The notes beneath the pieces were generated by a model. The model was not told where the DNA came from, ran no database searches, and was given only the letters and a program-made list of their open reading frames with translations. A stretch of DNA of 64,000 nucleotides from contig NC_060258.1 in NCBI RefSeq assembly GCF_921293095.1, forward strand, positions 62,001 to 126,000, read 5' to 3'. Of this stretch, positions 1 through 64,000 are shown piece after piece. The position numbers and the translations under genes were made by a program. The first letter of the stretch is position 1. Each line of letters opens with the position of its first letter. The stretch is from Ischnura elegans (lineage: Eukaryota > Arthropoda > Insecta > Odonata > Coenagrionidae).

Positions 1-220
1 CGTAGTAATGAGAATTATTTATCTTGATGACTAATTAACACCAATTAATTAGACTACTGAGACCTAACACTGTTTTAAATGAGAAAAAACATGAATAAAT
101 TGAGAGAATGTCTCCTCACAATCAATGCAACAATAAGGCTACTTTCCTATGTACACGCTAGTGTAAGACAACGTTTCGTTTGGTAGCATTAGACTTTTCA
201 GATTCATTGCATGAATAAAA

Positions 221-463
221 TTACTCCGCATGAGTCTGCAAATGACGGACAAGGTCGCTCCTAGAAGGCAAAGACTTTTCACATTCACCGCAGGAATAAG
301 GTTTCTCCTTTGTATGAATCATCATGTGAAGGACAAGGTTACCCTTTTGAGAGAGAGACTTTTCACACTCATTGCATGAATATGGTTTCTCCTTCGTATG
401 AGTCCGAATGTGACGGATAAGGTCAGCCTTTTGAGAGAAAGACTTTTCACATTCACCGCCCGA
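221..463 (-). pseudogene. Three finger units beyond the stop of the left gene
   Basis: The 84-bp finger repeat continues in the same frame after the TAA at 464. The first unit has lost its first Cys codon (GGC for TGC) next to the stop. The next two keep C2H2 spacing. A second in-frame TAA lies at 221-223, after which the unit decays. They would only be translated by stop-codon readthrough, by a different allele or after correction of a sequencing error. Confidence 0.7.
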
Positions 464-1138
464 TTAAGGTTTCTCCTTCGTATGAGTCCGAATGTGATCG
501 ATAAGGTGAGTCTTTCGAGAGAAAGACTTCTCGCATTCACCGCAGGAATAAGGTTTCTCCTTCGTATGAGTCCGAATGTGAAGGACAAGGTGACTCTTTT
601 GAGAGAAAGATTTTTCACATTTAACGCAGGAATAAGGTTTCTCATTCGTATGAGTGCGAATGTGTTTGACAAGGTTACTCTTTTGAGAGAAAGACTTTTC
701 ACATTCACTGCAGGAATAAGGTTTCTCCTTCGTATGAGTCCGAATGTGATAGATAAGGTGACTCTTTTGATAGAAAGACTTTTCACATTCACCGCAGGAA
801 TAAGGTTTATCCTTCGTATGAGTGCGAATGTGTTTGACAAGGTTACTCTTTTGAGAGAAAGACTTTTCACATTCACTGCAGGAATAAGGTTTCTCCTTCG
901 TATGAGTGCGAACGTGATTGACAAGGTGACTCTTTCGAGAGAAAGACTTTTCACATTCACCGCAAGAATAAGGTTTCTCCTTCGTATGAGTCCGAATGTG
1001 TTGGACAAGGTTACTCTTTTTAGAGAAAGACTTCTCACATTCAATGCAGGAATAAGGTTTCTCCTTCGTATGAGTGCGTACGTGACGGACAAGGCAATGC
1101 TTATTAGAAAATGACTGCTCACATTCATTGCAGGAATA
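464..1138 (-). repeat. 84-bp tandem repeat encoding the finger array
   Basis: About eight coding units of 84 bp, plus three more below 464, form the array. Adjacent units differ mostly at codons for DNA-contact positions. The fifth and seventh fingers of the gene have identical contact residues and are separated by one unit, suggesting duplication of a two-finger block. Confidence 0.85.
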
Positions 1139-1884
1139 AGGTTTCTTTGCTGAGTGTGAACTATCTGTGCATGATGTCCCATCTACAGTGAAGCTTTTCC
1201 TCACTTCCCTCACTTTTTTCTTCTCCCTTGTTCCTCCAAAGTTTGCCTTAAATAGCCCATTTCCGTTTTGTCTCATCCCTTTTCTTTTACATATCAGCTT
1301 ATTTAAACTCTTGGAGGAGGTGGGCCGATGAGAACAATTTGTTTCTCCTCCTGAACCAAGAGTTTTGAGGGCCAAATCATTCCCAATTGTCAAATTAGCA
1401 TGAATATCCACATTGCTAGAACCAAAATGAATTTTGAGGTGCTTTATGAGATCATTCTCGGCATTGAATGCATCTCCACAGTCGAAGCAACGATTTGAAT
1501 TGTCATTTGATATGGCACGCTTCCCAGGATTTTTTATCATGCTAGTACTCATCTCTTTGTTTTCTCGCATGACTGCCTCATTGGAAGTCTTTCTACTGTC
1601 AGTGACCCTGAAAAACTTTATGCTGTTTGGATTGTCACAACTACTCGTTTCCCCAGCAAGAGTCATTGTTGCTCTATTTCCTATGATTTTAGACACATGC
1701 TTAGATTTTGAATGAAGCTGTCCATCATCAGGAATTGAGCATGAAGTTATTTTATCAGAAAGATGGGCACCACATTTTTCAATGTCTTTGCCCATCACCT
1801 TCCTTTCTTTCTTTAAATTTGATGCTGTATTTTTTGGTTCAAGGAGAGCAAACGAAGCTGAAGCTCTTTCAGAAGCTGGGAGAT
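464..1884 (-). CDS. Left gene exon 11: C2H2 zinc-finger exon
   Basis: The exon follows the acceptor TTCTAG and completes a split Asp codon. It encodes 472 residues: a basic/polar linker, an isolated finger (RCFDCGDAF...HLKIH), then eight tandem 28-residue fingers with TKEKP linkers and the consensus YSCxECEKSF. Predicted base-contact residues (-1, 2, 3, 6) are N/H/C/R, K/S/N/Q, R/S/H/N, Q/S/N/K, Q/S/H/Y, Q/S/N/K, Q/S/H/L and R/T/H/D. The frame ends at TAA 464-466, exactly at the boundary of a repeat, where other repeats have a Tyr codon. Three further fingers lie beyond the stop. Confidence 0.88.
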
Positions 1885-4800
1885 CTAGAAAAGAAATTCA
1901 CTTTTTAAAATAGGTTGAGTTAGACATGTAATCTATGATTCGTTGACCTAATTTATAAAAACCATTAGACAGATATCAAAGTTGCAACTTCAAACGATCT
2001 TCTGGTTCAATGCCATACACATAACCAATGTTGCAAATGATTTTTTATACCGTTTTCCAAACATTTCTTCACTAATTGAGTGGCACTGCAGCTCAGTAAA
2101 TTAAGTAAGGTATTACATAATACCCTCAAATATCTACTCCAAAAAAAGCCCCAGTGCATAATTTCACGCAAAATGGCAGTAGAGCATCCTTATAGAAAAT
2201 ACACCAAGCAGTTATTTGTAAAATTACATCCAAATTATTCAAACCTCTCATATCCACCCTCAATGTGGGTGATGCCCTGTACATCACTGTACAACCATGA
2301 AAAGTTTGGATGAAACTACAGCCTTGAAATCTTAGCTAACAAAAATATGTAAGCAGGGGCTGGTCACTTACTGTCCTTAATCTCCAGAACCAGAACTTAT
2401 GCACACAAGGCATTGAAATTGAGTTTTGCCTATTTTTAGGTAAATCAGTATTTTTCCAATTTCACTTCTTTCATGAATATGTAATTGACCTAATAAAGCA
2501 CAGTTTACATGAGCACAACAAAGTAAATTGGAAGGGTTATGTATCAAAGCAAAATTTTCCCATTATTTCAAAACTGTACCAAACCTTTTGTCCTCATTTC
2601 AACAAGTTCCACATTAAATTTGTCTATCGATACCACACAATTGACATGGGAGTTGAAATCTCACACCTTTTATTCTTCACAAGTGATTTTTGGTAATTCT
2701 TTTCTATTGACCAATCTTAATGGCAAAATTGTAAGGTAAAGTAGGGGGTGTTCCCATAGGAATACACATGACTCCAAATATTGCTATATTTCACTGAAAC
2801 ACGATGAAATTTTACTAGAAATTGTCGACCTGATTAAATTATCCAGCAGAACTGTGAACATGTACTAAAGAAAGTATAGAAGGATGACAAATTCACATGC
2901 AACATCCTTCACAAGTGGAGTGTCCAAAAAGCTGATCTAAGAATTTAACCAAATTTTGTTATTGTAGTCCATTGTGAGTTGTCCACGAATCAGCCCCCAT
3001 ATGGGGTTACATGTATAACCAATATTTTAAACTACAAATCCAGTAAAACATTTGCAGGTCAAATGTATTAATAAATAAGAGCCACTCTACAAAGGGTGAG
3101 CATTAGTCTGGTGCTTCAAGCGCCCAGTTGTCACCCAGAGTGGTGACGGTGTCGAGCTGCTCATAAAAATAAAAATTTCATCAAATTTATGGAAATATTG
3201 ATGAATAACAGGCTTCTGTAAAATAAAAAGTAAAATGAAAGTAAAAAAATTTCATCACAAAATTTGATTGAATTCTGGGATCACAAAACTTGATTAAATT
3301 CTGAGATCCAGTTTTGGAACATTTGCCTGGTCAGAATTTGTTACAAGTCTTTTCTGCGAAAAGTTATTTTAAAGCACTTAAGAGCACTCACCCACTGCCT
3401 TGGTCATGGAGTCCATGGCCATTGCCTGATTCTGAATCAGTTGTCCATTTTCCGTAGAAGTAGGCTGAAAGTAAGAATAAGAATATGAATGGACAGGGAA
3501 TTGCAACTAACTTAGCTGGTGATTAAATACAAATAATTCTTTGACCATATAAACTCGCATACAAGCTTATATTTTCCATGTTAACAAGAAGTAAATCAAT
3601 ATTTATGATAAAATCCATATTCGCTATGGATTGACAGTAAATGTACAGGAATCTGATTTTCCATCTTTTCAAAATGAAAAAAAATCATAAACAGCACTGG
3701 ATACATAAGCCAATTGAGTCTGTGGTCTACACCCATTGCATTCCATTGTACGCCTTCCTTATCGACTTCCATGCTAAAATTAGTATTTATTTATTGATAC
3801 ATGTTTGATAAATTAATTATTAATTTCTGTATCAAACATGTATCAATAAATATTATGACATTAATTAATAATTGTGATCACCATGTGAGAGTGTACCATA
3901 TGCAAGAGTAGGTATCTTGACCCTGGCTTGTTTTCCTTCCTTCTGCTCTGTGCTGATCCAAAGTGAGCAAGGTGTTTCTACTCTCACTATAAGGCCAACT
4001 GTGCCATGAATTCAGAACACTCACTCACTTAGTGAGCAAATGTGAGCAGCTAGTGCAGTTTATTGCACCCGTTTTGCTGATTAAAATGAGTGATTCATTT
4101 CGAATAATTCATGAATTCACAACACACTCTTCTGAACTTGTTCCCTGTTAATGAAGTCAGGGAAAAGTTGTTTGTTTCTCCTAAGTGCGGTTGGGAATGT
4201 TCCACAAAGGGAGGGATTGCATCACAGCAAAACTGTGCTAGACAAGGAAAGAGTGTTGACTCACCAAGTCATCGATTGCCAATGGGTCTATGGCATCCCT
4301 TTCAATTCCATCGGGAGCTGTACCATGAAGCACTTCATTCTCTTCCTTTAGGGGGTCTATGTTCTCCTCTTTTACATGAAACTAGAAGAGAATGCTGTGT
4401 GTCACTCCACAAAATACAAATAATAATAATACAAATAATTTTTCCTGCTCGTGAGGAAGATCTTTCAGCTCAGAAGATCACAGAGGTAATTGATAAGTAC
4501 TCCCAGCAACTGGCCGTCTACTCTAAATGGCTTAGGAGATACAAAAAATGTACAGAGGGGAAACGCCAAAATAATCTCTTCCAAAAAAACAAAAAGCAAT
4601 TCTATAGAAATTTAATGAATGCAAAAAGTAAAACGCAAACCGAATATCCCCCATGGCACAATTAACAGAATATTGGTCTAATTTATGGGAAAATACAGTG
4701 ACACACGACAACAATACCGAGAAACTCAGTGAAGAATGAAACAGACTCACTGGTGTAAAAGATATGCCATCAGTCAGAATAACAAAAAACGACCTTCAGG

Positions 4801-7800
4801 AGGCTATTAACAAAACACTAAACTGGAAATCACCTGGCCAAGACAAACTTCAGAACTTCTCAATTAAAAAAATTCACTGCTTTGCATGCCACTATAGCAA
4901 GAATATTTTGCCATATATTACAGAAACCAATAGATACTCCTGAGTTTTTGGTTAGAGGATGCACTTTTCTTCTTCCCAAAAACGATGCAAATACAGATCC
5001 TGCAAACTACCGACCAATAACCTGCCTACCAACCATGTACAAACTACTTACTTCAACACTCACCAATAAAATCCAAACTCACCTTGATGGGCAAAAAATA
5101 ATGACAGAAGAGCAAAAAGGCTGCTACAAATATTCAAAAGGATGCAAAGACCAATTAATAATAGACTCCATACTAACGCAACAGGCCCTGAAGAAACAGC
5201 GAAACTTCAGCGTAACTTATATAGACTATAAAAAAGCTTTTGACTCGACACCTCACTCTTACCTACTGGAGATTCTTAAAATATAAAAATATTCCCCAAA
5301 TGTATTAGCCTTCTTTGAACTGATTATGCAAAAATGGTCAACAACAATAAAATTGAACACAATAAATGGAACGCAGCAGTCTAGAACAATATACTTCCGC
5401 AAAGGGATATTCCAAGGAGACTCCCTCAGTGCTCTATGGTTTTGTATTTGTCTAACCCTCTGAGTAAAACACTGAACTATACAGACTATGGGTACAAGAC
5501 AACTACAAGCCCGAAAAACAACTATACCCTAAACCATCTGTTATACATGGATGACTTGAAACTATATGTGAACTCGCCCATACAGTTACAAAAACTGCTA
5601 ACCATAACTAACAATTTCACTAAAGGCGTAAGAATGGAATTTGGTATAGACTTATGCAAATCCATTCATCTAAAGAGGGGAAAACTAACAGCCACAGATG
5701 GTTATACCCTCGATGAAAATACTTTAATAGAAACCCTTAAGGAAACCGAAAATTACCGACACCTAGGCATTGCCCAACTAATGGGCATACCCCATAAACA
5801 GTTAAAAGCTAACATAAAGAAAGGACTTAGCAGAAGAATAGAAAATATCCTGAAAACGGAACTTAACCGGCGGAATAAGGTAAAAGCCATCAATACTTTT
5901 GCAATATCAATCCTTCTCTATACCTTTGGAATTATCAAATGGTCCTCGACCGATCTTAATGAAATAAACAGAATTGTGAGAACCCTTCTTACAAAACACC
6001 GTTTGCACCACCCAAAGAGCTCCACAGAAAGAGTAATACTTCCCATACATGAAGGAGGACCTGGTATTCTTGATTCTGTACAGCTTCACTATAAGCAAAT
6101 TTCTGATCTAAGATAATACTTCTATGGCAAAGGAGTCAAATCAAGCTTTTTGATATAGTATGTAAAACAGACACTCACTACACACCACTACATCTAAGCA
6201 ACCATGAACTAGACATCCCGATTCAAACTAAAGAACAACTAATCGATCAATGGAAAAGTAAAGAGCTTCATGGGCACCATTCTCATCAGTTGAACATGCC
6301 ATACATAGATAAAGAGGCTTCGAATGTATGGTTGAAACAAGGGAATATATATGGGGAAACAATCGGATTTATGAGGACCATTCAAGATCGCATAATATTG
6401 ACGAGGAACTACAGAGAGTTCATATTAAAAGAAAACGTAACCAGCAATCAGTGCAGAAGATGCAAGAACCAATCTGAGACAATAGAGCACATTATGGGAA
6501 GTTGCACGGCCCTAGCAGCAAATGAATATAATAGTAGACATGACAATGTAGCCAAAACCATGCACCAAGAACTGGCATGAAAATATAGAATCCTGGACAC
6601 CAATGAACCATACTAAAAATACCATCCACCTGATGTTATGAAAAACGAAGAGTGCAAATTATACTGGAATGCAGAAATAAAAACTGACCGAGCAATTAAA
6701 AACAATAGACCAGACATAGTTACAATAGACAAAATAAAACGGCAAACCACCCTCATAGACGTGACAATTCCCTTAAACCATAATGTACAGAAAACACAAT
6801 CCACCAAAATTAACAAATATGCAGAACTTGCAGCAGAGATCAAAGCCTTGTGGAAGATGCAGTCAGTAGATATATGCCCAATAGTGATAACAACAACAGG
6901 AATCACACCGTGCGAAGTTCTACACCAGCTAAAAAAGCTAAACTTGGAGAAAACTCTACCAAAAATGCAAATATCCGTCATCCTGGACACCTGTCATATT
7001 GTCCGATGGTTCCTTTCAATAGAATAATAACGGAAGTAATAACAAAACACAGTTGAACTTTACTTGGTCCGTTCACTGTGAACAATCCTTGAAGGATAGC
7101 AAGAGGGAAAAAGGAAAATAATAATAATGATAAAAGTAAAACCTCCTCTTTTATCGCAGAATACTCATCCTGATCAAATGCAACTATGCCTGAGATTTTC
7201 GTGACCAACTTCAATGAAATTTCTAACATGATAGCTCCTTTCTGTTCAACTGAGGAATGGATTTGTAACATAACTAAACTGCGCTAAACAAGGAAAGAGT
7301 GTTCACTTACCAAGTCATCCATTGCCAATGGGTCTATGGCATCACTTTCAATTCCATCTGGAGTTGTTCCATGCAGCATTTGATTATTCTCTTCTCTTTG
7401 AGATTCTTTATTCTCCAGTAGTACATGACACTGGAAAAGAATGCAGCACAACACTCAATAAAGTCCTAATATTAATAACATATTTTTGATAATATTTGAT
7501 GTAGTAGAAGTATGTATGTCCTCAACAGACTCCTAAAATCAAAAAATTTATCCATCAGTACCAAACTTTAAATGCATGAAACCACAATAAGACCAATTCT
7601 TCTATATAGAGCTGAATCAAGGATCATCGACCAAAGAACAGAAAGTTTATTATGTACCTTTTAAAATGAAGTTTTTAGAGCAGATTTTTTGGGCCCATAA
7701 AATGAAATCTGGAAAATAAAACAAAAGGGAACTCAGGCAACATTTCAACTAGCCAAACATAGTTGCTGAAACTTAAGAACCGCAGATTGCGATGGGCAGG

Positions 7801-10800
7801 GCAATGCTAAGATAGATAGAGGCTTTAGCAAAAAAGACTGGGAAGAAAACCCTGATGGAAGACAACCTCCAGGAAGACCCAAAAAAAGATGGAAGGATGA
7901 GGTGATGATTGATATGGAGAACGGGAATCACTGAGGAGGAGGCAGAAGATAGAAGAAATTGGAGGCAGACAATTGGTGAGGCTAAATACCATTTTGGGTA
8001 TCAATGGCTATGGGAGAAAGTAAGTAGTAGTACACCCAATAATTGTCACCAACCCTGGGGTTTAACCCTTTTGCGCCGAATGCCTCACCTGTGTGGCGAG
8101 GATTTTCTTCCATAAGCAACGAATGCCACACCAGTGCGTCCTGAATGTTCTTACCCTAACCATCGAATGCCGCGCCTGTGCGGCACAGGTCAAAAAAAGT
8201 GACCCTGGCGGACACAATAGACCCACGGACGCGGTCGCCCCTCACGATCCGCCTTAGCGCGAGCCCAGTCCCATCTTTGGCCGCTCAGGTCGACCCTCTC
8301 CTATCCTCTCCATGCGGTCAACTACTGTTATTTCCATTGTGTTTTCAAAAAATATTTGTTGCTTACTTTTGAAATTCAATGCTAGAAATATATTCATCTT
8401 TTTTTGCTGACCACATGGAAATTTCAAACAAAATTCTATTGTTAATATCAACGGAGTTATAGACCAACTAGTAAATATACTAAATCCGTCTATATCAACG
8501 TTAGAACTTCGTTTAAAATTTCTGCACGCTCAGTAAAAAAACACAAAATTCATTTTGAATGTAAAAAATCGATGCGAACAATAAGTATTTGCATATATTT
8601 TGCATTAACATTTTAGCCAGTTGACCGCGAACTCGTGCTAGGAAGGGGCTTTTAATCCTTCTAGGGTCTGGGACAGAGGCCGAGGAAAGGGATCGGCGCC
8701 CTCTGAGTTGGGTCCAAAAATGGTTAGGAAGGGAACCTCTGCCTTCAGTTGACGCGAAAACGCTTCGTACAAGGGAGTAAAGAAAACTTTCAACAGGCTT
8801 GTATTGAGGAAGAATTTCCCTGAACCAAGGTCCGGCGCGAAAGGGTTAATGTTCGAACCCCACCTTTTGTATCTAAAAAAAATGCAAGACACCCAAGTTT
8901 CAGAGCATCTATCGTCTTTTAAAATGACGCAATTAATTTCAATGCAACAAACAGCATATGAAAGAATTTATTTCTACATTGGATCATTTATGTCAAAAAA
9001 AATTCTCCCCATAATACTTACTGTACTTATTTTTTCTAAATATGTACCCACCATTTTTTGAGTGTAAAATCAAGTAGCCCAAATTAGCGCTCTACATATT
9101 CCTATATTTTTTCATTCCAATAACTAGGAATTTTGATGTAAGAAATCCAGATCTATTATGAACTGATTTTAAAATAAAACTTGCTTATATCACGAAAATT
9201 AACAGATTTATTTTGAACAATGCAACTAACATCTCTGTTAACTTTGAAAATTTATCGCTACTGTTGTTTGCTGTGGAATGTCAGCAATGTAAGTGTGAAG
9301 ATCATACACATTAATTGGCAGCAGCATATTCAATACTGTTTGATTATTATTCTTTTTTTGCACTTTGGTTGTCGGTTTTGCTCTGCCTAGTGAGGAAGAC
9401 CAAAACAAAACAACAGGAAAGAGAGTCTCTCAAAGCTGTGCAAAGTTGCTATATCGATGCATTGTACCCTGGTAGTATATGAATTGCCCACTTGCTGCAT
9501 CAGCCGAGGCGGTGGCAACTATGCACCTATTTTCTCCTCCCTCTACCACGATGGAGCTACCAGTACATGCGTAGAAACATTTAGATAAATATTAAGCGAC
9601 GTTGACTTTACCAGCAATATTCAACACAAGTGTTATCAATACTAGTATTAAAATCATTGTACAGCATACATCAGTACCAATCTATTTTCAATTTATCCAT
9701 TAGTTTCGATGTTAGCAAAGATTTTCATTGTTTACAACAAATCTATCAATTTTTGTCGTATAAACAATTTTTTTCCTGCAAATTTTCAACAAAAGATATG
9801 GCTTTCCTCTACCAAAATACCACGTAACTGGATAGAAAACTGTGAGAATACCAGGTGCTCAAAGTTGGGCAACTTGATTTTACACACAAAAAAACATGCA
9901 TTATTTTTAGGAAAAATTAAGTATAGGAAAAACCATGGGGTGGATTTTTTTAAGTAAATTATTTGAGATAGAAATAAATTCTCTTTCGTCATTTTTTTGC
10001 ATTTAAATTGACTACCTCATTTAGACCATACAGCCCCTCAAACTCAGGTATCTTGCTTTTTTTTACAAACAGTATGTAGGTTCCTGTGTACGAATACATT
10101 TGCAAGTGCACCAACAGCACCATCACCACTTCTTGCTGCTAGAATTACATAGCTGATGAATAAAGACAAATATAAATTTTTAATGATTTTCTCAAAATAA
10201 AGGTTTTCTGGCTGACATAATCCATCATGATGGGAGCTAGCCAGTTCATATTGCATTTTGTTCCTGTGGTAGACTATGAGCTTATCAAACAATACCTCAT
10301 GTCTTGAAAAATATGCAGGCATGTCAGATTCTAATTTTTGATGTGGTGGCACACATGTATAGTGAAGCAGTAAACTCCTTTGTTCCATTTCATGCGTGCA
10401 TGCTTTCAGTTACCTTTAGAGTTCACCAGTAAGAGAGGATTTTCAGGAGCAGTTTCAACTGCTGGATCCTTCATTGGCATTCGGTTGCTACTAGAAAGGC
10501 TTTATTCCATTACAATCAAGTATATTTGCAACCCCCTCCAAAGATGCTTTTGTCACCCAATGGTGGATAGACACTCCTAGAAAAGGAGTTCTCTTTTGGT
10601 CTACGGTCGGCAATTTTACTTTCCATGTACCCTGCAATCTTAAATCTTTACATATCTGTGGAGTTCTCCGTCCTTACCTAAAAAAATTCCCCTTCCATCA
10701 TCATTTTCAAATTTCCAATATGCCTAAATATCCATTTTATTATTATTTATCATGTCTTTACAAATAATCTAGAAAAAATGTGTCTAAAGGCCTGTTTACA

Positions 10801-13800
10801 CGGTACATTAACATGTATGGGTTAATGTCTAAATGTATGAACGCGAGAATGAACGCCAAAATGCACCATGTAACCACCCAACTTGTGCAAATGCATGCAC
10901 AGAAAATAGAACCTGTTCTAATTTGGTTCATGCATTCATACATGTTCCGTTCCAGTCCACAAAAATCATTCACGCAAACGTACATTAACTCGTATGTGTT
11001 AATGTATCGTGTAAACAGGCCTTAATTTTTCTCCATTACCCAATTTTTATTGTACTACAGCCATACTCTTATTTTTATTGTTTGAGCAGAAATGGATGAT
11101 TGCATCTGTTTTTGAAAAACCAAGAGCATAAAGAAACTTCGTGCCTTCATTCAAATCTGCCAAGCGTTAAATGGTCTGCCAATAGGGCACCTAACCAATC
11201 CTCAGTAATGATACACCATTTGCCATGTAATTCACAATTTTTACATTTTATACGGTTCTTCAAGCCAAAAATAATGATATTAGGCCATGAATGAAAACAT
11301 TTGCATTAAAATGATTATATAACTACACATAACCACTAAATAGAGTTTCATAGTGCTTAATTTATAAAGGGAGGAGCTTAATTTCTCTTCTCGACCTTGT
11401 TGGAGAATAACTCTCTTGATGCATATGATTGGCACATGTTTCAACAGGAGTGGTTGCCAGCTTCCCCTGTTCTACTATTATCTTATAGCGGTCCTCCTCT
11501 CTAAGATGGAGAATGAGGTATGGATGATAGGTAACAGTATTTTCAGTACTATTGGCAAAAGGACAACATGAAAGGGACATACCATTGTGTAAGCAACATT
11601 CCATTGTGCACAAGCTTCACTGATGTCGTCATGTTGTTACAAATTTTGAGCAGTTGATGGACAGAATTTCAACAAATCTAACATGAAATTGTCTTCTACT
11701 GTGAAGCTAAATACAACTTTAACATTTAATTAACCTAAAGCTATTTTTTCCTTCCTATAAGCAAATCAGGACATGCTCATGAAAACATTTGCGTCATCAA
11801 GTTTTAGTTCCTATTACAAATGAAATACACATGAATTTCAATGAGAAGAAACTCCCTTGGACTGCTGCAAATTAAACCATTGCTGGCAGACAGTGCAGAT
11901 CACAATGCTGATTGCCAGGGCAGTTTATCAAAGCTCATGGTACTAGGTGTTAGGCCCCCGTTGTTTATCAAGGATGGAAACACGCGGGAGAAAAGACATT
12001 AATGAACCTGCAACCGGTTGAGAGCCTCACAAAACATACTTTTCTTCTTAAAACAAAATCAACGTCTCCCACAAAAAATTCTTTCCATCCAACATTTGTA
12101 ACTGTAACAGACACTCCCACTGAACACTGCAGATATCATCCCAAAAGGTGCCATGGTAAGTGAAAGATGCATTTCAAACAGTATAATTTAAATTCTGTGC
12201 ACCATAGGATGAATTTAATGTGACTATTTCACAGCCATCGACATCAATTAACCTTTATCATCCTTGCAGTCCCAAAGGGGACCACCTATGGTTTCCTTTA
12301 TGACCCTCCTGTCCAGGGAAGGATCCAGGATTTTGCTCTGGGGGGGGCACAAGAATAGCTAGTACTAGAAAAAGGATGCAATGATAATGGGACCGTATTA
12401 AAAATCTTGCTTATTTTTAAGGGTCTGGGGAGGGGGCCCCCATTCCCCCCCCTAGATCCACCTATGCTCCAGTCCCTTTCGGGATCAATGAGACACACTT
12501 AATTTAAAATCAGCTTATAATGAGTTTCATCACTCGAGAGTTAACTGGAGAGCCACTTATATTTTAAACCAAGGCCATTTAACATTGGCCGTTTTGTGCA
12601 ACTTAAATTGAATTATGAGTAAATGGATAAGCATTTTACCTTCTATCATACAACTTATGACGCAAATGTTAAAGAAGACTCCACATAGAAATGCATTTAC
12701 GTATGCCAAGCAAACCTGTTTTCATCATACAAAGGATATATGTTGATATAACAAAAGCTAAAATAATAAATCTTCCAACACAGGTTTTACCATACATGAG
12801 AATAAAACTTACCAACATATTGGCTGTGGGCAGTTGGATGTCTTGCACAGGAATGAATATTTCATTTCGTTGGACTGAGCATGCTTTCTCTAAAGTGCTT
12901 ACAATCGCATCAGGAACGCAGTCCTTAGTTTCAGTAGAAGACCTCAAATTGTCATGAACTGCCCCCTCTCCTCCAATACTCTGCAAAGAGATTAACACTG
13001 ATACAGAAACTCACCTACTTCAAAAATCAACAATTAAGGAATGCTGATAATCTCGAGGAAACAGGATTTTTGTAATTTTATCAATGCAATTAAATAAAAA
13101 TTGAAACCTGTCTGTAAATCAATCACCCATAAACTACATGGCTGTTAGAATCAACATTGGGCAAGGAGATTCTTGGTGAAACTCAGGTCATACTATTATG
13201 GCTTTATTATAGCACCACATGGGCCATGAGAAGGCCTTCAAATCGTGTCATTCACACCAAACTCATGTTACCCCTAGAATATCTAGGTCATGCAAAGTAT
13301 CTTAACTACATTCTTTTAAAGTTGCAAGCTAGTACATAAAATAGAAATTTAGGGTGACGATTTTCACAGGTAAATTACATTTATGTGCACATTCATTCAA
13401 GTGTAATTTCATGGGTTCATTTATTTGGACAATAACTAGTAAGGTGAGGTGGTGTAAGTGCAACCTCACTCAAGAAGATCGTATTTCCGTTCTCGAGGCA
13501 CGTGGCGGTCATACAACATATTCTATATATTTTAAGGGAACCAGAGCCGACTACTTTGAAATATTTACCCCTCAAATTCTTGTTCCACACTCTTACAAAA
13601 TCTACCCTTCAGTTCATCTCGTAGTTGATGTTGGTTGTGAGGACAGGTAACACCACAGTTCCTTCAGCATCTGCGTATCAGAGGTGCTAGGTAAGAACTA
13701 TATCTTGTTTTCTATTCTTCATGGATTAGTTTTCTTGGTTACTTTAAATTTTAGAACTCGGATCATTAAATTTAGTTTAGATGGGGGGGTCGCACATTTC

Positions 13801-16800
13801 CCACCATATCCAATCATTCTTTCCGTACAGGGCTACAGGATTGTAGTATGGCTTAAATTTTTAGTTTTTGTCTGGCAATTCTTGAGTTAAACTTTTTTTG
13901 TATACATATTACAAATCATTGTGGACTATAGAACTAGGTTGTTTAATGAGAGTTCTCACACCAACTTTTATTTTTATGGTTGTTTTGATAAAGAAGCTTT
14001 CTTTAGTTAGTTTTCATAAAATAGTTACATCGCATTTTGCTCTCACCATAACAATTGCATCTTTTTGATTGTCATAACCTAAGTTCGATTCAGGTGAAAT
14101 TGTTTATGCAAAGTTAAACTTGAGACCTTTCCTGAAGCCCTACCAAAATCAAGCTTACATTTTTAGCAGACACATTGTGTGTATTTCCTTCACTGTGTTT
14201 AAGACCTGGTAGCATATATTCAATAATTTCGTGCATATTTTGGGGGTTGCTGTCATAATATGAGCAATAATTAATATTGCATGGTGAAATGGTGCACAAT
14301 TATGTGAGAAAAACACAAAAGGGCTGCCAAATAGCAACGATGACCTTCAGAAGGCACTTGACGAATTTATAATTGGAAGAATGGGGAGTAAATGTGCTAG
14401 TATGAATAAATATGCATTTAAGTTGTCTAAAAAAGTGGATTTAGAAATGGTTGCTGATCATGCTCATAGAAATAGCATAAAATACCTTTCAAAGACGACA
14501 AAAATCCTGAAGATTGCTTTTTTGGTCTAATTTCATGGCACAAATTTTCAATTAAAAAACCTCAAAGGATAGAGTATGCAAGGAAAAAAAATTCTGACCT
14601 CTTGTGATAAATGCTCAATTTGATTTGTTGCAAAAGACAATCCATGAGCTGCACGATGATAATAAACCAGAATGTATGTATAGAATCTGGACAAAACTTC
14701 ATTTTCTATGTACCCAGGGAAGACAAGAGTCGTTTTCAAGAGTGCATTTCTCTCGACTCATACAATTAGTTTATTAAGTCGTTTGAGCATCATTGTTAAT
14801 GGTGGAAAGTGCAAATGAAATCAAAGCCCCTCCTTTGATAGTATTCGAAGGGAAATATGCTTGGGATAGTTGGTGCACTCCCAAAAATACAGGATTGTAG
14901 TGGAGATTGGATTCTGGCTATATTCAGAGGTAAAATGTCAGATGCTCACTATATTGGGAAAATTCTGGAGATCAATGAATCAGGTGATCCTGTGGTTTGC
15001 TTTCCAAGGACATGTTGCGGGACTGAAAAAAGTTTTACCTATCCACAGAATGAGGGTTCAAGCAAAATACCTAGAGAAGACATAAAAATATTACCTAAGC
15101 CTTCAGTTGGCTGTTGAGGATAAGTTAACCATTTGCCCATCTTTCTCGGGTTAAAACCCAAATTAAAATGAACAAATCAATATTCAATGCTGAATAGTTT
15201 GAGTTGTTCCTTTAAATCTAATTTACATAAAGATATCTTGTCACATAAAAACTTGGTGCTATTTTTATCGTTAATTATTCAGCTTCTAAACACATTTGCT
15301 ACTTAATAAATTAATAAACTCATAAATTAATGTATGCAATTCGAATACTGTCACCATCATTAATAAAACCAATTTCACTTAAATTTCTTAGTGTAATATC
15401 TAATTAACCAGAAGATGAAAAAAGCCAATTCCAATACCTTGGAGAAGGTATTGGAAGTCATTGGGTATATTGTCAATAGAAATTATATTACACTGCAATT
15501 CTAAAGTTGTTTATATAAACTAAGACTTAAAAGATTATTACTTTCATTGGAAGCTTTGAAGGCTACTTGTTTTTTAACATAAGATCTTAACATAAATTAA
15601 TTACCACAATTAGAGAAATTCCTACTATTGAAATCAATGGTGATATGAATATAATTGATTTATTGTTGTTCTGATTTATTAAAATTGTAGATATATTGTT
15701 CATAGTAAATGCAATATAAGTTATTCGTAGATAAAAATATAATGTAATTTTGGTAGCTATGATCATTACAATAATCAATAAAGTTCCTTTAAATACAGTG
15801 CAACCTCGATATAACGACACCCCACGGTGCATTAATAAACACTCGCTATAGCGAATTGTCACTTTACCGGAGGTGGAGCAAATAATAGCCAATATACCTG
15901 TTGCGAACAGATATACAGGAACAGGAGAGGTGCGGCGACAGATAATCATCTATCCGATAAACGTAAGCATAAATCCAGACGAAAGGCGATGTTTTTTTGC
16001 ATCACTTATTTTCCTTACTCAAACAACGACTTACTATTCAAACAATTTATAAGCGCCGCACTGAATAAAAATCATGGAAAGCATTGTTTCGTCAATCATT
16101 ATGCCAATGCGCAACCGAGGAAGCCATTTTTCTATGCACTTAATTAGTTCATTTACGTGATCATTCTATTATTTTGGTATTTTCCACTGAAAATTCAAAA
16201 ATTAACTGATAAAACAGTACATATCGCGGTTATTTAATGCCTCAAATGTTTCCATTGGTGTATGTTTATTGTTTCTGTACGTTAAGCGGCAGTGAAGTGA
16301 AATAACGCATTAAATTTGTTTCTACACGCGAAAACGGTGGAAGGTTGTATAACGTTCCTGCCTTGGAAGACTTTTTCTATCAGATAATGTAATATCTACA
16401 TCATCTACGGTAAAAAGTTTGCTAAGCTTAAAAAGTGATGTGACTTAAATTGCCGTTGTTGAAAAAAGTTTCTTTTTGAGTGTTACGCTCGCGACGTATT
16501 TGAAATAATACACAGAGTTTACCACGGCACTGCAAACGAGAATTAGTTGTTCTGTGAGTTCTTCCAGCGGCCACCAGGGGATGCTCGGCTACCCACGTTA
16601 CAAAAGAGAGCGCCAGTACGACTCCGACCACTGACGCGAATAGTTCACCCTTGTTAATCCGCAACGGAGAATAAATACGTCCATCCTGACAATTCACGCT
16701 GAGTATCATTGCTTCGTACATCCTACATCATCGCTAAGGCGCACTACCTACCTTTGGAGGCATCATTGCGAGAAATACCTCATACTGCAAGGGTTTTGTC

Positions 16801-18316
16801 GGAAAGTTGTATGTAAAAAAAGTTCCGTTTCGTCTATGTTATATGACGCGGGGAGAACTTCTAAAGATTCTTATGATCGGAGTCCTTTCTTCTACGACTT
16901 CGGGTTTACACCGCAGGCATCACCAGCAATTATGAGGGGAGATAACGCTTTGGTGCTTCGCATTAGTATAATCAACCTTCCGAACTCTTAAAATTCTCGA
17001 TTCGCAATCTATTCCTGAAATACTCCGCTTTAGGCTTAGGCGTAGCCCCTTTCTCGGAAGTTCCCGCAGATTTGAGTGGGCAAAACCACCCGAAAAAAGC
17101 TCCTTCTAAGTCTTCATGGTCTGCATTCCTTGGGCGCTTTTGCTTTTTTTATTGCGAAGAGCAAATAGGAAGATAAATTAATTTCGACACTCTCATATTA
17201 CTCCTTTATTATTATTTTCTCGCTTAGACGTGTTTGGTGTTTTTTGGCCGTGGTGACTGCCATCAAATGCTTTCTATTCACGCAACTCACGGACGTGCGG
17301 ATATGCTGCCGACTGCTTTCTGCCGGTCGAGGAACAAAAGAAGATGAAGCATTCGCGAATGCTAGTGCCACAATATTTTCACCAAAATTAACTACTTATT
17401 TTTCGAACGACAGTTTACCACATAAATTTGAGACTGAGCACTCCATTAACTTCATTTCTAACAGATCGCTAGCAATTACAGAGGTTAAGGAGTCTTGATG
17501 AAAGTCTTCCAGTGGTGAAACCCTCGCTATGGCGAGAGCCAGCACCAAAAGGGTCTCGTAAAAACAAATTTTTTTACACGCTTATTATAGGGTCAATTGA
17601 CGGTGCATCGGCTATCTCTCGTTATAGCGGGAGTGTCGCTATAGCCCGTACTCGCTTTAACGAGGTTCCACTGTAATAGACAAAACTCCAATTCCTTGGA
17701 TAAGGCATTGGAAGTGGTAAGTGAATTTTTCAAGAACGGATAAACATAAGTTGGTACCATAAAAAGCAATGTAAAGCTGAATATCTGGACCAATCGCACT
17801 TAGCCCATGCGTCATGTAATGTGGAAATATATTGCACATCAGCCATGGGACTCACTTGTCCCACACACGGGGAAGGGCAATCCCTTGAGAAGGCTTTAAG
17901 AAATAATTTATAAAATTACCGCTTTACAGAGAGAGGAATGTAAATCCTAAACTCTTGTTCGGTTATTAATACATGTGTCGCGGGACAAAAGGAACGAAGT
18001 TCCTTCAACCTTCACCCAAAGGACCAGAGAAACACAGTTTTTGAACGTTCCAAAAAATACATATATTCTCAAAAAAAAACAATATCAAAAGGGCAATGAA
18101 TAACAATAACTTTCAATAGTCAGTATAATAATAGTGGGGCAACTTCACCCATCAGTCAGTCAGTAGATCCTCCTCTGTCGTTGCCAACACGTGCGCACAC
18201 TTGGGGGGCGGGGGAGTGGTCGGGGCAACTGCTGGCACCACACACTTTCACCTTGGGTTCGGTTCGCTGACTGCCCACACTCAACACACACCGAGAACTC
18301 ACGACGGCTTGTCGTA

Positions 18317-18348
<32 letters not shown>

Positions 18349-21300
18349 AAAAAATGAGCATCAAAATACAAATACGCCCTCCAGTGGCAGTTGCATGAAC
18401 TAAATACCTCTGTTTACGGAACAACATGTATTTTACAATGGATCTGAGGATTTTAACAAGCCTAGAAAATGTTCCTAAGTTAGTTTAAAGTTGATATATA
18501 GTTCATATGCAATTCAAGTTCAACAGACAATAAAAAGTTCATAAATAGTATTACCTGATCAGAAGAGTCTTGATGCAGCTGTTTGCTTGAGGTACCATCA
18601 GAGCAATCATTAAACACATATCCTTCTTCATCATCGCTAATCTCATCATTTTTAACAGAAGAGCACTTGTAAGTTACTGGATCACTCTATTGGAAAGAGG
18701 AACACACTTTGATACACATTTTATTCTATTGGTGCACCAGCAAAAGTGATCATAAATGAAGCTTGAATTACAGGGTGTCTGTAGTAAACAAGTAATCCCT
18801 GATGAAGTATTCTGGCCTATTTGTAAAAAACAGAATAACTTAACTGACGAACAAGATTCAGCCAGTTAGCTTATTCTTCCTTCTAATATACTCTAATAAA
18901 AGCCTTGAGAAAAGGGAGGAACAACTTCATTGGGCACATCATGAGAATGAATAGCTTTTAAAAGTGGGGACTTCCCTATCATTGTAGTTAACTTCCAAAA
19001 AAGAACAAAGCAAAGAGCACTGAGCTTTTAAGAAGAATGCCATTATCTTGCACAAAAATAACTGAAACCTTTACATACTTATTTGCTCAAAAGCTATGCA
19101 ACAGTGCTTTCAAGCGTATGAAATTGTTTCAGGTGTAAATGCAATTATTACCTATGATAAAATATAAACAACAAATGATAACTTCAACACTTAAACATAT
19201 ATCTCCACTCCTGACCATGGTTTCAACACTATGTCATTTTCATGCCTCATAACCTTAAAGGCAGACCAGCTACTGGAGGCCTAGTTCTCAGTGATGGATG
19301 AAGCAAGAAGAAATAGTGAATAGAATAGCTTCGGCACAAAGAGCACTCTAGTGAAAAGAGGAATCTCCACACAGCTGAGAATACTTATACAAAAATATGG
19401 AAAATATTCACCGGACACTACATTTTGAGCATATTTAAAAATGATAGCAAGATTTTAAATCGACGGCCGCATGAAAGCCATAAGTGAAAGCATTGGAAAT
19501 GTGTTGCTCATGAATAATGTAGAAGGTAAAAGGGATGGAATGAGGAAATACCAAGGAAGAAAAGAGAATAGTAGGAGAAGTCTTCAAAAAAACAAAACTT
19601 GATCAGCCACAGCATGAGATATGATAGACTTATAAAGACATTAGTCAAAAAGAGAAATGGAGAGATAGATGGGAAGAAGAGAAAAGATTGCTTCTAGATG
19701 TACATATATCATTAGTTAGATTAATAAGGATTTAAAACGGAAAAAGAAAGTAAATATCTAAAGATAAGAAAAACCAATTTTAGGAAGATGCCGATACAGT
19801 TTATATGTAACTCAAGGTCAACGGACAATAAATAGTTCATAAATAGCATTACCTGTCCAGAAATTTCTTGATGTATCAGTTTGCTTGAGGCACCATCAGT
19901 GCAATCACAGAGTCTATTTCCTTCTTTTTCATCGCTAATATCATCTTCTTTAAGAGATGGGCACTTGTATGTTACCAGATTACTCTATTGGAAAGAGGAA
20001 CCTACATTGATACCTATTATAATCAATTGGTACAAGAAGCAAAAGTGATCATGAAGAATGCTTTAATCACAGGATGTCAGTCGAAAAAAAATTATTACCA
20101 ATGAACGATTCCTGCCTCTAAGTAGAAATAGATTTACTTAATCAACCAACAACATTCTTATTGTTTCAATATAATCTAACAAAATTCTTGGTAAGAAGAA
20201 GGAACCTATTTATTGGGAAAATCTTGAGAATAAATAGCTCTTAAAATTGTGCAGTTTCCCTTGCATTATACTTAATCTTTCTAAAAGTATGAATTATTGA
20301 AACTATCCTTTAGAATGTAGTTTCTTTTTTTAAATATTGGTTCCATATAATGCTATTTATTCATGATTTGGTAATATAGTTGTCATTAAGTAAGTTCCGT
20401 CTAAATATTATCAACGGAAGGTTATGCCATTGGCACCGTAGCAGACGAAAATATCATACCATGGAACATGAACGTAGGATTCAAATGCAAATGTCATATT
20501 AGAGGAACAAGTTGGGAAATTGTAATAAAAGTATGGAGCTGGGTGTAATTAAAAGAAGTGTAATGACGAGGAAGTAAATAAATTGTGATTGGGTGAAATA
20601 CATATGTATAAGTTGTGCATACCAAGTGAGAGAAAATGATAATATTGCGGAAAACCTCATACTTATTAACAAATATCTTCTTTTATCGTCAAGGGAATCA
20701 ATGGCTGATGATGAACTGAAATATAGTTGCCTGTTACAAATGAAAGAAACTCATACAGTTGTGGCAAACTTCATACTTAAATAAAAAGATCTTATTTCTA
20801 TGCCGAGAGAAACGCCAAATTGATGATTGAGTGAAATAACAGTCGCCTATTCAGAGTGATATAAAGTGATAACATTGTTGCAAAACTCATATTTAATCAA
20901 AAATATCATTTTCATGTCAAAGGAGCAAATAAATGATGATAGAGAGAAATAAAGCCTATTACAAGCGAGTGAAATTTCACTTAAGTGGTAACATAAATGA
21001 GAGAAAGTCATTATATGTTAGCAAACCTCATGTTTATTAACCATTATCTTATATTTCTGTCATGGTAATTAATATAGATGATGACACAGTGAATTATAGA
21101 GGTGTATTCGAAGGGGCAGAAATAGATAACATTGCAGAAAACCTCATTATTTACTAGGTGATGAGGTAAAAACAAAATAAAACGTACTATGTGCACCGGG
21201 GAGTTCATGAAACCCACTAGTCGGTGGCCGTATCGACACATAGTAGCTGTCGGTACGGCTACCGACGATCTTCCGTCCTCTCCTCGGTGCCGCACCAATC

Positions 21301-24300
21301 GGGTTGGTATAGAATCGCACGACTTCTTACCGGGAGTCGGTGTGACATCGCACCCGACGAATCGGTGCCGCACCGATCGGTTTGGAGTTATAGAATACGG
21401 CCCCTGATTCCTGTGAATATCAATCTCCCATAAGGAACGAGCTATGTTGTTCCACCGGGTTAGCAGCTGCATCATGATGTCATGGTCATTCTTTATCGTG
21501 TTCCAAACTCAACAGTACTCATCTTTACTCTCAATTCCTAATCACTCTTCCACTCTGTCATAACCAGATTTAAATACTCTGTTATATAATCAAAACATTA
21601 ATAACTGCTCAGTGATGTGATGACAGTGCTCTCACTTGCTCAGCAAACAAATTTGAGCTGTCAGTTTTGCATAAAAAAAGCAAAAAAAAAGGTTCAATAC
21701 AATAAATAATTCATTTATAATGATTCATTCAGGAAATGTATTCAGTAGCTGGTCATAATTGATCAGGAGTAGGAGAAAGCTTTACGTTTGTTCTAAGAGT
21801 TGTTGGGAATATTCCACTAAGGAATGACATTGTGCCGTAGAAAATTAGAGCTATAAAAGGCAAAAGTAAACTCACCAATTCATCAGTGGCCAATGGGTCT
21901 GACACATCAGTTGAAATTCCTGCTGGATCTGATGTGTGCTGCATAGGATAAATCCCTTCACTGAGGTTGCCTTCATCCTCGTCTTTCACTTGAAACTGGA
22001 AGATAGTAATGGGCTTCACTCAATTAAAGAAAAATCAATAATAAGCCCATTCGAAGATAAAAAATCCTCATTTCCTTGAGACCACTCCAGCTGGCCAATG
22101 TACTCATGATATTTTTGCGACTTCCGGATCAAACTCCAGAATATCAACATTAAACTAGGGAGGGAGAGTTATGTCACAAAGGGCAAGTGGTTTGAATGTG
22201 AGTTTCGGCCACTTTCACCAGAGGCAAAACAGCTGGAATGATGATAGATTGAGGTTCCACTGTACATTGAATTGTCTTAATATTTTCTTCACCCATGCTT
22301 GTAATGAGGTGTCACAACAGTTATAGCTGGATCCTTCATCGAATTTAAGGAGAAAGATGGCTTAAAACAAAGAGAGGGCAATAATGAGACAGCCCAGTTA
22401 AAGCCAAGACTAATGACTTAAACAGACATTTCACATCGTTATCCACAAGGCTACTCCATCAGATACAAGTAATTTCTATCAGAAGATTTCCAGTGTTGTA
22501 CAAGTGATATTGACTAAAAAAGACTGGTGTGGTTCAGTTTTCTGCCTCATACGTTACAATTGGAAAAGCCCTCAACTGACGGTGGTATTACTTTGAGTGA
22601 CTTCCCATAAATATACTTATATTTATGACAGACACACCATCTACCTTATTGCTACCAAGAAATTTGTATAGCTGAAGGTGGTTTAAATCAGGTTTCACTG
22701 TGTACTAGTACATAACTTACCAACTCATTGTCCCTGGACAGTACCAAGTCTGGCACAGGAATGTATATTTCAGTGGTTTGGGCTGAGCATGTGGGCTGTG
22801 AATTGTTTTCAATGACATCTTGAATGCAGCCCTTAGTCTCCACAGAAGGCCCTGAATTGTAATCAGCTGCCCCTCCTCCTTCAAAACTCTGCAGGAAAAG
22901 TAATAGAGAAAAAAACACTCTTCTCCTTAAAAATACATATATGGGATGCTCTAAAGCAATACGAAAAAGGATGTTCAACATATTGTCTATGCTTTCATAT
23001 ACAAATGGAGTGGTGTCAGCATACCTGTTAATCAAGTTTTGGGTGTGGTAGATATGGATCTCTATGGTTGAATAAGTGATGTCTCAGTTGGTGGGGCAAA
23101 ATTCATGTTTGAGCTCGTTGATGATTATTCCAGGAAGCCATTTTTTTATTTTTTGAAATCCAATAGTCAAACATTTGATAGATTCAATGAATTTAAAGCT
23201 TGGGCTGAGAACAGGACAGGTATAAGGATTAAGGTTGTAAGATCTGACAATGGTCTTGAATTACCTAATTAGAAGTTTGATTCTTTTTAAGGGTACATGG
23301 AATAGAGCATCAGACTAGCACCCCATATACCCCTGAACAGAATGGTGTGGCAGAGCGTGCTAATCGCACACAATTCGTAAGGACTAGATGCACGTTGTTT
23401 GATACAGGCTTACCAAAGAGTTGTTGGGTGATGACCTGTAACACTGCAGTCTACATTAAAAACCGTGTACCACATAGAGCTATTCAAGGTAAGACTCCAC
23501 AAGACTTGTGGGGAGGAAAAATGTCATCATTGAAACATTTAAGGGTTTATCGGTGTCCTGCATACGATCATGTTCTTGATCAGAAAAGAAGTAAGTGGGA
23601 TGCTAAGGGGAAAAGGTTAATTTTGTTGGGTATTGTGAAACAAGAATAGGTTATAGACAAATTGATCAAAATAATCCCTCCAGAGTCATTAAGGCAAAAA
23701 ATGATTTCTTAGAAAAATATGCGAGGCCTAATGTAAGAGATGAAAGTGTATCCAATAAGGGTAAGAATGATGCAGTGCACCACTTTTTATCACTTTTTCC
23801 TAGGAATGAATCTAGTTTGCCTTTAAATAATGTTAAGTCAATTGGGTTTAATGAGAGTAGAATGAAAGGACCAATGACAGAAAGTCAAGGTTGTGTTTTG
23901 GATGGGGAAGTAGACTCCAATAACGATGTCCCATGTATTGAAAATTGTGGTGAATCTATTGAAGTCAGGGAATCCAGTATTGAGAGGGAGAGAAAATACC
24001 CTTTAAAAAATAGGACCCCTAAACTTTACCCTGACTTTGCACCTTCATTTTAGCTTTGGGTAGTTTTTTTAGTGGCAAGGATCCTATTTCAGTCGATGAG
24101 GCCTTGGCTCATGACTGAAATAGGCCTGAAGAAAATTGATAATAAACAACAATAACTCCTTCCTTGAAAAACGAAACTACCAAAAAATATAATGATTTGG
24201 ATAGAGACCATAAACCAGTTCCTAGTTTCATACACAGATCTACCTACTCAGGAGAGCGTTTAATTCATTTAAAAATCGTAACTAATGTATTCTTATATGA

Positions 24301-27300
24301 ATACAGCATTACGTTTCCTTAGATTTCTCTAATGAAATGAATCAAGCAAGAGTTCCTTTACATTACTCAAATACACTTTGCTCCATTGAAGTAAAATCAC
24401 TTCTTATAACTGTATGAAACTGAATTTAATCATTAAAATCCATTGAGATAAATAGGAGATAACAATGCAGATTACAATTTTGAGGAAAGAAGATTCGTAA
24501 AAATAATTTTATGATAATGTCGACTATGGCTGTTTAATGAAAGCATAGATAATTGATTTCAAATAAAAAATGGAATCCCCTGAGGCAACCTGATATCACC
24601 ATGAAGTATGTCTTACAGTCTCATGGAGACTTTGTGCAAGTGATGTCAAGAAAGAAGATGAAACTCTATTTACTTGAAAGTAGGCAATTAGATATGAATA
24701 CTGTTAAAGGGTTTTGTCCATATACACCTAGGTTTGAGGGGTAAAAGCATTTAAAATTTAAAAATATAATCACATTGAATTTAATTAAATAATTTGGCTC
24801 ATTGTTTCAATGCCAGTTTGGCCTAGTGGTAGCGTACCGCACTTTCATTTTGAAAGACCAGGGTTTGACACTCGCAGAGAGTAAATTTTTTCCAGTCTGC
24901 CACCTCCAGTTTTTGTAATCTGTTCCATCTTCTTCAGAATACTTGATTTCAGACATTTCACATTTTTTTACTTGACTGCTTCTTGAGAATAAGCCCTATA
25001 TAGACACTGATGTCGGCAAGATTCATCCAAGAAGGAGTGGTAAAACTGTGGTGCTGGCATCAAAATGAAGGAAACTTATTTTAGGAGCAAAAGCTTTTAA
25101 ACACACTGTCTTTGAAGAGTTACTCAGGTTCCGTGTGGGAGAAAGATATAAGATCAGGGACAACAAAAATTGACAAGCTTGAAATGATCGACAGATGGGT
25201 ATACGATCGCTTTGTGGAAGCCAGGAACAGGAATGCACAGGTGATGATGCGAACTTCATAAGAATAGGCTATTTCAGGGTGATTTCAGCACATATCTTAA
25301 AATTCTAAGCCAGTGCTTTATGGGTTGCATCTTTCAAGAAGAGACATCGAATTGTGCAATGCAAAAATATGTGACAGCGAGCGAGCGTCTGCTGAAGAAA
25401 TATTGCACAAAGCAAAGTAACACACTCATACACAACACAGTATGATATTATGGCCTCAGGAAAGCTGCTTCCTAAAGTTTTTATTGAGCATGTCATAACC
25501 TGGTGGTGATTTTGGAAAGACAGCCATTATAATTAAAATGCTATATATCCCAAAATTATACAAGAAAAGAAGATCTTCCCATTCATGTAGTTCATTCCAA
25601 TCTCTACTCCAACAATTTTTCCATGCAGTTCAAATTCATTAAACAAAATAGATCTATAAAATGAAATACATCCCATTCCCTATGCCATGAAGATATTTGC
25701 AAAAAACTTATCTGTACAAATAATAAACATTTTCAAAAAAGTTGACCGAAAAAATATATCATGAGAATCAAAATCATCACCTCATATTTTTAAGACTTGT
25801 TTACGCCACACAATAACATATGCAGTTGATGTGTGAATGCATGAAAGATGAATGCAAGGACCAAATCACACTGGTTCTATTTTCTATTCATGTATTCACG
25901 CAAGTTGGGTGTGTTACACAATGCACTCTTGTGTACATTTCTGGATTCATTTATTTAGACAATAACTAGCACAGGTAAATTCATGGAGTAAACAGACCTT
26001 TAACCATGAACGGTAATGCAACAACCCCTACCGATTTAAAAAGAAATAGTGTTTAATATCCCCAGCCACAACTATTACGATTCTCACATGGGAAAAACAT
26101 CTCAATACATAAACAATAGTATTTTACAAGGAAAAACATATCTTAAAATTAGGATACCTATAGAAATGTGCCCATTTTTACAGAGTAATAACTAAAATTC
26201 AAACTCTCAATAAATAAAAATCACACTCAATAAATAAAAAACACACTTTTGTGTACATGATTTTTGATAGCACCAAAATCATGTACACAAAATATTATTA
26301 TTGAAGAATTGTTTCATTAACGCTTTGTATAAGCAAAGACGTAAAACATTTGATAAACAACTGACAAAGATAATTTTAGCAAATAATATTGTTATCAAAT
26401 CAATCAGATATGTTACAAATAAAAAAATTGCATGTACTTAATATTGTAACATTGCAACGAACAAGTACACTAAATAGCCAGGTATGTACAATACATTTTC
26501 TTAACCTGTCCTAAACATTTTAGATCGATTTGTTGAAAAATTTCATTGGATATATCTTCGTGCATTTCCACTTCAAAATGGTAAATAAACTTCTTAAAGC
26601 CCGCAAGTACGATTCTGTGAATTATCTACACTGTAAGTGCTGGATTTTAAAACCAAACAGGATGTAAAAAGCAAAAGAAATACATCGAAAACATATTCCA
26701 CAAAAATTTTCATGCTCATTGATATCTTATTTGAGTTGGTCATTCATGAATTCAAATGATTCACTTTTTCGGCTATGATTGAATTGTAAACACTTAGTTA
26801 TACCAAAATAAAAAAACGACTTCACTCTTCACCATTGAGTAACCAGTTGCTAGTTAACTAATGCCTCGTCAGGATTAACTAATTCGGAAACACTATGTGG
26901 GACATCGGACTCTTTTCACTGTTCAGTCGATCATGCACAAGGGCTTTTAGTAACATCTTATGCTGTTCATTAACAAATTTAATACCCCATTAACTTTTGA
27001 TGCCTAATCAAAGCGATTTTTAACAAACGTTGCACGTACCAGTTTGCTACAGTCATAAAGCATTATACTTACCCCGTCGTAGCAAGTGATTCATCAAATA
27101 CACAATTTAGTAACTTTTTAAAGTAACTGTTATAACCAGTTCAACCAACAAATACAAACATCTTGCAACATTTTTCATTCTCGTCGATATGAAATTGAAA
27201 CTACCATAACCGGGCTACACGGTACATAATCACGAACAAGTTTATATATGTTTGCGAGAATGATTTAACATCATGTGGATGTTACACGAGGCTTCCAATG

Positions 27301-27746
27301 AAAAAAAATAAGAAGCACTCACCCTGAAGTTATTTCTGGACGAAATTTTTCTCAGTTCTGCATCCGATTCATGACAAATATTTCTGAAATCGTAGAATTC
27401 GATGATCTTTTTCAGGCACAGTGGACATAAAGTGGCAGGCAGGCCATCTCCCACAGCAACCTAAGAAAGGAATGAAAACATATGCAAGAGATTTCAGACG
27501 TACCAAGGAAAATATGTACTCATAGAACGGAATAAAAACAGAACTCAGGAAATCCATAAAATGTAAACCGTCACTTACTTTTAAGTCGACTAAATCATAT
27601 AAGGCATCCTCTACAGTTATCTGGCTTGCTACAATTGAAGTGAATATGTTATAATAATAATCATTTTTCTTCATGCAAAGTCTGCACGGGGTGCCCTCAG
27701 AATTCCTGTCTAAAGACTCTGAGTAATTCCCAGTGGTAGCACTCAT
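464..27746 (-). CDS. ZAD/C2H2 zinc-finger gene, left copy (span of 11 exons)
   Basis: The predicted product is a nuclear DNA-binding transcription factor of the arthropod ZAD zinc-finger family. The exons are 27579-27746, 27323-27460, 22721-22888, 21876-21995, 19853-19984, 18555-18686, 12813-12980, 7311-7430, 4265-4381, 3392-3464 and 464-1884. Each has an AG acceptor and GT donor. All junctions are phase 0 except the last, a matching phase-1 junction giving a split Asp codon. Joined, they give 918 residues: ZAD Cys at 21, 24, 68 and 71; acidic linkers at about 103-445; an isolated C2H2 finger near 578; and eight tandem fingers at 695-918. The lack of frameshifts over 11 exons argues for a functional gene. 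The introns are full of transposons. The exon joins are my inference from splice sites and the paralogue; no transcript was available. Confidence 0.85.
3392..3464 (-). CDS. Left gene exon 10: short exon before the zinc-finger exon
   Basis: This 73-nt exon encodes 24 codons plus one base, beginning PTSTENGQLI. The acceptor is CTTTCAG and the donor GTGAGTGC. It is the only exon with a phase-1 donor, matching the acceptor phase of exon 11. Its right-arm partner at 60785-60857 has identical length and phase. Confidence 0.8.
3789..3851. repeat. Perfect 22-bp inverted repeat (hairpin)
   Basis: Arms 3789-3810 and 3830-3851 are exact reverse complements around a 19-nt AT-rich loop. It sits in the intron between exons 10 and 9, close to where the left/right arm similarity ends. 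It could be a very small foldback element or a rearrangement scar. Confidence 0.75.
4265..4381 (-). CDS. Left gene exon 9: linker module B (39 aa)
   Basis: This exon encodes residues 383-421, beginning FHVKEENIDP and ending DPLAIDDL. The acceptor is TTCTAG and the donor GTGAGTCA. A Dong/R4-type LINE begins only about 40 bp upstream of this acceptor, in the opposite orientation, leaving just a short pyrimidine-rich tract. Splicing of this exon could be affected. Confidence 0.78.
4421..7129 (+). mobile_element. Dong/R4-type non-LTR retrotransposon, 5'-truncated and frameshifted
   Basis: ORF fragments at 4438-4665, 4882-5286, 5436-6116, 6290-6580 and 6638-7027 together read as the pre-RT region, reverse transcriptase and C-terminal endonuclease of one LINE. 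Visible marks are NYRPITCLPTMYKLLT, YIDYKKAFDS, the YMDD catalytic box (LYMDDLKLYV), a CCHC motif (CRRCKNQSETIEHIMGSC) and RPDIVTIDK of a restriction-like endonuclease. The phrase IIKWSSTDLNEINRIVRTLL is typical of the R4/Dong clade. Both ends lie in AAT repeats, fitting the known preference of Dong for (TAA)n. Frameshifts and stops make it inactive. It lies antisense in the intron between exons 8 and 9 of the left gene. Confidence 0.8.
7311..7430 (-). CDS. Left gene exon 8: linker module B (40 aa)
   Basis: This exon encodes residues 343-382, beginning CHVLLENKES and ending DPLAMDDL. The acceptor is TTTTCCAG and the donor GTAAGTGA. It is a tandem duplicate of exon 9: the flanking intron also repeats, with a shared segment just downstream of each donor. 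No partner exon was found in the right arm, where this interval is occupied by transposon sequence. Confidence 0.75.
7570..8048 (+). mobile_element. LINE 3' tail (endonuclease/reverse-transcriptase type), degraded
   Basis: Three frames give pieces of a LINE C-terminus: an LYRAES-like segment, then GRQPPGRPKKRWKDEV and TEEEAEDRRNWRQTIGEAKY, followed by WLWEK. These are the usual end of many insect RT ORFs. Stops and frame changes are frequent. It is too short to assign to a clade. Confidence 0.6.
8066..8845. mobile_element. piggyBac-type non-autonomous element (780 bp)
   Basis: It is flanked by TTAA at 8062-8065 and 8846-8849. The terminal inverted repeats are CCCTTTTGCGCCGAA and, on the other strand, CCCTTTCGCGCCGGA. 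TTAA duplication with a CCC-starting terminus is the piggyBac signature. Its interior is GC-richer than the intron around it. ORFs on either strand inside are short and unlike a transposase. Confidence 0.75.
8850..10786. other. Intron sequence without recognised features
   Basis: This is AT-rich intron of the left gene. ORFs up to 114 codons (10044-10388, minus) resemble nothing I know and lack splice or composition support. From about 10600 onward the sequence pairs with the right arm near 56770. Confidence 0.5.
10787..11023. mobile_element. MITE family 1 (237 bp), left-arm insertion
   Basis: Terminal inverted repeats start AAGGCCTGTTTACACG at both ends and extend over about 40 imperfect bp. 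The right arm has the flanks joined without the element near 56615-56625. Relatives lie at 25792-26000 and 34003-34226, with a fragment near 51784. Confidence 0.8.
12310..12475. repeat. G/C-tract interspersed repeat, unclassified
   Basis: Runs of eight or more G or C flank a short AT-rich centre, with GGATCCAGGATTTTGCTC at one side and CTAGATCCACCTATG at the other. The layout resembles a common arthropod interspersed repeat with homopolymer G tracts. The right arm keeps only one edge, near 54270-54291. Confidence 0.4.
12813..12980 (-). CDS. Left gene exon 7: linker module A (56 aa)
   Basis: This exon encodes residues 287-342, beginning SIGGEGAVHD and ending PTANML. The acceptor is TTTGCAG and the donor GTAAGTTT. 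It is the direct inverted-duplication partner of plus-strand exon 53435-53602; the two differ mainly by substitutions, with no indels, which suggests both have been under coding constraint. Confidence 0.82.
14830..15425. repeat. Left arm of inverted duplication, block 3
   Basis: It pairs with about 52200-52830. Between blocks 2 and 3 the left arm has about 1.2 kb (13640-14830) with no right-arm counterpart; I see no named element in that stretch. Confidence 0.75.
14857..15117 (+). CDS. Small ORF antisense in intron, conserved in both arms
   Basis: The 86-codon ORF starts MLGIVGALPK and ends at TGA 15115-15117. Its partner on the minus strand of the right arm (52543-52830) is also open, with the same reading frame, mainly substitution differences and one in-frame codon insertion. 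The motifs GDW(I/F)LAIF.GK and Y(I)G(K/R)ILE...PVVCF resemble the short C-terminal domain attached to some insect transposon-derived proteins. It may be a scrap of an older transposase gene or a small conserved exon. No start context or splice site makes the choice clear. Confidence 0.4.
   Translation: MLGIVGALPKIQDCSGDWILAIFRGKMSDAHYIGKILEINESGDPVVCFPRTCCGTEKSFTYPQNEGSSKIPREDIKILPKPSVGC
15796..17673. mobile_element. pogo/Tigger-like DNA transposon, non-autonomous (1.88 kb)
   Basis: The ends read CAGTGCAACCTCGATATAAC on the left and, in reverse complement, CAGTGGAACCTCGTTAAAGC on the right. Both are flanked by TA, the target duplication of Tc1/mariner-type elements. A nested CTCGCTATAGCG motif occurs near both ends. 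The interior is GC-richer than the intron, and its longest ORFs (16428-16721 minus, 17244-17498 plus) do not look like a DDE transposase. Confidence 0.75.
17976..18423. mobile_element. Solo LTR (448 bp), left-arm insertion
   Basis: It begins TGTCGCGGGACA and ends TGTTTACGGAACA, flanked by the 5-bp duplication ACATG at 17971-17975 and 18424-18428. The right arm near 51905 joins the two flanks with no insert. The LTR contains a G-rich run at 18201-18226 and a CA microsatellite at 18316-18349. No internal region or second LTR remains, so it is a recombination product of a full retrotransposon. Confidence 0.8.
18316..18349. repeat. (CA)n microsatellite
   Basis: An uninterrupted AC run of about 12 units with a short imperfect tail lies inside the solo LTR. 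Confidence 0.9.
18555..18686 (-). CDS. Left gene exon 6: linker module C (44 aa), copy 2
   Basis: This exon encodes residues 243-286, beginning SDPVTYKCSS. The acceptor is CCAATAG and the donor GTAATACT. It is the same length and phase as exon 5 and shares VTYKC, ISD(E/D) and the SSK...HQ pattern with it. The plus-strand gene has a single 44-codon exon at the matching place (45131), of dissimilar sequence. Confidence 0.75.
19230..19730 (+). mobile_element. Degraded LINE reverse-transcriptase tail
   Basis: The three plus frames give broken segments with the basic, Glu/Arg-rich composition of LINE C-termini, ending in a KREMERWMGRREKRLLLD-like stretch. It is heavily mutated. The assignment rests on pattern only. 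Confidence 0.35.
19853..19984 (-). CDS. Left gene exon 5: linker module C (44 aa), copy 1
   Basis: This exon encodes residues 199-242, beginning SNLVTYKCPS. The acceptor is CCAATAG and the donor GTAATGC. It is a tandem duplicate of exon 6; the exons and flanking intron sequence of both copies are alike. It is acidic with few hydrophobics. The non-consensus AATAG acceptor is shared by both copies. Confidence 0.75.
20560..21160. repeat. Degenerate tandem repeat, unit about 110-140 bp
   Basis: The phrase GATAA(C/T)ATTG...AAAACCTCAT recurs near 20638, 20757, 20868, 21008 and 21125, each time followed by a TTATTAAC-like AT tract. Spacings are 119, 111, 140 and 117 bp. It is an old minisatellite in the intron between exons 4 and 5. 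Confidence 0.6.
21190..21410. mobile_element. GC-rich MITE-like insert with internal repeats
   Basis: This island is much richer in GC than its surroundings. Two direct copies of CGGTGCCGCACC(A/G)ATCGG lie at 21285 and 21363. One edge reads ATAGAATACGGCCCCTG. I could not define terminal repeats or a target duplication, so the class is open. Confidence 0.45.
21876..21995 (-). CDS. Left gene exon 4: linker module B (40 aa)
   Basis: This exon encodes residues 159-198, beginning FQVKDEDEGN and ending DPLATDEL. The acceptor is TTCCAG and the donor GTGAGTTT, with phase 0 at both ends. It is closely related to plus-strand exons 43665-43772 and 46775-46894 and to exons 8 and 9 of this gene. It is strongly acidic, with a lysine in the VKxE context that could be a SUMO site. 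That last point is inference only. Confidence 0.8.
22721..22888 (-). CDS. Left gene exon 3: linker module A (56 aa)
   Basis: This is an acidic linker exon encoding residues 103-158. Its acceptor ends CTGCAG and its donor is GTAAGTTA. It shares the pattern DCxxx...EI(Y/F)IPVxD with exon 7 and with the plus-strand exons at 39138 and 53435, all exactly 168 nt. The module is not a domain I recognise; it is probably a flexible or interaction segment between the ZAD and the fingers. Confidence 0.8.
23047..23690 (+). mobile_element. Ty1/Copia integrase relic
   Basis: The plus strand encodes a Copia-type integrase core: DLYG near the first Asp, VDDYSRKPFFYFLKS, the second catalytic region VRSDNGLE, and TPYTPEQNGVAERANRT with the catalytic Glu. 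A downstream segment follows (KTPQDLWGG...LRVYRCPAYDHV). Three or more stops and a frame change break it. The open part is 23347-23649. Gag, protease and RT are absent. It lies antisense in the left-gene intron between exons 2 and 3. Confidence 0.85.
24811..24890 (+). mobile_element. tRNA-derived SINE head
   Basis: TGGCCTAGTGGTAGCG fits a Pol III A box and GGTTTGACACTC a degenerate B box, with about 40 bp between them. The anticodon arm is not properly formed and no acceptor stem closes, so this is a SINE head or tRNA fossil rather than a working tRNA gene. Confidence 0.5.
25016..25260 (+). pseudogene. Possible CENP-B/Tigger-type transposase fragment
   Basis: A short plus-strand reading gives GKTVVLASK upstream and DRWVYDRFVEARNRNAQV further on, resembling the helix-turn-helix N-terminus of jerky/Tigger transposases. 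Frames change between the two parts and a stop follows. It is a weak, pattern-based call. Confidence 0.3.
25792..26000. mobile_element. MITE family 1 relative (209 bp)
   Basis: The ends read AAGACTTGTTTACGCC and, reverse-complemented, AAGGTCTGTTTACTCC, matching the family at 10787. The internal phrase CTGGTTCTATTTTCTATTCAT is similar to the other copies in reverse. Confidence 0.65.
26253..26295. repeat. Short inverted repeat in AT-rich intron
   Basis: TTTTGTGTACATGATTTT and its near-exact reverse complement surround a 9-nt loop. A related half-site (TTTTGTGTACATAAC...TGGTGCTA) occurs near 50271. The rest of 26001-27322 is plain AT-rich intron. Confidence 0.6.
27323..27460 (-). CDS. Left gene exon 2: second half of ZAD domain
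   Basis: This exon encodes residues 57-102. It carries the second Cys pair (CPLC, Cys68 and Cys71) followed by the C-terminal helix that starts near IEFYDFRNIC. The acceptor reads TTCCTTTCTTAG and the donor GTGAGTGC. The length is 138 nt, phase 0 at both ends. Together with exon 1 it completes a ZAD domain of normal size, with the intron between the two Cys pairs. Confidence 0.85.
27579..27746 (-). CDS. Left gene exon 1: start codon and first half of ZAD domain
   Basis: This exon encodes residues 1-56. It begins at an ATG, and CRLC (Cys21 and Cys24) supplies the first half of the four-Cys zinc site typical of ZAD domains, which mediate dimerisation. A Tyr/Asn-rich stretch and an acidic helix ending in VDLK follow. 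The donor GTAAGTGA lies at 27571-27578. The length is 168 nt, ending in phase 0. The plus-strand paralogue at 28808 is similar but has a stop in place of the Arg of CRLC. Confidence 0.85.
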
Positions 27747-28807
27747 GGTTTCACATCAATAACTAATTCAGTCTCTAAACCAGTTCACTCCTCAAGAAAA
27801 GCATCCACACAGCACTCAGTGATTACTAAATTCCTAATAAATTACGATCATTTCCATGAAGTACAACAATGCAATAACATGAGACTTAATAAGAAAAAGG
27901 GCGTGTTAGGCTCACATTTAAATGTGACCTCAAAAATAAATCACATCGCTGCAGAGTAATCAGCAAATACTAACAAATTCCATGTTTATTGACGTTCTAC
28001 AATATAACAGACCAGGATAGAAAGGTTTAGTTCAGGTAACAGACTTTAGTTGCGTTTCTGACCACTAGAGAATAACGTACGCAATAGGCCTACAATCGAT
28101 AAATGAGGTATTTGCAACGATGAGATATATCTAATTGAGCTTAATTGCATTATTTTAAACATGAATATTTAAAAACTCTTTAAATTCAGCCGTAAATGTA
28201 ACCGTTTTCATATTTAAGGGCCGTAAATGAACTGTGAGCGTGTGGAAGCTGAAGTCGGCCTTAAATTCAGTTTCTGGCCTAAGCATTGAATAATAATTAA
28301 ACATAAATTATAATACTACCAAAAATTGAAAGAAAATTGACGAATATAAATTAAATGTCCCTTTATTTTTTCAAATGGAAAGAAATTGTCTCGAAACGCG
28401 GATGTTTGGCCTGTTCTATAGGTGGGCTGTTTGCGGATAAAATGGGAACTAGATATCATCGATTCTAATGTGAGGCTTGATTGCATGTTCTTGTATTAAC
28501 AAGTACGTTGCGGATTGATCGTTGTCGTGCATGTTGTGTTCTGAAGATTTACAATCATGTCATAAATTGTTGAAAATATTCTCAGCCCTTGCTATTGAGT
28601 CGTGAAATGTCTCTCAGGCGATTGTTGTTCGTTGTTGGCGTCGTTGGTCCTATCGTTGAGCATAATAATCATAAGTATTTACATTTTCAAACGTCAACGT
28701 ACTGAATGTAGTTTCTTTGTGTGATTTTGAGATCTTTGTTAGTGAGTAGATGATGTCTTTGACGATATACCTGATTTAAACAGTGAATGAGATTTTGAAG
28801 TTGAAGC
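27747..28807. promoter_or_regulatory. Shared divergent upstream region of the two zinc-finger genes
   Basis: This 1,061-bp interval separates the start codons of the head-to-head genes and should hold both promoters. The last 50-60 bp before each ATG are alike in inverted orientation, marking the centre of the inverted duplication at about 28.27 kb. I see no convincing TATA box or other element that fixes a transcription start. Confidence 0.6.
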
Positions 28808-28971
28808 ATGAGTCGCGCCAGCGGGACTTTCACGGAATCTTCAGGAAGGAATTGCTGACTTTGTAGGAAAAATCATGATTATTATTACAACATATTCACT
28901 TCGGATGTAGCATGCAATAGTAACTGTGAAGGATGCCCTACATGATTTAGTCGGCTTACATGTGAGTGGCA
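28808..28971 (+). pseudogene. Right gene ZAD exon 1, disabled
   Basis: The sequence aligns with exon 1 of the left gene (ATGAGT start, then the NDYYYNIFTS region). The CRLC box has become TGC-TGA-CTT-TGT, a nonsense change in place of the Arg codon. A one-base insertion about 75 bp later shifts the frame into further stops. A possible GT donor remains (ATGTGAGT). The domain cannot be made from this exon. Confidence 0.8.
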
Positions 28972-29354
28972 CATTAAATGCTATCGATTTTCTTTAAAAT
29001 GGTGCTTCCTTCATTTTGTTTTATCCAAGATAATTACGAGATCTGTTGATGCATAATGATGCATGTGCCTTTATGACCAAAATCACTTCTGTAAATGCTT
29101 AGTTTATTTTCTGTTTTTAAGTTCATTTGTTGTTTTGTTTATTTGTGAGCATGTTTGTTTTTATTTTGATTTCTTTTATTTCTTTGTTTGAGACGATGCT
29201 ATGGTGATAAAAGATAAATAATAATTCGTTAATGAGAGAGCCATCTTGAAGTGGGTGTAATAAAAGTGTATTGAGAACAAAACAGAGTGTCAAGTGATAT
29301 TTACATGAATTTAATCGCTGTGATACGTTAATAATTTGTTTAATAATATCTCAG

Positions 29355-29489
29355 ATTGCAGTGGGAGATGGCCTGCCCACTACCAGACCAGTGTGCTTGA
29401 AGTAACTTACGGAATGCAGTGTTTTCAAAAAGATTTTATCATCATCGGACGCAGTTCTGACAGAAAGTTTGCCGAGTAGTTGCTGCAGG
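29355..29489 (+). pseudogene. Right gene ZAD exon 2, disabled
   Basis: It starts after the acceptor ATCTCAG with IAVGDGLPTT and ends at the donor GTGAGT. It aligns with left exon 2, but the CPLC pair is disrupted by small indels and a TAA follows 16 codons in. Both splice sites are preserved although the reading frame is lost. Confidence 0.78.
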
Positions 29490-30015
29490 GTGAGTACTTT
29501 CCCTTTTTTCTTATTTGATGACTGACGTGGTGTAAGTATGGCAGAGTTAAGGGTAACACTCTTCGGTTTTTGTCGATAACAGTAGGAATCTTGAAAGATA
29601 AATTTTGCGGACTGAAATATTTGTTGTATAAAGTTGTGAGGATTAACTCTATATTTTAATGGATTAAATTCTTGATGACACAATTGGAGAAATATAATGT
29701 TGAACTACTACCGGTGGCCATTAATTGGAATGCTAACAAAAAAGGCGCTTCGATTATCGGTCAAAAGATAATTTAGCATACCTTTTGGTAATCTACAATA
29801 ATAGGGCACATGAAAGGTCCTCGTCCATGGTCTATGGAAAAAATATAACAAGTCCAAATTCCCATAAACTGTTTTTCCTTATCTCTGAGCACTTGGCAGG
29901 ATGCTATTTATGTTGCAGTTGGTTTTTCAGTGCCAAAGACTGAAGACATTTCATCTTCTGGTAAAACTTAGTGTTTAATAGGCAATGATATACAGGAAAG
30001 TACCCAGATAGCACA

Positions 30016-30345
30016 CACTTCTGTAATACAGCTGTAAGAATACACCAGTTATACATATGTATCTATACAGCTGTATTACACATGTATTACTCGCGTATTT
30101 TTACATGTGGAAATGATACACATGTAATACAGCTGTAAGAATACACCAGTTATACATATGTATCTCTACAGCTGTATTACACCTGTATTTTTCGTGTATT
30201 TCTACATGTGGAAATAATAAGCTTATGTAATACAGCTGTACGTATACACCAATTATACATATGTATTTATACAGCTGTATTACAGTTGTATTAAATGTGT
30301 ATTTTTACATATGTACAAATACAGCTGAATTACACGAGTATGAAG
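30016..30345. repeat. Left subterminal palindrome array
   Basis: Three imperfect copies of a roughly 110-bp unit are present, each with TAATACAGCTGTA, TATACATATGTAT and TACATGTGGAAAT. Almost every motif is a CANNTG palindrome embedded in TACA...TGTA. Confidence 0.8.
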
Positions 30346-30598
30346 TCATCATCGCCTCTAATATTCTTGAACAAATATTCAGGTAATAATCATTTCATAA
30401 TAGGATTTATTTTCGATCTATAATTGTATTTATAATGCCGGTACCCTATTTGGAACCCATATTTAAATATGAACGCTGATGGTAATGTTTTGTTGTTAAT
30501 TAATATGCTTAACGTACTATGCTGGCCTCCTGCGCTCAATCGCCATATTATTAGACAGAGTCCTCTTTTTTTTCTCCGCACTCCACCGCACTCGTTGT

Positions 30599-30826
30599 TT
30601 ACGTTGTGAAAGTTAATGTGGCCGGCTGTTGCTCGGCAAGATTTTCCGTTAATTGTAGAAGAAATACGGCACAATATGTTGTAGCTCGGCTCCTAATTGC
30701 TCCATTAGCACCAAGGACGTGTTTAAAAATTTTATTTTCCCTCAAAATGCTGAGAGAAGAGCGAAATGGCTTCAAATATGCCGAAGGGACAAGTGGCACC
30801 CGACAACGTCTTCCCGCTTGCGTGAG
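30599..30826 (+). other. Putative transcribed 5' exon inside the TIR element
   Basis: This is a GC-richer stretch with an open frame (74 codons if read from 30606) that ends at a strong donor, GAG|GTAAGTTT at 30827. It could be the first exon of the element's own lost transposase gene or a promoter/leader exon. I do not recognise the peptide. Confidence 0.3.
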
Positions 30827-32245
30827 GTAAGTTTTTCTACACATAATGGTTCCTTGAATACAATTACCTTACATTTTAAATAGTGTAGATCCACGTATTT
30901 CAATCATTTGGTTTGAACTATGCACAAGTAGTAATTAAAAAAAATGTATTCCGGTTCAGATAATCCGGCGAGGTTCTTGACGAGTGTTTTAATGCTTCTT
31001 TGTTTTCTATTCATCAATGGAATGTGTGAAATTTTGTGATTAAAATACAATATTTAGTCTGGGTTGCTGAGATGATTGTCGTAGTGTTTACTAAGTACCA
31101 GAAAGTGTAACAATAACTTTTTAATGATGCTACTTTTGTATTCAATAAAAATATTTGTTTGTGTCAATGCCGGTATGAAGTAATCTTACGGTCATTTACA
31201 ACAAATAAAGGCAATTACGTTTTTTGACTAGAATCTGCATATCCCGATACATATTAATGGATGAAACTTCGCTTTTCATTGCTTCATTTGTGTGTTGTTC
31301 ATGAGAAGATTGACTATCATATTTCGAAGTAGTATGAATGCTAATATTTTAAGATGCAATTAAAATCTCGACGAGTCGCTTTTGCGACGAATCTTTTCCT
31401 TAATTCATTCCGAATTTTTTAATTCCAGTTTTGTATTAATAGGATTACATTCCTTCGGCTGGTTAAAACTGAAAAATACATCAACACCGAAATTTTGTCG
31501 TGGCCCAGGGCTGATGCTGCTTTCTGCTCCTACGTACTTGAAATTTCAACATCTTTGGCCGAATAATTACTTGTGGTACGTATTCGAGCTTAGTAACTAA
31601 TTGTAAGATTTGAAATTTTACAGTTAATTAGGTTTTTTTTAAATGGTTTCAGTGATTATCAAAGAGGACGGTGCCATTCATGCCTTAAAATTTAGAGTCA
31701 TTAAAAAAATATGGCTTTGGAAAACTAGGAGATTTTCATTATTTCTTCGTACATCATTTCAATTTCAAAACGTTATTGTCAGTGTATATTTTTCATATAC
31801 ATTCTTCTAGGACTTATTGTTTTACTTATAGATTTCCTTTTATTAAGCCTATGTGTTTAAGTGTGCTTTTATAAATGTCATGTAAATAGTGATTGTGAAG
31901 AGTGGAAGCTTATTGTTAATGGTTAGATATAACTTATTCAGGACCTGATGTGGTGTTGTGTGAAAATATTATGGTTGTAATGATATTTTGGAGATTTCAT
32001 GTGCAATTAAAACTTCTTAAGGCATTTCTTAGCGATAAACCTTTGATATTGTACTCCTAAATCCCTTTATGGTGTTTATCCTTCCTTGTAGGGGGATTTT
32101 CTGCCATTTCATTTTGCATTGATCCTATATTCTAGTGATTAGTTATGTTTACCATTTGTATACATTAATAAATTTGATTTGCATGATCACTTGCATGTTG
32201 TTGCTGCGAATGCAGGTTCCCAATTTTATGCATTGCTACTTCTGA

Positions 32246-32340
32246 CCTGAAGATGCCAGCAGGATGGCTGGAGAAACTGTCGTCACCTATGGACAACTCA
32301 ATGTGGAGGAATGCCCGGAAGCCAAGACTCTTATGATGTA
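32246..32340 (+). mobile_element. Retroelement 3'-end stem-loop motif
   Basis: CCTGAAGATGCCAGC, a loop, GCTGG and AGAAAC form a stem-loop followed by GTCGTCACC and a conserved-looking tail. Such CTGA(A)GA...GAAAC ends are frequent in invertebrate genomes and resemble 3' ends of retroelements and the core of hammerhead ribozymes. It lies inside the TIR element. Confidence 0.35.
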
Positions 32341-33229
32341 CCTACTTCAGTATATAATGAACTTTAAATTAATTGAAAAATTTCGAACGACAGAATATGC
32401 ACAATTTGTGTGATATTTAATAATGCATACATTGTACATTAAATGATAATTTTATATGAAAGAATTGGTATAGTTCCTTTTATATTTAATGATGTACATA
32501 TTGTGCATTAAATGATAATTTTAAATGAAGGGATTTTTTGTCTTCACTATATTCTTAATTTGCATTACAAATGGTTATTGGATGCATTCCTTTCTCATGG
32601 AATTCAGGATTCCCAGCATGACATTCACTTTGTCATTGGTCAGGAATGGCTAGGATTGACTACTTCATTGTCCTAACCTCCACTCTTCCCTGTGCTAGTC
32701 CTCACTGCTTGATAACTCATCCTACGTACTTCCCTTTCTTTTATCCGTGAACTTCATCAAATGTTTTCCATTGAGAACTGTTCCATTTTCCCTTCAATCT
32801 TGCTCTTCATGCACTCAGTGTTTGTCCAATCCATTTTATTCCTCTCTAGTATCCTATATGGCCTTCCTTTTTTACTACTCTGTAAAATTTATTGTTTCTG
32901 GCTGTCCATTTTATATTCTCAATGATGTTTGATCTTCAGGTTTTGAGGGCCATCACGTTTTATCAAGGAAGATTGAGGTCCTCTGCATTTGAACTGGTAC
33001 AGCTGCTACTTACAATTAGAGTAGCTATGGTAAGATGATGTGTGATCAAGTGAAATTAGAAATACAGAGCATAAGTAAGGTTTAGTCAGATTAGTAATTT
33101 TTCCATTGACTGCATTTATAAGTCAGAGAAAATTCTTCTATTAATTCCCAGAGCAGCTAATATTAGAGGAATCAGCATGTTTAAGATAATGAGGTCAGCT
33201 AATGAATACTATTGAGCAAGAAACATAAT

Positions 33230-33605
33230 TTAGATGTATCCATACATAGGATATACAGCTACATACATGTGTATATGTACATGTACAGCTGTAATACACG
33301 TGTATATGTACATATACAGCTGTAATACACGTGTATATGTACATATACAGCTGTAATACCTGTGTATATGTACATATACAGCTGTAATACACATGTATTT
33401 TTGCTGTATATGTACATATACAGCTGTAATACACTTGTATTACACCTGTATTTCCAGAAAAATACAGCTGTAATACATTTGTATTACAGCTGTATGGCAG
33501 GACTTTTGAGCTACTTTTACAGGTGTAATACTGCTGTATTACAGATGTATACATCAGCTATACATAATGTATAATGCTTGTAATACAGCTGTATTACAGG
33601 TGTAT
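33230..33605. repeat. Right subterminal palindrome array with 31-bp units
   Basis: Units beginning TACAGCTGTA start at 33284, 33315 and 33346, exactly 31 bp apart. Each contains CAGCTG, CACGTG (or CCTGTG) and GTACAT palindromes. The array then becomes irregular up to the terminal repeat. Confidence 0.8.
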
Positions 33606-34002
33606 TACATGTTTTGTGTTATCTGGGTATGGGATTCAAATTCACCCTTTATCAACTTAGCAAGGCAATTCACACACATGGCTCTTCCATACTCCATTTT
33701 TTTCAGAACAAAGAAACCTCTGACCATATTGTGATAAATAATGAAATGTGAGAGATCTTGAAAATAGTTTGTTGATCGGTTGTCAATTTTAGTTCCAAGT
33801 GCATGTAAACTTATTATATTTCTTTTTTCTGTGCCAGAAAAGTTTAGAGGGCAATGCATAATTGATGCATGATTGGTTTTGCAAGTTTTAAGGATATGAA
33901 TATCAGGGTTATTTAAAAAAAATATTTTCATGAAATAATTTTGTAAGAGAAGATGACTTTGAGGTTTCTTTTTTCTTAAATAATGTTCTTGGTGCAACGG
34001 TA

Positions 34003-34226
34003 AAGGCCTGTTTACATGGTACTTACCTGTACTAGTTAATGTCTTCATGTAGGAATGCATAAATGGACACGAAAATGCACAGTTTGACCACCCAAGTCGT
34101 ATAAATGCATGAAGAAAAAATAGAACCTGTTCTAATATGGTTCATAAATGTGTACTTGTTCCATTCTGGTCTACTATAATCGCCCACACATATCTTGTTC
34201 AAGTGTATGCATGGTGTGCACAGGCC
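34003..34226. mobile_element. MITE family 1 relative (224 bp)
   Basis: It starts AAGGCCTGTTTACATGG and ends TGCACAGGCC. It shares the internal AAAATAGAACCTGTTCTAAT with the copy at 10787 and lies in the same orientation as that copy. Confidence 0.7.
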
Positions 34227-35220
34227 AGAAAAGAACGGTGGTTATTTGGTGGTGGTTAGCCAGGCATACTAAAATTGTAATGATAGAACTCACAATGCTG
34301 GTTTAAGTAAAATCTATGATAATCTGGATAGTCGAAGTTGATGTAAATATAATAAACGTGATTATGATGTCACAAATTAGCAACTTGCATACAAATGGAA
34401 CAAGTACATGAAGGTATGTCAGATATATTTTGTTAATTTGTTTATAGAATTTTAATTTCATTTTTTAGAATTCAATGTTGGACATTTTTTACTACGTAAA
34501 ATAAGTTTTTAGTGCTTGACCACTTTTAATTTTTAATGCTCTAATCAATTCACATGCATAATAGAAAGTAGAAAATAAATTTCTGTAAGCCAGCAAGTAT
34601 GTTTTTCATAATGATGTAAGTCCCAGAGATAATCTTTAAACATAAAGAAGACATCAAGAATGAAAGAAGTATATCGAAAGCATATGCTATGTCAATGGTT
34701 TCTATGGTAAGACTTGGGCTTAAATAAAATATATTAAGTGATATTGATAGTTTATAACTCTTTACTCAGAAATTCCTGATTTTCTAATTGAGTGCAGGAA
34801 TAAAATGTTTCTTTTCATTCACTTAAATGTGAAAATGACAACCTTCATCAACATTGTTGTTAAGAATATAATTACAATTAAATTAAGGGAATAAAACCAC
34901 ACCTGCATGACGTCTAATACTCTAATCCAAATGCATAATACATTTTTCTGTGAAAGGGCCCACTTTAAGGCCTTTGAGGGCTCAAAGGTTGTTGCATTGC
35001 CTGAATTAGAATCAAGTTTACCTAGTTTCTTCCTGCCAAATTTAATTTCATTTGGTTTGGTCGTTTTCAAGCCATTTTGCAACAGATGGACAAAACTCAA
35101 TATTAAGTTAACCGTGTATATAGAATATTTAATAATCCTGATTCATCAAGATTAGGAGCATCTCTTCCTTTTTTACTTTGATGGAGGTGAGTTGCTTATC
35201 ACAGGTACTTTCTCTGAAAG

Positions 35221-35403
35221 GAAATGAGGCGGAAATGGTGACGTTGGATTTTTCTTCAGAGACAAAGGACTGCATGGTGGCTGTGAAGTGCCTTCTGCAT
35301 TCGAAATGTGGTTGGAGGCACTTCACAGCTCACATGCTTTGTCCTTACAACTGTGACACACATTCCTGTACCGGACTGTAATCTACTGAGAGCCAATGTG
35401 TTG
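35221..35403 (+). pseudogene. Right gene module A exon, disabled
   Basis: It aligns with module A exons (the SS..TKDC region and the donor TTG|GTTAGT). The acceptor CAG has become AAAG, and the exon is 183 nt instead of 168, with frame changes. Within it, CTGTGAAGTGCC at 35281 and GGCACTTCACAG at 35317 form a 12-bp inverted repeat; the second arm is the ancestral exon sequence. Confidence 0.7.
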
Positions 35404-37684
35404 GTTAGTTTCTTTCTCATCTATTGTGAAACCTGAGATAAATAACCTCCAGATGCACTAAGTTCTTGGTGAAAGAAAGGAAGTGTGTTCGCCTAGTGGA
35501 AATATTTCTGCGGGAAGTCACTGTCAATTGTGCGAACTTCAGGGGTATGACTTGTATGATATGAGGCAAAAAGCATAACCGTAATTATTTTAATTTAAGT
35601 CACTTTAAGTTTTAAATCACTAAAACACTGCTTATCTCCTAGGAGAAATGTCTTGTATCTAATGTAGTAGGCCAATGGTAAACAATCTCAATTCTATTAT
35701 TACGGCAATAGTATTTGGTAAAACATGGCTGGAATGAAAGATTGTTCTGTAAATGTTCAAGCAAAATTCATGCTTAACTCAGCTAAAGCACTAACTCTAA
35801 ACCTACTGTCACCTCTTAATTAGAATGAGAAAAGCAAAGGAGAACACAATCCAATGTATTAATGACGTAAATGGTTCTACAAAAGATAATAATTACCTGG
35901 ATTTTGTTATCACTGTGCATTAGCAACTTTGCTCTAAAATCTAAAATAGCCCCAGAAAAGTCATCTTTTGGTGCACAGGATATAAGTTGTATTGTTATGC
36001 ATTAAAAACACCTCACTTAGCATGAAATGTGCTAGTATGACACTCTTTAGGAACATGTTTATAGTTAAGTGAGGGGTACCTGAAATAGAAACAAAAATAT
36101 TATGGGAGGAATTTTTTTATTTGCATGTTCTGATTTACTCACAAGAAGGCAAAAAATTAAAATGAGAAGACAGACTTAATTGTAAATGTTTCATTTTTTG
36201 CTATGAAATTTGAAGACTAATTCATGATGGAGTTTTTGAAATTCCTTTCATCTACAGCTCAAATCCACACTCAGATATTTGGGAGATTACTTTACTCGGT
36301 TGCAAATACTTTGGGTACTGTTTGTTAGAAAACTTGTATGTTTACTCAGTGTGGCCCGATGGTGTGCTGTCTATGGCGTGAAATGCAGCCAGTGCTACAT
36401 TAAGGCAGCTTTCAGACGAAACAACTTTTCACCGGCCATCATTCACAGCATGATATGCTCAGTGGTACGAAATGGTGACATGCTCAGTTCCAGTTTAGAT
36501 TGACCAAATGCTTAAGTCTGCTCCTGAATCATTGAAATTAAGCCAAATGATTAAGCCTTAATTTTTCAACATTCTTTCTGTAGCAGGCATTGGGGTTTAT
36601 TTTTGGCCTCTCTGTTTATGCCTCAGCATGCCTGATGTTAAAGGAGATTCCATGGGTGATGGTGTGATCAGCAACAGCACTAGTTTTTTTTACCTAAAAT
36701 AATTGAAGGTTAAGGTTGACTGATTCTCTCTTTTATAAACTCTTACCAGCTGCATTGAAGACATTATGCATTGCATAACAGTACCAATAGGTATTCAATT
36801 GAGCCATTGGTTCGTAAACTAGCAGATATTTGCATCGTTAAAGCATCATCTTCAATTTTCATGGTTTTTAAAATTTGTCACTCTCAAACAGATGGGAATA
36901 ATTTTAGCATCCTTGCATCCAAACAGTGAGTCATTGGAATGAAAAATAAGGGATATTAAGGCTCGCAAACTTGGGAAACATGAATTTAAGTGCAATAATT
37001 ATAATGAGAATAGACTAACATGTAATGAATGAAGCACTATGGAACAGGGGATTTTTATGACCTATCAGAACTGTGTACTCTCTCTCATGCTTCTGGTGGC
37101 ATTGAAATTGATTGCTTTGTTCAGGCAAAAGAGCTCCTCAGAATTGGTTTTCTTGTTTAGTTATACACTTTGAATTAAATTTATCACATTGGTATGTACA
37201 ATGTAATCTTCAATTCTTTGAATGAGGACCTTTTTCCTAGTGACCTTTAGTCATTAACCTCGTCGTTTGATATCCACTCATTGCATTGGAAGGTTTCCCA
37301 CTTCTTAATTTTTTAATTGTTCACAATGGATAAGCAAGATATAATAACATGTATCATAATAAGATAACAGTGTCTCTATGGGTTTCCATTTCTATGTTGG
37401 GCAGTGTCTTTTACTGTTGTGAATTTATTTGATCTAAATGTGTATAATAACATTTATTTTTTCAGGGTCTGTCAGCCTGCTGCTATTAAAATACAAGCCA
37501 TGGACGTTTAATGATACCCTTACTGGGAAGTGATGCACAGCTGTTGATGTTCATATTTTACATTGCAACTAGTGGAAGGTTGATCTGACATTATCCCAAA
37601 TTTTATGCAAATTATTTGTTGACTAAAAAGCAGATAGTTCTGTTTGATTTGTCTATAGTGTTTATAAATTTGTATTAGGATATC

Positions 37685-38573
37685 ATGAATCAATGTAAAT
37701 CACCATTACACTCCAAAACTGATAATGTGGTAGTGCATCTGGGAAGACTTCCTGAATGGATCAGTGAACAAAAAACGGTGAAAGTGTTGATAAAATCTCA
37801 GGAATGTGTAATTACCTCTCTACCATCTTCTATAACATGGAAGGAGTATCGATTTAAGAACAGCTTTTGTGGGAAAAACTTGTTGCCGTCACAAAACCAA
37901 GATTTGGTCAATGGTCAGAGGTTAACTCACTCTACTGGTGGGAACGTGATAGTGAATTTCATGGCCAAGTTACCTGATGACATAAATTGTTGTTGTAAAA
38001 TGATAGGGGTTTGCATTAACCCTTTCCTTGGATTTGATTGGTGTCATCATGCAATCGACTTACTGAACAATGAGGCCTTCCAGTGTCTTAGAAAAGTACA
38101 GGAGAACATGGATTTTGTGCTTAGCATGGCCATCACTGAAGCTCAGTGTTCTGATGTAGAGTGCAAAGAATGTTCATTGCTGATGGATTCACCCTGGCTA
38201 GCAGCATCAAATCCTGGAGGCAGCCTGGTAAGTTTTTGAGAGCACCAGGGAAAAGGTGGGAGTGAAGTTAAGTGGAATACATGTGGTCAAGTTATTAAAG
38301 AGTGAGGAGACATAATTTTGTTCTGGTAATGGTCCACTGAGTAATAGGAAAGCAGAATGTGGCAAAGACTTTTGTGGTCTGGGATGCATGGGTTGCAGAT
38401 ATAAAGTTAAGGGGAAGTGCGTGCATTGTGGCCATGCTGATTGCATGTTTTCAAAATCTTCTTTAACTGCTTCTAATTTTACCGCAAGAGACTCCATTTT
38501 CTTAACAGATTTTAGTGCTGAGAGGTCATCTGAGAAGGGAGGGATCCTTTTGATGGCAGTCAATAGTGCATAG
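37685..38573 (+). pseudogene. Cys-rich coding relic, possibly MGA-related
   Basis: An open frame of 184 codons (37685-38239) is followed after a frame change by a second open part with one in-frame stop. The second part includes CGKDFCGLGCMGC and CVHCGHADCMF, a spacing that resembles the CxxxFCxLGCxC...HCGxxxCMF segment of MAX-gene-associated (MGA) proteins. No introns are visible within it, so a decayed retrocopy is plausible. The first ORF is not one I recognise, and joining the two is inference. Confidence 0.35.
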
Positions 38574-39137
38574 TATTGGGGAAATATTAAGATTCTTTAT
38601 TGCTAGCCTATTAAGTGTTCAGGGAGTGTGTTGTTCTCCAATATGTATCCTGTTACCTGGTCGGTGGGAAAAGCTGGTTTGCTTAAAAAGTGTTAAATCT
38701 CTTTCTCTCTCCCAATGTTGAAATTTCCTTTGCTGCTTGGCAATTCATTGAAGAGGCTCAGGTAATCAGCCAAAATGACCCTTCTCTGCTTCACATCTCT
38801 TTTTTCCAGCAGTTATTTGGGTAGAATTCTTAAATAAACCAAAGAATAAAATGTTAGCTGAAGAGTACACCTTAATAACCATTCCTCTGTACGTGTACTA
38901 TTGTCACCCTGAAATATCCTCACCACCGCCTCGTGACAGTGTTTTCTAGGTCTTTGTCCTTAAATGCAGTTGAAGTGGAGTGGCTTAGCAAGGCATGCTT
39001 GGTCCTTCAATCTAACATAATCTTTTCTAGTATTAGAGGTAAGATTTCAATAATCCTGTTTCATTATATCTAGGTGTGCCCCTAATTTGTTGACTTTGAA
39101 GAAGGTGAGTTGTTTATCTCCATTACTTTCTCTGCAG

Positions 39138-39305
39138 AGTATCAAAGAAGAGGAGACAGGTGATGACAATTTACGGTCTTCTACTGACTCACAGGACTGC
39201 TTGCAAAGTGCGAATGAAGGCACTTCACAGCTCCCATGTGCATTCCAAACTACTGAAATATACATTCCTGTGTCAGACTGCCAAGAAACGAGACCAGATG
39301 CTTTG
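39138..39305 (+). CDS. Right gene module A exon (56 aa)
   Basis: It begins SIKEEETGDD and ends TRPDAL, with acceptor TCTGCAG and donor GTAAGTTT. It is 168 nt, phase 0. It shares DNLRSS, DC and TTEIYIPVSD with other module A copies and is the most upstream intact exon of the right gene. Confidence 0.78.
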
Positions 39306-42300
39306 GTAAGTTTTATTCTCACCTGCAGTAAAACCTGAGTTTTACGACCTTGTGTTGTGTAAATTTCTCATCTGTATAATGAAAATGGGTGTGCCTGACA
39401 TGAATAGATACTATTCTCAATTCTATTCTACAACTCTCAGTTGTACGGAACAGCAAGTTTATGCGAGTCAAATAGCCTAATCAGTACTATCTATTTACAC
39501 CTGTGGCGATGTTTGTTGCGGAACAGTGTTAATCTTATGGCAGAGATTTTGCTTATCCAATGTAGGCCAGAACTGAGATAGCTTGAGTCTGCTTGCAAGC
39601 TATTCTTATGTATAACACTGATTGGTCTCAAGATAGTGGCCTGTTTGTTCAATCTTCCCGCTTTACCTTGATTAAGAAACGGGCGCAAACTCTCATGTTA
39701 CCTCTTTATAGGCATAGGAAAAGCAAAGTAGAACACAGTTCTATGTATATCTACTGATATGAAGTAATAATCTCTATAAAATTCAATCCCTACCCATCCT
39801 TTTCCCCTATTCTGGTGTCAATTTTAAAATTCATGGAGTAACAAGGAAAAAATAATAAGATAAACAAATCATAATTTGCACCTGAAGGTGATGATAATCT
39901 GTTGAAACCCAGGTTGCGCTCTGTAAAAAAGGCAGTATAAGTAATTGTGTGATATCAAGGAAAACTGATACGTAGTTTCTCATCTTCCTGCTTTGCCTCA
40001 ACTAAGGAACTGGCAAAAACTCATGGCACCTCTTTTTAAGCACGAAAAAGGTAAGAAGAACACAATTCAATGTATTTATGAAGTGATGTGCTATAAACAT
40101 ATTATGATCACTTGGATTTTGGATCACTGTGCCGTAACAAGTGTGTTGATGGCTATGGATGTGGATTAGCCTCCAGAAAAGCCAGCCAATGGCTCAGAAA
40201 ATGTAAGTCATACTGCTATGTTTGTGTTATGTGTTGGATACCGGTATTAGGTACACAATATAATTTCAAGGGATTTTTTTTTCATGGGTATCTCCTCATT
40301 TGCTTGTAAATGGTAAAATATTAAAAAGAGAGAGCATGTGTGTAAAGGAGTCATTTACCATCACTATAGATGACAGTTTCATGGTAGATTGTTTGAAATT
40401 CCATCCATAAGCAGCTTCAAAAATGTGCATGGATAATTCATAGTTTCCTTTCCTAATGAGCAAATATTTAGATAAAAGTGATCTCTTTGCACTTATTGCT
40501 ATGCTGTGCACATTTTGAAAACCCTTTAAAATGCATGCTAATGAAAACAAATCAAGGTTTTACAGGATGGAATGGGGCCTTTCTTTATGCTTTCCTAATG
40601 ACTATCTATGGAATATTGAAGGTTTTCTCTTCCTCATTGGAAAATATTTCCTTTCTGTGGAAACAGCTAATTATGGTTTTCCTAATAGTGACCCCCATTG
40701 CCCCTAAGATGGGTTTCTGTTTCCACATCCCCTCCCTTCCATCCCTATCCTATCCCTCGAGGCATTGTCAGGCTCTTATCGAGGTGGCTCCTCCTATTCT
40801 TTTTCCTTCACTGTCCTTCTGCTCCCGCGGTGGGCAGGTGAAAAGGAAAGGCATACAGACCTGGCCTTTGGAAGAGTAACCACGCAAGCCCATCCTGAGT
40901 CCTCATTTCAATTGTCCTGATGTTAATCTTACTATAAATCCCATTCATTGCTACCATCCAAGCCTCAAACGTATTGTTAAGAGTAAGGATAGAATTATAT
41001 GACAGGTGACAGTACTACCAAGATCCCAGCACAACTGGAGTGTCTCAATCGTAGTGTTGTATTGTTTCACATGACATCTGTGAGATTAGCAAACAATACA
41101 CTATTGGTGTGCAATGTGAGTGGCAAGTATAATCATCTAAGGGAAGCTAAGTGGCCATTCATAGGCGATTAATGTTAAAAATAATTTTAGTGCTAATGTA
41201 AAGTTAAATATTTAATTCATTGATTTTCATTTTGACATGTGCATAATATTTCCTCCTGGGCTCAATGATTCGTACATATTTCACATCATGAGATGAATAT
41301 GATTGGTAAATCTCCTAAACCCTCTTATTAATTTACAAATTTAGCTATGTCGTTGGATTTACACTGCTGCTGCAGCACTGCATTATTTTTGTTAATATAG
41401 TGTCTTTCATAGCTAACCTTAATTTACATGTTTTCTGGTAGATAATGATGGCGACACCTGTTATTTTCATTTCTTGCCATGTTTTGCTAGATTTAACCTG
41501 TTATTGTGGAAGTTGTAGCAAAAAATCTTGAACACTGCATTCTCTTCCATTTGCTGCCAAAATGCTCTCTATTTTTGTTCCCTTTGTCTGTTATTTTCAA
41601 ATGAAAGTTTTAATTTTGTGTGTAATGGTTGTTTGGAATACTTTTTCTGATATGCAGTGCTGGAAAAAATCCGCTTTTTAATGTTTACATTGGCTTATTT
41701 TTTTGTACCTTAATGCTAAAAATGAGGAACGAATAAGTCTTAGGTAACCATATGATATATAATTTTGCTTCACTGTGTCCCCTTATATGTTATATCTTTG
41801 CAGTGTACATAGAAGGCTAAGTTCTTAAACGTTAATAATCTAACAGGTGTAGGTGAAGTGAGAAGAGACAAGTGTTACTTTTGTGATTTTTGCAGTGATT
41901 CTGGCAATCAAGACAAATCTCATGAATATTCTTGGAGCTTATATCCTGCAATTTAAAAAAAGTAAGTCTTATGGGTTTGGAAATATAAAGAATATGGGAT
42001 AATAAGGAATGTGTCAAAGAACCCAATGCCACTTTGGAGACGGAGCTAGAAGATCCAGTATTTTTTTCCTACCGAGGAGCCCCATTTCCTCACTAAGGAC
42101 GTTTCTCTAGAGATGGATGGGTAAATGTGACGTGGTAGAGTGCGGCAGATGAGGGTTCACTCCTGGATTGGTGGGAAATAAAAAAGTATGGGTTGTAGAG
42201 GGTAAGGAATAAGGAAAACTACGAGCTCTACTAGGGTGCAGAGATTTCATTGGAGAGTTATGGAATATTGTTAGGTTCTTACCCTCTTTAAAAACTACAG

Positions 42301-45300
42301 GGTGCATTTCAAAGGTAATTCAATTCATAGCTTTTCTATGCTTTCTCTAGCAACCTCGAATACTCTATTGCCAATATTGAGTAGAAATTGTACAATCTAC
42401 ACTTACTGCAGTGTTACCTAAAATGCTGGTCTCAGAAGAGGCGGGAGAATAAGGTACTTGCCTGCCAAACTGACTAAATGCACTGTTTTTGGGGTGGTGA
42501 AGATAAATATATGGATTACTCACACTTTATTCATTCATTATTGTAGGGAAGCTCAAATTTCTGTTGAAATTTGCACATAGCAAGGAATTAGGTTTGTGTT
42601 TCAAGAGCCAGGTGTAAAACTGTGATTGAAGGTGGATATCATTATATTAAGTACCTATTGTCACTTGTCAGAAGTATCCTAGAATACTTAAGGATTTGGT
42701 GGATTTTGCCCACAGGAATTTTGTGTGTATGGCCTTCAACAAGCTTCCCTCTTTTGAACCGTGTGCACCATTTGTAGAGTATATGCCTCTTTTTACAGAT
42801 TTAAGTATATATTGGAATGGCTAGTAAGATATATCATAGAAGACTTAAGTATTTGGAGAAATCTGCCATCAGGTATATTAACTTCATTTTACAGATCTAT
42901 AAGCAGCTCGGATCAAACAATAATTAATGTTCAATATGTGTTATTAACACCTTAATATTAAAAATTGCACTGGTTAGAGCCTGAATTAAATATTTCGTTT
43001 GTTATGGAATTCCAATTAAAAAACTCCTTAAAATTATTGGAAAAAATGCTTAAGCGCCTCCTAAAGGTCATGCTGTAAATTAAAAAAAGTGTATCAAAAT
43101 TTGAAAAGTATTAACTCATTCTCTCACCCATTGAATTTTTATGACCTCATAATTTTGATTGAAAGAAGAAATGACATTGGGCACAATTATTTATATGAAA
43201 TAACAAATAATGGAAAGGATGGTAAAATTATTGCAAAGGTTTAACTAGGTGTTCCTGAGTATGAAGTGGGAGTGACAAGAATCTCATGATTACATGCATT
43301 TGGTCGGCTTGACTGGTCTTAGGTGAAAAGGAACACATTCAGCACAGAGCACGTCAATTGACATGCTCTGCTGGTAGGGCTGGGAGCCTTTTCTCCATAC
43401 GTTACTAATATCCGCTTCCGAGTCTTCGGATTGTGTGAATGGCCTTCAACAAGCTTCCCTCTTTTTAACCATGTGCACCGTTTGTAAAAAGCAATATTTC
43501 AATAGAAATTATGTCACAGAAACTCCTGCTATGTTTCTTTCATTTATTATATCGGCCAATTTTGATGACTTAAATGAAAATCAGGCCTGCATTGAATGTG
43601 TTAAATAGGGTCTCAGTACTATTTATTTTGCCTTAATTTAATGACACCTAGCATTCTATTCTAGTTTCATGTGAAAGAGGAGAAAGAAGACCCTCTCAGT
43701 GAAGGAATGTATCCAGCGATGTACACACCAGATCCACCAGATGTCGCAGATCCATTGGCAACTGATGAATTGGTGAGTGTACTCTTGCATGGGTCAGTGA
43801 AGTTGCACTATCATACAAATTCATTCCATGGTTGAATATTCCCAGTGCCACTCAGCAGGAAAACACAAATTTTTCCTTAAGTTGATGAAAGTTGAATCAT
43901 AGAGTTCAGAGGTATCATTCATGACTGTACCCTTCAAAGCGAACTATGCATTGTGATGAAAAGAATAGGTGTGTTCTGCCTCTCAACTTGGCTCACTGCG
44001 GGTGCGATCCAATGAATTCCACATTCACTCTAAGACACTTCAGACTGAAGTGTTGTGCAGCACCACGCAGGGGCTATTTTCTCTACAAGAATTTCTTTTC
44101 AGATGGGTCAGGAGCATAGTCAAAATGTAGAATGAATGAGGGGGCTAAAAATGTTAAGAGATGGTTTTGAATGCAAATTGAGGTAATAATTATCATTGAA
44201 TATTAATGATTATGGTCAAATATCTTTAAATTCCAATGTCCTGGTTTCACAAAGTAGAGCAAGTAACTTAAGACAGAATTTGTCACACCTACCCCACATG
44301 CCATGAATGTTGATGAAACTCATTACCCTGGACAGTAAAAAGTATTTAATTGCTTAAAAAATGTAGAAGTTGGCACTTTTTTCTGGTTTTCCAACAATGG
44401 GAGCAAATGTATTTCCCAACCAATTGAAGTTTCAACTTCTTTGATAATATTTCCAGAAATTAAGAATCAATTGATCTTTTACAAGAAACTTCCAACATGA
44501 TAGTGCAAAAATTAAAAACCAGTGAAAACTGACTTTTTTCCCTGGGATCAAAGAAATAGGCTATTTTTAGAATTTTATTCAATGGCCATTGTGAAATAAT
44601 GACATGGAATTATGAAAATGAATATTATTTTTATTTGCCAAAGTTGATGTTAATAAAACGAAGTATAACCCGAAATGCACTAAATCTCTAACTAAATTCT
44701 CTGATATTGAATGTATATGTTTTCTGTAAATATGTTTTAATGCATGGGTACTGAAATCATATGCCAGGTACTCCCTACAGATAAGTCATCATTACAAATA
44801 ATATGGTATCAGGAGGTAGACATCTCCAGAATATTGCTCTGAGGATCATTTTTGGCTTTTCACAAATTTTGCAGTGCAAAAAAGAGGCGTTATGAGTATG
44901 GCAAAGATAACCATGCAAATGGCAAACATGCAAACCAATTTTTAAGCAGTTAAATTTCCTTACCATTACTTCCTTGAGACAGCTTGTAGAGTAGACTGTA
45001 GATTTAGACAAACACTATACATAAAAATCAACCTCTAATTTTATTTCTGTGACTAACTCAACAAGGTGTTTCCTCATTTTTCTAACTCTCTCATTATTTG
45101 TGCACTTATTATATGTGGATTCTTGTGCAGCCTTTGACCTCTACTCCTTTCCAAGAAGAATGGTTGGAATGTATGGCTGAAAGCACAGGAGCCATCGTGA
45201 CAGACTTTGACTGGAAGCTAGTTGGGGCTAAGGAAGAACCATCCCCAGAGGATGCTGCCAAGGTATGCCAGACATTCATCTAATCTATTGATATTTGGGT

Positions 45301-48300
45301 GTAGGTGATCCATATAAGGAGACATGGTGACTGATGTTCATGACTTGAATGCCAATCAGAGGTGATAAATTTTAATGTAGTAAACCGTAATGCACAAACT
45401 GTAGGAATGTTTTCTCTTTGGATTTTTTGCAATTTGTGCTTTATGGGTGACTCCTGCTACAGTTATTGCCGTGGCTAATCCCGGTGTACTTAAAAGTATT
45501 CAAGACCGAATGCCTCTGTGTGTTCAAAGTTCAGACTTTGCTCTCCGGCTGTGGTGCCATGTGCACGACTTGGAGTGCTTTTGGCATCATATGCTCAGCA
45601 TTCCAGCATCACCTTGTGCAGTATAGTCCACAAATATCCAGAGGGGACCGCTTGGAATGTTCACTGGCTAAAAACACTCAGGTGGAAATCGAGGGATTGG
45701 AGCTCGAATCCAGGTGTAGGTGAATGACTTTTTCCCTCTGTGGATTTTTTCACGCAATAGGGTGGTTTCCTATTATTATTTTATTGCCTAAATCGAAAGG
45801 TTATTACTCCTGGAGTACGTATTTCACGCTTTTAGATTTTTAAATGACAGTATCTATTTTTCGCGATTAAATGAAAAGTGAAAATTTTCAAGCGAGCGAA
45901 AACGCGACTCATAAGTATGAATGCCGGGAAATCTGTCCGTGCGTCGTATTTCTGGTTCCCCCTCCCGCCCGGTGAGGTGACCTTGAGGTGAGGCTTAGCG
46001 CTGATACGTCGCAGTATGCTAGCAGGTAGCTGAGTACCCTTCTTGCAGGTAGCGCTTTGCTCAATTAAGGATTATTAATACCTCATCAAACGAAGAAAAC
46101 TTTCCGACCCTATCCAGTTTTAATAAGTGACTATTAAGTTATGCTTTCCTGAGCTCTGTGCCTCATGCATGCATTGGTAACCTCAGACGATGTATAACTC
46201 CTATCTTCTCCTATAGAAACTAGGTCCCTGTGACGTCACGTGGAGTGGCATTGCATGGACGCCAATCTGGTCCTTTTCAAATGAGGATAAAAATGAACCA
46301 TTGCCACTCGTCTAAACCGGCATTTCTAAAACGAAATAATTTGTATATGTATTGTGAATACGTTAATGGTGGGTAACGAATCGCAATTATTTCCTTTTGT
46401 TTTCTTTGATGAAGGAAACTACCCTATTTACAACTTTCATTCAGTTGAGAGCCAATTGTGGTGTTACAATCACTGTTAGAGGCTATGCATTGTGATTGGC
46501 TGAAAGAAAATACTAGCAACAGAAAAAGAGATGGGATTTCCATCCCTCAAGCTGTTGAGATAATTATCTGTAAGAAATAATAAATAATGGAAATAGCAGT
46601 TAAATACTACTGGAGTTGAACTGCAAGCAAGGAGTCATAAAAAACTTATGAGTACATACATGCTTTTGGCTAGCTGAAGTGGTCTCAGCTAGTAGAGGAG
46701 GTTTTATTATTATTTCATAGAGGTTATTTTTATTGTTTGACCTATATTTAGTGACACTCAGCATTCTCTTATAGTGTCATGTGAAAGAGGAGAACAGAGA
46801 CCATCTTATGGAAGAGAGTTATCCCATGCTGCACGTACGAAACCTTGCCGGAATTTCGACTGATGTCACGGATCCATTGGCAACGGATGACGTGGTGAGT
46901 GTACTTTTGCATTGTTTAGCTCAGTTATGCGATGACACAAATCCATTCTCGGGTGGAACATCCCCAGCACCACTTAGCAGAAAGGCAAGACATTTTTCCT
47001 CCCTTGACCTAACAGGAGCAGAAATGCTGTGTTTTTCATGAACGAATCATTTAAAATGAATGAATCGTTGCGACAAATAATTAGCTGTATTTTACTATAC
47101 TGGTAGCTTATCTTACTGTTATTTTTAGGTTTGAAACTATTTCATTGATTTTCATCAACTTTTATTAGAAAATCACAAGGAATTTTTATAATTAAGTGGG
47201 CATGGGCCATGAGAGGCGGAGATACCAGGAATTGACCCACTGGATGTAACAAATCATTCACTTTCAGGGCCACCAGATCACACCAGGGTAGTATAAGTCT
47301 TTGGCTCAATGTAGGCAGACTCAGGCTGTGATTCCTCCAAAGAGCTCTCCTCACCCATATCCTTCTCCTCATGCTCTTCTTCTTACTCTGGTGACGAAGT
47401 CATCTGTGGGTTGAAATACGCCATTCGCTGCATTATAAGGTGTCCCTCAACAGAAGTCATATGATCAGTCTCAACATCTCCTTCAACTGAGCGGCAAGCA
47501 TTGAAAGTTTTACCCTAGTCGCGACATGTACCATTAATCACATAATACTTCTGGGGAAACTGAGGATCAATGTCACCCCTAAATCCCTCAGATGCCAATG
47601 TGCACTGCATCTCAGCTGCTTGTATTTTCTCCATTCCATTACAGCCATGAAAAGGGGCCAAGCGATTGAAATGGACTACTCTTGGCTTCCCTCTTGGAGG
47701 TTTCTTGATCGTGTACACCACATCATTGATCCAGGTAACTACCTCATGCAGTCCTTCCCACTGTTTCTGGAGCTTTGCAGAGTACCCACAAATCCTTTTT
47801 GGGTTGTAGAGCCACACCAAATCCCCTGCCTGGTAGCCACCCTGGTCAGTCTTGATATCATACCTCTCCTTCATTTTGCCACTTGTATCCTCAAGATTGG
47901 AATGCACTCTTTGATGGGTTTCATCCATACTCTTCCTGAGCTTTGTGATGTAGTCTTCTATCTCAACATCCTCCCCAGACCTGCACCCAAATTGGAGATC
48001 ACAAGGCAAACGCAGATCTCTCCCAAAAATGATGCGAGTGGGTGTCTCTTTGGTTGTCTCATTGAGAGAACTTTGGTAGGCCACGAGGAAGAAATGGAGA
48101 TGCAGGTCCCAATCATGTTGATTGTCTGGAACCATTTTCATTAGGTATCTACCTAGGGTTCCGTTCATACGCTCAACCATGCAATCAGACTGTGGCTGAA
48201 GTGTTGATGTCCTGGTTTTCCTGATACCCATCAACTCACACACTCGGGTGAATACTTCTAACTCAAAGTTTCTTCCCTGATCAGAGTGAAGCTCTAATGG

Positions 48301-51300
48301 GACACCAAAGCGACTAAAGAATTGTTTCACAAACACATCAGATCAGCTTAAGGTTGGAAGGCGATATTTGGTGGAACTTGTTCACAGGAAACATAATGAA
48401 ATACACTTTTGTATGTTCCACAATAGTTTTTTATCCCGACCCAGGTTTCGGCAGTACACACTGTCATTACCTTGATAATGACAGTGTGTACTGCCGAAAC
48501 CTGGGTCAGGATTAAAAACTATTGTGGAACATACAAAAGTGTATTTCATTAAACACATCAGACACTGTAGTAGCCTCTTGATTTGGAGAGGCATATGCTT
48601 CAACCCACTTACTGAAAGGGTCCATGGCTACAAGGATGTATTTGTTCCCATCCTTTGTCAGAGGAAAAGGTCCAGCTATATCAATAGCCACATGCTCAAA
48701 AGGTGCCCTTACATTGTTGGTTGGTGCCCTCATTGGTGCTCTACTCTTTTTCAGTGGACCATTTGCCGGTGAACACACTACACTTCCTACACCGTTCTCT
48801 GACGTCCTTCTTCAAATTTGGCCAGTAGAATCTCTCCCGGACTTTTTCTAGTGTCTTGTGTAGACGAAGATGTCCTCCAGAAGCACCATCGTGCAGACTC
48901 CTCAAAACCTCAGATATGGGGTTTTGTGGAACAATAACCTGATTCCTCTTTATGCCTCCAGTTGAATTTTCAATCACCCTTTTCAGCACACCAGCATCTT
49001 CCACAATCGAGTTCCACTGAGCCCAGTATGTCTTAACACATGGTGAGAGAGGAGCCACTTCCTGCCTAGCTGGTCTTCCTTCGCGAGAAAATTTCCATCT
49101 CCAGAGATATTTGAGGTTAGGATCTTCCTCCTAGTGTTCCCGAAGTGTGTCACTTTCCCAAAGATCAGCAACCACAGTAGTTCTTCTCAAGGTGCCTTCC
49201 TTGTTGTCATGATGTTAGCAAAAGGATGCTACTTTTTTTATTGTTTTCGGGGTCTTCTTGTCGCGGGTAGACAGCTGCCCCTCCCTATCAACCCTATTTA
49301 GTTTACCTGCACCTTATCAACTGATTTCGCAGTGCACTTATTCCTTTTGTGCCCAACCTCACCACAAGCCCAGCATCGAATTTTCCTCTTCTTATTTTTT
49401 AAAATTTCCAACAACATCTTCAATATCTCTTGAATACTACAAGCTCCAATGGCGTCAGCTTCCATAGCTCGTACTTGGAAATGTCCTGTCACTGATTGCC
49501 CAGACGATTGAGAAACTCCAATGGATTCGGTCACCTTTCCTTGATTAGTGGAAATTCCGGCCCCTCACTCAAGCCGCCTTAGTCGATCCCCAATGGCTTT
49601 CAAATCATCTTTGATTTTATTCAATTCTTCATTCTTAACATCTCCAAGTCCTGCAATTTTTTTGTCCAAAGAGTCTTGCAATACATTCATATCCCCTTGG
49701 AGAGCTGAAATACTTTCATGAACTATCTCCTGCCAATTTTTCAAGGAAGTGAGCAATTGGCTTATGTCTGCTGTCTTGAACAGAAAACTTAAAGGGTCCT
49801 TTCCTTCCTCCAATAAGGCTTCTCTAAGTTGGTCTTGTAACGCAGACTTCTTGCCCGAAGTATCCAAATCGCGTTCCTCCAACGTTTTAGGTCGGCCACT
49901 TTTAATTGACTGAGTGTAATTTTTCCAGCCATTTCAATTTAATCAAAAAAATATCCCGCTTCTAACACCAATTGTTACAGGTTTTCAACTAAATAAGCTG
50001 GTTACACTAGGGAATAATGCCTTACTTTAATTAAAACACTTTAAAACAGCACGATATAATATCACAACCATTTACTTCCATCACAGGAATCAATCCATGT
50101 CCATAAACAACTCGTTACCGAGCGATGCCACAGTGCACACAGGCGCCGCTACACTATATTAATTGCTAAAGTTATCTATGTCAGTTGTTTATAAAAAAAA
50201 ATTTAAGTGCTTGCTTACTTAAATTACTTGCTTATTCAAATAATTTTTTGATAAATGTAATTTTGTGTACATAACTTTGGTGCTAACAAAGATGGAAGTA
50301 TGGTTTTTATTTATTTCATGGTAAAAGTGGAACATTCCTATAGGTATGATATTTCTAATAGATTCTTTTGTTTGGAAGTACTATTTTATATGTACATATT
50401 GAGTACTTTGTCCCATATAAGAGTCCTCATTATTGTAGGAGTGGATATTAACCTCTTCCGTACGTAGGGCGTGATTTCACGGCCTGAATTTTCTGATGCT
50501 AAAGAAGGAAGGCCGGATTTTCACTGCTTGAATTTTTTGAAGCAAAAGGGAAAAAGCTGTGTTTTCACGGTTTCGCGGTCAAGCATGCCAAGTGAGTCCA
50601 AACTGCCATTAGGGTCCCTCGGCGCGAGAGGTTTGACCCTTTCCTATTGTCCGTGTGGAGATTACCTCCTCCCATTCCGGCTCTCAGTGTCCCACTCAAG
50701 GAAGGTACTCATGGTCACTTATTTGCTTATAAGTTAAAATAACTAAAAACGTTCATGTTGCATTTATTGAAAATCAATGTGAGGAATTACATTCTGTATG
50801 TTCTGCTGATTGGTTCCAAATTTTAAATGGAATTCTAGCGTTCATTTTAACGGAGTTGATCATCACCTAGAACAATTTTTGGAGACGCTAAGATTAGATG
50901 TTTAATTGTTATTTTTATAACTTACCAGCAAGTTTAAGGGACGATATTGTAATGATTTACATCTAAAAATATACATTACTCTGTTAGCTACATTCTAAGT
51001 GTTCATTTGCGATGAAATTCGATAGAATATCCGATTTAACTTCTATGAAAAAAAGCCCTCGTAATGTAATAAAATATTATTCTCTCAGTTCTTTGTCGTG
51101 AGCCAAAATTACAGCGGCTATTTTTAATAACCTCTTGCCAACCTTTGAATACAAAGGTATTATAAACGAATTTCGCTATAAGTACTGATTAATGCATATC
51201 CTAAAAATTCGAAAATTTAATGTAACTATAGGGAATGTTTTACGTAGACATTCGTTTGGTGTCTTCTCCTACTGAAATATGTACGTGGAAGATGATAACC

Positions 51301-54300
51301 TCACGCTTCTCGGAAAAGCTCATTTGGCTATGATATAGTGACGTTTTGCTGAAAACCCTAAAAATAACCGTAGAACTTTGTTTAAAAGTTCTACAGGCAT
51401 TGCAAAATGAAAGGAATACATTGATGAACTGACATTTAATGCAACAGTTACAATTATAAAAAATTAAAATTGCACTGGCAACAATAAACTAACTGCAAAA
51501 GTACGCCGGAATGGGCTGTCTTCAGGGAAAAGGGTCGAGGATAATATTTGCCCAGTTTCCAAGGAAAGGGTCTGGAACTCCGCCAGGAAAGGTCATTAAG
51601 GGGACGAAGCGACTATCTGCACAGTCCCAAGTCAAGAAAAAACTTTGTACGGGGCGAAAAAGAATTTCTCAAACCCTTTGCACAGCCAAAAGCAACTTCC
51701 CTGGAAGGAGCTCGGTGCGAAAATGTTAAACTCTGCATTGCTTTTTAAATAGGTAGGAGTTGTTGCTTTACTGTTCTTGTTCAAAGGTTTGTTTACACCA
51801 TACTTTTACCTGTAAGGTGGGATGATTGTAACCCCTAAATAGCATATATCAACTTTAACTAGCCTAGGAAATTTTTCTAGGTATGGTAAAATCCTGAGAT
51901 TCAACGGAAAATATGTATTAATGACCAAAAAAGAAAATTATATTTACGTTCCTCTCTCAGTGAAGTCGTAATTTTTATAAATCATTTATTAAAATCTTGT
52001 CAAGGGATTGCACTTGCCCTGTGTATGGAGCACGTGCATCCCATGGCTGATGTGTCATATATTTCCACATGAAGTGGCACATGGGGTAAGTGTGATTTGC
52101 CCAGAAATTCAACATTACATTGCTTTTTAAGATACCAAATTATGTTACACCATTCTTGAGAAATTGGCTTTTATCTAAGGTAATGGAAGTAGTTTTTTTG
52201 CATCTTCTTGTTAATTAGGTATTACACTAAGGAATTTAGTCATCGATCGATGGTGACAGTATTCCAATTTCATAAATTAATTTACAAGCATATTACAAAT
52301 AGCTAATGTGTATATAAGCTGAATAAATAGTAGGAAAAATAGCATAGAATTTGTATATGACAATATACCTGAATGTAAACTAGGTTGAAAGAAACAAAAA
52401 ATTCATTCTATAATGTAGCTTGCATTATCAGTATAAAGAAACAAAATGAAGAAAAACTCATGGTCTTCCAACAATTGAGCCTTCAATATTGATTAATTTT
52501 TAACTCAGGTTTTAACCCGAGAAAGATAGGGAAAATGTTAACTTATCCTCCACAGCCAACCAAAGGATTAGGCAATATTTTTACAGCGTCTTCCCTTGGT
52601 ATTTCGCTTGAATTCTTAATCTGTGGATAGGTGATACTTATTTCAGTCCCACAACATGTTCTCAGAAAGCAAACCACGGGATAACCTGATTCATTGTTCT
52701 CCAGAATTCTCCCTATATAGTGAGCAACTGACTTTTTACCACTGAATATAGCCAGAAACCAATCTCCACTACTATCCTGTATTTTCTGGAGGGCACCAAC
52801 TATCCCAAATGTATTTTTCTCTGAACTCTAGGGATGTGGAACGAGAATTCAAGGGAAAAATATTGTTGGCCCGTGTTCCATTACAATGTGTGGAATATGT
52901 TGTACGACCACCACGTGCTTCAAGAACGGAAATACCATCTTACATGAGGGAGGTAACATTTACCCCACCTCACCTTACTAGTTATTGTCCAATAAATTAA
53001 CCCATGAAAGCATACTTGAATAAATGTACACATTAATGTAATTTACCTGTGAAAATTGTCACCCTAAATTTCTAGTTTAAGAACTAGCTTGTAACTTAAA
53101 AAGAAGGGAGTTAAGATACTTTGCATGACCTTGATATTCCAGGGGTTACATGAATTTGCAGTGAATGGCATGGTTTGAAGGCATTCTCATGACCCCAATG
53201 TTGCTGTAATAAAGCCATAATAGTATGAACTGAATTTCACCAAGAATCTTCTTGCCCGATTTGGTTTCTAGCGGCCATGTAGTTTTTGAGTAATTTATTT
53301 ACAAACACGTTTCAATTTTTATTTGATGACATAGATACCATTTCTAAAATACTGTGTCATAAATATTAGCAGCAGTCCTTAGTTGTTGATTTTGAAGTAG
53401 GTGAGTTGTTATATCAGCGTTACTCTGTTTGCAGAGTGTTGCAGGAGAGGGGGCAGTTGATGACAATTTTAAGTCTTCTCCTGATACAAAGGACTGCGTT
53501 CAAGATGCAGTTGTAGGCACTGCACTGGTAGCATGCTCAGTCCAACCTGCTGAAATATTCATTCCTGTGCCAGACATCCAACGGCCCACAGCCAATATGT
53601 TGGTAAGTTTTATTCTCATATACAGTGAAACCTGTGTTGTAAGATTCATTATTTTAGCTTTTTTTATATTAATGCATCGTGTGTATGATGAAAATAGGTT
53701 TGCCTAGCATATGTATATGCATTTCTATGGGAGTCTTCTTTAACATTTGGATCATAAGTTGTATGATAGGAGGTAAATTGCCTATCCGTTTACTCATAAT
53801 TCAATCTTAGTTGCGCAACGCGGCTAATGGGATGAAATAAATGTTGCACGTCCCATGTAGTAAGTCTATAGTGAATTCTCTCAATTCTACTTACAAGCCA
53901 GTAGTCTTGGCTGTTACACAGCTATTTGTTTAACCAATATCCCTTCATAAAGTCAGTAAGGGAACTTGCCTTAATATAAGCATGGAAGAGCAAAGGAGAA
54001 TACAGTTACCGATATACATAAATATATATACTTCTCATGCAAGTAATTATCTCCAAGTTTATTACAGCTAGGATTTTCAACCACTTTGCAATATCAGCTT
54101 AACCTTTAAGGGACAGCTTTAAATCCCAGATGTATCACAGCATGGCAGGGCATTTAAATGGCCTTGCTTTAACATATAAGCAGCTCTCCAGTCAACTCTT
54201 GAGCGATAAAACTCATTATATGCCGATTTTATACAAAGTGTGTCTCATTGATCCCAAAAAGGACTGGAGCATAGGTGGATCTAGGGGGGGACATGCCATC

Positions 54301-57300
54301 CTTGATAAATGGTGAGGGCCTAAAATGTGGTAACGTTAGCATTGGTGCAGTAGCCGTAGGAATCTGCATTGTGATCTGCACAGTTGCCTGGTTAACCATG
54401 GTCGATTTGCAGTATAGGGGAATTTTTTCTCATTGCAATTCATGTGTATTCCTTTGTAATTGTAACTGAAACACGAATAGGAAACTGTTTCAGTGAACAT
54501 GCCCTGATTTCCTCATTTGAAAGAGAAAAAATTAACATAAGTGTACCTAAGTGTTAACTGTGCATTAAGATTCACTGTAGAAGACAATTTTATGTTAGAT
54601 TTGGTGAAATTCTGTTCATCAACAACTCAAAGTCTATGAACAAGTAATAGGAAGTTTATTCTGTGACGAATATCAGGAGGGAATGCAACTCTCTTCTCTC
54701 ATTTCCATGCTGCAGAAGTTTCTGTGAACCATTTATAATATATTGTGACGGTACGACTAGCACCGTCGTTTTTTTTCAATGATTTCATCGCGGCCAAATC
54801 CAGGTGTGAGCCACCGCTCATTTAAATTTAGCGGGCACAGCACTGTTAGAGCGGCGTCCCCATCAAGTACAAGGGTTTTTCGAGTGTCATTTTTTGTGTT
54901 ATGTCACGTGAACGCCACTATATAACGGGTGTTCACGAGGAGACGGAAGGACATTTGTGTTTGGAAGTGCGCGGAAGCAGAGAGACCTTCCGAGCCGAGA
55001 TAAGGCCAGCGCACAAGGAACGAGAGTCAACGGGAGATAAGGAGTCAGTCGGAGTTCACGACTCAACGTGGGAACCGCCCGCCGTGCTTCGAAGCCGCAG
55101 GCGGAGAGTAGCCTGTTGGGCTCAACCAGCCGAGACGGTGATTCGACAGAGAACCACACCATTGACGCGGTAAAATACTCAGACCCATCTCCCCGGATAG
55201 TGTATTATCCACTCTCCCTGCTCGATTCAACATAATTCCTCAAGAAGAGACCCCGAGTGCTGTTCACTCGAAATTAGTGATTTGTGGAACGATATCACGC
55301 AACCCTTTGCCAAGCTTTTTCAACATTCAAAGAGAAAAGTTGTATCACTAATCTCCCGTCCACGAGGTTTGCATATTCAAAGCGATAGTGCTGGACATTT
55401 CGCAGAACTGGACGAGGAGCCTGTACATTCTTTGGCATTTGTAAATTCATCATTCATCCATTCATCCTATTATTTTTTGTATTAGAATTAAGTAATTTTG
55501 GTGGGGTAGTGTTCTTCGTCTTTTGATTCATTTATTTTTCATTTATGTTTCATCACAAAAGCAAATCATTCATCCCTCATTAGAACTAGGAAAGGGTATT
55601 TCTCTGATTTTTTGCTTTCTTGTACGGTCAATTTTTGCAAATAAATGTGTAAACCCGATCATTTTGTAAGAGGTCGTTTCTATCTTGTGCTGTGCTCTGC
55701 ACTGAGGTCAATCCATCCCCAGTATTTAGATACCTTTATCGCGAACGCGCGCCGCAGAACTTCCACGATATTATTGTATAGACCCGTGATCTATCACAAT
55801 ATCTTATATGACAACATCAGTTAAGTTTGTACGCATTGGAATGGGGTCCCTTTTACGTTGTCACTTCGCCAATAATGCTGTATATACTCCTGTCACTGCG
55901 AGCATCCAAGCCTAATTCTAATTCTCAGAGTAAGGATATCAGTAGAAGAGGGGAAGCTGGCAACCGCTCTGGTAGACACATGTGCCATTCATATCAATCA
56001 AGTGAGTTTGGGGAATGTCCTCACCAATGAGCCCCAAAGGAATAGTACTGAAAGTATAGAAAAATAGCACCAATAGCACTGAAAATACTCTTATCTCTGC
56101 TCTCATTCATACCTCGTTCTCAATCTTAGAGAGGAGGACCATAATAAGATTAGAATAGGGGAATCTGGCAATCACTCCCGTTAAAACATATGCCAATCAT
56201 TTGCATCAAGTAAGTTACTGTGAGAGAATATTTATTCACCAACGAGCCCTATAGGAAAAATTAAGCAACTCCCCTAAGAAATAATGTACTATAAAACTGT
56301 ATTTAGTGGTTATGTGTAGTTACATACTCACTTTAATTCAAATATTTGCATTCATTGCCTAATATCATTATTTTATGGCTTGAAGAAGCATATAAAATGT
56401 AAATGTTGTGAATTACATGGCAAATGGTGTATCAAAACTGAGGGTTTGTTAGGTCCCCTAGTGATAGAACATCAAACAATTGGCAGATATGAGTGAAGGG
56501 TTAAAATTTATTTATACTCTGTGTTTTTCAACAACAAATACATCCATCCATATCTGATTATAACAATTAAAATAAGAGTGTGACTGTAGTACTGTAAAAA
56601 TTGGGTAATGGAGAAAAATTAAAATGCATTTTTTCTAGATTATTTGTAAAGACGTGATAAATAATACATAAAATAGATATAAGGGCTTACTGGAAATTTC
56701 GAAATGAGGAGGGAAGGGGAATTTTTATGGGTAAGGACAGGGAACTCCAGAGATTACAACCAGAGATAAGTAAAGGTTAAGATTGCAGGCTGTGAAATAT
56801 TTCGTGACTTTTAATCACTTTTAGGGCTTGATAAAACAACAGTATTAGGGATACCCTGCTCTCCTTTTTCGGTCTTAAATATTCAAATATACCTTGAATG
56901 TCGGAGGATGTCATTTTGACACCCAGTATATTTTATGATTTCTTCGTTCGGTTTAGGTGTTTCATGGGATGCAGTTTGATTATTACTAGCCAAATTAGTA
57001 TTTTAAAATAATATATTACCTTCACGATTGTTTATGTTTTACATAATTTCAATAAATAACAGCTGTTATCATATTTTCGAAAATTTATTGGATCGTAAGA
57101 TAAGTATATTCCGCTTTATTTGCCAATGATTTTCCTTGAAACCAGCCAAATTTTACCGCGATGACACTTATTTGCCGTGAAACATAAGTGTAGTGACGGG
57201 TGCAACAATGCACTTCACTTCTTCCGTGCCTCTGTGTTCGGCTGCCTGGCGCGGAATTTGACAAACTGGCTCGCTGGCGTGTCACGACCAGTCAAGACAT

Positions 57301-60300
57301 GCTTCTTGACTTGCATCAGCAGTTTGGTCTTGATAATGGCACTGTATAGACGTGTTACGTCAGAGAAAATTATTGCAATACTAAATGATATTCTTGTCTT
57401 AGATGCCATGAATTGCATGTATGGACATCTAGTTTTGTTTGGAAACAGCAGTTCGTCAATGGTTGTGTGTGGTCCAGACTATGGTAAGGGCATTTTAGTA
57501 CTTCAGTTACGAAGGAAAAACATCTTAGCATGTACACAAGGCTATCGGACTGACACATGACTATCTTGAGGTTGTGTGCCGACGTGGAAGGGGTGCTCGC
57601 CAGGCTTCAAAGCGACGACACCTTCTCGTTCAAGATCCTACCTGAGAAGGAGATGGCCATTCTGTGGAACCATAGCCTGGGCCACACATAACCTTTGACG
57701 AACAGCTGTTTCCAAACAAAGCTAGATGTCCATTCACGCATTTCATGGCATCACAGCCTCATAAATATGGGCAAAAATACTGGCTTGTAGCGGAAAAGGA
57801 TAGTAATTATCTGATTAACGGATTTCATTACCTTGGCAAGGACGACTCTCGTCAAGCTGGGAATCGCTTTACAGATCATGCTGTATTGCTTGTCCAAAGG
57901 CAGAGATATTACTAATGGTCAATTTCTCATCACTTGGCTTGGTTTTGCTTGAAAGAAAGGGTACAAACCTTTTGGGTGCCATAAAGAAGAGAAAGAAAGA
58001 TATCTCTGCTGGAAAAAAAGCCCTTGTATTTAAATAATAATAATATTTTCGTACATCTTCTTATTCTGCATATACTCAAAGAATACTTCTTGAAACAGCT
58101 CATCACCATTGCCCAAGTTCATGGGAAACTAACTCGACATGGTGAGGATGTAATCATGCTCTCCAATTACTCAGTAGTGTACAACAAGGTACCCTTTCTT
58201 ATGGCCACAAAAGTAAAGAACCTTTTGCCTCTGAACATCATATATATTCCTTTCAGACATGAGTTCAAGCATAAAATGAAACTTCTTCGTGTAATTTAAG
58301 CTACTGCAGCCTTAAAAAGTTCTTCGATGTGTATTCATATCACAGGGCTAGTAGATTGTTTCCTTATGTTGCTGCATGCATGCATGCATTGTATTTGACT
58401 TATATTTTACTAAGTAAAAAAAGGACCTATAAATCATATCTGATAATGGTATAGATTTAAATCGAGTGTAATATTAATATAATTGATAGTAGTACTGACA
58501 CTTGGTGGAAATCCTTTATTGTGGGAGTTGAAGAAATAAAATCTTGGCTTTTTCTTTTAAGTGATTTATTGTGATGATGAACTTGCAAGCATGCTCTCAC
58601 AACAACTTTTACAACATAGTTGCTTATTAGTTTGATTTTAACGTAGTGAATCTATTGCCAAGTATCCCAAGAAAGTACATAGCACTTTTAGTGGAAATCA
58701 CCCTAACCGAGTCAGATACACTGCATCCAGTGATAAGTGAAGTTTGTTAACTCATGAATTTGTGCACAAATCAACACAGTTTTTTTCTTCATTGGCAGGC
58801 ATTACAAACAGTTAGATAGCCTAGCTATGGGATCACCTTTTTCCCCTGTCCTAGCCAAAATTTATATGGATAATTTTGATATACTTAAGTTCTCTATTAT
58901 AGTTCCCTACTTCAAAAAGCATAAAATAATATCGATATGTAGTCAATGTGTACTGTGATTGACAGGGGTATGTCATGAAATTTAACCTTTTCGCGCCGAG
59001 CTCCTTTACAGGAAGTTGCTTGTGGCTATATGAAGGGTTTGAGAATTTCTTTTTTGCCCCATACGGAGTTTTTTTCTCGGCTTGGGACTGTCCAGGTAGT
59101 CGCTTCCTCCCCTTAATGACCTTTCCTAGCGGAGTGCCGGACCCTTTCCTCGGGAACTGGGCAAATATAATCCTCGACCCTTTTCCCCAAAGGTAACCCA
59201 TCCCAGCGTACTTTTGCGGTCAGTTTATTGTTGCCAGTGCAATTTTAATTTTTTTAATTGTTACTGTTGCATTAAATGTCAGTTTATACATGTATTCCTT
59301 TCATTTTGCTATGCCTGTAGAACTTTTAAACGAAGTTCTACGGTTATTTTTAGGTTTTTCAGCTAAACGGCACTATATCGTAGCCAAATGAGCTTTCCCG
59401 AGAGGAGTGAGGTTATCGTCTTCCACGTACATATTTGAGTAGGAGAATACTTACACCAATATACTCTTGGATGTTCCACTTGGAGGATAATAAGTTTTTC
59501 AAAGAAAACATTAACGCTCTAATGTATCCCGAAATAAGCCCGTGAGGGGCACAGGGCAGACCACCTGGATCCTGACCAGAGAACCAAGATATGAGAGTAA
59601 TTACCTGGGTAGAGAAGTTTTTATTCTTGCAATGGTATGGAATGCTTCTCACAGCATGTGTCTACGTAAAACATTCCTTATCATACATTATCGTACATTA
59701 AATTTACGAATTTTTAGGATATGCATTAATAAGTATTTATAGCGAAATTCGTTTATAATACCTTTGTATTCAAAGGTTGGTAAGAGGTTATTAAAGTAAG
59801 CCGCTGTAAGTTTGGCTCACGACAAAGAACTAAGAGAATCATATTTTATTACATTACGGGGGCTTTTTTTTCATGGAAGTTAAATCGGATGTTCTATCGA
59901 ATTTCACCGCAAATGTACTCTTAGAATGTAGCTAACAGAGTAACTTAAATTTTAGATGTACATCATTAAAATATCGCTCCTATAAACTTGATAGTAAGAT
60001 AAAAAGATAACAACTAAACATCTAACCTTAGCGTCTTCAAAAAACGTTCTAGGTTATGATCAACTCCGTTAATATGAACGCTAGAATTCCGTTTAAAATT
60101 TGGAACCAATCAGCAGAACATACAGAATGTAATTCCTCGCATTGATTTTCAATAAATACAACATTTATATGTTTAGTTATTCCACCATATAAACAAATAA
60201 GTGACCATGAGCACCTTCCTTGAGTGGGTCACTAAGTGCCGGAATGGGCCGAGGTGTTCCCCACACGGACAATAGGAAACGGTCGGACCTCTCTTGCCGA

Positions 60301-63300
60301 GGGACCCACTTGGCATTCTTGACCGAGAAATCGTAAAAAAACGGCCTTTGCCCTTTTGCTTCGAAAAATTCAAGCCATGAAATCATGCCCTGCGTAGGGA
60401 AGAGGTTAATGCGATTTCTTAGAGTGCTCAATTCACAGGATAAATACGTGTATGAATAAATAAATACAATTTTTGGTACAGAAGTCGAGGAGGAAGGCAT
60501 ACAATGGAATGTAATGGGTGTAGACCGCAGACTCAATTGGAATACGTTTCCACTGCTGTTTATGATTTTTTTATCGTTCTGAAAGGTGGAAATCAGATTT
60601 CTTTACATTTGCTGTCATCCATAGATTATTCATATTTTATCATAAATATTATTGATTTACTTCTTGTTCACATGGAAAATATAAGCTAATATGCGAGTTT
60701 ATATGGTTTAAGAATTAGTTGTGCGTAATCACCTGCTAAGTTAGTTTTAATTCCCTGTCCATTCATATTTTTTCCTACTTTCAGCCTACTTCTATGGAAA
60801 ATGGAGAGCTGATTCAGAATCAGACAATGGCCATGGAGTCTATGACGGAGGCAGTAGGTGAGTGCTCATAAGTGCTTGAAAATAACTTTTCGCATAAAAG
60901 ACTTGTAACGAATTCTGACCAGGCAAATGTTCCAATACTGGATCTCAGAATTCAATCAAATTTTGTGATCCCAGAATTCAATCAAATTTTGTGATCCCAG
61001 AATAGGGTAGTTTCCTTCATCAAAGAAAACAAAAGGCAATAATTGCGATTCGTTATCCACCATTAGTGTATTCATAATATACAAATTATTTCGTTTTATA
61101 AATGCCGGTTTAGACGAATGGCAATGGTCCATTTTTATCCTCATTTGAAAAGGGCCGGATTGGCGCCCATGCGATGCCACTCCACGTGACGTCACAGGGA
61201 CCTAGTTTCTATAGGAGAAGATAGGAGTTATACATCGTCTGAGGTTACCAATGCATGCATGAGTCACAGATCTCAGGAAAACATGTCTTAATAATCACTT
61301 ATTAAAACTGGCTAAGGTCGGAAAGTTTTCCTCGTTTGATAAGGTATTAATAATCCTTATTTAAGCCAAGCGCTACCAGGCGGCAGGGCACTAGGCTACA
61401 CGCTGGCAGCCTGCGACGTATCAGCGCTAAGCCTCGTCTCAAGGTCACCTCACCGGGCGGAGGGGGAACCAGAAATACGACGTACGGAGAGATTTCCCAT
61501 CATTCCTACTTACGCGTCGCGTTTTCGCGCGCTTGTAAATTTTCACTTTTCATTTAATCGCGAAAAATAGATATTGTCATTTAAAAATCTAAAAGCGTGA
61601 AATACGTACTCCAGGAGTAATAATCTTTCGATTTAGGCAATAAAAAAATTATAGGAAACCACCCTATTTGATCAAATTTTGTGATGAAATTTGTCGTAAT
61701 TTCATTTTACTTTTTATTTTACAGAAGCCTGTTGTTCCATAAATTTGAAGAAATTTTTATTTTTATGAGTGGGTCGAAACTGTGGCCGCTCTGGGTGACA
61801 ACTGGGCACTTTAAGCACGGGGCTAATGCTAACCCTTTGCAGAGTGTCTCTTATTTATTAATATGTTTGACCCTGAAATGTTTAACTGGATTTGTAGTTT
61901 AAAATATTGGTTGTACATGTTACCCCATATGGGGGCTGATTCGGGGACAACTCACAATGGACTGCAAAAAAAAATTTGGTTAAATTCTTAGATCAGCTTT
62001 TTGGACACTCCACTTGTGAAGGATGTAGCATGTGAATGTTTCATCCTGCTATACTTTCTTTAGTTTATGTTGACGGTTCTGCTGGATAATTTAATCAGGT
62101 CGGTAAATTTCTAGTAAAATTTTCTTCGTGTTTCAGTGAAATATATTAATATTTCACTGAAATATTGCTATGTAGAAAAATTCATAGCCTTCTATTTCTT
62201 GATAGTCATGGTAGCGATAGATAAAGTTAACATGGAACTTGTTAAAATGAGGACAAAAGGTTTGGTTCAGTTTTGAAATAATAGAAAAAATTTAATTTGA
62301 TACATAACGCTTCCAATTCACTCTGTTGTGCTCATGGAAGCAGTGCTTTATTAGGTCAATTACATATTCATGGAAGAAGTGAGATATGGAAAAATACTGA
62401 TTTGGCTAAAAATAGGCAAAACACAATTTCAATGCCTTGTGTGCCGAAGTTCTGGTTCTGGAGATAAAGGACAGTAAGTGACCAGTCCATGCTTACTTAT
62501 TCTTGTTAGCTAAGATTTCAAGGCTATAGTTTCATCCAAATTTTTCATGGTTGTACAATGATGTACAGGGCATCACCCACATTGAGGGTGGTTATGAGAG
62601 GTTTGAATAATTTGGATGTAGTTTTACAAATAACTTCATGGTATATTTTTTAATATGGATGCTCTACTGCCATTTTGCGTGAAATGGTGCACTGGGGTGT
62701 TTTTTGGAGTAGATGTTTGAGGTTATTATGTAATGCCTTACTTAATTTCTCTGAGCTGCAGTGCCACTCAATTTGTGAAGAAATGTTTTGACCCCAGTAT
62801 AATAAGTAAATTGCAACATTGTTTGTGTGTATGGCATTGAAACGAAAGATCGTTTGAAGTTGCAACTTTGATATCTGTCTTATGGTTGTTATAAATTTGG
62901 TCAACGAATGATATATTACATGTATAAATTTACTCATTTTAAATGTGAAATACTTTTCTAGATCACCCTACTTCTGAAAGAGCCTCAGCTATGTTTACTC
63001 TCCTTGAACAAAAAACTAGAGCATCAAATTCGAGGAAAGGAAGGAAGGTGATGGATGAAGACATTGAAAGCTGTGGTACCCTGGTTGCTGATAAAATAAC
63101 TTCGTGCTCAATTCCTGGTGATGGACAGTTTCATTCGAAATCTAGGCATGTGTCTAAAATCAGAGGAAATAGAGAAACAATGACTGTTGCTGGACAAACA
63201 AATGGTTGTGATAATCGAGACACCATAGAGTTTTTCAGGGTCACTGACAGTAGAAAGAGTGGCCATGAGGCAGCCATGCGAGAAAACAAAGAGATGAGTA

Positions 63301-64000
63301 CTAGCATGATCAAAAATCCTCGGAAGCTTGCCAAATCAAAGGACAATTCTTTTCGTTGCTTCAACTGTGGAGATGCATTCAATGCCAAGAATGATCTTAT
63401 CGAACACCTCAAAATTCATTTTGGTTCTGGCATTTTGGATATTGATGCTAATTTGACAATCAGAAAAGATTTGGCCCTCAAACCTCTTGTTTCAAGAGGA
63501 GAAACTAATAGTTCTTATCAGTCCACCTCCTCCAAGAGTTTAAATAAGCTGATATGTAAAAGACAAGGGATGAGACAAAACGGAAATGGGGTTTTTAAGG
63601 CAAACTTTGGAGGAACCAGGGAGAAAAATGTGAGGGAAGTGAGGAAAAGCTTCACTGCAGATGGGGCATCATGCAGAGATAGTCCACACAGTGCAAAGAA
63701 ACATTATTCCTGCAATGAATGTGAACAGCCATTCTCTAATAAGAGTTGCCATCTCCGTAACAATTGTATTCATGCGAAGGAGAAACCTCATTCCTGCGGT
63801 GAATGTGAAAAGTCTTTCTCTCGAAAGAGTCACCTTATAGATCACATTCGGACACATACTAAGGAGAAACCTTACAGCTGTGGTGAATGTGAAAAGTCTT
63901 TTTCTCTTGGGAGCAGCCTTGTCTGTCACATGAGGATGCATACAAAGGAGAAACCTTATTCCTGCGGTGAATGTGAAAAGTCTTTCTCTCAAAAGGGTCA
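39138..64000 (+). CDS. ZAD/C2H2 zinc-finger gene, right copy (span of open exons)
   Basis: The open exons are 39138-39305, 43665-43772, 45131-45262, 46775-46894, 53435-53602, 60785-60857 and 62962 to beyond the window end. They keep the same phases as the left gene, with all junctions phase 0 except the phase-1 donor of 60785-60857. The upstream ZAD exons and the first module A exon are broken. If expressed, the product would be a ZAD-less finger protein started from an unseen promoter or exon. The left-gene module B exons 8 and 9 have no visible counterparts here. The module order A-B-C-B-A compares with A-B-C-C-A-B-B on the left. Confidence 0.7.
40000..43600. other. Intron of the right gene, one short direct repeat
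   Basis: I find no gene or recognisable transposon here. A segment of about 55 bp containing GGCCTTCAACAAGCTTCCCT occurs at about 42728 and again at about 43440, in direct orientation, 710 bp apart. Confidence 0.5.
43665..43772 (+). CDS. Right gene module B exon (36 aa)
   Basis: It begins FHVKEEKEDP and ends DPLATDEL, with acceptor TTCTAG and donor GTGAGTGT. It is 108 nt, phase 0, four codons shorter than the 46775 copy. Confidence 0.78.
45131..45262 (+). CDS. Right gene 44-codon linker exon
   Basis: It begins PLTSTPFQEE and ends EDAAK, with acceptor TTGTGCAG and donor GTATGCCA. It has the length and phase of module C but a different sequence, with a Trp-containing stretch (FDWKLVGAKEE). 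It may be a distinct module in the same slot. Confidence 0.65.
45757..46428. mobile_element. MITE family 2 (about 670 bp), copy 1
   Basis: The ends read AATAGGGTGGTTTCCTA and, reverse-complemented, AATAGGGTAGTTTCCTT. A second copy in reverse orientation lies at 61001-61668. The interior includes a GC-richer part and the phrase GACGTCACGTGGAG, shared by both copies. It sits about 500 bp downstream of exon 45131-45262. Confidence 0.8.
46775..46894 (+). CDS. Right gene module B exon (40 aa)
   Basis: It begins CHVKEENRDH and ends DPLATDDV, with acceptor CTTATAG and donor GTGAGTGT. It is closest to left exon 4, sharing GISTDV(S/T)DPLATD. Confidence 0.78.
47515..49934 (-). mobile_element. Ty3/Gypsy element, internally deleted
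   Basis: Reading on the minus strand, gag starts near 49934 with a SAP-like segment (ITLSQLKVADLK, then LEERDLDTSGKK in another frame). A coiled-coil-like stretch (49565-49700) and a zinc knuckle CWACGEVGHKRNKC (about 49370) follow. Then comes the end of pol: WAQWNSI, an HHCC integrase zinc finger (GGHLRLHKTL...CRKC) and the integrase core with AIDIAGPFP, HSDQGRNFE and VERMNGTL. Protease, RT and RNase H are missing, so a large deletion joins gag to integrase. Stops and a foldback insert at 48343-48550 also disrupt it. Confidence 0.85.
48343..48550. mobile_element. Foldback insert inside the Gypsy integrase
   Basis: It is flanked by a 12-bp duplication, AAACACATCAGA, at 48331-48342 and 48551-48562. 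It contains two 75-bp near-perfect inverted arms (48395-48469 and 48476-48550) around a 6-nt loop, preceded by about 50 bp of unpaired sequence. Removing it rejoins the integrase reading. The inner arm phrase CTGCCGAAACCTGGGTC recalls retroelement 3' ends. Confidence 0.8.
49974..50155 (-). mobile_element. Putative 5' LTR end and primer-binding site of the Gypsy element
   Basis: On the minus strand the sequence ends ...CCTGTAACA, followed two bases later by TGGTGTTAGAAGCGGGA, a tRNA-complementary primer-site pattern common in insect Gypsy elements. An LTR start at TGTAGCGGCGCC (near 50155) is a guess. I found no matching 3' LTR near 47100-47500. Confidence 0.45.
50452..51725. mobile_element. 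piggyBac-type element (1,274 bp), copy 1
   Basis: It is bordered by TTAA at 50448-50451 and 51726-51729. The ends read CCTCTTCCGTACG and, reverse-complemented, CATTTTCGCACCGAG. It is the same family as 58986-60405 in opposite orientation, with matching interior. No transposase ORF is present. Confidence 0.75.
52543..52830 (-). CDS. Right-arm copy of the small antisense ORF
   Basis: It reads GIVGALQKIQDSSGDW and onwards, with VAHYIGRILEN and IPREDAVKILPNP, and ends at TAA 52543-52545. It aligns throughout with 14857-15117, with one extra codon and no frameshift. No in-frame Met precedes it, so it may be an exon or the end of a longer lost ORF. Confidence 0.4.
53435..53602 (+). CDS. Right gene module A exon (56 aa)
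   Basis: It begins SVAGEGAVDD and ends PTANML, with acceptor TTTGCAG and donor GTAAGTTT. It is the reverse-complement partner of left exon 7, identical in length and without indels. Confidence 0.8.
54744..55798 (+). mobile_element. Solo LTR (1,055 bp), right-arm insertion
   Basis: It starts TGTGACGGTACGAC and ends GATCTATCACA, flanked by ATAT on each side. A TATA box (TATATAA, 54919-54925) and a poly(A) signal (AATAAA, 55640-55645) lie in the order expected for U3-R-U5. The inverted left arm near 11620-11640 lacks it. No internal retrotransposon sequence adjoins. Confidence 0.75.
57340..58032 (+). pseudogene. piggyBac transposase relic
   Basis: TFDEQLFPNKARCPFTHFMA begins at 57691 and continues to NYLINGFHYLGKDDSR, giving the DDE_Tnp_1_7 region with the first catalytic Asp (DEQ). 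A stop follows, and a frame-shifted LLERKGTNLLGAIKKRKK matches the later part of the family. An N-terminal-like RVTSEKIIAILND lies near 57350. The remaining catalytic residues are missing. Confidence 0.75.
58788..58890 (+). mobile_element. Penelope-like element RT fragment
   Basis: The reading HYKQLDSLAMGSPFSPVLAK, followed by IYMDNFD, matches the AMGSP(L)SP motif of Penelope-like reverse transcriptases. Only about 35 codons remain. Confidence 0.6.
58986..60405. mobile_element. piggyBac-type element (1,420 bp), copy 2
   Basis: It is bordered by TTAA at 58982-58985 and 60406-60409. The ends read CCTTTTCGCGCCGAG and, reverse-complemented, CCTCTTCCCTACGC. It is an inverted relative of 50452-51725. 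An internal segment of about 100 bp near 59440-59580 is not shared with copy 1. Confidence 0.75.
60785..60857 (+). CDS. Right gene short exon before the zinc-finger exon
   Basis: It begins PTSMENGELI, with acceptor CTTTCAG and donor GTGAGTGC. It is 73 nt with a phase-1 end, matching left exon 10. Confidence 0.8.
61001..61668. mobile_element. MITE family 2 (668 bp), copy 2, right-arm insertion
   Basis: It has AATAGGGTAGTTTCCTT at one end and, reverse-complemented, AATAGGGTGGTTTCCTA at the other. It is absent from the left arm near 3260-3280, where the flanking TTTTGTGATC-type repeats run on without it. Confidence 0.82.
62962..64000 (+). CDS. Right gene C2H2 zinc-finger exon (runs off the window)
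   Basis: After the acceptor TTCTAG it completes a split Asp codon and stays open to the window end. It encodes a linker with an isolated finger (RCFNCGDAF...HLKIH) and then the start of the tandem array. The first tandem finger is degenerate: the RHVRTH of the left gene is replaced by RNNCIH, losing a zinc-ligand His. The next two have C2H2 spacing, with contact residues R/S/H/D and L/S/S/C. The fourth is cut off. Whether the array ends prematurely as in the left gene cannot be seen. Confidence 0.82.

Follow-up and report, generated by a model that had tools for sequence, protein, structure and literature searches.

The 64,000-nucleotide window that was analysed here (Ischnura elegans, contig NC_060258.1, positions 62,001 to 126,000) contains two related multi-exon zinc-finger genes arranged head to head. 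The left gene is encoded on the minus strand from 27746 down to 464, the right gene on the plus strand from 28808 to beyond 64000, and about 1 kb separates their start codons. In a comparison of the window with itself the left and right arms form an inverted duplication, and the pair are ZAD-C2H2 genes born of this inverted, head-to-head duplication; the label "insect-type" for such zinc-finger genes derives from the ZAD family to which they belong. A collinear intron similarity (12583-13589 in the left arm, 52835-53829 in the right arm) pairs the module exon A1L of the left gene with A2R of the right gene.

Repeated module exons lie between the ZAD exons and the finger exon, namely modules A (168 bp), B (108-120 bp), D (132 bp, left gene only) and F (73 bp). 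The open copies of A, B and D are in phase 0 at both ends, so that a whole module can be skipped or lost without shifting the frame. The coordinates of all exons are given in Table 1.

Table 1. Exons of the two head-to-head zinc-finger genes in the window.
Feature	Position	Strand	Remarks
Left ZAD exon 1	27579..27746	-	intact; open, donor GT, phase 0; zf-AD match jointly with exon 2
Left ZAD exon 2	27323..27460	-	intact; AG/GT, phase 0-0
Left module A exon A0L	22721..22888	-	168 bp, phase 0-0, AG/GT
Left module B exon B0L	21876..21995	-	120 bp, phase 0-0, AG/GT
Left module D exon DbL	19853..19984	-	132 bp, phase 0-0; right counterpart not found in window
Left module D exon DaL	18555..18686	-	132 bp, phase 0-0; right counterpart not found in window
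Left module A exon A1L	12813..12980	-	partner of A2R; collinear intron similarity
Left module B exon B1L	7311..7430	-	120 bp, phase 0-0
Left module B exon B2L	4265..4381	-	117 bp, phase 0-0
Left exon F	3392..3464	-	73 bp, phase 0-1, AG/GT
Left zinc-finger exon	464..1884	-	C2H2 Pfam matches, frame; stop TAA 466-464
Right ZAD exon 1 (ZAD1R)	28808..28961	+	dead; TGA, +1 frameshift, 15-bp gap relative to left copy
Right ZAD exon 2 (ZAD2R)	29355..29489	+	dead; TAA, 3-bp gap, zinc-ligand Cys (first of C-x2-C) lost
Right module A exon A0R	35219..35403	+	dead; acceptor AG gone; compared with the four other A copies, 9-bp gap and 25 surplus bases
Right module A exon A1R	39138..39305	+	open; phase 0-0, AG/GT
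Right module B exon B1R	43665..43772	+	open; phase 0-0, AG/GT
Right module B exon B2R	46775..46894	+	open; phase 0-0, AG/GT
Right module A exon A2R	53435..53602	+	open; phase 0-0, AG/GT
Right exon F	60785..60857	+	open; phase 0-1, fits finger exon; AG/GT
Right zinc-finger exon	62962..64000	+	open to last whole codon 63998

In the left gene the ZAD-C2H2 structure is intact. Residues 21-94 of its two joined ZAD exons match the Pfam zf-AD domain (E 1.8e-14), and its C-terminal C2H2 array, in continuous frame, matches zf-C2H2 in eight stretches (E 3.5e-54).

The right gene descends from a gene of the same kind, as recognisable remnants of the ZAD exons and the collinear 3' arms testify, and it is not a processed pseudogene, its introns and splice sites being retained. 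Its 5' part is broken as had originally been predicted. The nonsense codon foreseen in the CRLC motif of the first ZAD exon is a TGA at 28856-28858, at the position of the arginine in the CRLC of the left gene, and the frameshift in the same exon is caused by one surplus base near 28910. The predicted stop in the second ZAD exon is a TAA at 29403-29405, and the acceptor AG is indeed gone from the module A exon that follows, the donor of which is also altered beyond the GT. Rescue of this module exon by the nearby AGs at 35219-35220 and 35258-35259 can be discarded, because each of them, read by eye, runs into a TGA. With the TGA, the +1 frameshift, the TAA and the lost cysteine, the right gene has no codable zf-AD domain.

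Downstream of these remnants the right gene is open. The original prediction counted six further exons between 39138 and 60857; we find five, and DNA profiles of six exon types, together with protein searches using the left ZAD1, ZAD2, A0, B0 and Da exons, recovered no sixth in this interval. The accompanying claim that these exons are free of stops and join in phase stands, and all five retain AG/GT borders. The same profiles and protein searches detected no D exons in the right gene and no B copies between A2R and F. The finger exon, predicted to be open for more than 1 kb, is so over 1,037 bp (62962-63998) and runs past the window edge, so that the end of its C2H2 array lies beyond the window. 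Three-base periodicity amounts to 8.5 in the right modules and 7.0 in the right finger linker, against a mean of 1.05 and a maximum of 3.3 among 105 background stretches. The first finger of the right array is of the type C2-N-H instead of C2H2, an asparagine replacing the first zinc-binding histidine.

We counted as disabling any stop in the native frame, frameshift, or loss of AG/GT. Excluded from the count were gaps that keep the frame, the cysteine missing from the ZAD, the change in the A0R donor outside its GT, and the missing finger histidine, which is a missense change. Five disabling changes (TGA, frameshift, TAA, lost acceptor and the 25-bp insertion) fall into ZAD1R, ZAD2R and A0R, and none into the six later exons of the right gene, i.e., the five modules and the finger exon. 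Uniform decay, which the original prediction had considered incompatible with such a pattern, is disfavoured: under one shared neutral period the distribution has P 8.3e-4 (9.5e-4 with the indel rate halved), values that are too kind, since we already knew which exons were broken and which whole when the test was made. Of the nine exons it is precisely the first three from the 5' end that are broken, an arrangement expected in 1 of 84 cases.

The contrast can also be expressed as neutral time. The 5' part corresponds to 0.085 substitutions per site (95% interval 0.027-0.197), whereas the upper bound for the downstream part is 0.016; the 5' estimates range over 0.085-0.108, with lower limits of 0.027-0.035, and the downstream bound over about 0.016-0.021. 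In these estimates, left sequences served to compute the rates of the 5' exons and right sequences those of the downstream exons, indel and base rates were taken from introns of the 3' arms, and gapped codons (6 of 102 in the ZAD exons, 1 of 347 in the finger exon) were left out. In neutral simulations that started from the left partners (3,000 runs per setting), the distal exons, about 1.28 kb, remained intact in 7.6% of runs at 0.02 substitutions per site, in 0.1% at 0.05 and in none at 0.065, and the three central exons in about 8% at 0.05 and in less than 1% at 0.1. The margin of the neutral-time contrast comes mostly from the distal exons, with the central exons giving modest support.

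The original prediction left a choice between recent loss of the 5' part and continued use as a ZAD-less protein. Because the neutral time of the 5' part exceeds the downstream bound, a ZAD-less protein is to be preferred to a single recent death of the whole gene. We therefore lean, at somewhat less than an even chance, to an early loss of the ZAD followed by maintenance of the downstream frame as a putative ZAD-less protein. A plain pseudogene, in which the ZAD broke first or by chance was hit first and the whole gene died so recently that its 3' exons have yet to decay, appears rather unlikely to us, as it needs a downstream neutral time below about 0.016-0.021 beside the much longer 5' time. 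In its favour are the first right finger without its histidine, the D and B exons that the searches failed to recover from the right gene, and the weakness of the contrast at the central exons, where the 5' events give P 0.042 and the three ZAD events P 0.074, for a split that was picked after being seen.

The pseudogene also draws on the ratio of nonsynonymous to synonymous change, which had been proposed as a check on the original prediction in comparisons of the intact exons with their left-gene partners. Between left and right gene, dN/dS in the finger linker is 0.92 by counting, a method that omits codons with gaps or stops, and 0.96 by likelihood, the latter not different from 1. The A modules overall reach 1.53, likewise not different from 1, and the pair A1L-A2R 2.0. 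Such values near 1 are no mark of a dead gene here, because pairs within the intact left gene are no lower (A0L-A1L 1.57, DaL-DbL 1.02), and with B1L-B2L at 0.60 the left-gene pairs rule out dN/dS as a judge of function; the check decides nothing either way. Lower values are found in the compared part of the finger array (0.42-0.53), the whole compared finger exon (0.70-0.79) and exon F (0.29, interval 0.06-1.40). Among the modules only B looks constrained: on trees for A and B that were set by hand, dN/dS of B is 0.49 over the tree (P 0.009 against 1). The right tips have 0.33 (P 0.051) and all other branches 0.59 (P 0.15); a two-ratio model gains only 0.36 log units and does not clearly set the right branches apart from the left ones.

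Linker parts thus change freely even in the intact left gene. The high dN/dS of the linker modules agrees with Drosophila ZAD-ZNF genes, in which positive selection acts mainly on linkers according to the available text of PMC7655104. Selection in the genes of the window seems, in our view, to bar breakage of the frame and not the change of residues.

Open frames in the 3' part of the right gene could alternatively reflect selection on a donor, if recombination or gene conversion from the left gene or from a paralogue outside the window had refreshed this part. Divergence between the arms falls from 0.28-0.44 at the ZAD exons to 0.23 further in, 0.12-0.18 around A2R and 0.10-0.13 near exon F and the finger exon, the introns between these matches are mostly without collinear match, and the finger arrays may be rearranged (dS 0.39 in the array, 0.14 in the linker), all of which would fit such an exchange. 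The distal exons sit in the most similar part of the arms, which makes sequence exchange between paralogues likely at these exons, and a third paralogue could be the donor. As an explanation of the open frames, however, refreshing is quite unlikely. Total intron divergence beside the distal exons is 0.10-0.17, or about 0.05-0.085 per side if equally split, so that with the left gene as donor the conversion would date back more than about 0.05 per side, an age at which 1.28 kb would not be expected to survive undamaged by chance alone. Moreover, the three central exons would be left uncovered, their introns being without recent similarity.

A further alternative is that the open exons of the right gene are spliced to an intact 5' exon outside the window, perhaps a ZAD exon, in which case the right gene would be an ordinary ZAD-C2H2 gene to which a dead first module has been added. 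Any upstream exon of phase 0 would fit the phase-0 modules, introns at this locus span many kilobases, and the window stops short of the sequence further left. We nevertheless judge this arrangement very unlikely, as the splice would have to jump the whole left gene region and neither DNA profiles nor protein searches nor a motif scan revealed a further ZAD exon in the window; the two other hits of the motif scan, both on the minus strand, do not resemble ZAD. The open stretch at 37679-38230 is of no help in this respect, as it is without three-base periodicity.

This stretch (plus strand, 184 codons, AG/GT, phase 0-0, with an early ATG) was considered as a replacement first exon and rejected as probably due to chance. 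Its periodicity of 1.05 is equalled or exceeded by 46 of the 105 background stretches, Pfam yields nothing for it even at E up to 10 and the PDB only weak matches (four sequences, best E 0.35), and the window contains no second copy (the next tblastn match has E 0.43). Its length by itself is somewhat unusual: among 60 Markov resamples of 29501-62900, two had open stretches extending to 186 codons.

Under the preferred scenario of a ZAD-less protein, the left copy would have retained the ZAD after the duplication and the right copy would have dropped ZAD1, ZAD2 and the next module exon early, while its remaining module and finger exons would have stayed under selection for an open frame for longer. 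The most likely reason would be that these exons are made into the putative ZAD-less zinc-finger protein, by way of a transcript whose start lies beyond the dead exons or whose splicing bypasses them. Such an outcome would be easy to reach, because with phase-0 modules a late-starting or exon-skipping transcript stays in frame. Both the transcript and the protein of the right gene are what we infer here. Weighing against a ZAD-less protein are the zinc ligand missing from the first right finger and the failure to find D exons, distal B copies, a start site or a replacement first exon. A1R has no methionine, the first one of A1R-B1R-B2R being located in B1R, and this likewise weighs against it, as translation would have to start in an unseen exon or in B1R.

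The architecture of both genes has a counterpart in the Oddjob-Nicknack cluster of Drosophila ZAD-ZNF genes (zf-AD, PF07776; PMC7655104), which, as far as the available portion of that source goes, likewise combines a ZAD, a variable linker and a C2H2 array, and likewise gained and lost paralogues within clusters. In contrast to that cluster, one member of the head-to-head pair described here is devoid of its ZAD with module and finger exons open, and the linker consists of repeated phase-0 exons. A strict phrase search retrieved no paper on ZAD loss, and we claim no absence from print beyond this search; no ZAD-less derivative was among the matches listed in the broad ZAD and cockroach/termite literature.

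Closer in the type of event are vertebrate genes with damaged N-terminal domains. Human ZNF252 has KRAB-A out of frame and a stop in KRAB-B, and ZNF16 is KRAB-less (PMC2865497, in part); in both, N-terminal effector exons are disrupted or absent and the zinc-finger array is retained, as in the right gene. These cases differ in that the domain is a vertebrate KRAB and not a ZAD, and in that they were judged, in the sections available, from orthologues of several mammals and from expression, whereas the right gene is judged from its sequence. Partial PRDM9 orthologues without KRAB and SSXRD have a remainder that is still constrained by dN/dS (PMC5519329, in part), and their loss of N-terminal domains may be likened to that of the right gene. 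In the excerpted text, however, their function is backed by a dN/dS below 1 in the SET domain and by testis expression, whereas the right gene has no SET domain. With these differences, the presumed event in the right gene resembles both the broken-KRAB genes such as ZNF252 and PRDM9 without its N-terminal domains.

If the right gene is active, it would represent a datable ZAD-ZNF duplicate that shed its dimerisation domain and persists as a ZAD-less DNA binder, in parallel to the loss of KRAB in vertebrates, and its phase-0 module exons would also show how such genes can drop parts with the frame intact. A dead right gene would be no more than an ordinary duplicate in decay. Since the ZAD can drive dimerisation, as the consulted part of PMC9810180 states, a copy that lacks it might still bind the same DNA, but without dimerising. 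It is conceivable, if highly improbable, that the pair has split an ancestral job by reciprocal loss: the left gene would keep the ZAD and lack about three C-terminal fingers because of its stop, and the right gene would lack the ZAD, maybe have a longer array and acidic KEE modules, and compete at shared sites without ZAD-mediated dimerisation. The sequence IKEE or VKEE is present in three of the right modules, and we take it to resemble the consensus for SUMO attachment.

In the comparison of 845-18499 with 51844-63998, divergence between the left gene and its inverted duplicate, the right gene, rises from 0.10 at the outer ends of the arms, which hold the finger exons, to 0.44 towards the centre of the duplication. 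This gradient suggests that the two arms exchanged sequence or that more than one event was involved. The finger array of the left gene is interrupted by an in-frame TAA at 466-464 (-), past which approximately three further fingers continue in the same frame (region 224-466 (-)). The left gene therefore seems to have shed C-terminal fingers; the first finger past the stop lacks a cysteine.

The dead and intact exons of the right gene are separated by a stretch at 37679-38230 (+), which is open for 184 codons and bordered by AG/GT. Coding periodicity is absent from it, and its openness is therefore probably due to chance. Both genes also carry an open stretch on the opposite strand. These two stretches, of 91 and 94 codons, match each other with a DNA similarity of 84-85%, and a Pfam search returned zero matches for them up to E 10.

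In the integrase remnants, the Pfam families Integrase_p58_C and SH3_retrovirus score above their cut-offs, and rve and rve_3 below theirs. Tandem repeats, in which the unit TACAGCTGTA is abundant, occupy two tracts of the right gene.

Antisense open stretches, retroelement remnants and tandem repeats in the window
Feature	Position	Strand	Location
Antisense open stretch	14842-15117	+	within left gene
Antisense open stretch	52543-52827	-	within right gene
Retroelement integrase remnants	47515-48811	-	right gene introns
Retroelement integrase remnants	23281-23649	+	between left gene exons
Tandem repeats	30022-30310		right gene, dead ZAD exon 2 to dead module A exon
Tandem repeats	33251-33609		right gene, dead ZAD exon 2 to dead module A exon
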